From Corynebacterium sp. (lineage in GTDB: Bacteria; Actinomycetota; Actinomycetes; Mycobacteriales; Mycobacteriaceae): 64,000 nucleotides of DNA. The position numbers were made by a program, and so were the translations under genes. The DNA lies in the NCBI GenBank assembly GCA_030527885.1, contig JAUMZY010000001.1, positions 1-64,000 of the forward strand, given 5' to 3'. The notes beneath the pieces were generated by a model. That model had not been told where the DNA came from. It searched no databases and saw only the letters and a program-made list of their open reading frames with translations. This document shows, piece after piece, positions 1 through 64,000 of this stretch. Every line of letters starts with the position of its first letter. Position 1 is the stretch's first letter.

Positions 1-2
1 TT

Positions 3-329
3 TTTGCTTCTCAATTCATCGAGTTCGCCCGAGCTACTGGTCTGTCATGGCTACAGGTCATTTTTCGCGATGTGATACCAGCGCTATATCGTCCTATCAT
101 TGCTGATGTAGGCATTCGATTTGTCTCCGTCGTTTTTCTCACCGCAACCGCAGCATTCCTAGCTGGCACATCTGGTTCCCATGAATCCTCATGGGCTGCG
201 ATGGTCGGCACAGGCCTCAGCGGTGTCGATCTAAACCCCTGGGCTATCGCAGCCCCCGTACTAGCGATTATTGCTCTTACAGCTTGTCCTGCATTACTTC
301 TTGAACAGTACTCTGGATGCCATCGATGA
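3..329 (+). CDS. ABC transporter permease, C-terminal part (5' end outside window)
   Basis: Open from the left edge in this frame; the stop is TGA at 327-329. The visible residues carry the EAA-type cytoplasmic loop of binding-protein-dependent permeases (ARATGLSWLQVIFRDVIPAL), then two hydrophobic segments, ending in EQYSGCHR. This fits the DppC/OppC class of peptide or nickel importers, in which the loop docks onto the ATPase. The stop overlaps the ATG of the next gene (ATGA, 326-329), a translationally coupled arrangement. Because the partner ATPase is broken, this permease may belong to a dead transporter. The substrate cannot be inferred. Confidence 0.75.
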   Translation, partial: FASQFIEFARATGLSWLQVIFRDVIPALYRPIIADVGIRFVSVVFLTATAAFLAGTSGSHESSWAAMVGTGLSGVDLNPWAIAAPVLAIIALTACPALLLEQYSGCHR

Positions 330-1791
330 TTTCTCTTAAGTTCAAGGAATTTAGCCTCAGCGCAGGTCAACGACATCTTTTCCAAGATGTTTCATTGCAC
401 ATTGATGCCGGCGAAGCTATTGCAATTGTTGGTGAATCTGGAATCGGAAAAACCTCGCTAGCACAGGCAATTCTGGGGTAACTCTCGCCCGGGATTTCGC
501 TCTCTCACGGCCAGATTCTGGTCAATTCGGTGGATCCGCTGACGCTGCCTCCCCGTCAGCTCCGTGCTTTACGACGTCGCTGCGCCTACGTGGACCAAGA
601 TCCAGGTGCTTCATTGCCACCTCGACATACGGTCAGAAAGATTATTTCAGCGCGGGCAGATCTTCTCGACAAACAGATTATGGAACTCTTATCTGATTTC
701 GGACTGCGAGATATCGAAGGTCTACTTGACCGAAAACCATATGAACTCTCTGGCGGACAACGCCGTCGAATAGGCGTTGCGGCTGGCATCGCATCCAACC
801 CAGAGTTACTTATTATCGACGAACCTACCGCAGGTGTCGATGCCCCCACAGTGGAGCTCATGATTGATGCTCTTCATGCTGCCCGCGAACGTACTGGAGC
901 CACAACCATTGTCATTACACACGACACATACGTAGCACATGCCCTGACTTCCAAGACTGTGGTTCTAGAAACCAGCGGCATTCATCCGCAGACGGTTACA
1001 GTTATTTCGGAGAAACCATCTTCACATCATGCACCTCCCTCCACTGTCAATGCCCTCACTACCGCCACTACATCTGATGAAGCATCGTCTTCAGTCACAC
1101 CTACAATTGCTATTAACCCACCGGAAAAGCCGAATCTATCCCGCGTTCAGCTATCTCCGAGCTGACTATCACCTACACAAACCAAGAGATATTATCGAAT
1201 TTCCATCTTGATGCACATGCCAGCGAAATTATTGCGTTAACTGGGCCATCCGGAATTGGCAAGACATCAATTCTCAGATCCATTCTTGGGTTGTTACCGG
1301 CACAACAGGGATCAATCTCCATTGATGGCAACTCGATACCACTAGCACTAAAAGAGCGTCCCGCAGCCTTGCGGACACGATTTGGGTGGATTTCTCAAGA
1401 ATCTGAACTTGCACTGAACCCTCACGCCCCAATCATGTCACTGCTAAGGCGGACGCACGCCACCAATAAAGAGATTTCCCACATGCTTGCCATCCTCGAA
1501 CTCCCAGATTTCTCTACAAAGGAGAATCGGAAATTCCGAGCCGATAACCTCTCCGGTGGGCAACGCCAGCGAATCAATGTAGCTATCACCTTATTGTCAA
1601 AACCTGACATAATCCTAGCGGATGAACCGACATCAGCACTCGATGCACACAGCGCTGAACTCACTCTCAATGTACTTCACAATTTTCGCACACCAGACTC
1701 GGCCATCATTGTGGTCAGCCACGATGCCACAGTCTTACGCAAAGTAGACAGAGTGATAAATATAGCCACTACCTCTGGTTTCGACGTATAA
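326..1791 (+). pseudogene. Two-domain ABC ATPase of a peptide-type importer, disrupted
   Basis: Reading from the ATG at 326, the first ATPase domain begins with a Walker A (GESGIGKTS), but TAA at 479-481 interrupts it right after AQAILG. The same frame continues as LSPGISLSHGQILV and reaches the signature LSGGQRRR and Walker B (LLIIDEPTAG). This frame ends at 1165. The second domain then continues one frame over: TITYTNQEILSNFHLD, Walker A GPSGIGKTS near 1241-1267, signature LSGGQRQR and Walker B IILADEPTS, ending at 1791. A shift around 1140-1165 is therefore needed to join the halves, as in fused Dpp/Opp-type ATPases with two nucleotide-binding domains. There are two independent lesions, one nonsense codon and one frameshift. 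Sequencing error could explain either one, but both together favour a pseudogene. Confidence 0.8.
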
Positions 1792-2140
1792 TCAACCACT
1801 GTCTCCGTGACTTATATAAATATCGACTGTTTGCGGCTTTGTGATCATCATGTTGCCGTCCCGCTACCCTAATTCGATAACCCAACAACCATTAAGCAAT
1901 TGCCGCACGATAAACCGATATAGTTCCATTACCTGCGATGGCTTAAAGAAAAACAGTAACTATTCCCCACAAATGTCATACTAAGCATCACTGCATTGTT
2001 TCCAGCTTGGTCTACATTCTTTGCCAGGATTAGTTAGATACTACCTCTTATTGCTCGCTCCCCATTACTCCTTGCTCTTCACTCCCCGGAATCCACCATA
2101 CAAACGATCATCGCCTCTCAAGCTCAACATCATGACGATG
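1792..2140. other. Intergenic stretch without recognisable gene
   Basis: About 350 bases of comparatively AT-rich DNA between the broken ABC ATPase and the decayed membrane-protein fragment. I see no sustained reading frame, no RNA gene and no clear terminator. Confidence 0.5.
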
Positions 2141-2149
2141 CTACATCAC

Positions 2150-2473
2150 CCTCTCTGAAGTGGTGCACAGCACGGTTGGCGTTCTCACAGATAGGCTTTC
2201 TCCGGAATAGACGAGGCGCTTGCACGTGCGTTCGACATCTGTTCGATCGGTGATTGGATCGCCAGGGTCGTGGCCGATGGAGTCTGCGGACTTATTTTGT
2301 CGACATTCGCTTTCCTCGCCTACGTGCTGGCCATCAGCTTTATTGTGTTTGTGCCATGCAAAGCATTGATGCTGTTGTTGGCAAACATGGACGGTGAGAA
2401 TTGGAAGAAGGCGCTTATGTCCGTATCGAAAAAGTTGCTTCGCAAATATGGAACGGAGAACCCAAAATCGTAA
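2150..2473 (+). pseudogene. Decayed fragment of a small membrane protein
   Basis: A GTG at 2270 opens a 67-codon frame with one strong hydrophobic segment (LILSTFAFLAYVLAISFIVF) and a basic tail. The frame is open further upstream and reads sensibly (IDEALARAFDICSIGDWIA) without a start. Another frame just before it, ending in VLTDRLSPE then TAG near 2202, would join smoothly across a one-base shift. This looks like the end of a longer gene with a frameshift next to a tRNA gene, possibly the remnant of an old insertion. I do not recognise the family. Confidence 0.4.
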
Positions 2474-2523
2474 CACTTCAATTTTAAAAGAGTATTCTCT
2501 AGAGTACCTAGCACTTGCGAAGC

Positions 2524-2568
2524 AAAAATTAAACCCCTCATCAGACTGTTTCGCCTGGTGAGGGGCTA
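2524..2568 (-). terminator. Rho-independent terminator of the initiator tRNA
   Basis: Arms CCCCTCA (2534-2540) and TGAGGGG (2559-2565). Read on the minus strand, the hairpin is followed by a T-rich run (TTTAATTTTT). It lies directly 3' of the tRNA. Confidence 0.75.
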
Positions 2569-2574
2569 TTTTAG

Positions 2575-2648
2575 TAGCGGGGGCTGGATTCGAACCAACG
2601 ACCTCTGGGTTATGAGCCCAGCGAGCTACCGAGCTGCTCCACCCCGCG
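2575..2648 (-). tRNA. Initiator tRNA-fMet (anticodon CAT)
   Basis: On the minus strand the 74-nt sequence begins CGCGGGG and ends CCCCGCTA. It has the D-arm GAGCAGCTCGGTAGCTC, the anticodon loop CTCATAA and the T-loop TTCGAAT. The first base pair is a C:T mismatch and the anticodon stem ends in GGG/CCC, both hallmarks of the initiator. CCA is not encoded. Confidence 0.9.
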
Positions 2649-2713
2649 CCGATTGCTAGGGATTTTTGTCCCGTGCAACGGAGACCAACTCTACTTGCAT
2701 TAATGTAAAAGAG

Positions 2714-2769
2714 CAAACCCCCAGTTCACACGCCATAATCTGAACCTGAAGGTGTGTGAGCCGGGGGTT
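2714..2769 (-). terminator. Terminator of the UPF0182 gene
   Basis: Near-perfect arms AACCCCC...CACAC and GTGTG...GGGGGTT face each other. On the minus strand the hairpin is followed by TTTGCTCTTTTA. It lies 10 bases past the stop of the UPF0182 gene. Confidence 0.75.
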
Positions 2770-2778
2770 GTTACGCCA

Positions 2779-5769
2779 CTATTGTTGTTGTGTCTTTTGG
2801 TATTCAGCCACTGCTTTGTCTAGTTCGTCCAGGGCTTTACCGTATTCTTCGTGGGTGCCGTTGCGGGCTTCACGTACCTTGTTTAGGGCGTCGTTGATGC
2901 CTTTAACTGCGTCTGCGGTGCTTGGTGTTGCATTCTCTAGGGTGGGAACTTCAGCACCAGGTTGGGTTGCTGCTTGTTGCTGGTCTTGGTTCTCAGTGGA
3001 GTTTTCGGTGGATTCCTGCTTCACCTTTTCAATGTCCTGGGCTTCATCCAGGTCTTGGGCAGCCCGCGGGTCGATGCCTACTTGCGCCAGCGCTTCCGAC
3101 ACGGTGGCTGCGTAGCCAACTTGTCCCTTGTAGGATACGAGCACGCGCAGCAGCTTGGGGAAGGCCGATTCTTGGCCTTTGCGCTTGGAGTAGATGGGCT
3201 CCACGTAGAGGATTTCTCCCCCACCAACTGGCAGCGTCAGCAAGTTACCGTTGCGTAGGTCAGTGGTTTCTTTCCAAAGGGTTTGGTCGCGGGCGACTTG
3301 GTCGGAGGAAATCATGGTGTCTTGGGCCTGTTGTGGGCCTTGAGTGAGCGTGTCTGTTGGGAGGACTCGCACTGTGATCTTGCCGTAGTTGTCTGGGTCA
3401 GAGCTCACGGACATGTGGGCTGCCAGGTATTGACGGTTGAGACCGCGGAAGGGGGTGATCAGCTGGAAGGAGGGGTTGCCGGTCTTGGGGTCGGCTGCGA
3501 CCACGTAGAAGGGCGGTTGGGCTGCTCGGTTGCCTTCGGCTGCGGAGGGGTCGTCGGGGACGGACCAGAAGCGGTCGTTGGTGAAGAAGTCGCGGGCGTC
3601 GTTCACGTGGTAGCGGGTGAGGATACCGCGTTGTACTTTGAACATGTCCTGCGGGTAGCGCAGGTGGTCCATGAGTTCGGTGGAGATTTCGCTCTTCGCC
3701 TTCACCGTGCCGGGGAATACACCCATCCAGGCTTTGAGTACGGGGTCTTCTTCGTCGAATTGGTAGAGTTCGACGGAGCCGTCGTAGGCATCAACCACGG
3801 CTTTCACCGAGTTGCGGATGTAGCCTACTTCGTCACTGACGAGGGCGCGTTGGGCGGAGCCAACTTCGCCGGAGGTGTCGTTTGTGGCGGTGCTGAGGCT
3901 GGTGGGGGTGGCGTACGGCAGGCTGTTGAGCGTGGTGTAGCCGTCGACGATCCATTTGATGTGTCCGTCAATCACGGCTGGGTATGTAGTGGAGTCCGTC
4001 GATAGCCAAGGAGCAACTTTGTGCACGCGCTGGCGGGGGTCGCGCTCAAACAGGATTTTGGAGTTGCCGTTTACTCGTTCGGAAAGGATGAGGTTCATTT
4101 CCTGGTAGCGGGCGGCGAATGCGGCGCGGTTGAAAATATTGCCGATGTTGACGCCACCTTTACCTTCGTAGGTGTAGGTGGAGGAATCGGTGTCGTATTC
4201 CACGGAGTTGCCGGATTCGGAGCCTACTACGGCGTAGTCTTTGCCGTCGCGTGCTGAGGCGACCAGCGGCCCGTAGTAGATGCGTGGTTCGTTGACGACA
4301 ATGCCTAGTTTACGGGCGTTTTCGTCGGTGGTTTGCAGGTCAGAGACGGTAAACACGGGGTAGCCGCCGCGGGCGGAGCCGACGTCGCGGGCTACTTCAT
4401 CCACTTGGTTGGCGCGGGCTGCCACGAACCCGTTGCCGTGGGTGTATACGGTATGCCGGTTGATCCAGTTCTTTTGGTTTTCGCGCAGGGAGTTGGGGTT
4501 GATTTCCCGGGCTGCTACCACGAAGTCCCGTAGTTCGCCATCAATGTTGTAGCGGTCCATCGCTAGGGATTCGGGGAAGCCGTAGAAGTTTTTCAACTGT
4601 TGCAGCTGCGTGAAGGTGGGGGAAACAATTTCCGGGTCTAGGAGTCGGATGTTAGAGACCGTGGCTACATCAGAGGCCACGGCCTCTTTGGTTGCGCCTT
4701 TGGCACCCCAATTTTCCTGGTAGGTGACTTTATCTTCCGTGAGGCCGTAAGCGTAGCGGGTGGCCTGAATGTTGCGGGAGATGTATTCGGATTCTTTTTC
4801 TGCCCGGTTGGGTTGCACGGAGAAGCGTTCCATCATTTCGGGCCAGGCGTAACCAATGACGAGTGCGGAGAGAATCATCAGCACGGTGGTCATGGCAGGA
4901 ACCCGCAGGTCACGCAGAACAATGACGCTAAAGAAGGATACCGCAACCAAAACCGCGATGACCATCAAGATGAGTTTCGCCGGTAGGACTGCGTTAATGG
5001 CCGTGTATGAGGCACCATAGAAGGTTTCGTTGCGGCTCATGAGGAGGTCGAATCGGTCGAACCAGTAATCCACGGCTTTGACGATCATCCACAGCCCGGC
5101 GGTGACCGCCAGTTGGATGCGCGCATAGCGGGATACCACGCCGCGCTGGCCGGCAGCCTGGTTGCCCACCGTGATGTTTCCCAGCAGGTAATGCCCAATG
5201 ATGGCAATCAGGAAGGAAATGGTGAGCAAGAGCGACAGGGTGCTGAGCCCTAGCCGCAGCATGGGCAGAATGAAGGCGTAGAAGCCGTAGTCCACGCCGA
5301 ATTGTTGGTCGGCCACGTCAAAGTCTTGCCGGTTGAGGAAGAGTTGTACTACTCGCCAGGATTGTTGCCCGAAGAAGCCTGCAATCACGCCGAAGAGCAA
5401 TGGCAGGAAACGCATGATGCGGATGGTTGAGCGTTCTACCTGTTTGCGGTAGGCGATGAATTGTGGATTCGAATCAAAGAATCGGGTTTCGTCACTTTGG
5501 CGCCCTTTTTGGGTGATGAGTGCGGTGATCCATACGGCGAGGGCAGTGATAAAGCCGAAGATAAAGAATAAGGCAATTCGGGTGAGAACGACCTTATTAA
5601 ATACGCTTCGGAAATCCACTTCCCCAAACCACAACCAGTCGGTATAAAACCCGATGAAGGTGGGGATGATGGTGCCGAATATGAATACAGCCAACACAAT
5701 GATGGACACAAGTTTTGGTGGTCGACCAATTTGCGGGGCTGATGGTGTTGAGCCTGTAGCCAACGCCAA
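2779..5769 (-). CDS. UPF0182 family large membrane protein
   Basis: 996 residues, the usual length of this actinobacterial family (Rv3193c-like by position and architecture). The first third has about seven hydrophobic segments, starting near residue 20 (VSIIVLAVFIFGTIIPTFIG) and ending near residue 315 (MTTVLMILSALVIGYAWPEM). A long soluble region follows, probably extracytoplasmic, containing conserved stretches such as VDGYTTLNSLPYA. The tail is acidic and Gln/Glu-rich, ending in a short helical stretch (KALDELDKAVAEYQKT). The biochemical role is unknown. It is monocistronic, with its own terminator, and is divergent from the next gene. Confidence 0.9.
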   Translation of the reverse strand: MALATGSTPSAPQIGRPPKLVSIIVLAVFIFGTIIPTFIGFYTDWLWFGEVDFRSVFNKVVLTRIALFFIFGFITALAVWITALITQKGRQSDETRFFDSNPQFIAYRKQVERSTIRIMRFLPLLFGVIAGFFGQQSWRVVQLFLNRQDFDVADQQFGVDYGFYAFILPMLRLGLSTLSLLLTISFLIAIIGHYLLGNITVGNQAAGQRGVVSRYARIQLAVTAGLWMIVKAVDYWFDRFDLLMSRNETFYGASYTAINAVLPAKLILMVIAVLVAVSFFSVIVLRDLRVPAMTTVLMILSALVIGYAWPEMMERFSVQPNRAEKESEYISRNIQATRYAYGLTEDKVTYQENWGAKGATKEAVASDVATVSNIRLLDPEIVSPTFTQLQQLKNFYGFPESLAMDRYNIDGELRDFVVAAREINPNSLRENQKNWINRHTVYTHGNGFVAARANQVDEVARDVGSARGGYPVFTVSDLQTTDENARKLGIVVNEPRIYYGPLVASARDGKDYAVVGSESGNSVEYDTDSSTYTYEGKGGVNIGNIFNRAAFAARYQEMNLILSERVNGNSKILFERDPRQRVHKVAPWLSTDSTTYPAVIDGHIKWIVDGYTTLNSLPYATPTSLSTATNDTSGEVGSAQRALVSDEVGYIRNSVKAVVDAYDGSVELYQFDEEDPVLKAWMGVFPGTVKAKSEISTELMDHLRYPQDMFKVQRGILTRYHVNDARDFFTNDRFWSVPDDPSAAEGNRAAQPPFYVVAADPKTGNPSFQLITPFRGLNRQYLAAHMSVSSDPDNYGKITVRVLPTDTLTQGPQQAQDTMISSDQVARDQTLWKETTDLRNGNLLTLPVGGGEILYVEPIYSKRKGQESAFPKLLRVLVSYKGQVGYAATVSEALAQVGIDPRAAQDLDEAQDIEKVKQESTENSTENQDQQQAATQPGAEVPTLENATPSTADAVKGINDALNKVREARNGTHEEYGKALDELDKAVAEYQKTQQQ

Positions 5770-5890
5770 CTCCTTTTCATTTTGGATTTTATTCTATGGA
5801 TTTGATTTCATGAATCCTTAAAGACTCATCGCAGTTAATCTCCTACATTACCGCCATTAACCGAGTAACTACTAAGAAAGACCTCACGTA

Positions 5891-6412
5891 ATGACACACA
5901 ATGAATCCTACGCTGGATTTTCCCGGGAGCTCTCACCGCAGGCTTTAAACAAGGCCATGTTAGAAGCTGTCGATTTCATCCATGCTCAAGGGTGGGACAC
6001 TCCACCCACATTATTTGGGCTTGTCCCCACCACGATAATTCAGCAGCATCTCACCCCCACCCCCGACGGCACTCCGCTTGTCGACGACGCCCCGTTAACC
6101 CTCGTTATCCAGGAACTCCCCAGTGATCTCCCGGCGGACCCAAACGACATTGGAGGTTATCTCAGCAGCATCACTTGGCCACCTGAGGTGATGGGCGCAA
6201 TCATGGCGCAAACCATCCAATTCCAGGATGCGGCAACCCCCGAGGCTGATTCCCAGCCGGCACTTTTGGTTTCTGGAGTACTGCGCAGCGAGGCGGAATT
6301 AACGTTGCTACAGCTCCCGCCGCGGGCGGGCACAAGTGAACGTGGTGAGTTACGTGGCGGTTCGAACATTGCGCCGGGCGTGATTGCAGCACTTCGGGCT
6401 ACCTTTGAGTAG
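5891..6412 (+). CDS. PPA1309 family protein
   Basis: 173-residue soluble protein of unknown function. The N-terminal pattern (ALNKAMLEAVDFIHAQGWDTPPTLFGLVPT) resembles the small actinobacterial PPA1309 family, which sits next to the UPF0182 and PDZ/Lon-like genes in many genomes. There is no signal peptide or membrane segment. It is divergent from the UPF0182 gene and 47 bases upstream of a lipoprotein gene on the same strand. The family name is from pattern memory, so the assignment is moderate. Confidence 0.75.
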   Translation: MTHNESYAGFSRELSPQALNKAMLEAVDFIHAQGWDTPPTLFGLVPTTIIQQHLTPTPDGTPLVDDAPLTLVIQELPSDLPADPNDIGGYLSSITWPPEVMGAIMAQTIQFQDAATPEADSQPALLVSGVLRSEAELTLLQLPPRAGTSERGELRGGSNIAPGVIAALRATFE

Positions 6413-6459
6413 AATAATGTCGCTTGATATGGATGCGGTGAGAGCAGAGGCGTAAGTTA

Positions 6460-7110
6460 ATGATCATGGGAAATTCTGGTCCTGTTACCAGAGGCTTGAT
6501 AAATAGTGGTTTTGTTGCAACGTTCATGGTTGTGGCTTCATTATCACTGGCGGCGTGCGGCAGTGAGGCGCCGCCGCAACCTAGCGCTTCTGCCACGGCG
6601 TCGACCACCTCTTCGACTTCTACTGTGAAGCGGACGAGTTCTACGGTGGCCACGTCGACAAGCAAAAAAGTGGGCGAGCCGGATAAAACGGTGACGGAAG
6701 CACGGCAAACGTTTGGTTCGTTGGCGCCGGCTTCGTTGTTTGATCAGTTTGAGGTGTGCACCCCCAACGGCGTGGAGGGTTCGCTCGCTTGTTCGGGTAA
6801 AGAGGTGGGGCAGTTCCAGTTCTTTGCTTCGGATTCGAAGGCGGCGTCGTCGACGCAATTGCTCACGGGGCTGCGCAATTCACGGGTGATTAAGGACACG
6901 GGCGCATTCGTGGTGGGGTGGTCAACGTTGGGAAACACCGCCGTCATTACGGTTGTTGACAATGAAAAAGGGTTGGTGATGCAGCAGATGGTGTCCACCG
7001 ATGATGTGGATCCCACCGAGCGCATCTACAAATTGGGGTTGGCGGACGAAACGGACGCCGCGACGACGGCACCAACCGAGCCACTAGAAGAAACAGAGAC
7101 CAGTAATTAG
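6460..7110 (+). CDS. Putative lipoprotein
   Basis: 216 residues with an N-terminal hydrophobic segment and a lipobox (LSLAACG, near residue 30). It should be lipidated on that Cys and held on the outer face of the membrane. A Ser/Thr-rich linker follows (roughly residues 40-75), then a globular part with two cysteines (FEVCTPNGVEGSLACSG). I do not recognise a family. Its stop codon overlaps the stop of the convergent PDZ/Lon-like gene (TTAG, 7107-7110), which leaves no room for a terminator between them. Confidence 0.7.
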   Translation: MIMGNSGPVTRGLINSGFVATFMVVASLSLAACGSEAPPQPSASATASTTSSTSTVKRTSSTVATSTSKKVGEPDKTVTEARQTFGSLAPASLFDQFEVCTPNGVEGSLACSGKEVGQFQFFASDSKAASSTQLLTGLRNSRVIKDTGAFVVGWSTLGNTAVITVVDNEKGLVMQQMVSTDDVDPTERIYKLGLADETDAATTAPTEPLEETETSN

Positions 7111-8273
7111 TTGCAAAGATTGAGGTCTTTGCCGTTGGCGTAATTATCCATCTGGGTGATGGCGTCTTCCAGCGTACCCACGGAAACAATTTTCATATCG
7201 CCGAAGTCCTTGCCGCGCAGATTCACGCAGTTATCCTTGGGCGCGAGGAAGAGATCAGCGCCGGCATCCGCGGCGGCCCGGGCTTTGTGCTCAATGCCGC
7301 CGATGTGCCCCACTTCCCCATTGTCGTCGATGGTTCCCGTGCCCACGACATATTTACCGTGGTTGAGTTCACCGGGCGATAGCTTATCGACGACCGCCAG
7401 TGCGAACATCATGCCGGCGGAGGGACCGCCGACGTCTTCCAGGTTGTATTTCACTTTGATGTCACCCGCCGGAACGGTGGTCATGCCGATACCCAAGAAC
7501 GGCAAGGAATCATCGCTGGGATGCTTCGCCAGGGTGACGGTTTTTTCTTCAGTCTCATCCGGATTATCGCGGTGGCTGATGGTGAGGGTGATTTCCTCAC
7601 CGGCTTTTTTGCTACGCACGATTTCCTGGGCGTTTCCGCCACTATCCACAGTTTCGCCGTTGATGGCGATGATGCTATCGCCTTCGGTGAGCACACCATT
7701 AGCAGGTGAATCGGGGACGACGTTTGCCACCTCCACCTTCAAGGGTTTCTTGAGGTAGCGCAAGGCTGCGGTGGTGGCGGAGGATTCCGATGAGAGAAAT
7801 GCCTGTTGGTTGAGCTGATCGACTTCTTCTGCGGTTTTGTCTTGCGGGATGATTTGATCAATGGGCACCAGGTTGTCGCTGGTGAACAACCACCGGCTGG
7901 TGGCCTGAACCAACGTCATGTTGGTGCGCACAGACACGGTGGTCATGTTGAGGTGGCCGCTGGTGGGGTCGACGTCGGCACCTTGGATTTCGACGACGTC
8001 GAGGCCGTCGACTTTGTCGAGGGTGTTGAACATTGGGCCGGGGCCTTCGGCGGCGTATGGCACGGTGAGCGCAATGTCCGTGCCGGGAATGTGGTCGAGA
8101 TTGACCAACGCCGCAAGGGCAACAACGGGGATGGCGCCAAAGGCAAGGGTTGCAAAACGTCGATTCACGGTATCTAAGAGTACCGTAGGTATTCGTTGAA
8201 CTTGGGTATCAGTTTGGTTACCTGCGGTTGTGTCCAGTTGCGGATGGGTTTTAGCACTCCACTCTACAACCAA
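7107..8273 (-). CDS. PDZ and Lon-type S16 serine protease-like membrane protein (YlbL/Rv3194c-like)
   Basis: Up to 388 residues. An N-terminal membrane anchor (FATLAFGAIPVVALAALV) is followed by an extracytoplasmic PDZ domain (VVPDSPANGVLTEGDSIIAI) and a C-terminal Lon-protease fold. The catalytic Ser lies in GGPSAGMMFAL and the Lys in HIGGIEHKARAA, so the Ser-Lys dyad is intact. It probably works as a membrane-anchored peptidase or quality-control protein. The start is uncertain: the longest frame begins at a TTG (8273) with no clear ribosome site, and a GTG in front of NRRFATLAF is an alternative that would put the anchor at the very N-terminus. Confidence 0.85.
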   Translation of the reverse strand: MVVEWSAKTHPQLDTTAGNQTDTQVQRIPTVLLDTVNRRFATLAFGAIPVVALAALVNLDHIPGTDIALTVPYAAEGPGPMFNTLDKVDGLDVVEIQGADVDPTSGHLNMTTVSVRTNMTLVQATSRWLFTSDNLVPIDQIIPQDKTAEEVDQLNQQAFLSSESSATTAALRYLKKPLKVEVANVVPDSPANGVLTEGDSIIAINGETVDSGGNAQEIVRSKKAGEEITLTISHRDNPDETEEKTVTLAKHPSDDSLPFLGIGMTTVPAGDIKVKYNLEDVGGPSAGMMFALAVVDKLSPGELNHGKYVVGTGTIDDNGEVGHIGGIEHKARAAADAGADLFLAPKDNCVNLRGKDFGDMKIVSVGTLEDAITQMDNYANGKDLNLCN

Positions 8274-8354
8274 TAAGTGCGGTAGCTCACGTGTTCGCTA
8301 TAAGCGTTGTGTTTTTATAGCATTTCCAAGCTAAGAGTAGGTAGCGTGTGAAGC

Positions 8355-9743
8355 ATGGCGAATAGTAATTTTGGTTTTAATTTTGGTTTCGGAAACCGGG
8401 ACGACGATAACAATAACAATGATGGGTTTAACGGGGGCTTAGGCGATTTCCTCAACGAGTTCGGGCAGATGCTGTCCGGTTTAGGTTCGTCGATGAACAA
8501 TCCGGATGAGGCCGATTCGGTTAATTACTCCATGGCAGAGCGCATTGCCACGCAGCAGATTGGTTCCAAAGACACTGCTGTTAGCGCGGATGACCAGCAG
8601 CGAGTCCAAGACGCCGTGCGGTTAGTAGAGCTCTGGCTTGACGACGCCACCTACCTCCCCGCCTCGGAAAATAAAGTAGTGGCGTGGAACGCCGTGGACT
8701 GGCTGACCAACACTCTACCGGCGTGGAAACGCATGATTAACCCCGTGGTAGCGCAGATGAATGAAGCGCAATTGAACACGCTGCCGGAGGAAGTACGCGG
8801 GGCCATCGGCCCCATCATCGGCATATTTAGCAAAATGTCCTCAGCGAATTTCGGCGCCCAATTAGGCAACGCCCTAGGCGATTTGGCCATGCAGTCACTC
8901 TCCGGATCAGATTTTGGCATTCAGGTGGCCCCCGAGCACACCACTGCCCTACTGCCGCACTCCATCACCCGCATTTCCAAAGAAGTATCGGTGTCGCCGC
9001 AGGATGTGCTGATGTACCTCGCGGCGCGGGAAGCAGCGCGGCAACGCCTATTCCGGCACGTGCACTGGTTGAGCGAACGGCTGGTGTCATCCGTGGAGGA
9101 ATACGCGCTGGGCCTAGAGCTGGACAATTCCGCGATGGAAGAAATGATGCGCAACATCAACCTGGAATCGCAGGATCCATCGGCCATCCAGGATGCCCTG
9201 AATCAGATGCAAGGCATGGACCTGGAACCGAAGATCCGGTCCCGCAACGCCGGCGCCACGGCCCGACTGGAAACCCTACTGGCCTTGGTGGAAGGCTGGG
9301 TGGAACTCGTGGTCACTGAGGCCCTGGGTGAGCGCATTCCCGCCACGGCCGCACTGAATGAGGCGTGGCAGCGCCGGCGCCGCACTGGCGGTTCCGCAGA
9401 GAAAGCGTTTGCCTCTGTGGTGGGAATTGAATTTGCCGCGCCGAAGGTGAATGAGGCCAAGGAACTGTGGCGGCGCGCCACCGTGGCCGTCGGTACGGAA
9501 CGCCGCGATAAAGTGTGGGACCACCCTGATTTCCTGCCCGTTGCGGAGCACTTGGACAATTCCGCGGAGTTCATTGATTCCCTGCTAGACGATACCGAAA
9601 CGGCTAATTTCGACCCCATTGCAGAGATCAATGCGCTGGAAGAAATGCTGGCGCAACAGTCCGAGGAGGAGCAAGCAGAGCAGAAAGAACGCCCTGCTGC
9701 AGATACCGAGGATAAGAAGAAAGAGGACGACACCGATAACTAG
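8355..9743 (+). CDS. Zincin_2/DUF2342 family protein (Rv3195-like)
   Basis: 462 residues, acidic at both ends, with an Asn/Asp/Gly-rich N-terminus and a Glu/Lys-rich tail. The core matches the actinobacterial family often annotated as zinc-dependent metalloprotease or F420-associated (VAPEHTTALLPHSITRIS; YLAAREAARQRLFRHVHWL). No HExxH is present, and the family's usual EAAHxRLF-like motif reads EAARQRLF here, so proteolytic activity should not be assumed. It is followed convergently by a HELTH metallopeptidase gene with overlapping stop codons (CTAG, 9740-9743). Family assignment is good; function is unknown. Confidence 0.8.
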   Translation: MANSNFGFNFGFGNRDDDNNNNDGFNGGLGDFLNEFGQMLSGLGSSMNNPDEADSVNYSMAERIATQQIGSKDTAVSADDQQRVQDAVRLVELWLDDATYLPASENKVVAWNAVDWLTNTLPAWKRMINPVVAQMNEAQLNTLPEEVRGAIGPIIGIFSKMSSANFGAQLGNALGDLAMQSLSGSDFGIQVAPEHTTALLPHSITRISKEVSVSPQDVLMYLAAREAARQRLFRHVHWLSERLVSSVEEYALGLELDNSAMEEMMRNINLESQDPSAIQDALNQMQGMDLEPKIRSRNAGATARLETLLALVEGWVELVVTEALGERIPATAALNEAWQRRRRTGGSAEKAFASVVGIEFAAPKVNEAKELWRRATVAVGTERRDKVWDHPDFLPVAEHLDNSAEFIDSLLDDTETANFDPIAEINALEEMLAQQSEEEQAEQKERPAADTEDKKKEDDTDN

Positions 9744-10261
9744 TTCCCCTGCTGCCCCATCCGCCCCCAAGCCTCCAGGAAGCCTTTGGCCCGTTCGGCT
9801 TTGGGGGCTTTGTCAGCCCAGGACCAAAATTCCGGCGAATGCCCATCCAAAATGAACGTGTGGGTGAGCTCATGGATAATCACCGCATCCAGCACATAAT
9901 CAGGGACGTTTTGCAGGCGGTGGGAAATGCGAATATCCCCCGTGGCTGGTGAGCAGGAGCCCCAGCGTTGATTCTGGTTCGTCACCCACCGGATGGAACC
10001 AATGGTGGCGTTGTTATTCAGGATGGTTTCGTTCAGGTGGTGGGCGCGTTGCGTGAGTTCGTCGTCACTGCGGGCGGTGGCACTGGTTTTGCGTTTGATT
10101 TTGGTGACGATGTCGTCGACAAGCTTAGCCTCCTCGTCTGGCAGCATATTGGCGGGAACTCGCACCTGAATACGCCCGTTGACCAGTCTTCCCGAGGCAG
10201 TTCGGGTGCGGCGGGCGGAGCGAATAACCTCAATATCAAACGTATTTGGCATGAAAACCAT
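9740..10261 (-). CDS. YgjP/SprT-like metallopeptidase (HELTH motif)
   Basis: About 174 residues from the ATG at 10261 (MVFMPNTFDIEVIRSARRTR). A longer frame to 10297 would overlap the divergent neighbour and adds nothing family-like. The C-terminal half has NQNQRWGSCSPATGDIRIS and VIIHELTHTFILDGHSPEFW, the RWGSC and HExxH...H pattern of the DUF45/WLM/SprT-like group. It is cytosolic, with no signal peptide. Its start is only about 34 bases from the divergent start at 10296, so both promoters must be very compact or the transcripts leaderless. Confidence 0.85.
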   Translation of the reverse strand: MVFMPNTFDIEVIRSARRTRTASGRLVNGRIQVRVPANMLPDEEAKLVDDIVTKIKRKTSATARSDDELTQRAHHLNETILNNNATIGSIRWVTNQNQRWGSCSPATGDIRISHRLQNVPDYVLDAVIIHELTHTFILDGHSPEFWSWADKAPKAERAKGFLEAWGRMGQQGN

Positions 10262-10295
10262 GGTTTTCCATTGTAGTTCATGACATGGTGGAAGC

Positions 10296-11156
10296 ATGTC
10301 TGGGGAAGTTCACGCCACCACAACGCAACAATTAGTCATGCTGAGCCCATCCGCGCACATTGTGCGCCGCCCAGACGTGGGCATTCAATGCGGGATGGAC
10401 GCCACCACCGCCGGAGTGTTCGAAGTGCAGGGGCCGCCGCAGCGCCTCCTCGTGCCGGTTTTGCTGGCCGCCGCCAACCCCATTGCGTTGGACACATTGC
10501 AGCAGCGAGTGGAAATGACCGGCCTGTCCACCACCCAAACGCGGCTGCTTATCGACGACCTCCTCAACCACGGGGTACTCATTCCATTCGAACGCACGAT
10601 CGTCTGCGTGGTGGGGCGCTGCTCGCTGGCCACCACCATCATCCGCCTGTGCAGCGAACTCGGCATGGTGGTGCGCAAACCCAAACAAGGCGAATCCGAA
10701 GAGCGATTCCTCACCCAAGTGCCACAAGAACTACCCATCATTCCAGTGGGCAAAGTAGCGTATCTGAAAAACGTGTCCACCAAGTTGGGGCGCCGACCGA
10801 ATGTCCTGCCCGTGCGGATCATTGATTCCTCCGGCGTCATCGGGCCCATTCGCAGAGATGGCACGGGCGCATGCGTGCAATGCGCCGACCTGTATCGCAT
10901 CGCCGTTGATCCACAGTGGCGCACCGTGACGAAAGAACTGCCGTTGAATCCCCGCCCCAATCCCATCGTGGAGTACGCCACCGCCGCCCGCCTGGCGGCC
11001 TTGCTGATGCCGCGCTACCCGGCGCCGGGCATTGTCAATGCTTCGTACCGGCCAGGGGTGTGCATTGAGGTGAATCCCTTCACCGGCACCGCCTTGGAAA
11101 CAACTGTTCGACCCCATCCGATTTGTCCGGTGTGTTGGGAGAAACGCAGCACCTAA
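10296..11156 (+). CDS. Cyclodehydratase/ThiF-related zinc-cysteine protein (Rv3196-like)
   Basis: 286 residues. The first half resembles a winged-helix-like leader-peptide-binding region (TLQQRVEMTGLSTTQTRLLI). The second half holds GPIRRDGTGACVQCADLYRI and the C-terminal PHPICPVCW, two CxxC pairs that probably bind zinc, as in E1-like/TOMM cyclodehydratase C proteins. This family is conserved at this place in actinobacteria even where no RiPP precursor is nearby, and none is visible here. The function is therefore open. It converges with the next gene, with overlapping stop codons at 11153-11156. Confidence 0.65.
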   Translation: MSGEVHATTTQQLVMLSPSAHIVRRPDVGIQCGMDATTAGVFEVQGPPQRLLVPVLLAAANPIALDTLQQRVEMTGLSTTQTRLLIDDLLNHGVLIPFERTIVCVVGRCSLATTIIRLCSELGMVVRKPKQGESEERFLTQVPQELPIIPVGKVAYLKNVSTKLGRRPNVLPVRIIDSSGVIGPIRRDGTGACVQCADLYRIAVDPQWRTVTKELPLNPRPNPIVEYATAARLAALLMPRYPAPGIVNASYRPGVCIEVNPFTGTALETTVRPHPICPVCWEKRST

Positions 11157-11704
11157 ACACGCGAGTAGTAGTTTTGGTATTCACTGAGGAGTTGGGCCAG
11201 TTCCGCCACGTCGTAGCCTTCGTACGGCCCGAACCTGTCCACGATGGTGTGGTAACCCGTGCGGGCCTGCGTCCACTGCTGCACCGTGGTGTTCGGATAG
11301 TCTGCCGCAAACATGAGCACGGTGCGGCGCGGCCGGAACCAGCGCCGATGCGTGGTCACTGTGCATTCTGCAATGTCAGCCCACCGCCAGTGGGATTCAT
11401 CGTCCCCCCAGCCGGGTATCAGCGTGATGCCGGTGGCGTCCACCCGCAGCCGGGCCGGTTGGTTGTATTGCCGCACCCCTACGGCGAGTGAGAAGCCGCC
11501 CAGCATTGCAAAAATCATGAACAGTAACCCCAGGGCTGTGGTGGCGATGGGGTGTGCCTCCGTGGTGATGGGTGCGGTGATCACCACGGGGAAGATACTG
11601 ATGAAGCCCATGGCGAGGAGCACAATGCCGGAGCTCATCATGAGCATTGGGTATCTTTTACCCGTCACTAACTCCAGCGGTGGATAATCGTCGTGGAAAG
11701 CCAT
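11153..11704 (-). CDS. Small membrane protein with PH-like soluble domain
   Basis: 183 residues. Two hydrophobic segments (about residues 19-42 and 52-74) are followed by a soluble region (RLRVDATGITLIPGWGDDES; HWRWADIAECTVTTH) that looks like the bacterial PH-domain pattern of membrane-anchored small proteins. I cannot name the family. It lies directly downstream of uvrD2 on the opposite strand side of the cyclodehydratase-like gene and probably has its own promoter. Confidence 0.55.
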   Translation of the reverse strand: MAFHDDYPPLELVTGKRYPMLMMSSGIVLLAMGFISIFPVVITAPITTEAHPIATTALGLLFMIFAMLGGFSLAVGVRQYNQPARLRVDATGITLIPGWGDDESHWRWADIAECTVTTHRRWFRPRRTVLMFAADYPNTTVQQWTQARTGYHTIVDRFGPYEGYDVAELAQLLSEYQNYYSRV

Positions 11705-11713
11705 GCATGCAAC

Positions 11714-13780
11714 CTATAAGAATTGCGCGATCGTAGCTAACAAGTCTGTCCCGTACCTTTCTACTTTGACTGGCCCCACCCCACTAATCTTTAACAAATC
11801 AGTAGTGGTTTTGGGTAATTCTTCCGCGATGGCTTGCAGTGTGGCGTCAGAAAACACGATGTAGGCGGGCATGTTTTGTTCTTTCGCCACCCCGGCGCGC
11901 CAGGTTCGGAGGGTTTCGAAGATGTGGGGGTCGGCGTCGGAGGGGCAGTTGTTGCACCTGCCAAGGGTTTTTTCGGCGACGTCGATGAGTGGTTGGCCGC
12001 ATACTTTACAGCGGCTTGGGCGTTTGGTGCGGCTGGGGGTGGGGGTGTTGTTGGGGTCGTTGATGATGCCTTCGAGGAAGCGGGTGCGTTTGCGGCTGGC
12101 GCGGCCTCCTTCTTGGCGGGCGGCAGCCCAGGAGTGGAAGAGGTGTTCGCGGGCGCGGGTGATGCCGACGTAGAAGAGTCGGCGTTCTTCTTCGATGGCT
12201 TCGTCGCCGGCTTTGATGGCGTGGGTGATGGGGAGGGTGCCGTCGGTGAGGCCGACGAGGAAGACGGCGTCCCATTCGAGGCCTTTAGCGGCGTGGAGGG
12301 AGGCGAGGGTGACGCCTTGCATGGTGGGTGGGTGTTTGGCTTCGGCGCGTTGTCGTAGTTGGATGAGGAGGCCTTGGAGGTCGAGGTCGGGGGTAGCTTG
12401 GCCTAGTTCTTTGCTGAGTTCTACGAGGGCTTGGAGGCTTTGCCAGCGTTCGCGAGCTTGGGCGCCTTCGGGTTCGGTGGGGGTGAGTCCTAGGGGGATG
12501 AGGGCGGTTTCTACTTGTTTGTAGACGGTGGGGCCGATGTGGTCTGTATCGGTGTCGCCCTTTTGCATGATTCGAACAAGTTGGCTAATGGCTTGGCGGA
12601 TTTCTGGGCGTTTGAAGAATTCTTCGCCGCCGCGGACTTGGTAGACGATGCCGGCGTCTGCGAGTGCTTGTTCAAAGGTGGCTGATTGGGCATTGATGCG
12701 GTAGAGTACGGCGATTTCGGCTGGTTCGACGCCGGTGGCGATGAGTTTTTTGATTTTTTGGGCGACGGCACGGGCTTCGGCGGGTTCGTCGTCGTAGGCG
12801 TGGAAGTCTGGTTGCGGGCCAGGATCGCGCATGCCTTGGAGTTGGAGTTTGGTGCCAGCAACGCGGCCCGTGGCGTGGCTGATGACGGTGTTGGCCAAGG
12901 TGGCGATTTGGGGGGTGGAGCGGTAGTCGCGTTGGAGTTTCACCACGGTGGAGTGTGGGTATTTGCGGGAGAAGTCGAGGAGGAATTCTGGGCTGGCGCC
13001 GGTGAAGGAGTAGATGGTTTGGTTGGCGTCGCCGACGACGGTGAGGTCGTCGCGGTCGCCTAACCAGGCGGCTAGGACTCGTTGTTGGAGGGGGGTGACG
13101 TCTTGGTATTCGTCAACGACGAAGGTGCGGTATTGGCCGCGGAATTCTTCGGCGATGGCGGTGGAGTTTTCGATGGCGCCGGCGACGTGGAGGAGGAGGT
13201 CATCGAAGTCGAGGAGCATGCCGTCGGGGCTGATCTTGGCTTCTTCGTAGCGACGGTAGATTTCGGCGATGGTGGTGGGGTCTTGGGGGGTGCGGCGGTG
13301 GAGGGTTTCGGTGACGTATTGTTCGGGGCTGATGAGGCGGGATTTTGCCCATTCAATTTCGCTGAGGATGTCACGCACATTTTCGATTGATGATTCGATA
13401 CCGACACTGCGGGTGGCACGTCCGACGAGAGGGAATTTGTTATCGAGGAGTTGCCAGGGGAGGCTGCCGGCTACTTGGGGCCAGAAGTATGCGAGTTGGC
13501 GTATTGCGGCAGCATGGAAGGTGCGTGCTTGAACACCACCGATGCCCATGAGGCGGAGTCGATGGGCCATTTCGCCGGCGGCGCGTTTGGTGAATGTGAC
13601 GGCCATGACGCGATTGGCCCCCACCATACCTTGGTCGATCAGGTGTGCGATTCGGTAGGTGATGGTGCGGGTTTTGCCGGTGCCGGCACCGGCGAGGATG
13701 GCAACAGGACCGCGAGGAGCGGTGGCGGCGGCACGTTGGTCTGGGTCTAGGTCGTCGAGATTAATCACTGGTGCAACCAT
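11714..13780 (-). CDS. uvrD2: ATP-dependent DNA helicase UvrD2
   Basis: 688 residues from the ATG at 13780 (MVAPVINLDDLDPDQRAAA); a longer in-frame start at 13861 would lie well inside nudC. SF1A motifs are visible: Walker A ILAGAGTGKTRT, motif II VVDEYQDVTPLQQR, motif IV/V VKLQRDYRSTPQI and motif VI RRLFYVGITRAREHL. The C-terminal part has a tetracysteine element (CKVCGQPL...CNNC) and an HRDC domain (LKISGVGPVKVERYGTDL), the mycobacterial UvrD2 layout. It is a 3'-5' helicase in DNA repair and replication. The gene overlaps the end of nudC by about 16 bases, so the two are coupled. Confidence 0.92.
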   Translation of the reverse strand: MVAPVINLDDLDPDQRAAATAPRGPVAILAGAGTGKTRTITYRIAHLIDQGMVGANRVMAVTFTKRAAGEMAHRLRLMGIGGVQARTFHAAAIRQLAYFWPQVAGSLPWQLLDNKFPLVGRATRSVGIESSIENVRDILSEIEWAKSRLISPEQYVTETLHRRTPQDPTTIAEIYRRYEEAKISPDGMLLDFDDLLLHVAGAIENSTAIAEEFRGQYRTFVVDEYQDVTPLQQRVLAAWLGDRDDLTVVGDANQTIYSFTGASPEFLLDFSRKYPHSTVVKLQRDYRSTPQIATLANTVISHATGRVAGTKLQLQGMRDPGPQPDFHAYDDEPAEARAVAQKIKKLIATGVEPAEIAVLYRINAQSATFEQALADAGIVYQVRGGEEFFKRPEIRQAISQLVRIMQKGDTDTDHIGPTVYKQVETALIPLGLTPTEPEGAQARERWQSLQALVELSKELGQATPDLDLQGLLIQLRQRAEAKHPPTMQGVTLASLHAAKGLEWDAVFLVGLTDGTLPITHAIKAGDEAIEEERRLFYVGITRAREHLFHSWAAARQEGGRASRKRTRFLEGIINDPNNTPTPSRTKRPSRCKVCGQPLIDVAEKTLGRCNNCPSDADPHIFETLRTWRAGVAKEQNMPAYIVFSDATLQAIAEELPKTTTDLLKISGVGPVKVERYGTDLLATIAQFL

Positions 13781-14508
13781 TCGTTGATTAAAACGGTGGC
13801 GAGGGAGCCGGCGCCGGGAAGCGGCAGGCTGCTGGTGCGTAGTTGCGTACGGGTTACCCATCGGGTTTCGGTGAGTTCGCCATCGGTTGGCATGATGGGG
13901 TCAGGGTCGTCAGTGGTGGCGGTGAATCCGACCATGATGGATCCGGAGTAGGGCCAGGGTTGGCTGCGTTGGTAGCGCAGGTTGTAGATGTTGCGGCCGG
14001 CTTCTTCTCTAGCTTCACGTTTCATGGCAGCTTCGAAGGTTTCGCCAATGTCGACGTATCCGGCGATGAGAGAATAGTACTGGTGGTGGGCGTTTTTGCC
14101 GAGCAGGATTTGGTCGGTGCCGGCTAGGGTGATGAGCCCAATGACGGCGGGGTCGATGCGAGGGAAGATTTCAGTTACGGATTGGTCGTGATGGACTGTG
14201 GCTGCTCCGTACGAGTCGAAGCTCAGCGGCTGTCCGGTGAGCGGGTCGAAGTGCATGGTTTCGCGGTGTCGCAGGGCTGCTAGTGCGGTGAGTGCGGCGG
14301 TGTCGGTGGTGCGTTGTACACTGAGCTTTTCGACACCCCGGGTTGCTAGTTTCGCAAGGGTGTCGGTGGGGACTCGTTGTACCCCGTGATTGGTGGTGGG
14401 TAGGGGGTATATCTGGTTAGTGGTGGTCGGTGGTGCGTCGAAAAGCATAGGGATGCCGGTTGCAGTTGTGACGGTTTGACCCACGGAATCAAAAACAAAA
14501 ATCTTCAC
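13765..14508 (-). CDS. nudC: NudC-type NAD(H) pyrophosphatase
   Basis: 247 residues with the Nudix box GYVDIGETFEAAMKREAREE followed by AG, and the NADH-pyrophosphatase signature SQPWP just after it. It hydrolyses NAD(H) to NMN(H) and AMP, and family members can decap NAD-capped RNA. The four zinc-ribbon cysteines usual between the N-domain and the Nudix domain are missing: that stretch reads HFDPLTGQPLSFDSYG. It lies in a minus-strand series (AdnA, AdnB, K+ channel, nudC, uvrD2), with 2 bases between the channel stop and this start. Confidence 0.88.
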   Translation of the reverse strand: MKIFVFDSVGQTVTTATGIPMLFDAPPTTTNQIYPLPTTNHGVQRVPTDTLAKLATRGVEKLSVQRTTDTAALTALAALRHRETMHFDPLTGQPLSFDSYGAATVHHDQSVTEIFPRIDPAVIGLITLAGTDQILLGKNAHHQYYSLIAGYVDIGETFEAAMKREAREEAGRNIYNLRYQRSQPWPYSGSIMVGFTATTDDPDPIMPTDGELTETRWVTRTQLRTSSLPLPGAGSLATVLINEWLHQ

Positions 14509-14510
14509 GC

Positions 14511-15587
14511 TTAATTGTCTTCCACATCATCGCTGAATACCCGACGTACGTATAGTAGTCGGTCACCTGGTTCTACGGTTTCTGCTTCGAGAGAGTCAAT
14601 GCGGTATAGCTCCCCGGAGCGGACTACCCCCAACACAATATCAGCGAGGTGTCGGGGGTTGGCACCCACTTCGTCGTCGCCGACGGGGCGTTCAGCGATG
14701 GAAAAGCCTTCATCTGGGGATAATAAGTCCTCCATCATTTCCACTACGGAAGGGGTGACGGTGGCTAACCCCAACATGCGGCCGGCTGTTTCGGAGGAAA
14801 TGACGACGGAGTCCGCCCCGGATTGCTCAAGGAGGTGTTGGTTTTCGGATTCGCGGACACTGACAACAATCCAGGCGCCGGGGGCAAGTTCGCGGACAGA
14901 GAGAGTGACAAGCACAGCGGTGTCATCGGTGCTGGGAGCAACGACAATGGCTTTAGCTTTGCCGACACCGGCGAGTTTAAGCACGTCGGATCGGGTGGCG
15001 GAGCCATTGACAGTGACAAGGCCTTCTGCTTTGGCGGCTTCGAGGACAGTGCGGTCGTTGTCAATGACGACGATGTCTTTGGGTGAGGTGCCGTCGGCAA
15101 GCAGTGCGGACACTGCGGAACGGCCTTTGGTGCCGTAACCAATGACGATAGTGTGATTGCGCATCTTTTTCCTCCAGTGTCGGATTTGCCAGGCTTTGCG
15201 GGATTCTTCGGTGAGGACGGATAGGGTGGTGCCGACCAGTAGGATCACGAAGACCAACCGCAGTGGTGTGACTACGAAGAGGTTAATGAGCCTCGCTAGT
15301 TGAGTGACGGGGACGATATCACCATAACCGGTGGTAGATAGTGTGACGCCGGCGTAGTAGAGGGCGTCAATGAATGTTAGGTCTTCGGAATAGCCGTCCT
15401 TCTCCAGGTATGCGATGAGCGCCACCATGAGGATGAGCACCAGGGCAATTCCGACCCGCCGGACAATCAGCTCAATGGGGCTTACCTGCACATTGGCTGG
15501 GATGTGGATCATGTTGATCAACGCATGTTGGGGGATTCCGGGAGAATTTGCCTCGTTGCGGAACCGATCGGGGTACCTGCTCGGCAT
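14511..15587 (-). CDS. Two-TM potassium channel with RCK (TrkA-N) domain
   Basis: 358 residues. The N-terminal TM helix (GIALVLILMVALIAYL), the pore loop with selectivity filter TGYGD (about residues 86-90) and the second TM helix are followed by a Rossmann RCK domain (HTIVIGYGTKGRSAVSALL) and a TrkA-C-like tail. It is a ligand-gated K+ channel of the MthK/Kch type and probably tetrameric. It corresponds in position to Rv3200c. It is the first gene after a small gap downstream of adnB and is probably co-transcribed with nudC. Confidence 0.9.
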   Translation of the reverse strand: MPSRYPDRFRNEANSPGIPQHALINMIHIPANVQVSPIELIVRRVGIALVLILMVALIAYLEKDGYSEDLTFIDALYYAGVTLSTTGYGDIVPVTQLARLINLFVVTPLRLVFVILLVGTTLSVLTEESRKAWQIRHWRKKMRNHTIVIGYGTKGRSAVSALLADGTSPKDIVVIDNDRTVLEAAKAEGLVTVNGSATRSDVLKLAGVGKAKAIVVAPSTDDTAVLVTLSVRELAPGAWIVVSVRESENQHLLEQSGADSVVISSETAGRMLGLATVTPSVVEMMEDLLSPDEGFSIAERPVGDDEVGANPRHLADIVLGVVRSGELYRIDSLEAETVEPGDRLLYVRRVFSDDVEDN

Positions 15588-15682
15588 AACAATCTGCTCC
15601 TTGACACCAAACCATGAATATTACTTGTTTAAAAAGGGTAGTCTAGGTTGCTCCCATAGGTAAACGCTGGAATACCTTATGC

Positions 15683-18600
15683 CTATTCCACCGCGGCCCG
15701 CAACACGTCGGCGATTTCTTGCTCACTGGGCAGGTCATCGGCGCTTGTTAATTGGTCGTATTGCACATAGTAGAACGAGGCACGAATGTCGTCCGGGTTG
15801 AGGTTTTTCAACTGGGCCCAGGCGATTCGGTACACCGCCAACTGCATCATAAGGTGCTGCATGTCTGCTTGGCTGGGTGGTTGGCCGGTTTTCCAGTCGA
15901 CAATGTGCCAGCCGTCCTGATCGTAGAACACCGCATCCATTCGGCCGCGGATCACCAACCCATCCACCGATATTTCAAACGGCTGTTCTATGTAGGTGGG
16001 GGTGCGGTCGGCGAACTGTCCAGCGAGGAATTTCTGCTTCAACACCTGCAACTGCACCGGAGTAACCTCCTCATCCATGCCAGGTAATTCGGACTCATCC
16101 AACAACGTAGGCAGCCCAAACCGCTGCTCCAACCAACTGTGAAATTCCGTACCACGCTTGGCATACCGGTTAGGTTTAAACGGCACAGGACGGCGCTGCC
16201 GGCGGGCAAACTGGTCGGGGCTTTGCTTCAGGGACACAATGTCCGTGGCGGTGAGCTCTGTGGATAATTCCACCTCCACCACATCAGACTGAAGGCGTTC
16301 CTGCTCTTCAATCAGAGCGGTCACGTCTTTCTCCCACAATTGGAACAGGTCATGGTCCTGATTGAATGGGATGAGATCCGCCATGGCCGACCGCACCAAA
16401 TCCGCCCCCTCCATGAGGTCGCAGTGCGCGGTGGGCTTGGGGAAAAACCCACTGGTGGCAACTGGTTCCCGCACCTCCGCCTCCGGGTCGAGCACGAACC
16501 ATTCCACAATGTTTTCCTCCGGCACATGGTCTTTGAGCAGCAGCAGGTTCTTACACGGATCCACCGCCGCCCGGTTGCCCGTTTCATCCAACTCCGAAGC
16601 AGTGACGAGCAGGCGGCGTTCCGCCCGCGTGATGGCCACATAGAAAAGCCGGGTGCTCTCCTCCCACTGGGCGGCAGATAACTCATTTTTGTGGGCTTTA
16701 CCTGCTTCTTCCAGTTCCTTGCGGTTCTCAACCCCGGTGGTGTCCAGGATGGGCGTGCCCACCTCATCCCCCGCCTCGGCGGCGTCGCCCCGCAACACGG
16801 TGGGCAACTGGCTAGCCTGCGTCAGCCACGTTGAAGCCCCCTCCGGCCGGCGGCCTTTCATATTGTCATAATTGGAGCCATCCGCGTGCAGCACACACAC
16901 CGTCTGCCACTCCAACCCTTTGGCTTTATGCACCGTCAGGATCTGCACCCGGTCGCTGCGCACCTGCACCTCCCCCAATTGCAGCCCCTTATCCCGCTGC
17001 CGCGCCATGCGGAAATAATCCAACAATTGCCCCAACGTACTATTTGGAATCGCCGCAAAATCAGCCACCTCTTTATGCAACGCATCCAAATGCACAGTGC
17101 CAACCACCCCATCACCATGCGGGTCTTCCCTACTGAGCACCTCCGTGCGAATCCCCATGACCCGCTCAATCTCAGCGAAAATATCCGGCAGGCTACTTCC
17201 CGCCGCAACAGTCTGCCGCAACTGCCGCAGTTGCGAACTCAACCGTGCCAACCGGCGGTACCCCTCCGCACTGTATTCCTCCTTATCCCCCAGGTCAGCA
17301 ATGGCATCCGTGAGCCCCACAGCAGACTCCGAATCCATATCAACCACTTCTTTGAGAATCTGATCCAACTTCACAGTGGGATCATCCGAATACTCCTGCG
17401 GCGCCCGCACCGCCCGCCCCGCTAATGCCCCCGCCCGGCGCGCCAACGCTTTGATATCGGCAACCCCCAGGCCCACGGCGGGGCCAGCCAGCAGCCGCAA
17501 GGCAGCGGTGGAATCAGTCGGCCGAATCAGCATGGTGGCCACGGCAATCATGTCGGCTACTTCCGGCACGTCCAACAAACCTTCGGAGCTGATGATTTCA
17601 TACGGCACGCCTCGTTGTTGCAGCTCCTGAGCAATCGGCAGGGCTTCGGAGTTGCGGCGCAGTAGGATGGCTGCGGTGAATGGATCCTCAGGATCCGTGC
17701 TGCGGTTTCGGTACAGTTCGGCGAGGGTGTCCGCCACATAGGCGTGCTCTTCGGCGTAGGTGGCAAAGAACCCCAGGTGGATATCCGCCGATGGGGCTTC
17801 GGGCCGGGACACCAGGGGCTGCACCGGGCGTTTGGGGTCCGTGGGGGCGCCTAACACTTGTGTGGCCACGCGGTTTGCCAGGTCCAGGACTTCTGGTGGG
17901 TTGCGGAAGCTCATGGTGAGTTCCTTCTTCAGGGCGTGGGTGTTGGGGCGGGCAAAATCGGTGATGAATCGTTGCAGGTTGCTGGATGTGGCGCCCCGCC
18001 ACCCGTAGATGGATTGCATGGGGTCACCCACTGCTGTGACGGCGGCACCACTGAAGAAGCTGCGCAGCAGGATGCGTTGAGCATGATTGGTGTCTTGGTA
18101 TTCGTCCAGCAGAATGATCTGGAAGCGGCGGCGCAATGCGGCCCCCACGCTGGGGTTTTCTTCCGCCAAGCGGGCGGCGGCCGACATTTGTTCCGCGAAC
18201 GTGACGAGGTTGTCTTCCCGGAGTTTTTCCTTGAGTCGTTTCACCAGCGGCAGCAGTTCAATGCGGTGCAGCTGGGCGGCCTGCCATTTCAGCATTTCTG
18301 CGTTGAGGGCGTTGCGTTGCCCAGGGCCTTTGGGGAGTTCCTCAATGAGCTGGGAAAACAGGAGGCTTTCGGCTTTCAACTCATCCGCATCAATCATGTG
18401 ATTGTCCATCTCAGCGGTCAAGTCCAGGAGTTTTTCCACCACCGTGTCGTGCTTTTCCATGCTGAGAGTGCCGTCGTAATCCCCCACCAATTGGAACGCA
18501 ATGCGATACAACTCCGTGTTAGAAATCACCCGGGAGCTTGGTTCCACCGGCAACAGCAACCCAAATTCCCCCACGAGGCTTCCGGCGAACGCATCATATG

Positions 18601-18949
18601 TAGAGGTAATGGGCGCGATGCTATGCAGGCGATGGGCCAATTCCCCTGAAGGATCCAACGCATTGATGTCCGGAATGTTAGCCAGTTGCTCCAGCCGGGT
18701 GCGGATGCGTTTGCCCAATTCCTGCGCGGCTTTGCGGGTGAATGTGAGGCCTAGGATGCGATCTGGTTCAATCAGACCGTTCGCCACCAGCCATACCACC
18801 CGGGCAGCCATGGTTTCCGTTTTGCCGGCGCCCGCCCCGGCAACCACCAACATAGGCTCCAGGTCGGCCTGAATCACATCAGCTTGCTGCGCCGTCGGGG
18901 GGAATTTCTGCCCCAACAACCTGGAAAGTTCAACCGGATCAATCAACAC
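15683..18949 (-). CDS. adnB: AdnB-like helicase-nuclease subunit (UvrD-like helicase with RecB-family nuclease)
   Basis: 1088 residues from a GTG start. Walker A VVAGAGAGKTET (about residues 36-47), motif II ILLDEYQDTNHAQR, QRLF-type motifs and motif VI ESTRLFYVAITRAERRL form an intact SF1A motor. The C-terminus carries a RecB-type nuclease: GTEFHSWLEQ, then GRMDAVFYDQDGWHIVDWKT with the D...D-W-K catalytic set. AdnAB resects double-strand breaks in Corynebacteriales in place of or alongside RecBCD. The downstream partner position after adnA (63-base gap) matches Rv3201c. Confidence 0.88.
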   Translation of the reverse strand: MLIDPVELSRLLGQKFPPTAQQADVIQADLEPMLVVAGAGAGKTETMAARVVWLVANGLIEPDRILGLTFTRKAAQELGKRIRTRLEQLANIPDINALDPSGELAHRLHSIAPITSTYDAFAGSLVGEFGLLLPVEPSSRVISNTELYRIAFQLVGDYDGTLSMEKHDTVVEKLLDLTAEMDNHMIDADELKAESLLFSQLIEELPKGPGQRNALNAEMLKWQAAQLHRIELLPLVKRLKEKLREDNLVTFAEQMSAAARLAEENPSVGAALRRRFQIILLDEYQDTNHAQRILLRSFFSGAAVTAVGDPMQSIYGWRGATSSNLQRFITDFARPNTHALKKELTMSFRNPPEVLDLANRVATQVLGAPTDPKRPVQPLVSRPEAPSADIHLGFFATYAEEHAYVADTLAELYRNRSTDPEDPFTAAILLRRNSEALPIAQELQQRGVPYEIISSEGLLDVPEVADMIAVATMLIRPTDSTAALRLLAGPAVGLGVADIKALARRAGALAGRAVRAPQEYSDDPTVKLDQILKEVVDMDSESAVGLTDAIADLGDKEEYSAEGYRRLARLSSQLRQLRQTVAAGSSLPDIFAEIERVMGIRTEVLSREDPHGDGVVGTVHLDALHKEVADFAAIPNSTLGQLLDYFRMARQRDKGLQLGEVQVRSDRVQILTVHKAKGLEWQTVCVLHADGSNYDNMKGRRPEGASTWLTQASQLPTVLRGDAAEAGDEVGTPILDTTGVENRKELEEAGKAHKNELSAAQWEESTRLFYVAITRAERRLLVTASELDETGNRAAVDPCKNLLLLKDHVPEENIVEWFVLDPEAEVREPVATSGFFPKPTAHCDLMEGADLVRSAMADLIPFNQDHDLFQLWEKDVTALIEEQERLQSDVVEVELSTELTATDIVSLKQSPDQFARRQRRPVPFKPNRYAKRGTEFHSWLEQRFGLPTLLDESELPGMDEEVTPVQLQVLKQKFLAGQFADRTPTYIEQPFEISVDGLVIRGRMDAVFYDQDGWHIVDWKTGQPPSQADMQHLMMQLAVYRIAWAQLKNLNPDDIRASFYYVQYDQLTSADDLPSEQEIADVLRAAVE

Positions 18950-19012
18950 GCACCTAGGTTAGCACCGCCCCCAGACACGCTTCGCACATTCCGCTTACGA
19001 TTTTCGACGCCA

Positions 19013-22000
19013 TCACGTCACCGTTGCTTCCGTCGTCCACCGGCCAGAATCCCACACCGGGCACAAGGGCTTGAGCTGGCAGTGTTGACAGTGCTTATTC
19101 TGCTGGGCCCGCAACCGGGGGCCCTGCAAATCCTTCAGCAGTTGCGGCAAGTGGCTTTCAAATTCCGCCAACTGCTCCGTTGTTTTAGCCGCCTGGGTGC
19201 GGGACGTCACGTTTTTACTCTTGGTGCCGGGGTACACCAGTGTCGCCCCATCGACTGGCAGGCCGGGGCCGGAGCGGACTGCCTCGCCCTCCAATTTGCC
19301 GCGCTGCAACGCCAATTGGTACGTCAGCAACTGCACATTGTCGTTCACATCTTTTTGCGTCGGGGCAGCGGCACCGGATTTGAAATCAATGATGTGGTAA
19401 GCCCCTTCGGGGGTTTTCTCCAGGCGGTCCATGCGGCCGCGCAGCCGCACCGTGCCCGCCACCGTCACATCAGCATCTATTTCCACGCCCACCTGTTCGA
19501 ACATGGCGCGGTGGTTGGCAATCCACGCTTGCGTGCGGGTGAGCAAAGTGCGCCACACATCCAATTCATGCGCCAGCAACCAAGCGGGGCTGATGAGGAT
19601 TGTCCGGTACGCTTCAACAGTTTTCAGCAATGCCAATTCAGCATCCACATTCTGCGCAATGGCCTCCGCGAATGCGTGCAGTAATGTGCCGCGTAATAAA
19701 TGGATGGGTGGTTTCTCCTCGGTGATGACCTGCTGCACGCTGGCCCGCAGGGGGCATTCCAGGCCTTCTTCAATGCGAGAGGGCGACAGGGAGTACACCT
19801 GCAAAGGTTTAGTGCTGCTGGGGCCGCTGAGCCCCCACCATTGGTTCGGGTTGGCGCCGGGCACCCCGGCGGCCGCCAGGCGGGCCAGCTGACGGGCGGC
19901 TTGCTGCCGGGCGCGGTGGGTTTGATTTGGGTTGGTGACAACTCGGCGTAGTTCCGCCACGATGGCGGGTACGGAAAGCAACCGGGTGTATGTCAAGGGG
20001 TCTTCAAGGTTGATGTCGGCGGTGTGGTGTTTTTCCTGCTCCAAGAGTTGCAGAAGATCATCCGATTCTTCGGTTTGGGGTTGGGGGGTTGCTTCTTGGT
20101 GGTCAAGGTATTCCTGCACAAACCGGGAGGGTTCTTGCACATCACTGTCGTTGGCGGAATTAACAGTTGTGATGATGAGGTTATGGGTGGCGCGGCTGGT
20201 GGCCATGTGAAACAGGCGGCGTTCCTCCCGCAGGCGTTCCGTCACGCGGGAAATGGGGGTGCCGGGTTCAATGCCGTCATCAATGAGGTCGACTAGTTCT
20301 TCCTGGCCAAACAGCGTGTCGGCATCGCCCAGGGTCGGCCAGCTGTCTTCCTGCACACCGGCGATGACGACGGTGTGCCATTCCTGGCCGCTGGTGGCGT
20401 GGGCGGTCACAATGTTGACGGCATCCGGGGCGACGAGGCGGCGGTCACGCACACCAGTGGGGAGTTCTTGCTCCTCAATGTGGGCGATGAAAGCATCAAT
20501 GGTGGAATTGGGGCGACGTTCCACCCAATCGCCGGCAGCGTCGAAAAGCGCCATGACGGAATCCAAATCCCGGTCCGCCTGCGACCCCGCCGCCCCGCCG
20601 CGCAGGCTCACTGCCAGCAGATGCTTATCCAAATTGGTGGCCGACCAAATTTCCCATAGCACTTCTTCCACACTGCCGCCGCGCCGGCCGGCGTCCAACA
20701 CCACCCGAATGCGGTCCAAAATGTCCTGCTCCCGGGGGGTAAGCACCTGCATAACCTCTTTGAGCAGATCAGGATCCGGGTCCGCCACCAACACCAACTC
20801 CGCAAGCACCTCCAGGGAACGCCGAAGGTTAGTGGTTTGAAAGGCATCCGACACCGCGCCCGTGCGATTCAGTTCCGCCTGCCGGAGACCACGCAGGAGC
20901 CGTCGCAAAGTAACAGCATCCGCGCCGCCAATCGGGCCGAGCGCTAACTCCTCTAACTCCGCCATGCTCAACCCGTGCCGCACCGCACGCACCGCCAAAA
21001 TCAAGGCAGACACGATGCGCTGCTGACTCAGCACAATGTCCGTGGGATCAATATGCACCGGCACCCCAGCGGCCAGCAACGCCCGCCGCAACGGGGTAAT
21101 CATGCCCACCGACCGCACCACCACCGCAATGTCTTTCCACTCCACCCCATCAATCAGGCGGGCCCGCCGCACCTTATCCGCCACCAACTCCCACATGCCA
21201 GTGACCGAATCCAACTGATGAAACTGCACCCCCGGCGCGCCCGGGCGGGCCTGCACCCGATGCGACGTGTGCAGCCGCAACTCGTGATCAACCGGGTGCT
21301 GCAACAAAAACTGGGGGCGGGCGCCCCGGAACCGATACACCGACTGTTCCGGGTCACCCGCAATCACCGCGAACTTGGCTTGGTCCACCACCTGGCCCAC
21401 CAGTTCCGCGGATTTGGGATCCAAGTGTTGCGCATCATCGACAATAACCGTTGAATATTGCACATCTGGTGGTAGATCATGCTCCAACACCATGGATACA
21501 AGCTCAGAAGCACTTAATGCATGCGTGCCGCCCAAAGCCATGGTTTGTTCATACTCCCGCAGGAACTTCCCCACCGCAGTCCACATGGGGCGGTCATGCA
21601 CCACACCCAAATGCTCTAAATCCTCCGGGCCTAAACCACGCTCCACCGCCCGCAGCAAGAAATCCCGCAGCCCGCGTGCAAACCCCACCATAGCGATGCC
21701 ATCCCGGCACTCCTCCGGCCAAATGGTGATCGGTACCTGCTGCGCTTGGGTGTGCGCAGTGGACGTCATCGGCCGGACCGTTAACTCAATCTGGCCTTGC
21801 AGCAGATCCCGAATAACCGCATCCTGCTCCGCACCGGTGATCAACCGTAAATTCTCGTCCCGCATCCGCCGCAGCAACGCAAACGCCAACGAGTGCACCG
21901 ACCGCACCATCGTGCCCGCCGACTGATAATGGCCACTGGACACCCGCGCCACCAACCCCTGGCGCAACCTCGACGCCGCCTGCTTGGAGGCAGCGATCAC

Positions 22001-22264
22001 CAAAATCCGCTCCGGGTCCTCCCCCTCCGCTATTCGACGCGCCACCGTATCCAACAGCAAACTAGTAACCCCCGAACCAGCAACCCCCGTCAGCCGCCAC
22101 TTCCCCCGCTGCGCCCGATATAACTCGTTATCCCACTCCCGGCGCGGATCTACCACATCCCGCCGCACCAAACGCACATTCAACTTAGGGGTTTCCATCT
22201 GCCCCGACACCAGCGCAGTTTCAGGTGTGCTGTGGGATTCAGCAATCACAGGTGGTTGAGTCAT
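19013..22264 (-). CDS. adnA: AdnA-like helicase-nuclease subunit
   Basis: 1083 residues. A UvrD-like motor region is followed by a RecB-family nuclease (RGTLLHAFAEAIAQ; RGRMDRLEK...YHIIDFKSG) and a cysteine set that could hold an Fe-S cluster (GLECPL upstream and HCQHCQLKPLC at the end). The Walker A reads GVAGSGVTSLL (about residues 60-70), with Val where the catalytic Lys should be. The ATPase of this subunit is therefore probably not functional, leaving AdnB as the motor. Motif II is VIVDDAQHLDP, also degenerate (DDAQ instead of DExQ). It is the first gene of the adnA-adnB pair and corresponds to Rv3202c. Confidence 0.85.
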   Translation of the reverse strand: MTQPPVIAESHSTPETALVSGQMETPKLNVRLVRRDVVDPRREWDNELYRAQRGKWRLTGVAGSGVTSLLLDTVARRIAEGEDPERILVIAASKQAASRLRQGLVARVSSGHYQSAGTMVRSVHSLAFALLRRMRDENLRLITGAEQDAVIRDLLQGQIELTVRPMTSTAHTQAQQVPITIWPEECRDGIAMVGFARGLRDFLLRAVERGLGPEDLEHLGVVHDRPMWTAVGKFLREYEQTMALGGTHALSASELVSMVLEHDLPPDVQYSTVIVDDAQHLDPKSAELVGQVVDQAKFAVIAGDPEQSVYRFRGARPQFLLQHPVDHELRLHTSHRVQARPGAPGVQFHQLDSVTGMWELVADKVRRARLIDGVEWKDIAVVVRSVGMITPLRRALLAAGVPVHIDPTDIVLSQQRIVSALILAVRAVRHGLSMAELEELALGPIGGADAVTLRRLLRGLRQAELNRTGAVSDAFQTTNLRRSLEVLAELVLVADPDPDLLKEVMQVLTPREQDILDRIRVVLDAGRRGGSVEEVLWEIWSATNLDKHLLAVSLRGGAAGSQADRDLDSVMALFDAAGDWVERRPNSTIDAFIAHIEEQELPTGVRDRRLVAPDAVNIVTAHATSGQEWHTVVIAGVQEDSWPTLGDADTLFGQEELVDLIDDGIEPGTPISRVTERLREERRLFHMATSRATHNLIITTVNSANDSDVQEPSRFVQEYLDHQEATPQPQTEESDDLLQLLEQEKHHTADINLEDPLTYTRLLSVPAIVAELRRVVTNPNQTHRARQQAARQLARLAAAGVPGANPNQWWGLSGPSSTKPLQVYSLSPSRIEEGLECPLRASVQQVITEEKPPIHLLRGTLLHAFAEAIAQNVDAELALLKTVEAYRTILISPAWLLAHELDVWRTLLTRTQAWIANHRAMFEQVGVEIDADVTVAGTVRLRGRMDRLEKTPEGAYHIIDFKSGAAAPTQKDVNDNVQLLTYQLALQRGKLEGEAVRSGPGLPVDGATLVYPGTKSKNVTSRTQAAKTTEQLAEFESHLPQLLKDLQGPRLRAQQNKHCQHCQLKPLCPVWDSGRWTTEATVT

Positions 22265-22267
22265 GCC

Positions 22268-23344
22268 CTAGATTGTGCCATGCCGCTTGGACATGTATGA
22301 CTCCACATCAGCACACACCAACCCCAAATTGGTACCCGTGTTCGAAGAAGTGTCGGGATGCAACGCATGAACATACAAGCGATACAACAATGCCCGCAGT
22401 ATCAACTGCTCCAACGCCACCACATGCCGGAACCGATCAATCACCCCAATATCCACCGCATCCATCAGCAACGCATCCACCACCGCCAACGCCGCCGTAT
22501 ACCCATACGGATGCACCACCCCCACAATATCCGTCACCGTGGGCACCTGCTCCCCCGCATACAACGTGGTAGCAAACATATCCGCATGCGTCACCTGCTT
22601 CGGCAACGCCTTCCCCTGCGCATCCACCAACGGCCGCATCCACTCACGCACCTTAGGCATGAACTTCACCACCGTCTCATGCGTCGGATCTGTTGTATCC
22701 AACACCACCACATCATGATTCTCCGACCACGCGGCATGATCCGCCACCGAAAAAACATCCTGGTAATCAATCACATGGAAACTATCCGGGATCGGCACCT
22801 GCGCCAACGCCGCATCCAACCGCAACGCCGCCGCAATGGTTTCATCCGCCCGGCGCGCCAACTCCCCAGCCACAAAATTAGAAGCACGCCACCCGGCATT
22901 GATGAACCGCCCATCGGTGGTACGAATGGGCGACACGATGCGCACCCCCTCCACCTTGAGGGTTTCGCGCAGCCGGGAAGACCAAGCGGCACGATCTGGA
23001 TGAGTCACCTGAATGAGCACCACGTTTTTCACCTGCCAGCCGTAATCCCAGGCGGGCCCTAAGCGTTTAGCTGGGCTGCTATCCACGTGGAAAGAATCGC
23101 GCACGTGGGCTGGCAGCACGTTCGTTGCTGGTGGGTTGCCGGTTTCGTGGGGGGTCGGGGCGAGCGGCGTGTGCGCTGCCGTCTCGGGCGTGGGCGGCGC
23201 GGTTTCTGGCGGCGCTACCGCCGGGGGTATAGATTCCCCCGCAGCATCATGATAGTCAGTGTTTGTGATGACTTCTAACTGCGGCCGGATGCGCGGCGGC
23301 CGGGGCGTTTGGGGGTGATCGTTGTGTGCCATGGTGTTAAGCAT
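22268..23344 (-). CDS. Hypothetical protein
   Basis: About 358 residues from the ATG at 23344; other possible starts are at 23362 and 23332. The first 80 residues are proline-rich and of low complexity. The rest is soluble, with long helices (YTAALAVVDALLMDAVDIG; FRHVVALEQLILRALLYRL). There is no signal peptide or catalytic motif that I recognise. It lies 3 bases upstream of adnA on the same strand, so it is probably in the same transcript. Confidence 0.6.
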   Translation of the reverse strand: MLNTMAHNDHPQTPRPPRIRPQLEVITNTDYHDAAGESIPPAVAPPETAPPTPETAAHTPLAPTPHETGNPPATNVLPAHVRDSFHVDSSPAKRLGPAWDYGWQVKNVVLIQVTHPDRAAWSSRLRETLKVEGVRIVSPIRTTDGRFINAGWRASNFVAGELARRADETIAAALRLDAALAQVPIPDSFHVIDYQDVFSVADHAAWSENHDVVVLDTTDPTHETVVKFMPKVREWMRPLVDAQGKALPKQVTHADMFATTLYAGEQVPTVTDIVGVVHPYGYTAALAVVDALLMDAVDIGVIDRFRHVVALEQLILRALLYRLYVHALHPDTSSNTGTNLGLVCADVESYMSKRHGTI

Positions 23345-23407
23345 AAAGCCCCACACGGCCAAAACCCGGCTTCAGCAGCACAAGTCGGACAGGAAGTTCA
23401 ATAGGTT

Positions 23408-24631
23408 TTACACTCGCGGATACGGCCAGGGGTTAGTGACACAGACTAAACCGTCATCTTTATACACTTCCTGCCCGTCAATTTTGAATAATTCGGAATT
23501 GCTCACACTCAACGTTTGCTGCATCATCACAGGTGCTAGCTGGCCTTGGCCGCCGCACGGCTCATGGTTGGAATACCCAATGCCATGCCCCACCTCATGA
23601 TTCAACAAATACTGCCGATACGCCCCCAAATCCCCCTGGAAAGTCGTGGCGCCCCGCACCCAACGAGACTCGTTAATCACCACCCGATTGCCATCAGAGG
23701 AAAAACACGACGTCTCCATGGCAATGTCCGTACCGCAGTTTTTGTGGGTGGTTTCCACACTCGTCAGCTGAATGCGCAAATCCGGCTTCAACTCCGGAGT
23801 TTCAGTAATGTGTTCGAACCGGAATTTCTTATCGTGGGTCCATCCTTTGACATTGGTCAAGGTGGCATCAACCATGGTGGCAAATGCATCATCGCCGCCA
23901 TAGGCTGCGGTGTCCACACCATTTTCGACTTCGATCACATATTTGAATGTTTTTTCTTTCCCTTCGCCGGCTTGCGCGCCGGGTGTCCCCACGGTTCGGT
24001 AAGTTCCGTCGCCGGTGAGGGTGAAATTGCCGCCGGCCGGCAGTTCCGTGGCGGGTAGCGCAGGAAAGGGGGTTTTGGCGGGGTCGGGGCCTTCAGGGCC
24101 GCTGGCTTCCGCTTTGTTAGCAGGTTCGACGGCACTGCCGCCGGTTGCTACTTGTTCCTGGCTGCTTGACGACGAGGCCACGTCGATAAGCACCCAAGCA
24201 GTGACAATGGTCAACAGTGGGATAGCGTAAGCACGCCAGCCATAAGCAGAAATAAATTTCTTAAGCATGCCCACGAAAGAGTTATGGCGCAGCTTACTGC
24301 CTACGTTTTGGTACCACGATGTGGCGCTGCTGCGGTTAGGGGTGGACCTATTGCCACGGTGGTGGGCGCTGGTCGCGGCAGCGCGGCTACCCCGGTTGGG
24401 GGTTTTGGGTTGGCCATGGCGGCTTGGACGGCTTGCGCGGCTTTGGCGGGTGCGCGTGGTACGACGGGCAGCACGACGAGGTTGCTGAGGGTAGGTGCTG
24501 TCATCATAATAATCAGCGTTCTGGTAACTATCCTGGTCGTCGTACTCGTCGTATTGGTCGTACTCGTAGCCGGCGTAGTCGTCGTACTGGGTGTAATCAG
24601 CGTCGTCGCTGAACTGGTGTCGTTTGTTCAC
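23408..24631 (-). CDS. DUF3152 family membrane-anchored zincin-like protein
   Basis: 407 residues. The first 110 are disordered, rich in Asp/Tyr then Arg/Ser. One TM segment follows (WRAYAIPLLTIVTAWVLIDV). The extracytoplasmic part ends in NHEVGHGIGYSNHEPCG, a zinc-protease HExxHxxGxxxH motif, so a surface metallopeptidase is plausible, although activity has not to my knowledge been shown for this family. Two cysteines near CGTDIAMETSCF may form a disulfide. It is monocistronic between the hypothetical gene and DUF3107. Confidence 0.82.
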   Translation of the reverse strand: MNKRHQFSDDADYTQYDDYAGYEYDQYDEYDDQDSYQNADYYDDSTYPQQPRRAARRTTRTRQSRASRPSRHGQPKTPNRGSRAAATSAHHRGNRSTPNRSSATSWYQNVGSKLRHNSFVGMLKKFISAYGWRAYAIPLLTIVTAWVLIDVASSSSSQEQVATGGSAVEPANKAEASGPEGPDPAKTPFPALPATELPAGGNFTLTGDGTYRTVGTPGAQAGEGKEKTFKYVIEVENGVDTAAYGGDDAFATMVDATLTNVKGWTHDKKFRFEHITETPELKPDLRIQLTSVETTHKNCGTDIAMETSCFSSDGNRVVINESRWVRGATTFQGDLGAYRQYLLNHEVGHGIGYSNHEPCGGQGQLAPVMMQQTLSVSNSELFKIDGQEVYKDDGLVCVTNPWPYPRV

Positions 24632-24706
24632 AGCTTGATGGCCTGATTGTGTGGGGTGCCTGCATCATGGATGCAAGCACCTGCGGGTGTGTCAATAATA
24701 GGGATG

Positions 24707-24934
24707 CTATGCGCCAGCAAACCCAACGGTTCGGGAGGCAGCAGAGCCGATTTCTACATAGGCGATGCGCTCATTACGAACAAGGTAGCGGTTACCCTTA
24801 TCATCATCGAGTTCCAACACTCCCTTGTTTTCATTGAGTGCAGTGGCAATTTTTGTTGTTATGAGTTCGCGGGATTCCTGGGAGGTGATGAGCAATTCCC
24901 TAGGTGAATCAGCAAAACCAATTTTGATGTCCAT
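24707..24934 (-). CDS. DUF3107 family protein
   Basis: 75-residue acidic protein, complete from ATG to stop (MDIKIGFADSPRELLI...VRNERIAYVEIG). It matches the short actinobacterial DUF3107 family encoded next to DUF3152 and a DEAD-box helicase (Rv3208A position). Function is unknown. The 273-base gap upstream, facing the helicase gene, holds the divergent promoters and no gene that I can see. Confidence 0.85.
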   Translation of the reverse strand: MDIKIGFADSPRELLITSQESRELITTKIATALNENKGVLELDDDKGNRYLVRNERIAYVEIGSAASRTVGFAGA

Positions 24935-25207
24935 GGATTCTTTCTTCCGTTATGAATGATGTTGTTGCGATAGTTGGCCACTAATAGCCAATATCCGTTA
25001 CATAATCTTAAACGCAGACTATCTTAGACCGGTGAAATAAGAGTCTTGGACACACATACCGCTAAAAAGCCTAAAAAGTTGCAATAAATTTAATAAAAGA
25101 ACCCTTGTTGCTAGGGTATATGCATGTGAAGTGGGGTTTTACCGGCAATTTTTCATAAAAATTACTCACGGCACGGAATATTTACCAGTTTGGGCTAAAA
25201 TCATAGA

Positions 25208-26548
25208 GTGTCTTCCAACAAAGATCAGCCTACATTTTTTTCCCTAGGCGTGGCAGTGGAAATAACCAATGCCCTGGCCCGCCAGGGAATCATCCACACC
25301 TTCGCCATCCAAGAGCAAACACTACCCATTGCCCTGGATGGCCGGGACATCATTGGCCAAGCACGCACCGGCATGGGCAAAACCTACGGGTTTGGGATTC
25401 CCCTGCTAGATCGCGTTTTTGACTCAGCTGACATCGCCGAATTAGATGGAACACCCCGAGCATTAGTGGTTACCCCCACCCGGGAACTAGCGGTGCAAGT
25501 CAGCGACGACCTCACCAAAGCCGCCATGTTTACCCCAATCCGTGTGTGCACCGTTTACGGAGGCCGGCCCATTGAAGAGCAACAAGACATATTACAGTCA
25601 GGTGTTGATGTTATTGTTGGCACCCCCGGCCGACTGCTTGATCTACACAAACGAAAAATACTGCAACTCGACCAAGTAGCCATCCTCGTGCTGGATGAAG
25701 CCGACGAAATGTTGGACCTCGGCTTCCTCCCAGATGTAGAAAAACTACTTTCAGCGTTGACGCATGAACACCAAACCATGCTGTTTTCCGCAACCATGCC
25801 CGGGCCCATACTCACTCTAGCGCGCGAATTCCTGCACCAACCAGTGCACATTCGTGCCGAAAACGTTGACGCACCCCACACGCACGCCACCACCAACCAA
25901 GTGGTCTTCCAATCCCACCGCATGGACAAAGCCACAACCTGCACCAAAATCCTCCAGGCCCGCGGCCGAGGCAAAACCATCATTTTCGCTCGCACAAAAC
26001 GAAGTGCCGCAGAACTCGCAACCGAATTGGCACAACGAGGCTTCTCCGTGGGGGCAGTACACGGCGATTTAGGGCAAGTTGCGCGAGAAGCCTCACTCAA
26101 CGCCTTCCGCACCAACAAGGTAGACATCTTGGTGTCCACAGACGTAGCAGCGCGTGGTATCGACATTGATGACGTGACCCATGTGATTAACTTCCAAACC
26201 CCAGACGACCCCATGACATATGTGCACCGCATCGGCCGCACCGGGCGGGCGGGGCATTCCGGCACTGCTGTCACTTTGGTTGGCTACGATGAACTACAAA
26301 AATGGCGGCTCATTAACGACGAACTGGAATTAGACAACCCCGAACCACCAGCATGGTTCAGCACCTCACCGGAATTATTTGCCGCATTGGACATACCCAC
26401 TGATGCATCCGATAGGGTGGGAAAAAAGAAAAACGTGTTTGGGCTAAAATCTGGCACGGGATTATTAAACCCACGAGGGCGTAAACCCCAATCACACAAA
26501 TCCCAATCACCCAGCCGTAATTTCCGCAGCCGTATTACTAAGAGGTAA
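25208..26548 (+). CDS. DEAD-box RNA helicase (RhlE-like)
   Basis: 446 residues from a GTG. Motifs in order: Q motif (IQEQTLPIAL), Walker A ARTGMGKT (about residues 52-59), PTRELAVQ, VGTPGRLLDL, DEAD in VLDEADEMLD, SAT in LFSATMPG, and motif VI HRIGRTGRAG. The C-terminal tail is short, basic and Ser/Arg-rich, and probably binds RNA. It unwinds RNA duplexes in ribosome assembly or mRNA decay. It corresponds to Rv3211 and is followed 5 bases later by the membrane-anchored propeller-like gene, so the two probably share a transcript. Confidence 0.93.
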   Translation: MSSNKDQPTFFSLGVAVEITNALARQGIIHTFAIQEQTLPIALDGRDIIGQARTGMGKTYGFGIPLLDRVFDSADIAELDGTPRALVVTPTRELAVQVSDDLTKAAMFTPIRVCTVYGGRPIEEQQDILQSGVDVIVGTPGRLLDLHKRKILQLDQVAILVLDEADEMLDLGFLPDVEKLLSALTHEHQTMLFSATMPGPILTLAREFLHQPVHIRAENVDAPHTHATTNQVVFQSHRMDKATTCTKILQARGRGKTIIFARTKRSAAELATELAQRGFSVGAVHGDLGQVAREASLNAFRTNKVDILVSTDVAARGIDIDDVTHVINFQTPDDPMTYVHRIGRTGRAGHSGTAVTLVGYDELQKWRLINDELELDNPEPPAWFSTSPELFAALDIPTDASDRVGKKKNVFGLKSGTGLLNPRGRKPQSHKSQSPSRNFRSRITKR

Positions 26549-26553
26549 CGTCC

Positions 26554-27954
26554 ATGTCAGTTCCACCCCCAGATGATCACAATGAAAATATATCCCCCGC
26601 CGACGCGGCCGATACGGCTGACGCGCAGGGGGATGCCGTTCCTGCAGGAACGTCGGGCGCGTCAGGCACCTCGGGCGCGTCGGGCGCTTCAGGCAATGCG
26701 ATAAGCGTCCCCGTTTTGCAGCGCAGCCGCCGCGACTGGATAGCCTGCGGCACCATCGCTGCAGTATCCCTCATTGGGGTGCTAGGGGTGATGATCTCAG
26801 CCCCCATCAATGATGCCACCTTAACTGTTAACAATGCGAATTATGTGGAGCCGCCGGAAATCCCACTGGTAGCTGGCGAATACTCCGAAGCGTGGCGTGC
26901 TCCTGCAGACACCATCAACCCAACCCCAACGGTGCTCAATGGGTTGGTTATTTCCACGCAGGAAGCCGATGGCAAAACAACAATTTCGGCTTTGGAAGCC
27001 AGCAATGGTTCCGCAGTGTGGTCTTATACAAGAGACGTACCCCTGTGTTCTTTGAGTGATGCCTGGAATACTGTAGTTGCGGATTACCGCACGGGCGTGG
27101 GCTGCGGCGACGTGGTGTCAATCAATGCTGATAGCGGCACCTATAACGCCACCCGGTCGGCCCTGGCATCGACGGATGTGGTGCCGGTTAGCTCCAATGA
27201 CCGGGTAGGTATTGTGTCCAAGGAGCGGGTGGAATTATGGCGCAGTGACATGGTGCGCACCGTGGAATATGGTGACGTCAGCGCCAAATCGGAACCAGAG
27301 CAGCAGCCGCACGAGGAATGCGAAATTTCGTCCGCGTTAACCCGCACGGAGCTGCTGGCTGTGGTGGAGGCCTGCCCGAACGGCGACGACACGTATGAAT
27401 ACGTGCGGCTGCAAAAAGCCACGCCGGAGGAATCCCGCAAGCCTGAAGTAACATCGGAAATTCTGCTATCTGGGCGGGGTAATCAAATTGTGGCCATTGG
27501 GGAAAACGCTGTTGCGATCTATTCGCCGAGTTCCTCCAGCATCATCAGCTACAACGACAAAGGTGAAATCAACGGTGAATACCCGGTAGATGAAGCACCA
27601 TTGGTGCAGGAAACCAAGGGGGTTTTCGGGGCCCAGGTGGCGGATCTGCCGCATAATATGTCGTGGTTTGATGGGAAGCATTTGTACCTCTTCATGCCCA
27701 GCAACCTGGAGGTGACGCATAAATTTGATGATGCGATTGGCACCGGGGTGGCCCTGTCGGGCTCGCTGGTGTATCCGACACGAACGGGTTTGAACGTGGC
27801 GAATTGGGATACTGGAGAGATTATCCGGTCGGTCGCAATTGATCGCGGTGGTTATTCCGGCCCGGTTTCGCTGGGGGCTACGGGCAGTGCGATCGTCGAA
27901 AAGCGAGGTAATGAGGTTGTGGGCTTGCTGCCAGCGGGAACGCCCACGAGCTAA
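26554..27954 (+). CDS. Membrane-anchored beta-propeller-like protein (Rv3212-like)
   Basis: 466 residues. The first 45 are Asp/Ala-rich and then a Gly-Thr/Ala-Ser repeat (GTSGASGTSGASGASG). One TM helix follows (IACGTIAAVSLIGVLGVM). The rest is extracytoplasmic, with repeated blade-like strands (STQEADGKTTISALEASNGS; NVANWDTGEIIRSVAIDRGG) resembling PQQ-type propellers, and two likely cysteine pairs. Its role is unknown; the conserved position after the DEAD-box helicase gives the family call. Confidence 0.75.
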   Translation: MSVPPPDDHNENISPADAADTADAQGDAVPAGTSGASGTSGASGASGNAISVPVLQRSRRDWIACGTIAAVSLIGVLGVMISAPINDATLTVNNANYVEPPEIPLVAGEYSEAWRAPADTINPTPTVLNGLVISTQEADGKTTISALEASNGSAVWSYTRDVPLCSLSDAWNTVVADYRTGVGCGDVVSINADSGTYNATRSALASTDVVPVSSNDRVGIVSKERVELWRSDMVRTVEYGDVSAKSEPEQQPHEECEISSALTRTELLAVVEACPNGDDTYEYVRLQKATPEESRKPEVTSEILLSGRGNQIVAIGENAVAIYSPSSSSIISYNDKGEINGEYPVDEAPLVQETKGVFGAQVADLPHNMSWFDGKHLYLFMPSNLEVTHKFDDAIGTGVALSGSLVYPTRTGLNVANWDTGEIIRSVAIDRGGYSGPVSLGATGSAIVEKRGNEVVGLLPAGTPTS

Positions 27955-28386
27955 TTAATATTGTTGTGCCGCCCACGATACGGCGCGTGGGCTAAACAGC
28001 ATGCCGAGCGCCACCAGCGATGATGCGGCGGTGGCGACGGCCAGGGGGTATTGGTGCGCCATGAACATGTATGTGGAGATCAGCGCCAATAAAAGTTCTA
28101 ACATGATGACGGGGCCGCGACCCCAGCGCTTTGCTTTGGACATCATGACGGCGCCGGCGATGACCGCGCCGAAAACAATAATGAAGAAGATGGCTGTGCC
28201 GTAGCCCACCCACTGGTTGGCGTTTTCTGTTTCGTACACCAGGTTGGGGTCTTGGCCGGTGGCCTCCCGCACGATAAGCAGGACGGCGTATCCCAGTCCG
28301 ATTATTGACTGGATGATGGCAATAATGGCGGCCCAGCGAACCGCTGCGGGTGGGCGTAATTCTTCCCGTAATTCTTCCTCAGTCAC
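27955..28386 (-). CDS. Small integral membrane protein, four TM helices
   Basis: 143 residues with four hydrophobic segments (AAIIAIIQSIIGLGYAVLLI; GTAIFFIIVFGAVIAGAVMM; VIMLELLLALISTYMFMA; AVATAASSLVALGMLF) and a short charged N-terminus. There is no catalytic motif. It converges with the propeller-like gene, and the two stop codons abut. This corresponds to a conserved actinobacterial gene of unknown role near whiB1. Confidence 0.65.
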   Translation of the reverse strand: MTEEELREELRPPAAVRWAAIIAIIQSIIGLGYAVLLIVREATGQDPNLVYETENANQWVGYGTAIFFIIVFGAVIAGAVMMSKAKRWGRGPVIMLELLLALISTYMFMAHQYPLAVATAASSLVALGMLFSPRAVSWAAQQY

Positions 28387-29121
28387 GGTAGCTAAGTGTA
28401 GCGCCCTCGCGGCAAAAGCTGCACCACTATGGCATTTCTATTACTTTCGCTTATTGACGCTTCGGGCTTCCCGCCGCACTAAGCCCGCACCACCCCCAAA
28501 AAATCCCCCCATATGTGTGAGAGGGATTGTCGGCGGACCGGGATTTCTGCAGGCCTACAGTAGTCTGATATTGATAAAATATTAATAAAAGTACGCACAA
28601 ATTTGTAGGTTAATTTAAGGATACTGGCGACTAAAAACGACTTTAGCAGTACTTATTAGGCCAACCTCGGGCAGTATTTCAGCACGATTGCCGTAACTTT
28701 AGGTAAGGCAGATTTGACGAATCTTTTTTCAGTGTACTTCGCAAGTAATTTACGTTATCCCAGCACAAAACTGATTTAGCAGATTCGCTAGAATCAATCC
28801 ATCCCAGAAAAGCAACTGTTTACCACCAGTAACAGGAATAAAAATTTGTGAATCTGACCACAATTTACTTAAAAACTCTAGCCTTTTGAAGTGAGACATG
28901 ACAATATCGGTCGAGGATAAAGAAACGGGTTAAGGTTAACGCTCGTTAAGTTCCGTGTAACCGCGATGTTAATAAAAGTCGTCTCACGCCCCACAGGCAT
29001 GAATTTATAGGCAGGACACCACCTCCACCGACACAGCGCATTCACACCGCGCTGGTTAACTTCGTGCACGCACGGAATCATTTACCAACTTGCAACGATA
29101 TTATTGAAAAGGAGTTCCCTT
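28387..29121. other. Long intergenic region upstream of whiB1
   Basis: 735 bases with no protein-coding frame that I trust. It should hold the whiB1 promoter and control sites, but I cannot place them with confidence. The left part has a C-rich tract (28493-28510) that forms the minus-strand hairpin listed separately. The middle is AT-rich (28560-28960). The length is unusual for this compact genome and leaves room for a small RNA. Confidence 0.5.
28497..28529 (-). terminator. Possible orphan minus-strand terminator
   Basis: AATCCC (28502-28507) pairs with GGGATT (28523-28528). Read on the minus strand, the stem is followed by TTTT and more Gs. The stem is only 6 bp, so this is weak. No minus-strand gene lies immediately upstream. 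Confidence 0.35.
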
Positions 29122-29382
29122 ATGGATTGGCGCCACAAAGCCGTTTGCCGCGATGAAGACCCCGAGCTGTTTTTCCCGGTTGGTAATTCCGGACCAGCTC
29201 TCGCCCAAGTAGCAGCCGCAAAGAAAGTCTGCAACCGCTGCCCCGTCACCCCACAATGCCTAGCATGGGCTCTCGAAACCGGCCAAGACGCAGGCGTCTG
29301 GGGCGGCATGAGTGAAGAAGAGCGACGTGCCCTGAAGCGACGCAAGAACCGCGGTCGCGGTCGTGCTCGCATCACCATCTAA
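29122..29382 (+). CDS. whiB1: Transcriptional regulator WhiB1 (WhcE in C. glutamicum)
   Basis: 86 residues from the ATG at 29122, preceded by AAAAGGAG at the proper distance; the upstream TTG at 29104 is not needed. The four cysteines of the 4Fe-4S cluster are at KAVCRDEDPELF, KVCNRCPVTPQCLAW. The Wbl turn GVWGG and a basic C-terminal DNA-binding tail (KRRKNRGRGRARITI) follow. The cluster senses NO/O2, and WhiB proteins bind the primary sigma factor. It corresponds to Rv3219. Confidence 0.93.
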   Translation: MDWRHKAVCRDEDPELFFPVGNSGPALAQVAAAKKVCNRCPVTPQCLAWALETGQDAGVWGGMSEEERRALKRRKNRGRGRARITI

Positions 29383-29461
29383 CTAGGATTTCCGCGCAGC
29401 TACTGCCACCAAGTAAAGTGGACAGCTGTTGATCACTTTCACTTAAACTAAGGAGCACACC

Positions 29462-29536
29462 ATGAGTCAGCGTGGCCGTAAGCGCAAAGATCGTCGCAAG
29501 AAAAAGGCTAACCACGGCAAACGTCCAAATTCATAG
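29462..29536 (+). CDS. Ribosomal protein bL37 (24 residues)
   Basis: ATG at 29462 to TAG at 29534-29536, preceded by AAGGAG. The product is 24 residues, nearly all Arg, Lys, Gly and Asn, ending KKANHGKRPNS. That matches the actinobacterial bL37 (AURKAIP1/COX24-like) found on mycobacterial 50S subunits. Its small size makes gene callers skip it. It lies 80 bases after whiB1 and ends in a strong terminator, so it is a short stand-alone unit or co-transcribed with whiB1. Confidence 0.88.
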   Translation: MSQRGRKRKDRRKKKANHGKRPNS

Positions 29537-29550
29537 CCAATAATATAAGG

Positions 29551-29582
29551 AGACACCCCACCAATGCGTGGGGTGTCTTTTT
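29551..29582 (+). terminator. Rho-independent terminator after bL37
   Basis: Perfect 11-bp stem AGACACCCCAC / GTGGGGTGTCT with a 6-nt loop, followed by TTTTT. Confidence 0.92.
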
Positions 29583-29624
29583 GGGTTGGCGGAGTTGGCG
29601 GGGTTTGCGGAGCTGCGGGTGTTC

Positions 29625-29687
29625 TAAGCTCCCTTTTACGATCCAGCAGGGACTGAAAACGGCCTGATTGTTTGGAATAGGAGCTTA
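29625..29687 (-). repeat. 63-bp intergenic repeat, copy A1
   Basis: Bounded by TAAGCTCCC and an imperfect GGGAGCTTA (AGGAGCTTA). The TTTTACGATCCAG arm is on the left, so it is inverted relative to clusters C-E. Flanked on the left by GCTGCGGGTGTTC. Confidence 0.9.
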
Positions 29688-29748
29688 GAGGATATGCAGC
29701 ACAATTCTGTTCATTGATGTTCCCCCGGCCAAGAGGCTGCACGAGTTC

Positions 29749-29811
29749 TAAGCTCCCTTTTACGATCCAGCAGGAGCTGAAAACCGCTTAGTTCTCGGAA
29801 ATGAGAGCTTA
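29749..29811 (-). repeat. 63-bp intergenic repeat, copy A2
   Basis: Left end TAAGCTCCC with ACGATCCAG; right end slightly decayed (ATGAGAGCTTA). Same orientation as A1. Confidence 0.88.
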
Positions 29812-29834
29812 TCAGGTCCGCTGTGCTCGGTGGT

Positions 29835-29864
29835 TTGCTTGTCGACGACTCCGGCTTCCGCGGG
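29835..29864 (-). repeat. GTCGAC-centred cluster module, cluster A copy
   Basis: Reverse complement of the CTGCGG..CCGGAG..GTCGAC module found once in every cluster. It lies between A2 and A3, whose starts are 148 bp apart. Confidence 0.75.
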
Positions 29865-29896
29865 TCGGCCCTGTGGCGTAAGAGCTGCGGGTGTTC

Positions 29897-29959
29897 TAAG
29901 CTCCCTTTTACGATCCAGAGGGGGCTGAATGCGGCCTGGTTGTTAGGAATGGGAGCTTA
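29897..29959 (-). repeat. 63-bp intergenic repeat, copy A3
   Basis: Both ends perfect (TAAGCTCCC, GGGAGCTTA). Inverted orientation, with ACGATCCAG on the left. Confidence 0.92.
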
Positions 29960-30080
29960 TCAAGTGTGCGGCGGCAGCAGCAGAGGCTTTACGGGGCCTT
30001 GCGGGGGCTGGGCGGTGAGGGACCACTGGAACGTTGAGGTGTTGAGGCGTGGGGCGTCGAAAAGCTTGCAGCAGAACCCC

Positions 30081-30143
30081 TAAGCTCCCCTTCTGGTTTA
30101 CCCGGCGCTTTTCACACCGCCCTGAACCGAAAAAGGGAGCTTA
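30081..30143 (+). repeat. 63-bp intergenic repeat, copy A4
   Basis: TAAGCTCCCC to AAAGGGAGCTTA, exactly 63 bp, with a divergent middle. It is preceded by CGTCGAAAAGCTTGCAGCAG, the reverse complement of the right flank of copies D1 and E3. Confidence 0.88.
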
Positions 30144-30176
30144 GATCCACTGCTCCCATTCACCTAAGCCGGGCAT

Positions 30177-30203
30177 GCAAAAAGCCGCCCCGAAGGGCGG
30201 CCT
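30177..30203 (-). terminator. Terminator of fas
   Basis: GCCGCCC / GGGCGGC stem with a 4-nt loop. On the minus strand it is followed by TTTTTGC. It begins about 12 bases past the fas stop codon. Confidence 0.88.
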
Positions 30204-30214
30204 CAAGCTAACGG

Positions 30215-33200
30215 CTAGTCAGCTGCGGGGAAGGTACCATCTTCACCCAAGCGAACCGTATCATCCAGGATCACCTGGATTTCAGCAGCATCGGTACGCT
30301 GCTTCGGCAGACGCCGATCTTGCGGCTGTACGTAAAGATCGCCGCGGCCGAGCATGCCGGTTTCAAAGGCACGCTGGCCATCGCGCAGACGCTTGGTAGC
30401 GCGCTCACGCCATTGTTCACCAGCAACCTTTGCAAACACACCGGGGTGTGCCAGCACAACCACAGCAGCCACGTGGCCGAAGCCCAGGGAGGTCAGCACG
30501 CCGGCTTTCACCTCACCAACCTTCAGGGGTTCGCGCAGCCACACCAGGGACTTGGCCTTCGGCTCGATGGCCTTGTCCACACAGTCCAGGGAGGCATTCT
30601 GCGGCAGCTTGCCGTGCAGGAACACATCCACCAGACCGCCGATCTGGAAGAGCGCGGCACCACCCTTGGCGTGGCCGGTCAGGGACTTCTGGGAGATCAC
30701 GAACAGTGGGTTGGTTACGTCACGACCCAGGTGCTCCCACAGCACGGTGTGCAGCTGTGATTCGTTCGGGTCATTGGCGTTCGTGGACGTGTCGTGCTTG
30801 CTGACCACGCTCACATCGTCTGGGGTCAGGCCCAGGGAACGCAGCGACTTCGCCAGTGTCGAGTTCACGCCACCGCGACCGGCACCCAGGGCACCCAGGC
30901 CCGGCGCTGGGATGGAGGTGTGTGCACCGTCTGCGTAGGACTGTGCGTGTGCTACCACGGCGTAGACGGGTAGACCGAGTTCCTTGGCTACGCTGCCGCG
31001 GGCCAGGATCACGGTGCCGCCGCCTTCAGCTTCGAGGAAGCCGCCGCGGCGCCGGTCGTTGGCGCGGGAGATGAACCGGGAGTCGATGCCCTTGGCGTGC
31101 ATGGCTGCGGTTTCTGCGGTGGCGTTCATGTCGCCGAAGCCGGTCAGGGATTCGACCTGTACGTCATCAATGCCGCCGGCGATGACCACGTCGGACTTGC
31201 CGAGGCGGATCTTGTCCACGCCTTCTTCCACTGACACAGCGGCGGTAGCACAGGCGGCAACCGGGTGGATCATCTGGCCGTAACCACCCACGTAGGACTG
31301 CATCACGTGCGCTGCCACAACGTTGGGCAGGGCTTCTTGCAGGATGTCGCTGGGGCGGGCTTCTCCGAGGAAGCGGGTGACGAAGACCTTGTGCAGGCTC
31401 TCCATGCCACCGATGCCGGTGCCTTGGGTGGAGGACACGTAACCTGGGTGGACGGCTTGCAGCAGTTCCGTCGGGCTGAAGCCGGCGGTGAGGAAAGCGT
31501 CCACGGCGGTGATCAGGTTCCACACGGCGATGCGGTCGAGGCCGTCAAGCATTGACGGTGGGATGCCCCAGCGAGCTGGGTCGAAACCGTCGGGCATTTG
31601 GCCAGCCACGGTGCGGGTGAGGGTGGCTTTGCGCGGCACGCGGGCAATAGCGCCCTTCAGCTTGCGCACAACCCATTCACCGTCTTCGTTTCGGAAGATG
31701 CGGGTGTTTTCCTCATCGGCGGCCACGTAGTCGCGGGCTTCTTCTTCGGTGTCGACCACGAATTCAATTTCGCGGTCGAGGAAGACGGTGGCCACGTCGA
31801 TGGAGCCACGATCGGTGAGGAAGAACTTGTCAGTGAGTTCCCGGATGCCGGCGCGGGCGATGACTTCGTCGCGGAAGCGGTCGTAAATGTCCTCTTCAGC
31901 TACGGCTTGGTTATCGGCGTCGTACCAGGCGGGGGCCGGGTCTTCCTTCCAGGTGAGCAGGCCCATCATCCAGGCGAGTTCGAGCACGCCGGCGGCGGTG
32001 AGGTCCACGGAGCCGTCACGGTTGATACCGAACTCAGCTTCGTACCGGGTGCGGCCGGAGCCCCAGGAGCTGATTTCGCCCATGCCCACGATGACCACCA
32101 TGTCATCCAGGTCTTGGGTGATGTCGCCGGTGTCGATGGCGGCGGGTTGCTCGTGCCATACCGGGGTGGGCAGGGCCTTGATGGTGGCGGGCTTGTCGCC
32201 CTGTTCCTCGGCGGCTGCGGCAAGGGCGTGCCGATCCACGCGGGCTGCCAGTTCTGGCAGGGAGACCTTGGCGTCCGCGAGGCCACCGGTGAAGTCGCCG
32301 TCCAGTGGGGCGACCTTGGCGTTGGCGCGGGCTTGCTTGGTCACCAGGGTCAGCAGTTCATCCGCAATTTCGTTCGGATGATACACGTGGATGCCTTCGG
32401 CTTCGGCGATGGGCACCAGGGCGTCGTTGCCGCCCATGAGGTTGGTGCCGGCAACCCAGCCGATGTGTGCGTGCGCCAAGGTGACCTTTTCTGGCCAGCC
32501 CTTTTCCACCTTCCACTTGTTGACCATGGCGTCCAGCGCAGCCTTGACTTCGCCGTACGCGCCGTCGCCGCCGAAGGTGCCACGGTTCGGGGAACCGGGA
32601 AGCACCACGTGCACGGTGCTGCCTTCTTCTTGCAGGTCAGCGGCACCCGCGATGAGGCGTTGCAGGCTCCACAGCAGCAAACGGGTTTGGTTCTCCTGGG
32701 CGGGGCCGGCGTCGGTGAGCAGGCCGTGCACCTTGGGCGCAGCGAAGGGGAACAGCAGGGTTGGTACCAGGGCGGGCTTGGTCACCTGGGTGACGCCACC
32801 AACGGAGGCCTTTTGCTCCGCGCCGGCCCATGCCACGAGGGCATCAGTGTCGCGGAAGCTGGACAGGTTGGCGGGTGCCAGCCACAGGCTTGCGTGTGCC
32901 GAGGCGTGCTTGGCAAACATGATGCGGGCGAATTCCTTGCGGGCTTGGTCAACGCGCGAAGCCGTCATGATGACGGTTGCGCCACCAGCCAGCAGCTTTT
33001 CGACGATCGCACTGGCGATCGAATCCGGGGAGGCACCCGTCACGATGGCCACATCACCACGGTATGGTTCATCTGCTTCTTGCTGAGCCTCAGCAGCAAT
33101 GCGTTCCAAGGTTGCGGCCTGTTCAGGCTGCCGCTTGGCCCACCATTGTGCCTGGCCAGCGATGACATCGCCGAGACCAGCGAAGCGACCCGGTTCCGGA

Positions 33201-36200
33201 GTGATCTCACCGAGAGCCACCCGGGCGAGTTCTTCCCGGGCCACAGCCCAGCGGTCATCGAAGAGAATGGTGCGGCGTTCGTCGAAGACGGGTTGGACGT
33301 CTTGCAGCCAGCCGGTGCCCAACTCGGCATCCAGGGCTACGAACACATCTTCGTCTTCGAGGTTTTCCACCTCTGGGTCTGGGAGGTGCCCAAGCTCGGC
33401 CAAGATGGTGCGGGCATTCTGGGCCAGAATACCGTGGTAGCCGATGATCTTTTCAGCAAACTCGTCCAGAGCTGCGGAATCCACAGCCAACCCGGCGCCA
33501 CCACCGGCGGAGCCCAGGGAGACGCTGACACCTTCGCGGCGGGCTACGGCCTGAATGGCGTCGTCGATGAGGGCATCAGCCTCGGCTTTGTTCGCAACCT
33601 TGTTCGGCAATTCGCCGAGGTTGCCACCGCGGACGGATTCACCCTCCCGGGTGCCCAACAGTACTTCTGCTTCCACGTGGGGAACCCAGCTGCTTGGCAG
33701 GGCCCATGGGCCGGTGACCCGCTCCCCCACGTAGGCTGGCTTCACGCCGGCGGAGCCGAAGAGTTGGCGCAGCGTGGAGGTGTAGGCGTCAGTCAGAACT
33801 GGGCCGAAGGGCTTGTAGGTGGGGGCGGCGATGTTCACGCGCTGGTGTAGCACGGTGATTTCAGCATCGGCAGCGCCGTCGATGGCTGCCACGCCGAGTT
33901 CGGCGGACAGGTCCATGAGCAGCTGGTTTCGGCGGGAGGAGACGCCACCGGTGAGGATTTCGGTGGTGTCGTTGCCGGCGATTTGGTCCACGCGGATCTT
34001 GTTCTGGAAGGCGAACAGGACGTCGATGGCGTCAGCTGCGGTGAAGTTGAGCTCGGGTGCGGGGCCGGCGGCGGCAGCTGGTGCGGCTGGGGCCGGGGCT
34101 GCGGCGGGCTCAGGGGCAGCAGGAGCAGGAGCGGCTTCGGCGGCGGCCGGTGCCGGTTCAGCAGCGGCTGGGGTGGCTGGTGCAGCTGGTGCGGCGTCAG
34201 CAGGCTCGGGCTCGGGTTCGTCGAAGACGGGGGCCTGGGCAACGTCGTTAAGCATGACTACATCTTGGTCGCGCTCAACGTTGTACACGGGCACGTGCAC
34301 GCCGAGCACATCCATGCTGCGTAGTGCCAGGTTGGTCAGCGTTGGGGAGGCGGCAAGGCCGATTTCTACGATCTTGTCTACGCTCTCGATGAGCAGTTCC
34401 TGGGTTTCGATCCACCGGACGGGGGATGCGAATTGCCAGCTGAGCAGCTCAATCATCAGGGTGCGGACGAGGCTGTTTTCGTCGGCGTTGTCGAGATCCC
34501 ACTTGGCCAACCGGGTTGAGGGCACGACTTCGAGGATGGCGTCGATGAAATCTTGCGTCAGTTCGAATGGGCGTGCGACCAGGTTGGGCACGTACTTGCC
34601 CACCAGGGCATCCTTGTCGATCACTGGTGGCAGCAGTTCGTCGAGCTTCTCGGCGAAGGCCGGCACGCCGGGGCGCAGCACGGCGGAGTGGAATGGCACG
34701 TCGATGCCAGGGATCATCACGAAGGCCTTGGGATGGTTGGTGGCGGCTTGGAGTGCCTTCAACCCGGCCAGGGTGCCGGCCACTGCGTATTGCTGGCCAG
34801 CGATGTTGTAGTTGACGATCTCCAGGTATTCGCCGGTTTCTTCGGCTACCCGGTCCACGTAGTCGTTCACATCTTCGGCTGCAACACCGATCATGTTGGG
34901 GCGCAGGGCGCCCAGGCCGTAGTTGGAGCGGCCTTGCTCGTCGCGGGGCACCAGGGAGTGCATGGCGGAACCGCGGGAGTACACGATGTCAATAACAGCT
35001 TCAAGATCGAAAATGTTAGCGAGGGATGCCAGAGCGGTGTATTCGCCCAGGGAGTGGCCTGCATACATGTTCTTCGAGGATAGGGCACCTGCTACCCGCA
35101 GGCGTTCGGTCTGTCCGTACGCCACCACGGCCAGTGCCACCTGGGTGAACTGCGTGAGGTTGAGCACGCCCTTGGGGTGGCGGAAGGTGGTGTCGCCCAC
35201 CACCAGCTTGGTGGGATTGTTGTCGATCACATCAATGATGGAGAAGCCCAGGGACTTCTTGGTGTGCTTGTCGGCGCGCTCCCAGGCCTCGCGGGCGGCG
35301 GGGCAAGCCTGCCGGTCGCCTTGGCCCATACCCTTGGCTTGAATGCCCTGACCTGGGTAAACATAAGCGATGATGGGTTCTGCCAGAACAGCTTGGCCGC
35401 GGGAAACCACGTCGCCGTTGATGCGGCAGGTGACCTCCAGGGCAGGCTGCAGGCCAATGCGACCCACGCGCTCCACGGTGATTTCCACTTCGTCGTTAAG
35501 CTGCACCATGCCATACATGGAGTACGTCCAGCTTTGGACGGTGCCATGCCGGCCCGCAACCTGCTGCGCAGTAGCGGACAGCCACATGCCGTGCACCAGC
35601 GGGGCCACTAGGCCAACCAGCTGGGAGGCATTATAGGAGGTGTGGATGGGGTTGTAGTCGCCGGTGACGGTGGCGAAGGGGGTCATATCGGCGGGAGCCT
35701 TGACCACGGCGCGGTCCACGAAGGAGCGCGGGGTGTCGGTGATTTCGCCTTCTACCCCACCGTAAGCAGGCGCGGGAACGGGAACGTTGGTGCCGGATTG
35801 GCGGCCGCGGATGGCAAAGCGTTCCATCATGGTGGCAACGAGCTTGCCCTCGGAATACAGTTCCAGTTCCACGGTGACGATGCGGCCAGAGACGGATTCC
35901 GCGATGGAAGCGCACCGGCTGGTCACGTCGATTTGGCGGCCGTTGGCGAGCTCGGCGAGCTCCACCTTCAGGTCTACCACGTGGTCGAGGTGTACGGCGT
36001 TGAGCAGGCCTTCGATGACGGGGTAACCGTCGGCAAGCTTGCCGGTGCCCAGTGCGGTGTAAATGGCGGGCCAGCAGGGGCCAACCAGCACGTCCGGGGT
36101 GATTTCTGCCGGGTTGCCGCCGGCCACACCGGCGTGGGTGCGGGGCAGTTTCGCGGGCAGGTGGAAGCTGTCGTGCACGTCGCCCTTATCGTCGACGGTG

Positions 36201-39103
36201 GGCAGTGCGGTGATGTCATCGCCGGCGGCAGACTGCGAACCCACACCTGCTACGCCTGCTAGCAGGGCAAACACGGCATCGGGAAGGCGATCGTGCGACA
36301 CCACGGGGCTGGCGCCGGTGGATACGGATTCCGGCAACTCCAAGGGGATGTCCACATGCTTAACGTAATAAGGACGGTCAGCCTCGGGCAGGTGCTCCCA
36401 TGCGGAATCGGCGTTGATGCGCAGAATGAACTGGTTCTCGCCCTCTTCGATGAGGTCGAACGCAGTTTCGGGCAGGTGGTATGCCGGGTTATCAATAAGG
36501 TGGCCGTGCCAGGAGATGGTGCGGGCCTTCAGAATCGTCTCGGCGGCGGTGTCAGCCAGCCGGGAGAACGACTTGGCGGGCTCACCAGCAACCTTCTCTA
36601 CGCAAGCCTGTTCGAAGCGGCCCAGCAGGTCGGCAACGGGTTCATCCACCTTGGTGATGCCGCCCACGGAAATGGGGCCGGGGATGACGCGTACCGCATG
36701 AGCTGGGTAGCGATCATCTTGGGCCTGCCACAATGAATCCAGGCCGAACCAGCGCTTGAGATCGCCGTCAATGATCGGCACCCACGGCATAGGCTTGTGG
36801 TGCTTGCGGTTCAGCGTGATGAACCATGCGGCATCGCTGGGCTGCACGGTGATCTCGCGGGCCTGCGGGTACGCTGCCAGCAGCTTTTCGACGGCTGCCG
36901 GTGCCTCAGCAACCTCCTCAATGTCAGAGAAAAGGGTCTCTACTTCACCATGATCTTTTTCATTGAGACGTGCCTCAACACGGTGCAGTAGATCGAAGAA
37001 CCGATCATCCCACGTGGGGTCGGTGAAGGGGTAGGCCAATTCCACGAAGCGCTCAACCCACTCGGCATAGGTCATGTTTTCGACATTGCCGAAGTAAGGC
37101 TTTGCCGTTTTGTTGATGGCCTCGATGATTTCATCCGCATGATCCGCATAGGTATCGGGATCCAGGGAGGTGATGAGCCGCGAAGCCCGAGCAAAATCAT
37201 TGTCGATTTCGTACAGGTCTGCGAGCAGGTGCGACTGGCCGGAGGTCATGCCGCCATCGGACTTCAGGCGACCAACCCAGCCTTCTTCAATGCCAGGGGT
37301 GCCCACGAGCGCCTGCTTGACGGCGGTTGTGGTCTTGGCTTCCTTGGTGGCCATGGCTGCGGTACCGACGAGTATGCCGTCGATAGGCATGCGCTTGCGG
37401 CCATGCTTGAGTGCCCAATCACCGGAAATATACAGGGCGGCCTTCTCGGGGGTGCCGATGCCGCCGCCGACCACAATCACAACGTTGGGGCGCTGACGCA
37501 GCTCCTTGTAGGTGGCCAGCAGCAGATCATCCAGATCCACCCACGAGTGGTGACCGCCGGCATGGCCGTCTTCAATCTGCACGATGATGTCGGCATCCGG
37601 GTTAGCGTCGGCGATTTCCAGGACGCTGCGGATCTGGGCAACCGTACCCGGCTTGAACGCAATGTACGGGTAACCATCAGCATGCAGATCCTGAATGAGC
37701 TGGGTTGCTTCCTCCAGCTCAGGAATGCCAGCAGAAATGGTCACACCGTTGATAGCGGAACCAGCGGCGCGGGCCTTCGACACGATGCGCTGCTGCCCAA
37801 ACTGCAGGTTCCACATGTACCGGTCGAAGAACATGGAGTTGAACTGTGCAGTACGGCCGGGCTCCAGGAGGTTTTGCAGATTATCATTGTTGAAGTTGAA
37901 AACCTCTTCGGAATACTGGCCGCCACCAGCCATTTCCGCCCAGTGACCAGCATTAGCCGCAGCCGCCACAATGGTGGCATCCACGGTGGTGGGGGTCATG
38001 CCGGCCAAAATGATGGGCGACAAACCAGTGAGGCGGCTGAATGCAGTCTGCACCTTGTGCTCACCGGTGGGCAATTCCACAACGCGAGGCGCAAACTCGG
38101 TGAAGTCCACAACCTTGGGCAGCTCGGTGCCCGGGGTGGCAAGATCATCGCGCTTAGCAGGAGTGGAGCCATCCAAGATCACTGCGTCGGTTTGCTCAGA
38201 GGTGATCTGACCAAGGGCCTTATCCAAAGTGAGTAGGTAATCATGCTCCCCGACTTCCCACACATAAGGATCGACGAGGATGTAATCACCCAGGCGCTGC
38301 GCATCCGCTTTGATGCCACACTTTTCCGCCCATTCGACCAACTGTGCGACAGCCTCCCGATTGTGCTCATGGTGGAACGCGGCCTTCACACCGAGGTCAG
38401 CGAAGCTAACATCCACATGTTCCCCGCCTCGCTCATGCGTATCAATCGTGGCATTATGCTTATCGACGATTCCCGTCACCAGCCGCTTCACCAGCGCCAA
38501 CTCCGCACTATCACCGGAATACACGGCACGCACCGGACTATTGACCACCCCAGGACCAGTTGGCAACAACTCCACCGGCACGCCCCGCACGGACATCATG
38601 CGGCCAAAAGTAGCCTGCGACGCAGCAGCACCCAACAGGAATGCCAACGCCACATAATCAACCAGTTTTTCATCCTCAGCCCAATTATCACCAGGCAATT
38701 CAGAAAGCGCTTCAACCCCCAAGATACCTTGCGAATGACCATACGCCGTATAATTTTCCGGCTGCAAACCCAGCTGGCCCAATTGCGTCACAGCAGCAAT
38801 CTGACCTAATAAAATGCCTGGCACGGAAACAGCAGGTTCTGCATCGAGTTCTTCAGGTTTGATGTCATCCGCGGACTGGGATGCCACGATCTGCCGCAGT
38901 CGATTCAAACCACCAGGAACGATCTGTGACACTTCCCGGACCACGGGCGCAATCTTCAGCTGAGCTGCATCAATGAGGCTCTCCAGCTGGGTGCGGATAT
39001 ACGAATCAGTGCCAAATGCTACCAGGTTCTTTTGCCAGGCAGAGGCTTGTCCACCAAACAACACACCAACATTGGTTATTGCATGTAGGGGGGAAAGGTT
39101 CAT
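30215..39103 (-). CDS. fas: Type I fatty acid synthase
   Basis: 2962 residues, close to the usual length of corynebacterial FAS-I (about 2970-3000). Order: acetyltransferase (GHSQG at 122-126), enoyl reductase (ILAGMTPTTVDATI near 366), dehydratase of MaoC type (TGDYNPIHTSYN near 1150), malonyl/palmitoyl transferase (GHSLGEYTALAS near 1350), an Ala/Pro linker, ACP (GGVSSRRNQLLMDL near 1724, Ser for phosphopantetheine), ketoreductase (VTGASPDSIASAI near 2025), and ketosynthase (ACATAAVSVEEG near 2619; SKHDTSTNANDPNE; SLTGHAKGG). It makes C16/C18 acyl-CoA. There is no fused phosphopantetheinyl transferase. The gene is flanked by repeat clusters A and B and sits between whiB1 and sigH, away from the order seen in M. 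tuberculosis. Confidence 0.95.
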   Translation of the reverse strand: MNLSPLHAITNVGVLFGGQASAWQKNLVAFGTDSYIRTQLESLIDAAQLKIAPVVREVSQIVPGGLNRLRQIVASQSADDIKPEELDAEPAVSVPGILLGQIAAVTQLGQLGLQPENYTAYGHSQGILGVEALSELPGDNWAEDEKLVDYVALAFLLGAAASQATFGRMMSVRGVPVELLPTGPGVVNSPVRAVYSGDSAELALVKRLVTGIVDKHNATIDTHERGGEHVDVSFADLGVKAAFHHEHNREAVAQLVEWAEKCGIKADAQRLGDYILVDPYVWEVGEHDYLLTLDKALGQITSEQTDAVILDGSTPAKRDDLATPGTELPKVVDFTEFAPRVVELPTGEHKVQTAFSRLTGLSPIILAGMTPTTVDATIVAAAANAGHWAEMAGGGQYSEEVFNFNNDNLQNLLEPGRTAQFNSMFFDRYMWNLQFGQQRIVSKARAAGSAINGVTISAGIPELEEATQLIQDLHADGYPYIAFKPGTVAQIRSVLEIADANPDADIIVQIEDGHAGGHHSWVDLDDLLLATYKELRQRPNVVIVVGGGIGTPEKAALYISGDWALKHGRKRMPIDGILVGTAAMATKEAKTTTAVKQALVGTPGIEEGWVGRLKSDGGMTSGQSHLLADLYEIDNDFARASRLITSLDPDTYADHADEIIEAINKTAKPYFGNVENMTYAEWVERFVELAYPFTDPTWDDRFFDLLHRVEARLNEKDHGEVETLFSDIEEVAEAPAAVEKLLAAYPQAREITVQPSDAAWFITLNRKHHKPMPWVPIIDGDLKRWFGLDSLWQAQDDRYPAHAVRVIPGPISVGGITKVDEPVADLLGRFEQACVEKVAGEPAKSFSRLADTAAETILKARTISWHGHLIDNPAYHLPETAFDLIEEGENQFILRINADSAWEHLPEADRPYYVKHVDIPLELPESVSTGASPVVSHDRLPDAVFALLAGVAGVGSQSAAGDDITALPTVDDKGDVHDSFHLPAKLPRTHAGVAGGNPAEITPDVLVGPCWPAIYTALGTGKLADGYPVIEGLLNAVHLDHVVDLKVELAELANGRQIDVTSRCASIAESVSGRIVTVELELYSEGKLVATMMERFAIRGRQSGTNVPVPAPAYGGVEGEITDTPRSFVDRAVVKAPADMTPFATVTGDYNPIHTSYNASQLVGLVAPLVHGMWLSATAQQVAGRHGTVQSWTYSMYGMVQLNDEVEITVERVGRIGLQPALEVTCRINGDVVSRGQAVLAEPIIAYVYPGQGIQAKGMGQGDRQACPAAREAWERADKHTKKSLGFSIIDVIDNNPTKLVVGDTTFRHPKGVLNLTQFTQVALAVVAYGQTERLRVAGALSSKNMYAGHSLGEYTALASLANIFDLEAVIDIVYSRGSAMHSLVPRDEQGRSNYGLGALRPNMIGVAAEDVNDYVDRVAEETGEYLEIVNYNIAGQQYAVAGTLAGLKALQAATNHPKAFVMIPGIDVPFHSAVLRPGVPAFAEKLDELLPPVIDKDALVGKYVPNLVARPFELTQDFIDAILEVVPSTRLAKWDLDNADENSLVRTLMIELLSWQFASPVRWIETQELLIESVDKIVEIGLAASPTLTNLALRSMDVLGVHVPVYNVERDQDVVMLNDVAQAPVFDEPEPEPADAAPAAPATPAAAEPAPAAAEAAPAPAAPEPAAAPAPAAPAAAAGPAPELNFTAADAIDVLFAFQNKIRVDQIAGNDTTEILTGGVSSRRNQLLMDLSAELGVAAIDGAADAEITVLHQRVNIAAPTYKPFGPVLTDAYTSTLRQLFGSAGVKPAYVGERVTGPWALPSSWVPHVEAEVLLGTREGESVRGGNLGELPNKVANKAEADALIDDAIQAVARREGVSVSLGSAGGGAGLAVDSAALDEFAEKIIGYHGILAQNARTILAELGHLPDPEVENLEDEDVFVALDAELGTGWLQDVQPVFDERRTILFDDRWAVAREELARVALGEITPEPGRFAGLGDVIAGQAQWWAKRQPEQAATLERIAAEAQQEADEPYRGDVAIVTGASPDSIASAIVEKLLAGGATVIMTASRVDQARKEFARIMFAKHASAHASLWLAPANLSSFRDTDALVAWAGAEQKASVGGVTQVTKPALVPTLLFPFAAPKVHGLLTDAGPAQENQTRLLLWSLQRLIAGAADLQEEGSTVHVVLPGSPNRGTFGGDGAYGEVKAALDAMVNKWKVEKGWPEKVTLAHAHIGWVAGTNLMGGNDALVPIAEAEGIHVYHPNEIADELLTLVTKQARANAKVAPLDGDFTGGLADAKVSLPELAARVDRHALAAAAEEQGDKPATIKALPTPVWHEQPAAIDTGDITQDLDDMVVIVGMGEISSWGSGRTRYEAEFGINRDGSVDLTAAGVLELAWMMGLLTWKEDPAPAWYDADNQAVAEEDIYDRFRDEVIARAGIRELTDKFFLTDRGSIDVATVFLDREIEFVVDTEEEARDYVAADEENTRIFRNEDGEWVVRKLKGAIARVPRKATLTRTVAGQMPDGFDPARWGIPPSMLDGLDRIAVWNLITAVDAFLTAGFSPTELLQAVHPGYVSSTQGTGIGGMESLHKVFVTRFLGEARPSDILQEALPNVVAAHVMQSYVGGYGQMIHPVAACATAAVSVEEGVDKIRLGKSDVVIAGGIDDVQVESLTGFGDMNATAETAAMHAKGIDSRFISRANDRRRGGFLEAEGGGTVILARGSVAKELGLPVYAVVAHAQSYADGAHTSIPAPGLGALGAGRGGVNSTLAKSLRSLGLTPDDVSVVSKHDTSTNANDPNESQLHTVLWEHLGRDVTNPLFVISQKSLTGHAKGGAALFQIGGLVDVFLHGKLPQNASLDCVDKAIEPKAKSLVWLREPLKVGEVKAGVLTSLGFGHVAAVVVLAHPGVFAKVAGEQWRERATKRLRDGQRAFETGMLGRGDLYVQPQDRRLPKQRTDAAEIQVILDDTVRLGEDGTFPAAD

Positions 39104-39500
39104 TCCACTTCCTTAAAATTAAAAACTAAAGTTCGATTCGGTTGCCAAAAGTAACAGCAGTACCTTTACGGAAGCGTAGGTTACTTAGCCGTAGGTTTAA
39201 AGTAAAATTAGATGTGAAAAAGATCACTACAGGAAAATAGTGCACCCAGCTCTCATTTCCTCTGTCCAAGGCTAGAAGAAACCTATATTTCTCGCCACCC
39301 TTTTACACTTAATCACAATCACTACGGTCGATTAGTTGCCTGCAACAATTTTATGGATAGGACACACTCCACAAACACAAGGCAAAAACGTGACCACCCC
39401 AACAAAAAATCCATTCCTATTAAATAGGCAACAACGGCGAGTGGGGCGTTTTGGTGGGGTGCCTCGCCCTGAGACTTCCTAGGTGTGGCTTCACCTGTTC
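39104..39500 (-). promoter_or_regulatory. fas upstream region with repeated CGTAGGTT
   Basis: About 400 bases upstream of fas with no gene. CGTAGGTT occurs at 39175-39182 and again at 39190-39197, a 15-bp spacing, and is a candidate operator for a fatty-acid regulator such as FasR. I cannot verify the match to the known fasO motif. The remainder is AT-rich. Confidence 0.4.
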
Positions 39501-39563
39501 TAAGCTCCCATTCCCACGGAACCGGCCTTTTCCGGGGCCGTCTGGATCGAGAAAGGGAGCTTA
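39501..39563 (+). repeat. 63-bp intergenic repeat, copy B1
   Basis: TAAGCTCCCATTCC at the left; TGGATCGAGAAAGGG then AGCTTA at the right. Forward orientation. Confidence 0.92.
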
Positions 39564-39595
39564 GACAACCTGATACCCATCCAGGATGGCCGCGA

Positions 39596-39626
39596 CCTGC
39601 GGAATCCGGAGCCGTCGACAGTCAAA
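39596..39626 (+). repeat. GTCGAC-centred cluster module, cluster B copy
   Basis: CCTGCGGAATCCGGAGCC then GTCGAC, between B1 and B2 (starts 148 bp apart). Confidence 0.78.
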
Positions 39627-39648
39627 CACCCCACGACAGCACACCTGA

Positions 39649-39711
39649 TAAGCTCCCATTCCCATCAACTAGACCCCTTTGCGTCTTACCTGGATCGAGA
39701 AAGGGAGCTTA
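39649..39711 (+). repeat. 63-bp intergenic repeat, copy B2
   Basis: Perfect ends; right arm TGGATCGAGAAAGGG. Left flank CACACCTGA as in cluster C. Confidence 0.92.
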
Positions 39712-39789
39712 GCGGTCCTGCTGCCCCAAAATCCCGAATCCCAAGCCCGACCATGCCGCACATTAGACCCAACCATGCCGCACATGAGA

Positions 39790-39852
39790 TAAGCTCCCAT
39801 TCGCACAAACCGAGGCGCTCTGAATGCCTCTCGGATTGGGAATGGGAGCTTA
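39790..39852 (+). repeat. 63-bp intergenic repeat, copy B3
   Basis: Perfect ends. Both arms are of the ATTC/GAAT type, without the GGATCG arm. Confidence 0.9.
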
Positions 39853-39891
39853 GAACATTAGCAGCCCAAGTGGCCTGCCATTTGTACAGGA

Positions 39892-42800
39892 TTAAGGTGT
39901 ATCGCCGTTGGAGTAGCGCTGCCAGGTCGCGGCGAAGAGCCGGTCCAGGGATTGCACCGGCGGACACCCAGCCAGAATAGGCTGCACATGCGCAGCGCTC
40001 AGTAGTAGATAATGCGGAGCTTTCCAAGCCTCCATGGCCACCGTGGTTTTCGTCGCGTCCATTGGCTGGGATGGCTCCTGCCCCGCCAGCCAACTGCCGG
40101 GCAAAAACCGCGTTCTGCCAGCACCATTACGATCATCTGCCACCAATAGCCCTTTCTCTACAAGTGGTGTGGCGGCCTGGTCGATGCGGGGTTTGCGCCA
40201 ACCGTTCCACGCGCGGATGTTGGCATCGGTGGGGTGCGTGAGCGTCAGGATTTGCAGGAAATACCGCGCGCTGTCCGGACCCAACCCCAAAGCCTGCTCC
40301 ACTTCCGCTACAACCTGGGGCGCGGAGATTCCGGGGTCGTGCGGGTCGCCGGCGGGCGCGTGGGCGTTGTCGGCCTGTAGGTCGGTTAATAATTGGTCGA
40401 GGTGGCCTTCTAAAAGTACGCGGATGGGCATGGTGTTCATCTCAAAGGAGTTGAGTTTCTTGTCCCCGTATCCGAAATTTAGTTCGATTGACCCGGTTTC
40501 CCATTCACCGGCGCGTAATTGTTGTTGTCCGTAGGTTTTGAGGTTACGCAACTTCCCCCCTAGCACGTGACGGGCGGGGTCGTTCAGCTGCGTATTCGAA
40601 ATAACGTGCAGTACTGTTGCTAGATAATCGCCGGCGCTGTATTCGTCCAAACCCGCAGGAACGGCCGTGACCTCGCTTAATGCGGAATTGGTCAGCCAGG
40701 CGAGGTCGTCGAATTCCGGTGCGGCCTGCATGAACTGTTCTGCGGTGACATGCACGATGGGCTTCCCCACTTGCTGGTTGAGTTGCGCGGCCATCACGTT
40801 GATATCAAGTCCGATTTCCGGGAATCGCTCCCCTACTCCGGCGCCCAACACATAGCCCAGGTGTTCTAATCCGCATAATTGTTTGATGGCAGCCTGTTCC
40901 CCTAGTTTGCTCAATCCGTATTTACCCCGCTCAGCCGCCGTTAGCATTTCTTCTCCAAGCCGTTTGCGGAAGCCACCTAGAAGATACGCGCAGGTTTCCG
41001 GCAGCAAAATGGTGCGGGCTGCGAGTTCCATACTTTGGGCTTTTCGACGCCCAACCTCAGCCATAATCACCCCTAGCGCATGGGTGAACTGCGCCTGCGT
41101 AAGTGCAAGATCTGGTTCCCCGTCAGCCGCCGAAATCCCTAAAGCAGAAAGGTCGCTATGATCAGGATGTGCTAGAACATGATTTCGGTTATAACACCAA
41201 GCTCCGTGCTGCCACCCACGTCGAAAAGCAGCCTCCACAACGTAGGATTTCCACCCGGCTCCAAAGATACCCAAAGATGTTGCGTGCAGTAGGAATTGGC
41301 AGATTTCCACCACAACGCTAGGTTCCAATTGCGCCCCTGCGAGCCCAGCGACTACCGCTTTCTCGTGGCCAATGTAGTTCAGCCAGGATGCGGAAATAAT
41401 GGAATTCTCCTGCTCATGGCGCAAAATCCGTTGCAATGTATCTGCTTCTTGATACACGTGCGTGCTCCGGGTTCCTCTGCCTGCGTGCCCCAGAAGCGTA
41501 ACCAATTGCGCTGCCGCAGCTTCACTGAAATGGTCGGTTTCTGGCGAATCAATAGCCACAAACCAGCTATGCAACCGTTGCACCCCATCCACCACAGCCA
41601 ATAGTGATTCACCTAAGACCTGATCATTACTGAATATTCTTTCGATTGCCTCAAGATCAGGATGCGCCAATAATTCAGCCGCTTGCTCCGCAGTAATAGC
41701 ACGCATTTTGGCACTCATGTCCGCGTTTCGTGGCTCCAGCTGATGCACCAGGGAAGGTGGTAAATCATTCAAGATGGTGGGAACCCAGGTGACGGGCTGC
41801 CCAGATTCCTGATCCAACAGCGCCCCTTGGGACAGGAGCCACACGCCCCCGCCAGGGCGACCAATAGCCCCCTGAAGCGGCCTATCAGCACGGAAGCTAC
41901 CTAGTGGTGTGACCATCCGGTAAGTGGTGCCATTACCAAACACCAAGGCAATGTGTGCTCCATTGCTCTCACCACAGAGGCTCTTTTCGGCGCTCGGCTG
42001 AACTGGTAGCACAGTGGATTCTTCCGGGAGAAACCGGTAATCAGCTGGGATTCTGATGCGCTTCAGTCCTGTGATTTTGATGCCGGGAATACTGGTTCCA
42101 CGCCGCAATGGTTCAAAAACCTCGCCGTGGTTTTCCTTGCGGTTTTGGGCGACAGCGGCACCGGTCCCACCAGCCCCACCCTCAATAACGCCACCATCGA
42201 TGCCATAATGAGGCCCGGTGCCCAGCGGCGGTTTGGCGTCGAAAAGTGGGGTGGGCCCGACGGCCTCGAACCGTCGCCCAATGCGCACCCGCACACCAGG
42301 ATAGCTCTCATGCAGCTCCACGGGCCGCTTGGTCTTAGCAACGGTGCTTTCTAGTTCTGGCCAGGTTAATTCGGTGAGTACGCCGCGGCTGATGCGCAAT
42401 TGCAGTTCTGCGACCGGATCAAATTCAAACAAACGTTTCATTATTCTGGGATTAAGTTCCCGGAATCGGCTATCCAACAGGCATGCTAATTCTTCCGACT
42501 GAAATCTGTCCCAAGCTGAGGCTGAACCTGCAACATTAGCTTTTTCTTTCAGGAGATAATTCAGCTTCGCGGTGACCAACTTAACACCCCGAAACGCATC
42601 AATATTGTCCGCAATGATCTTGGTGTCCATGCGGGTGGCCAACCAATTTCGTAGCGGCTTGCACCCATAAATTCCGCCCAGATCAGACCGGTCAGGCTTT
42701 GACGCCCACTCTGACCAGCGCAGATCCTCGCAAAAATCATCCTCCCACACGACACCACTTGCGCACAATGCATCAATGAGGTCCACGGGAAACACCTGGA

Positions 42801-43824
42801 ATCTAGGCTCAAGCTGCAAACCAGCCAACGGCAACGCGCGCACCTGATCAATGAGCCGCTGATCATCCGGCACCTCCCGAACCGTGCGCAACCACTGCAG
42901 CAACTCGCCGGCATCGGCCGGCATGGCCTCACACTCATACAACATTGATAGGTATTCCGACGCATCCAGGAACACCGGATTCAAATCACGCAGCACCGCC
43001 CGAAATTCCGAATTATCTGAGCTGAACTGGGCTAATGATTCTCTAATGGCTTGGAAAAACCTGGCATCCGATCGCCGAAACCCGGGCAGCATAGCAACAG
43101 CCTCAAGCAACCGGTGATCCGATTCATAGGTACCAAAACCTGCCGCAGCCCCCAATGAACGCACATCCGCAGCAAGTAGCGCATAGGCGCCCATCCCGGC
43201 GCGCATCATGTCCGCGTTAAGGCGCAGGAAAAAGGCGAACGCCTTCCGCGGCGATAGCAACTCCGCGGTAGGCAGTTGTGCTCGTAATTCCTTGGCGCCG
43301 ACCACCCCCAGGCCACCAAATTCCGTGAAAATAGCAGCCTGGCGATCCGCCGAAATAGGCAATTTATGCGCATATTCCACCTGCCGGGCTTGCATAAAAT
43401 ACTGCTTGGCCTGCGAAAACTTGGCGGCATGTGCAAAAATCCGCGCCAATTCCGTCAATAGCGCCACCGCCAACTGCGGGTTGGTATCAGTCCAGCTTTT
43501 TACGATTCCCGCAAAATGAGCCTTAACCGCCGCCCCATTTGTATCAACTGTGCGTTGCGCCCATTGCAGGTCCGGGACCAGCGCCAACGCCTGCTGCGCA
43601 TTCCTCGAATCCGCCACAAATCCCGTGGCACAGGGCACAACATAACCAACTTTCACCTTCTTCGCTACCGACATGCCCACGGTTTCCATGGCCTCGGATT
43701 CCGCTTTGAACAGCGCGTTTGGGATAAGCCGCACGATGGTGCGCCCCAGTGCATTGGTAAATTCGACGGCATTGAGCGGGGTGGTTTTCTTCGGTCGGGG
43801 CTGTCCGACAACAGCAATATTCAC
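39892..43824 (-). CDS. Unrecognised 1310-residue protein
   Basis: 1310 residues from a GTG start with AAGGA seven bases upstream. There is no signal peptide or TM segment. The N-terminal part (residues 1-450) is helical and tetratricopeptide-like (VALLTELARIFAHAAKFSQA). A Gly-rich insert (GGVIEGGAGGTGAAV) lies near 540. A later region has a winged-helix-like end (ARYFLQILTLTHPTDANIRA). There are no ATPase or nuclease motifs. I recall similar large uncharacterised actinobacterial proteins encoded beside MoxR-type ATPases and VWA proteins, but no such partner is here. It is isolated between repeat clusters B and C, which suggests an added gene. Confidence 0.6.
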   Translation of the reverse strand: MNIAVVGQPRPKKTTPLNAVEFTNALGRTIVRLIPNALFKAESEAMETVGMSVAKKVKVGYVVPCATGFVADSRNAQQALALVPDLQWAQRTVDTNGAAVKAHFAGIVKSWTDTNPQLAVALLTELARIFAHAAKFSQAKQYFMQARQVEYAHKLPISADRQAAIFTEFGGLGVVGAKELRAQLPTAELLSPRKAFAFFLRLNADMMRAGMGAYALLAADVRSLGAAAGFGTYESDHRLLEAVAMLPGFRRSDARFFQAIRESLAQFSSDNSEFRAVLRDLNPVFLDASEYLSMLYECEAMPADAGELLQWLRTVREVPDDQRLIDQVRALPLAGLQLEPRFQVFPVDLIDALCASGVVWEDDFCEDLRWSEWASKPDRSDLGGIYGCKPLRNWLATRMDTKIIADNIDAFRGVKLVTAKLNYLLKEKANVAGSASAWDRFQSEELACLLDSRFRELNPRIMKRLFEFDPVAELQLRISRGVLTELTWPELESTVAKTKRPVELHESYPGVRVRIGRRFEAVGPTPLFDAKPPLGTGPHYGIDGGVIEGGAGGTGAAVAQNRKENHGEVFEPLRRGTSIPGIKITGLKRIRIPADYRFLPEESTVLPVQPSAEKSLCGESNGAHIALVFGNGTTYRMVTPLGSFRADRPLQGAIGRPGGGVWLLSQGALLDQESGQPVTWVPTILNDLPPSLVHQLEPRNADMSAKMRAITAEQAAELLAHPDLEAIERIFSNDQVLGESLLAVVDGVQRLHSWFVAIDSPETDHFSEAAAAQLVTLLGHAGRGTRSTHVYQEADTLQRILRHEQENSIISASWLNYIGHEKAVVAGLAGAQLEPSVVVEICQFLLHATSLGIFGAGWKSYVVEAAFRRGWQHGAWCYNRNHVLAHPDHSDLSALGISAADGEPDLALTQAQFTHALGVIMAEVGRRKAQSMELAARTILLPETCAYLLGGFRKRLGEEMLTAAERGKYGLSKLGEQAAIKQLCGLEHLGYVLGAGVGERFPEIGLDINVMAAQLNQQVGKPIVHVTAEQFMQAAPEFDDLAWLTNSALSEVTAVPAGLDEYSAGDYLATVLHVISNTQLNDPARHVLGGKLRNLKTYGQQQLRAGEWETGSIELNFGYGDKKLNSFEMNTMPIRVLLEGHLDQLLTDLQADNAHAPAGDPHDPGISAPQVVAEVEQALGLGPDSARYFLQILTLTHPTDANIRAWNGWRKPRIDQAATPLVEKGLLVADDRNGAGRTRFLPGSWLAGQEPSQPMDATKTTVAMEAWKAPHYLLLSAAHVQPILAGCPPVQSLDRLFAATWQRYSNGDTP

Positions 43825-44086
43825 TGATGTTCCTTGCAGTGTGATGTGGAATGGCTTAATCCCTCTTTATACTCAGTTCTAACCAAGCGAGGCGGTTTTC
43901 TTCATAAGGGGGTATTTCTCGTTGCGGCTTCCACGCTCCTTTCGCTTTTCGACGCCTTCCGACGCCATCCATCCCAGGTCTTCAATCAGCAGAGTCTAAC
44001 GACCCCTTCGGACACAAAACCCCATCCCCAGCCAACCCCGGCCCCCACCAGCCCTCCTCTACCCCACGCCAAGGCTGCACACCTGA

Positions 44087-44149
44087 TAAGCTCCCTTTCC
44101 CACTAAACCCAGCCTCTCACCCCTCCACTGGATCGTAAAAGGGAGCTTA
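44087..44149 (+). repeat. 63-bp intergenic repeat, copy C1
   Basis: Perfect ends; right arm TGGATCGTAAAAGGG. Right flank GAACACCCGCAGCCCC. Confidence 0.93.
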
Positions 44150-44180
44150 GAACACCCGCAGCCCCACACCCTAGAGCCAA

Positions 44181-44210
44181 CCTGCGGAAGCCGGAGCCGT
44201 CGACAAGCAA
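44181..44210 (+). repeat. GTCGAC-centred cluster module, cluster C copy
   Basis: CCTGCGGAAGCCGGAGCC then GTCGACAAGCA, between C1 and C2 (starts 147 bp apart). Confidence 0.8.
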
Positions 44211-44233
44211 GCACGCCGCGACAGCACACCCGA

Positions 44234-44296
44234 TAAGCTCCCATTCTGGTTTACCCAGCGATTTTCCGACGGCACTAAAACGAGAAAGGGAGCTTA
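44234..44296 (+). repeat. 63-bp intergenic repeat, copy C2
   Basis: Perfect ends. The middle resembles A4 (TTCTGGTTTACCC near the left arm). Confidence 0.92.
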
Positions 44297-44347
44297 GACC
44301 TTGTGAAGCCCAAGCCCCCACCAAGTCCAACAAGGCTGCCCACCTGA

Positions 44348-44410
44348 TAAGCTCCCATTCCCGCTAAAACCGCCTCTTTTACAAACCACCCCCATCAGAA
44401 TGGGAGCTTA
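44348..44410 (+). repeat. 63-bp intergenic repeat, copy C3
   Basis: TAAGCTCCCATTCC / GAATGGGAGCTTA. Both arms are of the ATTC type. Confidence 0.92.
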
Positions 44411-44485
44411 GAACAAGCGATGCCCCCTGATACCGGTGAGATAGGACCTCAACAAGCACCACGCCCAACCAGGCTGCACACCTGA

Positions 44486-44548
44486 TAAGCTCCCTTTCCC
44501 GCCAAACCCGGCCTTCCGCAGCCCTTCTGGATCGTAAAAGGGAGCTTA
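44486..44548 (+). repeat. 63-bp intergenic repeat, copy C4
   Basis: Nearly identical to C1, including the TGGATCGTAAAAGGG arm and the right flank GAACACCCGCAGCCCC. Confidence 0.93.
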
Positions 44549-44600
44549 GAACACCCGCAGCCCCAAAAGCCCCACAAACCCAACAGCCCCCGCGCACGGG

Positions 44601-44651
44601 AAAACCCCGGCCCAGCGAACAGCGAACAACGAACAACGCTGGACCGGGGTT
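44601..44651 (-). terminator. Terminator of the DUF4185 gene
   Basis: AACCCCGGCCCAGC faces GCTGGACCGGGGTT across a loop made of short GAACA repeats. On the minus strand it is followed by TTTTCC. Confidence 0.78.
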
Positions 44652-44663
44652 ATCAAACAGGAT

Positions 44664-46226
44664 TTAGCGGGATTTCGCTGGATTTTCCTCCCGAGTGGCG
44701 GGGGGATCGGTGGGCTCGGCTGGGTTGGCGGTGCGGTCGTCATCCGCAGGACCGGCCTCAGCTTCGCGTGGCTCCTCGCTAGGCGCCTCAGAGGCCGCAG
44801 CAGCCGCTGGGGCCGCAGCCTCAGTGGTTTCTTCGGCGATGGGGGCAATGGGGCTGTCAGCGGTCGGCTCGATGGGGGTTTCCCGGACCACGATCTGTTC
44901 TTCATCGCCGAGGCCTTCAGGTGCGTCCTCTGTCGCGGTGTCTGCAGGTTCAGGGATGCTGCGCAGTGCTGGGCCGGCCTGGTCGTTGGTGGCGGCTTCG
45001 GCGGGTGCCTCAGCCGCGCCACCGATGCCGAAGAACTTGTCTAGGCCTTGCACGTTGAACTGGGTGGCTGCGTATCGGTTGTTGGTGGCGGTGTTCCATT
45101 GGGAGGCCACAATGTTCATGTTGGCGATGGTGGAGCCGGGCGCGATGTATCCGCCGTATAGTTGGGTGAAGTTGTTGGCGGTTTGTTCGGCGCGCCAACC
45201 GCCTTTGCCTGCGACTACCACGTGGGCGGGTTTGATGCTGTTCCAGTCGGCGTCGATGCGGTCGGCGATGCGGATTTCGATGGAGGCGGTTTCGGCGTTG
45301 AACATGGAGAGTACCCAGTGGTTGTCGATGAACCGTAGGGACATTTCACCGGCTTTCATCTTGTCTTTGATGATTGGTGAGAGGGTGCGGCCGCCGTTGG
45401 CTTCCCAGTTGCCGTTGACGTAGTGTTCCCAGGCGCCGCGGTCGGTGATTTGTTCGGGTTTGAAGCGGCTGAGGTAGACGCCGTCGTTTCGTTTGAAGCG
45501 GCTGGACATGACGTAGATGTAACCGTCGTCGCCGTGTTCCCAGGTGATGAGGTCGCCGAAGCCTTTCATGAAGTTTTTGTCGGTGGTGGCGATTGATTCC
45601 CAGGTTTGGCCGTGGTCGGTGGATTGCCAGATTTCGGTGCCGAGGACATTGCCGATGCCTTCGTTCCACATGCCTTGCATGTAGAGGGTGCCGTCGATGT
45701 TGATCACGTCTGAGGGGATCATGGTGAGGTTGTTGTCATTGTGCTCGTAATCGATTAGTTGTTCGATTCGGTCACCTTTGTTGAGGGGCCGGCGGATTTT
45801 GATTTGGCCTCCGTCGTCGTAGGCGGCGATGGCGCCGACGGGGCTCATCCAATCGCCCTCGCCAAAGCGTTCACCGCTGAAGGAGTCGCCGAAGATGATG
45901 GCGAACTCGTCGGAGTCGAGCGGAACCATGATGCCGAGGTCGCCGGCCATGGCTCCGATGTCGTCGGAGATGCCGCGGCCGAGCATGTCCCGCATTTTTT
46001 GGGTGACGATACTGGGGCTTACTTCCAGAATGAGTGGCACAATCCGGCTGTGTCCAATCAGTTTCATGAACCTATTCCATAAGTCCATGAGCAGTGAGCC
46101 GCTAGATCCGAGGCTGCTCACCGAGAAAATGTCAGAGGAGTTTTGCGCAGAAGCTGCTGGTACTGCAATATTGCTGGTAGAAATGGCTACCGTGAGGGCT
46201 AGTGCGTAGACGCGTTTTTTGGGCAT
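44664..46226 (-). CDS. Secreted DUF4185 domain protein
   Basis: 520 residues. A Sec signal peptide (MPKKRVYALALTVAISTSNI, cleavage near ASAQ) is followed by a DUF4185 domain over about residues 90-410, a five-bladed sialidase-like fold (EFAIIFGDSFSGERFG; GTEIWQSTDHGQTWES; GYIYVMSSRFKRNDGVYL). The last 110 residues are an Ala/Glu/Pro-rich low-complexity tail, perhaps a cell-wall spanning or disordered linker; no LPXTG is present. A carbohydrate-active role is plausible but unproven. It lies downstream of rshA on the same strand and is bordered by repeat cluster C. Confidence 0.82.
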   Translation of the reverse strand: MPKKRVYALALTVAISTSNIAVPAASAQNSSDIFSVSSLGSSGSLLMDLWNRFMKLIGHSRIVPLILEVSPSIVTQKMRDMLGRGISDDIGAMAGDLGIMVPLDSDEFAIIFGDSFSGERFGEGDWMSPVGAIAAYDDGGQIKIRRPLNKGDRIEQLIDYEHNDNNLTMIPSDVINIDGTLYMQGMWNEGIGNVLGTEIWQSTDHGQTWESIATTDKNFMKGFGDLITWEHGDDGYIYVMSSRFKRNDGVYLSRFKPEQITDRGAWEHYVNGNWEANGGRTLSPIIKDKMKAGEMSLRFIDNHWVLSMFNAETASIEIRIADRIDADWNSIKPAHVVVAGKGGWRAEQTANNFTQLYGGYIAPGSTIANMNIVASQWNTATNNRYAATQFNVQGLDKFFGIGGAAEAPAEAATNDQAGPALRSIPEPADTATEDAPEGLGDEEQIVVRETPIEPTADSPIAPIAEETTEAAAPAAAAASEAPSEEPREAEAGPADDDRTANPAEPTDPPATREENPAKSR

Positions 46227-46266
46227 GCGGTTTAGGCTAGCAAAACTTACCCATTTTTATTAGTAC

Positions 46267-46560
46267 CTATTGATCTTTGGCACTTCCCGCATCCTCCAGG
46301 GAGAGTTCACCGCAGATTTTCTCCCGCAATGATTGCGGCGCATTGCTGCACGAACACCGATGTAGAACTTCTCGTAAGGCAGTTTCCGCTTCTACTATTT
46401 CTGCACAAGAAGGACAGCCCTTCAAGTGGGCTTCGAGCCTGCGGCAATCTTCGTCAGTGAGCTCCCTATCCACCAATTCATAAAGAAATACATGCAGATC
46501 ATGACAACCGCATTCGCCAGAGAGTTGCGGACGGGAGTCTGCCCATTGTGATTCATGCAT
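46267..46560 (-). CDS. rshA: Anti-sigma factor RshA (ZAS family)
   Basis: 97 residues. The zinc anti-sigma motif reads HLKGCPSC (HxxxCxxC), with an upstream His/Cys (GCHDLHVFLYELVDRELTD) and a CSC pair after it. Reduced, it holds SigH; disulfide stress or heat releases it. It starts 2 bases after the sigH stop, the usual sigH-rshA operon. Confidence 0.92.
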   Translation of the reverse strand: MHESQWADSRPQLSGECGCHDLHVFLYELVDRELTDEDCRRLEAHLKGCPSCAEIVEAETALREVLHRCSCSNAPQSLREKICGELSLEDAGSAKDQ

Positions 46561-46562
46561 GA

Positions 46563-47180
46563 TTACTTGCTTGGCCTTCCTGCTTGCTTGGTTGCTTGCT
46601 TTTCGACGGCATCCGTACCAATGCCGTATTCATGTGCTACATCCTTTAACACTTCCCGCAGTTGTTTTCTTCCCCGGTGCAAGCGACTCATGACCGTTCC
46701 CACAGGTGTGCCCATGATTTCCGCAATTTCCTTGTACGACAACCCCTCCACATCGGCATAGTAAACCACCATGCGATAATCCTCCGCCAAATCATTCATG
46801 GCATTAGAAATCTTCTGATCCGGAATATTCTTCAGCGCCGCAACCTCTGTCGACTCCAACCCCACCGCCATATGCGTCGAAGAATCCAACAGCTGATAAT
46901 CGGTCACCTCTTCCGCCGAAGACTGCGCTGGCTGCCGCTGCTTCTTCCGATAGGAATTGATATACGCATTGGTCATGATGCGGTACAACCAAGCCTTCAG
47001 GTTGGTTCCCTGCGTGAAAGACCCAAAGGCCTGAAAAGCCTTAATGTAGGTTTCTTGCACCAGATCTTCCGCATCCGCCGGGTTGCGGGTCATGCGTAAC
47101 GCACCACCATAGAGCTGGTCAATGAGTGGCAGTGCCTCAGCCTCAAAGCGCTTGTGTAATTCCGGTGTAGTTGCAGCCAT
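46563..47180 (-). CDS. sigH: ECF sigma factor SigH
   Basis: 205 residues. Region 2 ([20 protein letters not shown]) and region 4 ([20 protein letters not shown], then RLHRGRKQL) are intact. It controls the thiol-oxidative and heat response (thioredoxin, Clp, mycothiol genes) with RshA as its partner. It is divergent from the ybaK-like gene, with about 77 bases between them. SigH normally autoregulates through a GGAA..GTT promoter, but I could not see a convincing copy in that short gap. Confidence 0.93.
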
Positions 47181-47257
47181 CAGGGATTGGTTCTACCTTC
47201 CTAGTCGTCGAGGTTCTATTTTACTGGCTAATTACCACTGCGCCTATTCTGGAGTTC

Positions 47258-47758
47258 ATGTCCAAGAAAAAACCGCATTCCGCAACCCCCGCCCTCAAGA
47301 TCCTTGAAGACTTAGGAATCCCCCACGACGTACAAACTTTCAAAGCCGGCACAGACCACTTCGGTGACCACGCAGTAGCCAAACTAGGCCTAGACCCAGA
47401 ACAGGTGTTTAAAACCCTGGTCATCGACCTGAGTGCCGGCAAAGGGCCAAAACGCCAGCTGGCGGTATGCTGCCTGCCGGTGGCTTACCACCTGTCCCTG
47501 AAAAAAGCGGCCGCCGCACACGGCGTCGCCAAAGCAATAATGGCAGACCAACACGACGCCGAAAAATCCTCCGGCTACATTCCCGGCGGCATTTCACCAA
47601 TAGGCCAAAAACATAAACTACCGACCATCATTGACGAATCCGCCCAACTATGGGACACCATCTTTGTCTCCGGCGGCCGCCGCGGCCTCGACATCGAAAT
47701 CAAACCAGCAGATTTGGCACAAGTCACGGAGGCAAAATTCGCAGATATGCTGGGATAA
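47258..47758 (+). CDS. ybaK: YbaK-type Cys-tRNA(Pro) deacylase
   Basis: 166 residues from the ATG at 47258, with CTGGAG upstream. The longer frame from 47171 overlaps the sigH start and lacks family sequence. Family features are present: KILEDLGIPHDVQTF, VAKLGLDPEQVFKTLV, GYIPGGISPIGQKHKLPTII and SGGRRGLDIEI. It hydrolyses mischarged Cys-tRNA(Pro). It is divergent from sigH and corresponds to the Rv3224A/B position. Confidence 0.92.
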   Translation: MSKKKPHSATPALKILEDLGIPHDVQTFKAGTDHFGDHAVAKLGLDPEQVFKTLVIDLSAGKGPKRQLAVCCLPVAYHLSLKKAAAAHGVAKAIMADQHDAEKSSGYIPGGISPIGQKHKLPTIIDESAQLWDTIFVSGGRRGLDIEIKPADLAQVTEAKFADMLG

Positions 47759-47801
47759 TAGGGTATTTACAGGTGGATTTTAATCAAGTATTTATTAAAG
47801 C

Positions 47802-48749
47802 ATGATCGCCCTCACCCCACCCACCCACGACGACATTTGGTACGACCAACACACCCAACTAACCAAAAACCAATGGATCCACTCAGACACCTATGACCAG
47901 CAGCATTACTTCCAAAAACTCCAACTCCACATCAAAGCGCTCGGCTCCAGCACCCGAACCGCCATCATCTGCGGCCTAGCCGCCGCAACCATCCTCGGCA
48001 TTCCCGTACTCAACCTCAACTGCCGCACCACCGTTGACCTCACATTACCCGGCAACAAGCAACCCCCATCGCGCGACCAATGGCCGCCCATCGCAAACTA
48101 TCGATGCTCAACCTTATCCAATTCCGACTGGTCCACAATCAACTGCCTGCGCACCACCACACCTGAACGCACCTTCGTCGACATCTGCGTGCTCAACGGT
48201 GAACTAGAAGCCCTCGCCTTCATCGAGGCAGCCCTCAACATGGGCTACCAAAAGGAACAATTCCTCTGGTATTTGGATCAACGTCGCTGTGAATGGGGCA
48301 CCACCAAAGCCCGCAAAGTCCTAGAGCGCGCCCGCTACGGCATTGATTCTGTCTGGGAAACTTTCGCCCACCACTTGGTGACAAGAGCCTACCCCAAAGA
48401 AACCATAGCCGCCCAAGCCCAAATCCCCATCCAAAAACCCAACGACTTCTTCACCAAAAGCCGCGTTGACCTCCTTCTTTTCGACTGGCTCGTCATCGAA
48501 ATCGACGGCCGCCAAAAATACCACGGCACCACCACCAACGATGCCACCATACTCCTTGCCGAACGCCTCCGCGAGGTAAGCATCCTGAACCACGGCTACC
48601 AAATCCTCCAATTCCACCCCTGGGAACTACAATCCAAACTCCTCCCCACCATCGAACGTGTTCGACGCCAAAACCCCAAACGTATCAGCCCTGCTAAACA
48701 CACAATCCCCGACCTAAGCGAACCACCCAGCTGGTACGCCTACCGGTAA
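47802..48749 (+). CDS. DUF559-like nuclease-fold protein (AbiEi-related architecture)
   Basis: 315 residues. The first 180 residues resemble the actinobacterial AbiEi-like antitoxin-domain region (GLAAATILGIPVLNL; TTPERTFVDICVLNG). The last 100 residues are a VSR/DUF559 PD-(D/E)XK fold (VDLLLFDWLVIEIDGRQKYH; NHGYQILQFHPWELQ), with D, E-I-D and K positions that could be catalytic. Base composition is A/C-rich compared with its neighbours. It is isolated between ybaK and repeat cluster D, an accessory position. It could be an orphan defence or repair protein; no toxin partner is visible. Confidence 0.65.
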   Translation: MIALTPPTHDDIWYDQHTQLTKNQWIHSDTYDQQHYFQKLQLHIKALGSSTRTAIICGLAAATILGIPVLNLNCRTTVDLTLPGNKQPPSRDQWPPIANYRCSTLSNSDWSTINCLRTTTPERTFVDICVLNGELEALAFIEAALNMGYQKEQFLWYLDQRRCEWGTTKARKVLERARYGIDSVWETFAHHLVTRAYPKETIAAQAQIPIQKPNDFFTKSRVDLLLFDWLVIEIDGRQKYHGTTTNDATILLAERLREVSILNHGYQILQFHPWELQSKLLPTIERVRRQNPKRISPAKHTIPDLSEPPSWYAYR

Positions 48750-48856
48750 AGTTCAGGGCGGTCCTGCCCTGATTGGCGGCTGGGGCTGGGGCTGGTGGCC
48801 CAAGGCTGTCCTTTTTCTTTCCCTGAATCGAAACAGACCCCTCAGCAAACCACCCA

Positions 48857-48886
48857 CCTGCGGAAGCCTGCGCCGTCGACAAGCAA
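48857..48886 (+). repeat. GTCGAC-centred cluster module, cluster D copy
   Basis: CCTGCGGAAGCCTGCGCC then GTCGACAAGCA, upstream of D1. A possible decayed 63-bp element end (CTGAATCGAAA at 48823-48833) lies before it. Confidence 0.75.
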
Positions 48887-48909
48887 ACACCCCATGACAG
48901 CACCCCCGA

Positions 48910-48972
48910 TAAACTCCTATTCCGGCCAAATCCAACCTCCCGCACCTTTTCTGGATCGTAAAAGGGAGCTTA
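48910..48972 (+). repeat. 63-bp intergenic repeat, copy D1
   Basis: Left end TAAACTCCTATTCC (two changes); right arm TGGATCGTAAAAGGG and AGCTTA. Right flank GGGGTTCTGCTGC then GCTTTTCGACG. Confidence 0.9.
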
Positions 48973-49058
48973 GGGGTTCTGCTGCAAGCTTTTCGACGCC
49001 CGACGCCCCAGCACCCCAATGCTCCAGCCCCGCAAAGCCTCTGCTGCCGCACACCTAC

Positions 49059-49121
49059 TAAGCTCCCATTCCCACGGGTCGAACCATTTTCAACCACACC
49101 TGGATCGTAAAAGGGAGCTTA
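49059..49121 (+). repeat. 63-bp intergenic repeat, copy D2
   Basis: Perfect ends, with the TGGATCGTAAAAGGG arm. Confidence 0.92.
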
Positions 49122-49173
49122 TCAATCCTGCTGCACCCGCATCCCTCCTACCCCAGCCAAGCCACGCATTCGA

Positions 49174-49236
49174 TAAGCTCCCATTCCCGGGAAATGGGCC
49201 ACATTCAAAGCCCGCCAGGGTGGGAAAGGGAGCTTA
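49174..49236 (+). repeat. 63-bp intergenic repeat, copy D3
   Basis: Perfect ends. Inner arms ATTCCC / GGGAAA. Right flank GAACACCCGCAG. Confidence 0.92.
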
Positions 49237-49333
49237 GAACACCCGCAGTCTCAACCACTGAACGCCTAGATCCAGAAAACCCCAAGGCCGCAAACCCCCG
49301 CATGCAGCCGAAAAGCCCACTTTTACCTTTATT

Positions 49334-50647
49334 ATGGTTCACATGACAGAAAATCACAGCCCCTTTCAATACTGGAACGCACCTCTTGCCACCGAACCCA
49401 TCACAGCAACTGTGCAAGTGCCGGGTTCTAAATCCATCACGAACCGGGCGTTGATTTTAGCCGCCATTGCCGAAAACCCTTCCACCATCACCAGCGCCCT
49501 GTGGTCCCGGGATACGCAACTCATGGTGCAGGCCCTCAAGCGCATCGGCGTGGATGTGCAGGTGGAACCTGATTCGGAGAATCCCGCCAATGTGACGGTC
49601 TTCGTCGAACCAACCAGGTTCACCGGCGGCATGGTGGATTGCGGACTGGCGGGAACTGTCATGCGGTTTGTGCCGCCGTTGGCGGCGTTGGCGGACGGCG
49701 TTGTGTTTTTCGATGGTGACGCGCATGCCCGGAATCGCCCCATGAAGGGGATTCTGGATGGGTTGCGCAGCCTGGGCATAGCGGTCAAGGGGGATGCCCT
49801 GCCATTTGAGGTGTCCAGTGATGGGGCGCCGGTCGGGGGCACGGTGGAGATCGACGCCTCGGCCTCCTCGCAGTTCGTGTCGGGTTTGTTGTTGGCGGCG
49901 CCGCGGTTTGCCGAGGGGTTGACAGTCAAACATGTGGGCGAAAATTTGCCCAGTTTGCCACACATTGAAATGACCGTTGATATGTTGCGGCAGGCCGGCG
50001 CGAGTGTGGATACCACGGTGGAAAACCAGTGGTCAGTGGCATCGGGGCCGATTCGGGGCGGCGTGGTGCGGGTGGAGCCGGATCTATCCAACGCCACCCC
50101 GTTTTTGGCGGCGGCAGCGGTGACCAGTGGCACGGTGACCGTGCCGCATTGGCCGGCGCCAACGAATCAGCCAGGTGATGCGATTCAGGGCATTCTTAAG
50201 CAGATGGGCTGCACTGTTAGCGATGGCCTGACTGTCACGGGTCCGCCCGCCGGCAAACTCCGCGGCATCGAACTTGATATGTCCGCAATTGGGGAGCTTA
50301 CGCCCACCGTTGCGGCCCTGGCTGCGTTGGCGAATTCGCCGTCGCGGTTGACTGGCATCGCACATTTGCACGGCCACGAAACAGACCGTCTTAAGGCTCT
50401 GACCACCGAAATTAACAAGGTTGGTGGCAAATGCACTGAGCTTTTCGACGGCCTAGCCATCGAACCATCCACCGAATTGCATGGGGCACAGTGGTCCAGT
50501 TATGCTGACCATCGCATGGCCACCGCCGGAGCGATCATTGGCTTGGTCATTCCTGATGTTGCGGTGGAGGATATCGAAACCACAGCAAAAACCCTACCGG
50601 GGTTTGAACGAATGTGGGCGGCAATGCTGCACGAAGAGGAGCTGTAG
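49334..50647 (+). CDS. aroA: 3-phosphoshikimate 1-carboxyvinyltransferase (EPSP synthase)
   Basis: 437 residues; the start is the ATG at 49334, or 49343 (MTENHSPF). Substrate-binding elements are present: [51 protein letters not shown] and the C-terminal [15 protein letters not shown]. It condenses shikimate-3-phosphate with PEP in the shikimate pathway. It is followed by rsgA after a gap of 4 bases, so the two genes are coupled. Confidence 0.95.
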
Positions 50648-50651
50648 CGCA

Positions 50652-51644
50652 GTGGCACGTTCGTGGGATGAATCTGATGTGAAGATCCGCCCGTCCAAGG
50701 GGTCGCGGCCGCGGACCAAGGATCGGCCGAAGCATGCCAATGCGAAGTTTGGGATGGTGGTCACCAAGGATCGGGGCCGGTGGGGCGTGGTGTTGGATGG
50801 TCAGGAACATCCGATCGTGTGCATGCGCGCCCGCGAGATGGGGCGCACACCAGTGGAGGTGGGCGACCGGGTCGGCATTGTGGGAGATACTTCGGGCCGT
50901 AAGGATACGCTGGCGCGGATTGTAAAACTGGCGGAGCGAACCTCTGTATTGCGGCGCACCGCTGACGACACTGATCCTTATGAACGGATCGTGGTGGCCA
51001 ATGCAGAGCAACTGCTGATTGTGTGCGCGGTGGCGGATCCGCCGCCGCGGTTGGGGTTTGTGGAGCGGGCGTTGGTGGCTGCGTTTGTGGGAAATTTGCA
51101 ACCGATCATTTGTTTGACCAAGTCGGATTTGGCAGATCCCACGGAGTTCGCCACTGAGTTCGAAGCCCTGAATGTGCCGGTGGTGGTGTGCGGGATTGAC
51201 GACCCATTGGAGCCAGTTTTAGGCCTTGTTGCTGACCACATCACTGCCCTGGTTGGGCATTCCGGCGTGGGCAAATCCACCCTGGTCAACCGCATCATTC
51301 CGGATGCGCAGCGGGAGATCGGGGAGGTTTCCGGAGTAGGGAAAGGCCGGCATACCTCCACCCAGGCAGTGGCTTTGCGCCTTGAGCCCAATGGGTGGAT
51401 CATTGACACACCAGGGATTCGGTCCTTTGGGTTGGCACATGTGGATGCCGACACTGTTGTAGGTGTGTTCGAAGACCTGGCGGAGGCAGTGGCGGAGTGC
51501 CCCCGGGGATGCACGCATGCTGGGCCGCCAACCGATCCGGAATGTGAGCTGGATTCTTTTGAACCAGACTCCCCCACCGGCCGGCGGGTGGTAGCGGTGC
51601 GGAAACTCTTGGCCGCCCTGCGGACCAATGTGGAGTGGAAATAG
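50652..51644 (+). CDS. rsgA: Ribosome small-subunit GTPase RsgA
   Basis: 330 residues from the GTG at 50652. The longer upstream frame overlaps aroA and is not family-like. An N-terminal OB domain (FGMVVTKDRGRWGVVLDG) is followed by a circularly permuted GTPase, G4 TKSDL before G1 GHSGVGKST and G3 IDTPGIRSFG, and a zinc finger (CPRGCTHAGPPTDPEC). It checks late 30S assembly. It is co-transcribed with aroA. Confidence 0.93.
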   Translation: MARSWDESDVKIRPSKGSRPRTKDRPKHANAKFGMVVTKDRGRWGVVLDGQEHPIVCMRAREMGRTPVEVGDRVGIVGDTSGRKDTLARIVKLAERTSVLRRTADDTDPYERIVVANAEQLLIVCAVADPPPRLGFVERALVAAFVGNLQPIICLTKSDLADPTEFATEFEALNVPVVVCGIDDPLEPVLGLVADHITALVGHSGVGKSTLVNRIIPDAQREIGEVSGVGKGRHTSTQAVALRLEPNGWIIDTPGIRSFGLAHVDADTVVGVFEDLAEAVAECPRGCTHAGPPTDPECELDSFEPDSPTGRRVVAVRKLLAALRTNVEWK

Positions 51645-51687
51645 GTTCCCTGTTTCTGGTGGGCTTGGCGGGGCCTGGCGTACCTTA

Positions 51688-52401
51688 TTACCTTATAATC
51701 GACTTGCCGGAACACGTGAACGTTGCTTGGCCAGTTTCGATTTTTATCATGGATTTCTCCCCGAATGAGCTGGCGATTGCTTTGTCAATGAAGAGCTTGA
51801 CTTGGCTATCTGAGATGTCCACATGCACGTCCACGGATGATGGAATCTTGGGGTTTCCGGCCTTCTCCCCATTGACAGCATTGAAGCGGGATGTGGTGAG
51901 CTCATTATTCTGTATGCCCATTTCTATCACTAGGTGATAGTCGGTGTCATAGTTGTCTGCGTCGGAGAACACCTGAAATTTCACTTCTTGATCTTCCGGC
52001 AGTCGTTCTTTGATGTTGTAGGTCACCAGTTTGCGGTTATCCGCGAGGTCAGCAACGGAACCACTTTCCAACATGAAATTGCCGATGTCAGCGGCATTTT
52101 CGTTAGATTTCTTCACACTGCAGTTGGCTAATTCATGTTGGGTTCCTGGCACAACATCCTCATCAGAAGCACTACTGGTGCTGCTGGTGCTACTAGAGCG
52201 TGCCGACGTCGAGGTGGTCGACTTGGACGAGGTGGCGGAGGTGGTTGATGAGCTTGACGCCGCAACCGACTCCTGGGCAACAGATGAACTTTGCCCTTCT
52301 TGTGTAGCTTGGCTGAGGAGGCTCTGCATGCCACATCCCACCATGAGCGGCATGGTGCACAGAGCCACGAAACCTAAACGTGCGGGGGATAATTTGCGCA
52401 T
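51688..52401 (-). CDS. Putative lipoprotein, tandem paralogue 1
   Basis: About 237 residues from the ATG at 52401 (MRKLSPARLG). The signal peptide has the lipobox LMVGC, followed by a Ser/Thr-rich linker of about 65 residues and a globular domain with KLVTYNIKERLPEDQEVKFQ, which aligns with the next two genes. It ends in TFTCSGKS, with a paired Cys in the linker-proximal part (LANCSVK). I do not recognise the family; it resembles a small lineage-specific surface lipoprotein. The start is preceded by an inverted repeat that overlaps the ribosome site. Confidence 0.72.
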   Translation of the reverse strand: MRKLSPARLGFVALCTMPLMVGCGMQSLLSQATQEGQSSSVAQESVAASSSSTTSATSSKSTTSTSARSSSTSSTSSASDEDVVPGTQHELANCSVKKSNENAADIGNFMLESGSVADLADNRKLVTYNIKERLPEDQEVKFQVFSDADNYDTDYHLVIEMGIQNNELTTSRFNAVNGEKAGNPKIPSSVDVHVDISDSQVKLFIDKAIASSFGEKSMIKIETGQATFTCSGKSIIR

Positions 52402-52470
52402 GAAAATACTCCTGTAGCAGATCAACAATATAACTCCATCCTATTACTAAATCGAGAGTTTGCTACAGGT
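52402..52470 (-). promoter_or_regulatory. Inverted repeat overlapping the ribosome site of lipoprotein 1
   Basis: TGCTACAGG (52461-52469) and CCTGTAGCA (52411-52419) are perfect complements about 41 bases apart. On the minus strand the second arm runs into the AGGAG ribosome site next to the ATG. It could be an operator or an RNA hairpin that hides the site. The same arrangement precedes lipoprotein 2. Confidence 0.6.
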
Positions 52471-52529
52471 TTACCTAATCAAATCCGCCATAAACCCAAT
52501 CATCCGATCAATTGGGTGTAGGCCTATAG

Positions 52530-53207
52530 CTAGGGAGCACAGCTGAAGGTTGTGCCACTAAAGTTAATTTGCAGCGTGGAATTTTCACCAAAGAGGCTAG
52601 CGAGCCGCTCGTCGATAAAAAGCTTGATCTGGTCATCAAAAGCCACTACATCTATCTTTGTTGAGCTCGGAACTTGGGGAACTTCCTGGCCATTGTACCC
52701 ATTGATTTTCGCACTCATGGCCCTATTATTTTGAACCGTTATCGCTACCTCTACATGGGGTTTGGATAAATCCCCCGAAATCGAAAACACCTGAAGCGTC
52801 GCCTCTTGGTCCTCGGGGAACAATTGGTTAACCTTAAAAATCACCAGCTTACGCTTGTCTTCTAGGTCCACCATGGAACCACCGCTTAGCGTGAAATTAC
52901 CAGCGGAACCCGCACCAGGGGCATCAGTCTTCGTTGCTTTGCACTGATTAAAATTATGTTCGCTACCGGGAACAGGTGTCCCTTCGGGCACGTTGCTCGC
53001 GCTGGTGGTGCTGGCAGCACCTGTTTCTGAGGCTTCCGACGTAGAGATACTGCTGGCGGGCGCCGCCGATGAGCTCGACGTGGTGGCTGATCCCGAGACG
53101 CTCTCCCGTGCTGTGAGGTTCACGAGGCTTTGCATGCCGCATCCCACCAAAAGCGGCACGGTACACAGAACTGTAAAACCTAAACGTATGGGGGATAATT
53201 TGCGCAT
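52530..53207 (-). CDS. Putative lipoprotein, tandem paralogue 2
   Basis: About 225 residues from the ATG at 53207 (MRKLSPIRLG). The lipobox is LLVGC. A Ser/Thr/Ala linker is followed by a globular domain paralogous to the previous gene (KLVIFKVNQLFPEDQEATLQ; IKLFIDERLASLFGENST), ending TFSCAP. The shared gene and upstream sequence show that the pair arose by tandem duplication that included the promoter. Confidence 0.72.
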   Translation of the reverse strand: MRKLSPIRLGFTVLCTVPLLVGCGMQSLVNLTARESVSGSATTSSSSAAPASSISTSEASETGAASTTSASNVPEGTPVPGSEHNFNQCKATKTDAPGAGSAGNFTLSGGSMVDLEDKRKLVIFKVNQLFPEDQEATLQVFSISGDLSKPHVEVAITVQNNRAMSAKINGYNGQEVPQVPSSTKIDVVAFDDQIKLFIDERLASLFGENSTLQINFSGTTFSCAP

Positions 53208-53275
53208 GAAACACTCCTGTAGCAGATCAAAAATATAACTCAACCCTATTACCAAATTGGCGCTTTGCTACAGGT
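53208..53275 (-). promoter_or_regulatory. Inverted repeat overlapping the ribosome site of lipoprotein 2
   Basis: CCTGTAGCA at 53216-53224 and TGCTACAGG at 53266-53274, with the same 41-base spacing as in the first copy. The AT-rich interior differs slightly between copies, but the arms are identical. Confidence 0.6.
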
Positions 53276-53350
53276 TCGCCCAATCAAATTCACCATAAAC
53301 CCAATCATCCGACCAATTGGGTGTGGGGCCGGTGGGCGTCGAAAAGCTGC

Positions 53351-54039
53351 CTAAGCATTGCACCGAGTCACGGCTGCTTTGCTCGTGAACTCAAAAACAC
53401 TCTTCGCGGAGAAATACTTAACGAAATTCGGATTCACATATAACGCCACCGTGCTGGTACCTGCCGACATCGGCATGATTTCGTTGCCACTTTGATCAAT
53501 CTCCGCAATTTCTTTTTGCTTGGCTGGGTCTTCCGACCCATAATCCACCAACGGATTCTTCTTAAAAATGCTCTGCAGATTGATCTTCATGAACACCCGC
53601 GCACCCTCAGCCTCCTCGGACCACAGCGTCAGGGTCATCTCCTGATCAGCATCCACCCCCGCCAGATCGAATTAAAATAGCCTTTGCTTATCAATACTGT
53701 CGGCCATGATCGCGCCGACCAACGCCGGCTGATCCTCTGGCTTGAGCTGATCAATAGGTAAAACCTCCACAGAATCCGTACGCTTCACGGTGCACTTGTT
53801 GAAGTCCACCCGCGTCCCCTCAACCACGTTGCCGCCATCGCGTCCGCCTGCCCCAGGAGCAACTTCATCTTTGCTGGTGGTCGCGGCGGCCGCGGTCGTG
53901 GTCTCCGCAGGCTGCGAGGCAGAAGACGACTCCCCACCAATCAGATTCGTCACAGAGGAACACCACTCAGCAGCGGCGCCACCAGCAGGAGCGCGCACAC
54001 AGGCTTCATCAGAGTCGAGTACCGGCGGCTTTTGAGCAT
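53351..54039 (-). pseudogene. Third lipoprotein paralogue, disrupted
   Basis: Starts at the ATG at 54039 (MLKSRRYSTLMKPVCALLLV). The frame shifts inside the lipobox: one frame reads APLLSGVPL then stop, the other AEWCSSVTNLIGG; a single missing base after AGTGG would give LLSGCSS. The frame then runs to TAA at about 53675 (DKQRLF then stop) and continues in the same frame as FDLAGVDADQEMTLTLW, matching the paralogues' LPEDQE region, to the end at 53351 (VTRCNA). It carries two lesions, one frameshift and one nonsense codon, in an otherwise recognisable gene. Confidence 0.82.
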
Positions 54040-54166
54040 GATTTTCCTTAATTCCCGTCCAATTGGTTCACTACCATTCTTGCCACCTTTGCTTTTCGAC
54101 GCCACCCCTAGCCCCTCTTCATCAGAGGTATCCACCCACTACACCCCAGCCCCGCTGCACACCCGA

Positions 54167-54229
54167 TAAGCTCCCATTCCGGCCAAACCCAGCCTCCCAC
54201 ACCCCACCTGAATCGTAAAAGGGAGCTTA
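54167..54229 (+). repeat. 63-bp intergenic repeat, copy E1
   Basis: Perfect ends; right arm TGAATCGTAAAAGGG. Flanks as in C1 (ACACCCGA and GAACACCCGCAGCCCC). Confidence 0.93.
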
Positions 54230-54261
54230 GAACACCCGCAGCCCCCACACCACAGGTCCAA

Positions 54262-54290
54262 CCTGCGGAAGCCGGAGCCGTCGACAAGCA
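54262..54290 (+). repeat. GTCGAC-centred cluster module, cluster E copy
   Basis: CCTGCGGAAGCCGGAGCC then GTCGACAAGCA, identical in this stretch to the cluster C copy; between E1 and E2 (starts 147 bp apart). Confidence 0.8.
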
Positions 54291-54313
54291 CCCACCCAGC
54301 ACAGCACACCCGA

Positions 54314-54376
54314 TAAGCTCCTATTCCGAAGAATTAGGCTGCGTTTAAAGCCTGCTGGGGTGGGAATGGGAGCTTA
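54314..54376 (+). repeat. 63-bp intergenic repeat, copy E2
   Basis: TAAGCTCCTATTCC / GGAATGGGAGCTTA. Confidence 0.9.
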
Positions 54377-54415
54377 TCAGCGTTGCTACACTCCACAGCC
54401 ACACAGCACACTTGA

Positions 54416-54479
54416 TAAGCTCCCATTTTGGGAAAGGCGGGGCGCATTCAGACCCCTCTGGATCGTAAAAGGGAGCTTA
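54416..54479 (+). repeat. 63-bp-type intergenic repeat, copy E3 (64 bp)
   Basis: TAAGCTCCCATTTT / TGGATCGTAAAAGGG and AGCTTA. This is the only copy of 64 bp, one base longer in the middle. Right flank GGGGTTCTGCCGC then GCTTTTCGACG, as for D1. Confidence 0.9.
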
Positions 54480-54549
54480 GGGGTTCTGCCGCAAGCTTTT
54501 CGACGCCCACCTGATAAGCCCCCACCCCCAAACCCAAACCAGGTGAGGC

Positions 54550-55056
54550 CTACAGTAATTCAAGTAAAACCCCAAGCTCGGAGGGATCGTACCAGGCCAG
54601 GTAATTGTCTAGTGCATCGCCGACGGCGAGTTCGGCATCTTCGTCGCCTAGGTCGGCGGCGTCGATAACTTCGATGGCCTTCTGGGTGGCTTCCTCGCTG
54701 CTGGCAACATCAACGTGGATGGCGGCTATCGCCGCGAGTGAAATGGCCAGCGCGTTCAGGGAAACCACGGATTCCCCCAGGTCAGGCTGGTAGGTGACCT
54801 CAGCGTCTGGGAGGTCAATGGAGATTACGGCGCGCCGGTGGGGAAAGTGCTCTGGTTCCCCGGTGGCCAGCAGCCGCAGTGAAGCCCGGGCCGCGTCATC
54901 GAATGCGTATTCGGCAAAGTCTTCTTCCTCCCCTTCTAGGAAGAATTCCCGCAATGCCGGGGTGACCGCAAATCCGTACCCGGAGCAGACGGTGATGTTC
55001 CCGGTTTCGTTGAGTTGCCGCAGCATGTCAACGGTTGCTGGCACATATATTCGCAC
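54550..55056 (-). CDS. DUF6912 family protein
   Basis: 168 residues, acidic and soluble (MRIYVPATVDMLRQLNETG; FAEYAFDDAARASLRLLA). It matches the pattern of a conserved actinobacterial protein of unknown function encoded beside a HAD-like gene; the DUF number is from memory. Its start overlaps the stop of the HAD-like gene by one base (55056), so the two are translationally coupled. Confidence 0.7.
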   Translation of the reverse strand: MRIYVPATVDMLRQLNETGNITVCSGYGFAVTPALREFFLEGEEEDFAEYAFDDAARASLRLLATGEPEHFPHRRAVISIDLPDAEVTYQPDLGESVVSLNALAISLAAIAAIHVDVASSEEATQKAIEVIDAADLGDEDAELAVGDALDNYLAWYDPSELGVLLELL

Positions 55057-55475
55057 TAAAAATCACCTTCAATGTCAAGCAGCCCGGTGATTTCGACTAT
55101 TGCCCGGTCGAATTGCTGGTAGTACACCCCTACCAAACCTGCTTCCACCGCGCCGCGGACGTTGAGAATCGAGTCGTCCACCATGACGCAGTCACGAATG
55201 GGCAGGTCCAGGGCGTCTGCGGCCGCCTGGAAGGCCTCTTTGCTGGGTTTTTCCACCCCGATTTCTCCGGAGAGTAAAACCGCATCCACAATGCCTTGGG
55301 TTTCTAGTACCCGAATGGGGTCGGCTGCTGGGCCGCCCGGGTCATTGGAGAGGACAGCGGTCGGGATGCCCGCTTTACGAGCCATTTCTAGCAGGTTGCG
55401 CCAGCGCCGCTGATCTTCATCAGTTCCGTCCAGCACACCCACATAGTCAACAATCAAACCGCGCACCGCTTTCAT
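55056..55475 (-). CDS. HAD-like hydrolase
   Basis: 139 residues, short for the superfamily because there is almost no cap. Motif I is IVDYVGVLDG (nucleophile Asp, but Val in the +2 position that is Asp in phosphatases), motif II VLSND, motif III Lys in GVEKPSKEAF and motif IV MVDDSILNV. The substrate is unknown; the +2 Val argues against an ordinary phosphatase. It is the first gene of a two-gene unit with DUF6912. Confidence 0.8.
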   Translation of the reverse strand: MKAVRGLIVDYVGVLDGTDEDQRRWRNLLEMARKAGIPTAVLSNDPGGPAADPIRVLETQGIVDAVLLSGEIGVEKPSKEAFQAAADALDLPIRDCVMVDDSILNVRGAVEAGLVGVYYQQFDRAIVEITGLLDIEGDF

Positions 55476-55635
55476 TCACCTCACAGAGAAAAGATTTACG
55501 TTAAACTTCGAAATCACACGCATATCGTGGTATGTCCTGGGTATATTCTCCCATAACCTATGCTGCGAATCACCCCCCAACATGAATTTTTTGTCACCTT
55601 CGGTTGTTCATCATGGGCGTCACTAGGAATCTAAA

Positions 55636-56127
55636 GTGCTGATCATGTTAGAACCCATTCCCGGCTTATCCGTGCTAAAAGTGCTATCACCAGCGATAAA
55701 GCCGGCTGCGCCGCCTGCGGATCCGAAACTCATGCCCTTCGATGTCAGAAACACCGCTACCGCCTTGGTCACAGTTGCGCTGTCCTGTGCTTTTGGTCTA
55801 CGTCCCCCGAATGTGTTGCGGGCTGAATTATATTCCAATCAGGTGCGCCGCCATGTTGGCTTCCGGTTACGTCATGGGTATATGCCGCAGTCGCGGCGCC
55901 GGGATATGAAGATTAATTCTTTTCATTTTAATACTCGGGAGGCGGAATCGCTGCTGCTTATCGACGTCTTCGGCTCCGTCAGCGTCGGGGCTGAGCATCG
56001 GGCCTACACCGCCCTCCTGGAAACCTTGGAGCCCCCGGCGGCCTCAGCAAGGCGACCTGCCTCGCCCTACCTAAACGAAAAATCCGCAGGGTGCTGCTTA
56101 AAGATGCAGACCCTGCGGATCATTTAA
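55636..56127 (+). CDS. Rv3235 family protein
   Basis: 163 residues from the GTG at 55636 (ATG at 55645 also possible). It has a short hydrophobic N-terminal stretch and a core of RNTATALVTVALSCAFGLRP and INSFHFNTREAESLLLIDVF. It corresponds to the small actinobacterial protein between aroA-rsgA and secA (Rv3235), of unknown function. The tail after about residue 140 is unusual and runs into the hairpin shared with secA. Confidence 0.62.
   Translation: MLIMLEPIPGLSVLKVLSPAIKPAAPPADPKLMPFDVRNTATALVTVALSCAFGLRPPNVLRAELYSNQVRRHVGFRLRHGYMPQSRRRDMKINSFHFNTREAESLLLIDVFGSVSVGAEHRAYTALLETLEPPAASARRPASPYLNEKSAGCCLKMQTLRII
56082..56120. terminator. Bidirectional terminator between the Rv3235-like gene and secA
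   Basis: Perfect 11-bp stem ATCCGCAGGGT / ACCCTGCGGAT with A-rich sequence before and CATTT after. It overlaps the last codons of the plus-strand gene. Confidence 0.75.
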
Positions 56128-56139
56128 GAACCAAGCGCG

Positions 56140-58710
56140 TTAGGCAGTAACCTCACCGGCGGATTCCGCGGCGGCGGCTTCCATTGCTTCGCGTTGTGCT
56201 TGGAATTGTTTGCGCAGCGTGAAGAGTTGGCGCACGGTTTCTTCCTTGATGGCGTCTTTCATGGCGTTGAACATGTCGCCGCCTTCTTTTTGGTATTCCA
56301 CCAATGGGTCACGCTGGGCCATGGCGCGCAGGCCGATGCCTTCCTTCAGGTAATCCATTTCGTACAGGTGTTCGCGCCACTTTTGGTCCAGTATGGGCAG
56401 AATCACCTGGCGTTCTAGGTTGCGCATTTGGGCTTCACCACCGATTACAGTGACGGCTTCTTCCAGCTCTTCGTACTGGGTGTGGGCATCCAACAGGACG
56501 GCTTCGAGCAGGTCCTCGGACGAGAGTTCACCGGCTGCGCCGTATTGTGTGCCGTCGATGAGTTCATCGACCGTCATGGAGGGCCCGTAGAGGGTTTCCA
56601 GGGCGTGCCACAGGGATTCCAAATCCCAGTCTTCCACGTAGCCGTTGGCGGTGGCGCCTTGGATGTAGGCGGTGATGGTTTCGTCGATCATTGATTGGAT
56701 GTTGTCGGCGATGTCCGCGGATTCGAGGATTTCGCGGCGTTCCCGGTAGATCACCTTGCGCTGTTCGTTCATCACTTCGTCGTACTTCAGCACGTTTTTG
56801 CGCATTTCGAAGTTTTGGTTTTCCACCTGCGCCTGCGCGCCTTTGATGGAGTTGGTGACCATCTTGGCTTCGATTGGCACATCGTCGGGGACGTTGAGGC
56901 GGTTCATCATGTTTTCCATGGTCTGCCCCACGAACCGCACCATGAGGTCGTCGCGCATGGACAGGTAGAACCGAGTGAGGCCGGGGTCGCCCTGACGGCC
57001 GGAACGACCGCGCAGCTGGTTGTCGATACGGCGGGATTCGTGCCGTTCGGTGCCCAGCACGTACAGGCCGCCGGCTTCCCGCACCTCATCGGCCAGTTTT
57101 TCGGCCTTGGTTTTCACCTTGCTGAGTTCGTCGTCCCAGGCTGCTTCGTATTCTTCGGGGGTTTCCACTGGGTCGAGGCCGCGGTCGCGCAGGTTGATGT
57201 CCGCGATGATATCGGGGTTGCCACCCAGCACGATGTCGGTACCACGGCCGGCCATGTTGGTGGCCACGGTGACTTGGCCAGGCAGACCAGCCTTAGCGAT
57301 GATCTGGGCTTCCTGCTCGTGGAACTTGGCGTTGAGCACGTTGTGCTTGATCTTGCGCTTTTGCAGCAGCTTGGACAGGTATTCGGAGCGTTCCACGGAA
57401 GTGGTACCCACCAGCACGGGCTGCCCGTTGGCTACCCGCTCAGCAATGTCTTGGACCACGGCCGCGAACTTGGCTTCCTGGGTTTTGTACACCAGGTCGG
57501 TGAGGTCTTCGCGGCGCGGCGGCTTGTTGGTGGGGATGGGCATCACGTCGAGCTTGTAAATCTGGTGAAGCTCGGCTGCTTCGGTTTCGGCGGTACCGGT
57601 CATGCCGGCTAGTTTGTCGTACAGCCGGAAGTAGTTTTGCAGGGTGATGGTGGCCAAGGTTTGGTTTTCGTTTTTGATTTCAACGTTTTCCTTGGCTTCG
57701 ATGGCTTGGTGCATGCCTTCGTTGTAGCGACGGCCTTCGAGCACTCGGCCGGTGAAGTCGTCCACAATCAGGACTTCACCTTTGCTCACAATATAGTCTT
57801 TGTCCTTGGTGAAAAGCTCTTTAGCCTTGATGGCGTTGTTGAGGTAGCTGACCAGCTGGGAGTTTTCCGGTGCGAAGAGGTTTTCGATACCGAGTTGGTC
57901 TTCGACAAATTCCACGCCTTCTTCCTTGACGCCCACGGTGCGTTTGCGGTGGTCCACTTCGTAGTGGATGCCTTCCTTCATCCGGGGGGCCAGAGAGGCG
58001 AAGGTGGTGTACAGGTGGGAGGGCCCGTCGGCGGGCCCCGAGATGATCAACGGGGTGCGGGCTTCGTCGATAAGGATCGAGTCGACTTCGTCCACGATGG
58101 CGTAGTGGTGGCCGCGCTGCACCAACTCAGACAGAGAGTGCACCATGTTGTCACGCAGGTAGTCGAAACCTAGTTCGTTGTTGGTGCCGTAGGTGATGTC
58201 GGCGTCGTAGGCGACTTTGCGTTCGTCGGGGGTCATGGCGGAAAGAATCACGCCGACTTTGAGCCCGAGGAAGCGGTGCACACGGCCCATCCACTCGGCG
58301 TCACGTTTAGCCAGGTAGTCGTTGACGGTAACGACGTGCACGCCTTTACCTTCCAGGGCGTTGAGGTAGGCCGGCAGCACACAGGTGAGGGTTTTGCCTT
58401 CACCGGTGCGCATTTCGGCAACGCCGCCGAAGTGCAGGGCTGCGCCACCCATGACCTGCACGAGGTAGTGTTTTTGGCCTAGGACGCGGAAGGAGGCTTC
58501 CCGGGCAACCGCGAACGCTTCAAGCAGCAGGTCGTCTACGGTTTCGCCGTCTTCGAGGCGCTCCCTAAATTCTTCGGTTTTAGCCTTCAGTTCTTCGTCG
58601 GTGAGGTCAGCAACTTCCGGTTCGAGTGCAAGCACGTCTTCCGCAATTTTCTGGAGCCGCTTGATTTTACGGCCTTCCCCCATTCGGAGCACTTTGGAAA
58701 GTCCAAACAC
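56140..58710 (-). CDS. secA: Protein translocase ATPase SecA
   Basis: 856 residues, the essential SecA1-type motor: [20 protein letters not shown] (Walker A, residues 103-107), [42 protein letters not shown] and [12 protein letters not shown]. There is no C-terminal zinc-binding tail, as is common in actinobacteria; it ends [12 protein letters not shown]. It drives preproteins through SecYEG. It is monocistronic, with a shared terminator downstream. Confidence 0.96.
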
Positions 58711-58789
58711 GAGTAATCCTTTACTTGGTTTTTAGGAGCGTTTTGTTGAGCGCGTAGGCAATAACTTATTCATTGTACGCTTAAGAAGC

Positions 58790-58837
58790 ATAAAAGAAAG
58801 AACCCAAACTGTTATTTTTCCACAGTCTAGGTTCTTC
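58790..58837 (-). terminator. Terminator of hpf
   Basis: AAGAACC...ACTGT / ACAGT...GGTTCTT stem. On the minus strand it is followed by TCTTTTATGC. Confidence 0.78.
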
Positions 58838-58863
58838 TTGCTTGTCGACGCCTTAGCTTCGCC

Positions 58864-59523
58864 TTATTCAGGGACAATCGAAATTAAACCATAATCAAAG
58901 GCATGACGCCGATATACCACTGATGGCTGGTTGTTTTCTTCGTTGATGAAGAGATAGAAATCATGTCCCACCAATTCCATTTCGGAGAGGGCATCATCCA
59001 CACTCATGGGGTTAGCCGAGTGTTCCTTGGTGCGCACCACCTGACCCGGTAGTACATCCTCGACTTGGTCGGCGTAGGGGTCGTGATCGTACTTGGAGGC
59101 CTCGTCGCGTGCCTTGTCGGCTTCCTTAATGAGGTCTTTCGCTACAGCCCCTGTGCCGATTGGTGCGCGGTGGCCAGACAGCGAGATGGAGCGGCGTTCC
59201 TTGACTTTGCGCAGTGACCGTTCCATGCGGGACAGTACGGTTTCCAGGGCGGCGTAGAAGGAATCTTCTTTAGCCTCTGCCCGGGCAATGTGGCCCTTGC
59301 CGGTGGCGGTGATCTGAATACGATCGCTTTCATCGGCACGACGCGGGTTGCGTTCGTGTTGGAGCTCCACATGGAAGAACGTTAGGGTTGGGTCTAGCCG
59401 AGCTATCTTGGCAAGTTTAGAATGGACACGTTCCGCAAAATGCTCTGGAACCTCCACGTTACGTCCGGTGATTGTCACCTTGACATCGGAGCTCAGGGAT
59501 TCATTACCAGCAGGCGTGGTCAT
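58864..59523 (-). CDS. hpf: Long-form ribosome hibernation-promoting factor
   Basis: About 219 residues from the ATG at 59523 (MTTPAGNESL); a start at 59565 is possible. The N-terminal RaiA/HPF domain (VKVTITGRNVEVPEHFAERV; FYAALETVLSRMERSLRKVK) is joined by a linker to the C-terminal dimerisation domain (DDALSEMELVGHDFYLFINE, then VVYRRHAFDYGLI). It binds the 30S decoding centre and makes 100S dimers in stationary phase. Confidence 0.92.
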   Translation of the reverse strand: MTTPAGNESLSSDVKVTITGRNVEVPEHFAERVHSKLAKIARLDPTLTFFHVELQHERNPRRADESDRIQITATGKGHIARAEAKEDSFYAALETVLSRMERSLRKVKERRSISLSGHRAPIGTGAVAKDLIKEADKARDEASKYDHDPYADQVEDVLPGQVVRTKEHSANPMSVDDALSEMELVGHDFYLFINEENNQPSVVYRRHAFDYGLISIVPE

Positions 59524-59664
59524 AATCACGTACCTTCCTGTGTCAGCCGCCGAAGCATTTGGCAAGTGGGATTACTCACCTTTGCTGGGAAAAGTGGCGG
59601 GTTCAACTTCCATCCTTAATCATACGCTGGTCATAACCATTACGCCATGCTTAGGATTCTAAGT

Positions 59665-60309
59665 TTAGGCATGCGACCACCCCAAACCACCGCGCACCAA
59701 CACTCCCCTGCTGGTCAAAACCATAATTGCCGCTTTGAGCGTAGCACCAGTCGTAATGACATCGTCGATAATGAGGACATGACCAGTAAGGTTTTTTAGG
59801 CAGGTCTTATCTACCCGCACAGATCCCAAACGGTTCTGCCAACGTTCTGATATTGACAATCCTACGGAGTCTTGCCCAGTTTCAGTAAGCCAGAGAGCAG
59901 GCAGCGTCGATAAGCCAGAAGCGTAACAAACTCGGGTAACAATATCGCCGCCACGACGCGCCATGGCAGATTTCTTGGTGGGCGCGGGCACCAGGGTGAT
60001 ATCCATGTCCACGTCGCCGCGAGCTTGCAAATATGCAACGCTGGCACGCAGCACCTCCCCTAGGTGCGGAATGACATCAACCCGCCCGCGCTCTTTCACA
60101 TTGATGATGGTGTGGCGTCGCACACCACCCAATACGCCGAGGGACCACACCGGCACTCCGGTATCAAATCGGGTCGAAATTATGTTTGGAACTTCACGCC
60201 ATTGCGCTTGACAATTACGGCACAGAACCGCACCACCCGCCCCACAACCAGCACAGTTTTTGGGCAAGACTACTTCCAGTGCGGCACTTACATAATCCGA
60301 AAGCCCCAT
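59665..60309 (-). CDS. ComF family phosphoribosyltransferase-like protein
   Basis: 214 residues. A cysteine cluster (CAGCGAGGAVLCRNCQ) is followed by a PRTase fold ending in the PRPP loop VLIIDDVITTGATLKAA. It is related to ComFC, which handles single-stranded DNA in transformation, but in Corynebacteriales its role is unproven. It starts 3 bases after lpqB and is probably the last gene of mtrA-mtrB-lpqB-comF. Confidence 0.88.
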   Translation of the reverse strand: MGLSDYVSAALEVVLPKNCAGCGAGGAVLCRNCQAQWREVPNIISTRFDTGVPVWSLGVLGGVRRHTIINVKERGRVDVIPHLGEVLRASVAYLQARGDVDMDITLVPAPTKKSAMARRGGDIVTRVCYASGLSTLPALWLTETGQDSVGLSISERWQNRLGSVRVDKTCLKNLTGHVLIIDDVITTGATLKAAIMVLTSRGVLVRGGLGWSHA

Positions 60310-60312
60310 GGT

Positions 60313-62043
60313 CTAATGCGGCACAACGGTGACGCTTCGGGCCCCTTCCAGCCCAGGAACTTCACGCCAATATGTAGCAGAACCAGAGGTAGACAACTGC
60401 AACGCTGCCCGCGAGTCAGTGATGAACACAGTTGATGAATTCGAACTCACCGCCACCACCGGCGCCACCACGTTGCCGGAAGACAATGGTATGGCAGAGG
60501 AACCATCAACATCAGCACGCCACACTGGTGTATCCGTGCTGACAGTCCCCACCAACAACGTGGAATTAACCGACCACTCCAGGGTGATCGCCGAATCCTC
60601 AATCACCGGTATGAGTTCTCGCACATTGGTCAGCTTGCGGTCGCCGGCAGTAGGGCGGGCCACCGTTGCCACGTACACACGACCGTCCACGATAAAGGCG
60701 GCCTGCACCCCCGTTGGTGATAGTCGCAGCACCGATATATCGCCATGGGTTTCACCCAACTCTGAAGTGTCGACCTCTGTCTGAGAAATGTCACTGCTGC
60801 TGGTGCTTTGGGCGATGCGCATGACCTTGGTGCCGTCCACCACCGTCCACAGCGCCTGTGAATTGGCTTCGAACGTAGGTTTGGAAAGCGTAGCGGCGCT
60901 GAGAACTTTAGTGGAATCACCATCCACCGGGCCGAGATACAACTGCGATTTCTTATCCGCCTCTGCTCCGGTGGTCACCACCGACGCAGCCGTATTAACG
61001 TGATTCATGGTGGAAATATCCATGGATTCAATGCCGCCATTGGTACCTAGGAAGCCCGGCACCGCCACCACATTGCCATCCGAAATGCTCGACGCCTTAC
61101 CGTTCGTCAGAGCATACAGCACCCCACTGGATGTGCCAGAAGCACTGGGGTTATATTCTGGAAAATCCTCCACCGACAGCTTGGGATTGTTGTGGTCATT
61201 GCGCACCAAGTCGCCATCAATTGAGAACGAGAAAGGCTCCGCAACTTCCGCGAGTGCAAGCGTCCACACCAATTGTGCCGTCAGGCGGCGACGCGCTGCC
61301 TCAGAGAGATTGGACAAGCCCGTGAGCTCATACACGCCACCTTCCGTGCGAGTATAGGCCGCAGTGTTAGGAAGTTCATCCATGACGCCCGGCGCGATCA
61401 TGGGTGAGGGGCCCGCAAGTAGGAGCGAGATGAGTGCAGCGGCAGGGGTGTTGGTGCCGGAGAATACCCAGCGGCGGTCTGCTACTAGGGTGTTGCCGGT
61501 GGGGTCAAAGAAGTAGAGGTCACGGGGGATGTAACGGTTGTGGAGTTCGGTGCGTTCGATGATGGCTTGGTTGGGAAGTTCGGCGATGCGCCATTCGCCG
61601 TTAGTGCGTTCGAGGCTGATTACTGCACGGTAGTCTTCGTTGCGGGGGTTGTAAGAACCGCCTTCACCGAGGGTGCCAACGATGGTTCCGGTGACGGTGT
61701 AGGAGACTTGGTCTGCACCGGTGGTACTGTTGCGGCTCATGTCGATACGGTCGAGGATGACGGTTTCAGGCCCGGGTTTCCATTGGTTGCTGGCTTCGGG
61801 GGTGAGGTAGTTGCGGGCTTGGGCGTATTGCTTGAGTGGATTGGCACTGTTGGCGTAGAAGTCGCGGAGAAGGAGGTCAGGTTCGCGGCCGGAAATGGGG
61901 CCAGAGTCAACTTGGGAAGTGGGGTTGTCGAGGCGGCCTATGGATTGGGGTTCAGAGCTGTTGGGGAGAGAGGCGCAACTGGTGAGGAGGGTGGCTACGG
62001 AGATGGTGGCTGCGATAGTTTTGAGTTGGCGGGTGGGTCGCAT
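60313..62043 (-). CDS. lpqB: Lipoprotein LpqB
   Basis: 576 residues. Signal peptide with lipobox LLTSC; a GerMN-type domain follows (FSGTNTPAAALISLLLAGPS; LSNLSEAARRRLTAQLVWTL), then a beta-propeller C-terminal half. It interacts with the extracytoplasmic part of MtrB and tunes MtrA. It starts 3 bases after the mtrB stop and is in the mtrAB-lpqB operon. Confidence 0.93.
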   Translation of the reverse strand: MRPTRQLKTIAATISVATLLTSCASLPNSSEPQSIGRLDNPTSQVDSGPISGREPDLLLRDFYANSANPLKQYAQARNYLTPEASNQWKPGPETVILDRIDMSRNSTTGADQVSYTVTGTIVGTLGEGGSYNPRNEDYRAVISLERTNGEWRIAELPNQAIIERTELHNRYIPRDLYFFDPTGNTLVADRRWVFSGTNTPAAALISLLLAGPSPMIAPGVMDELPNTAAYTRTEGGVYELTGLSNLSEAARRRLTAQLVWTLALAEVAEPFSFSIDGDLVRNDHNNPKLSVEDFPEYNPSASGTSSGVLYALTNGKASSISDGNVVAVPGFLGTNGGIESMDISTMNHVNTAASVVTTGAEADKKSQLYLGPVDGDSTKVLSAATLSKPTFEANSQALWTVVDGTKVMRIAQSTSSSDISQTEVDTSELGETHGDISVLRLSPTGVQAAFIVDGRVYVATVARPTAGDRKLTNVRELIPVIEDSAITLEWSVNSTLLVGTVSTDTPVWRADVDGSSAIPLSSGNVVAPVVAVSSNSSTVFITDSRAALQLSTSGSATYWREVPGLEGARSVTVVPH

Positions 62044-62046
62044 AGG

Positions 62047-63672
62047 TTAGGCATCCCCTCGGTAGCTGTCGGTGCTGGGAGGGTAGACGGTGTCGGTGTC
62101 GTCAAGGCGGTGTTTGGGTCGGGTTATGTTCTGCTCGATGAGTTCTGCCCAGTTGGCAACTACGCCATCATCATCGGCTTCGAAGTCGGCACGGACGTCG
62201 AATTCTACGGTGTCTTCGTCGAGGCCGGTTTGTTCTGGGATGGTGAGGGGGAGGGGGTCGGTTTCGTAGCGTTGGTTGGGGGTGATGGGGAGGGTGAGGC
62301 GGAAGCAGGATCCGACGCCGGGTTTGCCGATGGCGGAGAGGGATCCGCCGTGGAGGAGGGCGTCTTCGTGGGAGATGGCAAGGCCAAGGCCGGTGCCGCC
62401 GGAGTGGCGGACGCGGGAGGGGTCGGCGCGCCAGAAGCGGTTGAAGACGAGGTCTTCTTGGCCGGGTTTGAGGCCGACACCGTGGTCGGTGACGGTGACG
62501 GAGACGGCTTCGGTGTTGCGGGCTAGGGTGACGTCGACGGGGTTGCCTTCGGAGTGGTCGATGGCGTTGGCGAGGAGGTTGCGAAGGATGCGTTCGATGC
62601 GGCGGCGGTCGCCGGTGATGGTGACGGGTTCGTCGGGCATGTGGAGGTTGACGTCGACGTTGAGTTCTTTGGCTAGGTGGTCAGTTTGGTCGCGGACGGA
62701 GGTGATGCAGCTGCGGACGTCTATGGTGGACTCGGCGAGGTCGGCGACGCCGGCGTCGTGGCGGGAGATTTCGAGGAGGTCGTTTAGGAGGGATTCGAAT
62801 TTGTCGAGTTCGCGGACCATGAGTTCGCTGGCGCGTTGGAGGGCGGGGTTGAGTTCGTCGGAGTTGTCGTTGATGAGGTCGGCGGCCATGCGGACGGTGG
62901 TGAGGGGGGTGCGGAGTTCGTGGGAGACGTCGGAGGTGAATTGGCGTTGGAGGTTGCCGAATTCTTGGAGTTGGTTGATTTGTTTGGAGAGGGATTCGGC
63001 CATGGTGTTGAAGCTCATGGCGAGGCGGGCCATTTCGTGTTCGCCGTCGACGCCCATGCGTTCGCGGAGATGGCCGGCGGCGAAGCGTTCGGCGATGCGG
63101 CTGGCGGAGCGCACGGGGGTGATGACTTGTTGGGTGAGGAGCCAGGTGATGGCGACGAGGAGGACGGCGAGGGTGATGGCGGCGGTGGTGAATATGCCGC
63201 GAAGGAGTGAGAGGGTGGCTTGTTCGCTCTCCATGGAGAGGACTAGGTAGACCTGGAGGTGGGGGATGTCGGCTTTTGTTGGGGTACCTATAATTATTGC
63301 TTTATAGGTTGTGTTGTTTTCGCGGGTGGGGCTGGCGAATTGGTAGGCGATTTGGCCTTGGCTGACGAAGCTGCGTAATCGTTCGGGGATTTGGGCGTTT
63401 TCGGGGGCTTTGATGATGTCGTCGCCGGGGGCTTCGACGACGAGTATGGGTTCGTACACCGCTTGGGTTTCCGAATTTGCGTTCGAACGGGCGGTGAGGG
63501 CGGCCCGGGCTGAGTTGATGCGAACTTGGGTGCTTGACGACGTGGCCGTGGCGGTTAGTTGTTGTTCGACGATGCTGCGGGCTCGTTCGATTTCGTTTTT
63601 TGCTACTTCGAGTTTGGTGTCGATGAGGCGTTGGGTCACGATGGAGACCAATATATAGGCCAACGAAATCAT
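62047..63672 (-). CDS. mtrB: Sensor histidine kinase MtrB (5' end probably further upstream)
   Basis: 541 residues from the ATG at 63672. That ATG is inside the first TM helix (FQVIGSVFIACALVMISLAY spans it), so the protein should begin upstream. No ATG, GTG or TTG occurs in frame between it and the in-frame TAA at 63808-63810; the candidates are CTG at 63777 or ATT at 63789. Then: periplasmic loop, TM2 (AAITLAVLLVAITWLL), HAMP, H-box VSHELRTPLTTVRMA (phospho-His), N-box NLLANAIDHSEG, G1 DHGVGLK and G2 GGTGLGLAIS. It phosphorylates MtrA and controls cell-wall and division genes. Confidence 0.93.
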   Translation of the reverse strand: MISLAYILVSIVTQRLIDTKLEVAKNEIERARSIVEQQLTATATSSSTQVRINSARAALTARSNANSETQAVYEPILVVEAPGDDIIKAPENAQIPERLRSFVSQGQIAYQFASPTRENNTTYKAIIIGTPTKADIPHLQVYLVLSMESEQATLSLLRGIFTTAAITLAVLLVAITWLLTQQVITPVRSASRIAERFAAGHLRERMGVDGEHEMARLAMSFNTMAESLSKQINQLQEFGNLQRQFTSDVSHELRTPLTTVRMAADLINDNSDELNPALQRASELMVRELDKFESLLNDLLEISRHDAGVADLAESTIDVRSCITSVRDQTDHLAKELNVDVNLHMPDEPVTITGDRRRIERILRNLLANAIDHSEGNPVDVTLARNTEAVSVTVTDHGVGLKPGQEDLVFNRFWRADPSRVRHSGGTGLGLAISHEDALLHGGSLSAIGKPGVGSCFRLTLPITPNQRYETDPLPLTIPEQTGLDEDTVEFDVRADFEADDDGVVANWAELIEQNITRPKHRLDDTDTVYPPSTDSYRGDA

Positions 63673-63794
63673 GACGAGGGCGCAGGCGATAAATACAGAA
63701 CCAATTACTTGAAACTGTAGTGAGGTGCGCCAGCGCTTGAGAAAGGCGCTGCGCGCTTTGTTTAATAACTCAGTCAGGGAACTAAAAATCTTGG

Positions 63795-64000
63795 CTACTC
63801 CCCGGTCTTATAGCCCACTCCCCGTACAGTGAGCACGATCTGTGGATTTTCGGGATCTTTTTCAATTTTGGCACGCAATCGTTGTACATGCACATTTACC
63901 AGGCGGGTGTCGGAGGCGTTTCGGTACCCCCATACTCGTTGTAGCAGTTCTTCCCGGCTGAATACTTGCCCTGGTTTGCTGGCTAATTCGTGGAGTAGAT
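63795..64000 (-). CDS. mtrA: Response regulator MtrA, C-terminal part (5' end outside window)
   Basis: The visible 67 codons are the OmpR-type winged-helix effector domain: LLHELASKPGQVFSREELLQ, VNVHVQRLRAKIEKDPENPQ and the end LTVRGVGYKTGE. The stop is TAG at 63795-63797. It is the first gene of mtrA-mtrB-lpqB, and its C-terminus is very close to the mtrB start. Confidence 0.93.
   Translation of the reverse strand, partial: LLHELASKPGQVFSREELLQRVWGYRNASDTRLVNVHVQRLRAKIEKDPENPQIVLTVRGVGYKTGE

What the first reader, a model, noticed from the sequence alone, without database searches (positions are those of the whole stretch)
29625..54479. A 63-bp palindrome-ended intergenic repeat family with invariant length, 17 copies in 25 kb
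Seventeen elements lie in five clusters of 4, 3, 4, 3 and 3. Nearly all begin TAAGCTCCC and end GGGAGCTTA, with a few one- or two-base changes at the ends. Sixteen are exactly 63 bp and E3 is 64, although the middles differ strongly. Constant length with variable middle suggests that the distance between the two ends is what selection keeps. At 10.5 bp per turn, 63 bp is six turns, so both ends would face the same side of the helix (inference). Only about 12 outer bases pair, so an RNA hairpin alone does not explain the fixed length. I do not know a named family that fits.
Basis: partly seen in the sequence, partly recalled or inferred. Interest (0 to 1): 0.88.

Follow-up and report, generated by a model that had tools for sequence, protein, structure and literature searches.

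The report
Fixed-length paired DNA sites in Corynebacterium
Short mirror-image DNA tags sit a nearly fixed distance apart, dozens of times between genes, in several related bacteria; the tag letters change from species to species but the distance stays, or shifts by about one turn of the DNA helix, which suggests an unknown protein that grips both tags.

Summary
In detail: 17 elements in five clusters, 16 of 63 bp and one of 64. The rest of contig C9 holds 11 more (62-63 bp) and a 37-bp form; on the other 24 contigs the model's best score is E 0.82.

Three congeners have the same architecture: G154 with altered half-sites, G104 and G026 with quite different ones. Lengths stay at about 61-65 bp. 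G154 adds a class at 72-73 bp, one helical turn longer, with nothing at 65-71.

G154 interiors are no more alike than shuffled ones. In G104 the two arms are not coupled overall. Close copies have fewer indels inside elements than in flanks. This favours a double-stranded protein-binding 'ruler' site over an RNA hairpin.

G104 and G026 elements leave a gap round a dif-like site, as nucleoid-occlusion sites do. The gap is significant only if clusters are independent (G104: p 5e-6, or 0.03 if grouped).

REPINs are the nearest known architecture. No target-site duplication was seen, but larger units have been copied, so mobility is a serious rival. No binding protein is known; function is unproven.

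The parts
29625..29687 (-). element E1, 63 bp
29749..29811 (-). element E2, 63 bp
29812..29896 (-). repeated spacer module between E2 and E3
29897..29959 (-). element E3, 63 bp
30081..30143 (+). element E4, 63 bp
39501..39563 (+). element E5, 63 bp
39564..39648 (+). repeated spacer module between E5 and E6
39649..39711 (+). element E6, 63 bp
39790..39852 (+). element E7, 63 bp
44087..44149 (+). element E8, 63 bp
44150..44233 (+). repeated spacer module between E8 and E9
44234..44296 (+). element E9, 63 bp
44348..44410 (+). element E10, 63 bp
44486..44548 (+). element E11, 63 bp
48910..48972 (+). element E12, 63 bp, two mismatches in the left end
49059..49121 (+). element E13, 63 bp
49174..49236 (+). 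element E14, 63 bp
54167..54229 (+). element E15, 63 bp
54230..54313 (+). repeated spacer module between E15 and E16
54314..54376 (+). element E16, 63 bp
54416..54479 (+). element E17, 64 bp

Best explanation
Each element is a bipartite double-stranded DNA site: two inverted half-sites of about 12-14 bp (here TAAGCTCCCATTCC) held at a fixed helical spacing, bound by an unidentified protein that grips both and bridges or wraps the DNA between. Such sites lie in intergenic clusters of one to seven on the chromosome arms, so the protein more likely acts on the chromosome as a whole than on single genes. Shown: fixed spacing, a one-turn step in one species, half-sites that differ between species. 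Supported but not proven: selection against indels, lack of arm coupling, a gap round the terminus. Inferred: that a protein binds, that it bridges, and what it does.
For: Length. G104: 98 exact-end copies whether 56-72 bp or 46-76 bp is scanned; of 82 analysed, 59 are 60 bp, 20 are 59, 2 are 61, 1 is 63 between 7-mer ends (15 similar cluster mates left out by eye are also 59-60, and the copy missing from the listing is 60). G026: 60 copies, of 58 listed 57 are 59-61. G154 whole genome, 44-74 bp scanned: 28 copies, 20 of 60-61, 7 of 70-71, 1 of 52 between 7-mer ends, reversed control 0; in 280 kb with up to 2 mismatches, full lengths 62 x6, 63 x11, 64 x1, 72 x2, 73 x5, single hits at 14 other lengths, none at 57-61 or 65-71. 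G154 interiors are no more alike than shuffled (mean 5.94 vs 5.82, maximum 10 in both) though the ends are nearly invariant. In C9 56 of 83 half-site hits (about 24 expected by chance) are in 62-64-bp pairs; in G154 42 of 84 (25 expected) are in 62-64 or 72-73-bp pairs. G104 arms: 3.707 symmetric inner positions against 3.687 when re-dealt, p 0.44. Indels among close copies at 85% identity: 1 gap with 141 substitutions in elements, 10 with 91 in flanks, Fisher 0.0008; at 80%: 12/256 vs 36/201. Phasing of neighbours, pooled: 65 distances, best period 10.7, p 0.0004. Gap round a dif-like site: 434 kb to the nearest cluster in G104 (39 clusters, p 5e-6), 226 kb in G026 (42, p 0.002).
Against: No binding protein was found, nor searched for genome-wide. 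Interiors in the window and in G026 are partly shared and larger units have been copied, so part of the constancy is common descent. The gap round dif weakens when clusters within 60 kb are taken as one: p 0.03 in G104, 0.17 in G026; in G154 it holds only if two hits (G154:1145765 and 1744523) are dropped (p 4e-4 without them, 0.08 with them; grouped 0.16 and 0.48). Arm positions 9 and 11 alone show coupling in G104 (p 0.0035 and 0.023), and in C9 cells with changes on both sides exceed shuffles (28 vs 19.6, 7 of 500), which relatedness can also give. The indel contrast is not seen with looser gap costs (equal ratios) and is too small to test at 90% identity (1/41 vs 2/32); pairs are not independent. 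Phasing: G104 alone peaks at 11.6 and C9 at 11.8, unique distances in G104 are not significant. The 37-bp copy is out of phase. Inner bases fold somewhat better than shuffled ones (mean z about -0.8).
Confidence: 0.5

Rival explanations
1. REPIN- or MITE-like non-autonomous mobile elements: the ends are what a transposase in trans recognises and the length is a property of the moving unit; there is no host function.
For: Inverted conserved ends, less conserved middle, near-constant distance and intergenic clusters are REPIN features (PMC3116915 passages). [quoted passage not shown] Homologous units of up to about 225 bp, some inverted, link clusters in C9. Counts differ between species: 22 (own), 27 (G154), 98 (G104), 60 (G026), 40 (G225).
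Against: 1 of 112 elements has identical 3-bp flanks. G154 interiors share nothing detectable while the ends are nearly invariant. The 62-64/72-73 step needs a special reason. No GTAG/CGTC tag and no stem within each end (read from the sequences). Of three identical dispersed copies in G026, two (312 kb, 876 kb) lie in a 1.47-kb duplication; the third (610 kb) was not examined.
Confidence: 0.33
2. Transcribed structured RNA (hairpin) elements, e.g. processing or termination signals in 3' regions.
For: Ends pair; interiors fold slightly better than shuffled ones; weak covariation signals (positions 9 and 11); AAGCTCCC hairpins with short loops that look like terminators occur in several congeners.
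Against: No overall arm coupling in G104; RNAalifold finds only the outer stem, with 0 (A1) and 1 (A3) compensatory pairs; a 10-bp step in loop length is not expected of a hairpin; no T-run after window copies and mixed orientation (by eye).
Confidence: 0.1
3. Nothing selected: old duplicated intergenic DNA whose ends are kept alike by gene conversion among copies.
For: Modular duplicated spacers and homology between clusters; no indel contrast with loose gap costs.
Against: Same spacing in species with different ends; fewer indels inside than outside with stricter costs; unrelated interiors in G154.
Confidence: 0.07

Closest known systems
REPIN (REP doublet forming hairpin), Pseudomonas fluorescens
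   Same: Two highly conserved inverted end sequences, a less conserved spacer, near-constant distance (71 bp between first residues of the 16-mers in type GI), extragenic, in clusters (passages of PMC3116915).
   Different: No GTAG-type tag and no stem within each end (read from the sequences); a one-turn length step in G154; RAYT gene not tested.
Noc (NBS) and SlmA (SBS) binding sites
   Same: Dozens of palindromic sites over the chromosome, under-represented round the terminus (passages of PMC4726725).
   Different: NBS are 14-bp palindromes, not two half-sites about 63 bp apart; no binding protein known here; the terminus gap here is only suggestive; C. glutamicum was judged likely to lack a nucleoid-occlusion protein (passage of PMC3566199).
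BOX / BIME mosaic repeats
   Same: Modular arrays with shared spacers in intergenic DNA.
   Different: Fixed spacing between two short ends; no Rfam match to the elements at gathering score. BOX and BIME details are recalled.
C. diphtheriae stem-loop family Cod-5
   Same: Intergenic, 74 bp, 35 copies (29 full length), same genus by inference (table passages of PMC2267715).
   Different: Its sequence was not seen; a link to the 72-74-bp class is only a lead.

Membership tests
REPIN | two inverted conserved ends at near-constant distance | tested here: met
REPIN | each end is a REP: a small palindrome tagged GTAG or CGTC | tested here: not met
   ends TAAGCTCCCATTCC, AAAGCTCCACTTCC and (A/T)ACTCGACCTTTT carry no such tag and only a 4-bp self-complementary core (read; tag definition from PMC3733652 listing and passages)
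REPIN | RAYT transposase in the genome | not tested
MITE | terminal inverted repeats | tested here: met
MITE | target-site duplication | tested here: not met
   1 of 112 elements with identical 3-bp flanks; of 72 set/boundary/length combinations 2 were flagged, both in G026 (2 vs 0.36 and 3 vs 0.76 expected)
MITE | homologous body among copies | tested here: inconclusive
   C9 7.93 vs 5.89 shuffled (shared body); G154 5.94 vs 5.82 (none)
Noc/SlmA-type sites | depleted round the terminus | tested here: inconclusive
   p 5e-6 (G104) and 0.002 (G026) for independent clusters, 0.03 and 0.17 when grouped within 60 kb; G154 depends on two dropped hits. The dif motif is recalled; each genome had one further hit with 2 mismatches elsewhere
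Noc/SlmA-type sites | bound by a division inhibitor | not testable with these tools
   -
structured RNA family | compensatory changes between arms within a genome | tested here: inconclusive
   none overall in G104 (p 0.44) but positions 9 and 11 p<0.05; weak excess in C9 on one measure (7 of 500 shuffles)

The most novel reading that the evidence does not exclude
The elements are loading sites of an undescribed nucleoid-occlusion or chromosome-arm organising protein of corynebacteria, which lack Noc and SlmA: a bridging protein that measures its site by helical turns and whose DNA-binding specificity has been replaced between species while the ruler stayed fixed.
Probability: 0.15. Interest if true: 0.93.

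Novelty: new variant of a known kind. Interest (0 to 1): 0.72.

Why it matters
If the reading is right, some corynebacteria have a large set of chromosomal sites defined by distance rather than by one sequence, with half-sites that turn over between species. That would be a handle on how actinobacteria without Min, Noc or SlmA tie division to the chromosome, and a natural experiment on co-evolution of a DNA-binding protein with dozens of sites at once. Even if the elements are mobile, a one-turn length step would be unusual for a REPIN-like unit (my judgment from memory; not searched for).

Tried and rejected
Rfam on the window gave only a tRNA. The exact window ends in genome contigs gave 47 hits in other taxa, no more than my chance estimate of about 100 for 18 bases at 26 spacings (the tool may leave out the own or a very near genome), and I dropped them. 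The covariance model run over 242 genus genomes gave 10 at E<=0.001, mostly short-loop hairpins that look like terminators, set aside; G154 was found this way. In one search only 150 of 489 first-look candidates were scored. A conserved inner stem was tried by eye and by counting: 50.7% of cells paired. In one search, 88 of 242 genomes have a hit; besides G104, G026 and G225 the highest are G185 (10), G074 (8), G188 (6); many hits of 66-69 bp share a GATCCGGTTCATCGATGAA-like body and are another repeat. G185, G188 and G225 were not followed. The first indel comparisons were spoilt by free end gaps and overlapping windows or loose gap costs (no contrast) and replaced. Gene context gave no clear preference (its ORF caller also made ORFs across elements). 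De novo searches: G214 and G135 showed no such family; G259 has two loci with nested GACTTCA pairs at 64 bp (4 pairs, shuffled top 3), not counted as a family. The 1310-aa ORF between clusters 2 and 3 has no Pfam match at E<=1.

Print: listings (open-licence library only; two searches found no paper); no listed title or abstract start describes this family. Passages were read; no paper was read whole.
Full report
1. What is there. Thirteen match the exact ends; 100 shuffles give none. The window is bases 1-64000 of contig C9 (189.6 kb) of an assembly of 1.64 Mb in 25 contigs, 53% complete. C9 holds 28 elements (25 of 63 bp, two of 62, one of 64) and one 37-bp form. A covariance model of the 28 finds these 29 places on C9 and, on the other contigs, one partial match at E 0.82 (150 of 489 first-look candidates scored). 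The exact-end pattern finds 18 copies, all on C9. A mixed assembly is not excluded as the reason for that confinement.

2. Surroundings. Elements lie between genes. Near them are an ORF of 2962 aa (30215-39103; by length and place a type I fatty-acid synthase, not tested), SigH (46563-47180, TIGR02947), AroA (49334-50647, TIGR01356), RsgA (50481-51644, PF03193), a DUF4185 and a DUF6912 protein. Spacers within clusters share modules, and BLAST links clusters through stretches of up to about 225 bp, some inverted, so composite units have been copied within this genome.

3. G154. Among 242 genus genomes AAGCTCC ends 44-60 bp apart occur 22 times in the own genome and 27 times in G154; 25 others have 1-2 hits, not above the reversed-pattern control. 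C9 is syntenic along its length with G154:1.974-2.152 Mb. From, four C9 gaps with elements (near 30, 44, 49 and 78 kb) match gaps with elements in G154; the other C9 gaps (39.5, 54, 95, 155, 159-161, 173 kb) do not, and several G154 sites have no C9 partner. The G154 half-site is AAAGCTCCACTTCC. In 280 kb, lengths are 62 (6), 63 (11), 64 (1), 72 (2), 73 (5), with single hits at 14 other lengths and none at 57-61 or 65-71. Genome-wide, of 28 exact copies 20 are 60-61, 7 are 70-71 and 1 is 52 between 7-mers. Interiors of 24 elements are no more alike than shuffled ones; flanks look unrelated by eye.

4. A different half-site. A search for any recurrent inverted pair in the regions syntenic by AroA found ACTCGACC ends in G104 and G026, at 61-63 bp with 8-mer ends. 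Genome-wide there are 98 copies in G104, 60 in G026, 40 in G225 (reversed controls 2, 0, 0). Scanning 46-76 instead of 56-72 bp adds none in G104 or G026. The 82 G104 copies analysed are 59-61 bp between 7-mers but for one of 63; in G026 57 of 58 listed are 59-61. A further congener, G126, has seven 72-bp elements with CCCGACATTAC ends in 200 kb, with a shared interior and a nested 58-bp pair; it may be an analogue. G214 and G135 showed nothing alike.

5. Why a ruler. (a) The spacing survives replacement of the ends. (b) G154's long class is 8-11 bp longer and its seven members have no detectable common body. (c) In G104 the two arms vary independently over positions 8-14 (3.707 symmetric positions against 3.687, p 0.44), although positions 9 and 11 alone reach p 0.0035 and 0.023; in C9 one of five covariation measures clearly exceeds shuffles, which relatedness can give. 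(d) Among close paralogues, elements have 1 gap with 141 substitutions and flanks 10 with 91 at 85% identity, 12/256 and 36/201 at 80%, 1/41 and 2/32 at 90%; with looser gap costs there was no contrast, and pairs are not independent. (e) Starts of neighbouring elements, one distance per distinct value and cluster, show a period of 10.7 bp when pooled (65 distances, p 0.0004). Single genomes at 10.5: G104 p 0.011, G154 0.027, G026 0.12, C9 0.12; G104 and C9 alone peak at 11.6 and 11.8. Shared spacer modules make some distances dependent.

6. Where on the chromosome. A dif-like site (recalled motif, 1-2 mismatches) with the core CCGATAATGTACATTATGTCA lies at 1.490 Mb in G104, 1.690 in G026 and 1.342 in G154; each genome has one more hit without that core. 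In G104 no listed copy lies between 1.023 and 1.924 Mb, a gap centred within 20 kb of the site; in G026 none between 1.464 and 2.065 Mb. Nearest clusters are 434 and 226 kb away (p 5e-6 and 0.002 if clusters are independent). Grouping clusters within 60 kb gives p 0.03 and 0.17. In G154 the gap depends on dropping two doubtful hits (p 4e-4 without, 0.08 with them). So the gap is suggestive, strongest in G104. Coordinate 1 is at dnaA in G104 and G026 (named from recalled sequence). In G104 the nearest copies to it are 162 kb and about 226 kb away; in G026 219 kb on one side, the other side not fully seen. Sampled terminus DNA of G104 has 0 element-like pairs in 48 kb against 56 in 312 kb of arms, but the arm stretches were partly chosen for elements and the terminus sample is denser in ORFs (0.92 against 0.87).

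7. Mechanism. I take the element as a bipartite double-stranded site on which a protein oligomer grips both half-sites at a helically fixed spacing. Shown: anatomy, spacing, step, species differences. Inferred: the protein, bridging, a chromosome-scale role. A terminus gap recalls Noc and SlmA sites (PMC4726725, passages). Corynebacteria are said to lack both, and C. glutamicum was judged likely to lack a nucleoid-occlusion protein because septa close over DNA without parB (PMC3566199, passages); that speaks against the boldest reading, at least in that species.

8. Known relatives. REPINs are the nearest architecture (PMC3116915 passages), and REP dimers can have spacers of similar length and different sequence (PMC3733652 passage). 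The present elements lack the REP tag and per-end stem and show no target-site duplication; RAYT presence could no longer be tested. So they may work like a REPIN as a copying unit but fail a defining feature of membership. A 74-bp C. diphtheriae family, Cod-5 (PMC2267715 table passages), is a lead only.

9. Verdict. Function is unproven and mobility is the chief rival.

Noticed in passing
L084, L087, L090, L091, L092, L094 (congener loci): Short-loop hairpins with AAGCTCC- or AGCTCC-type stems in intergenic DNA of several congeners look like intrinsic terminators and share the stem sequence of the element ends.
   Followed up: partly
G074:C1:1679545-1679823 and 1854441-1854646: Seven 60-bp ACTCGAC..GTCGAGT units in two tandem clusters with a 73-bp period, perhaps another member of the architecture.
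   Followed up: no
G126:C1:824583, 833311, 859044, 859250, 859456, 937134, 937300: Seven 72-bp elements with CCCGACATTAC ends and long imperfect arms.
   Followed up: partly
many congeners, e.g. G088:C1:92019-92086: Dispersed 66-69-bp ACTCGAC..GTCGAGT pieces with a shared GATCCGGTTCATCGATGAA-like body, probably part of a coding or insertion sequence.
   Followed up: no
window 39892-43824 (-): ORF of 1310 aa between clusters 2 and 3 without a Pfam match at E<=1 and 47% identical in G154, where its two neighbours are 68% and 92%.
   Followed up: partly
G104 and G026 right arms; G104 left arm: Element interiors are GT-rich on the + strand of the right arm (0.73 and 0.63 against 0.53 and 0.52 in other intergenic DNA) and AC-rich on the left arm of G104; C9 shows 0.43 against 0.49, G154 no such excess.
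   Followed up: partly
G026:C1:312 kb and 876 kb: A 1.47-kb stretch duplicated at 91% identity beside element clusters.
   Followed up: no
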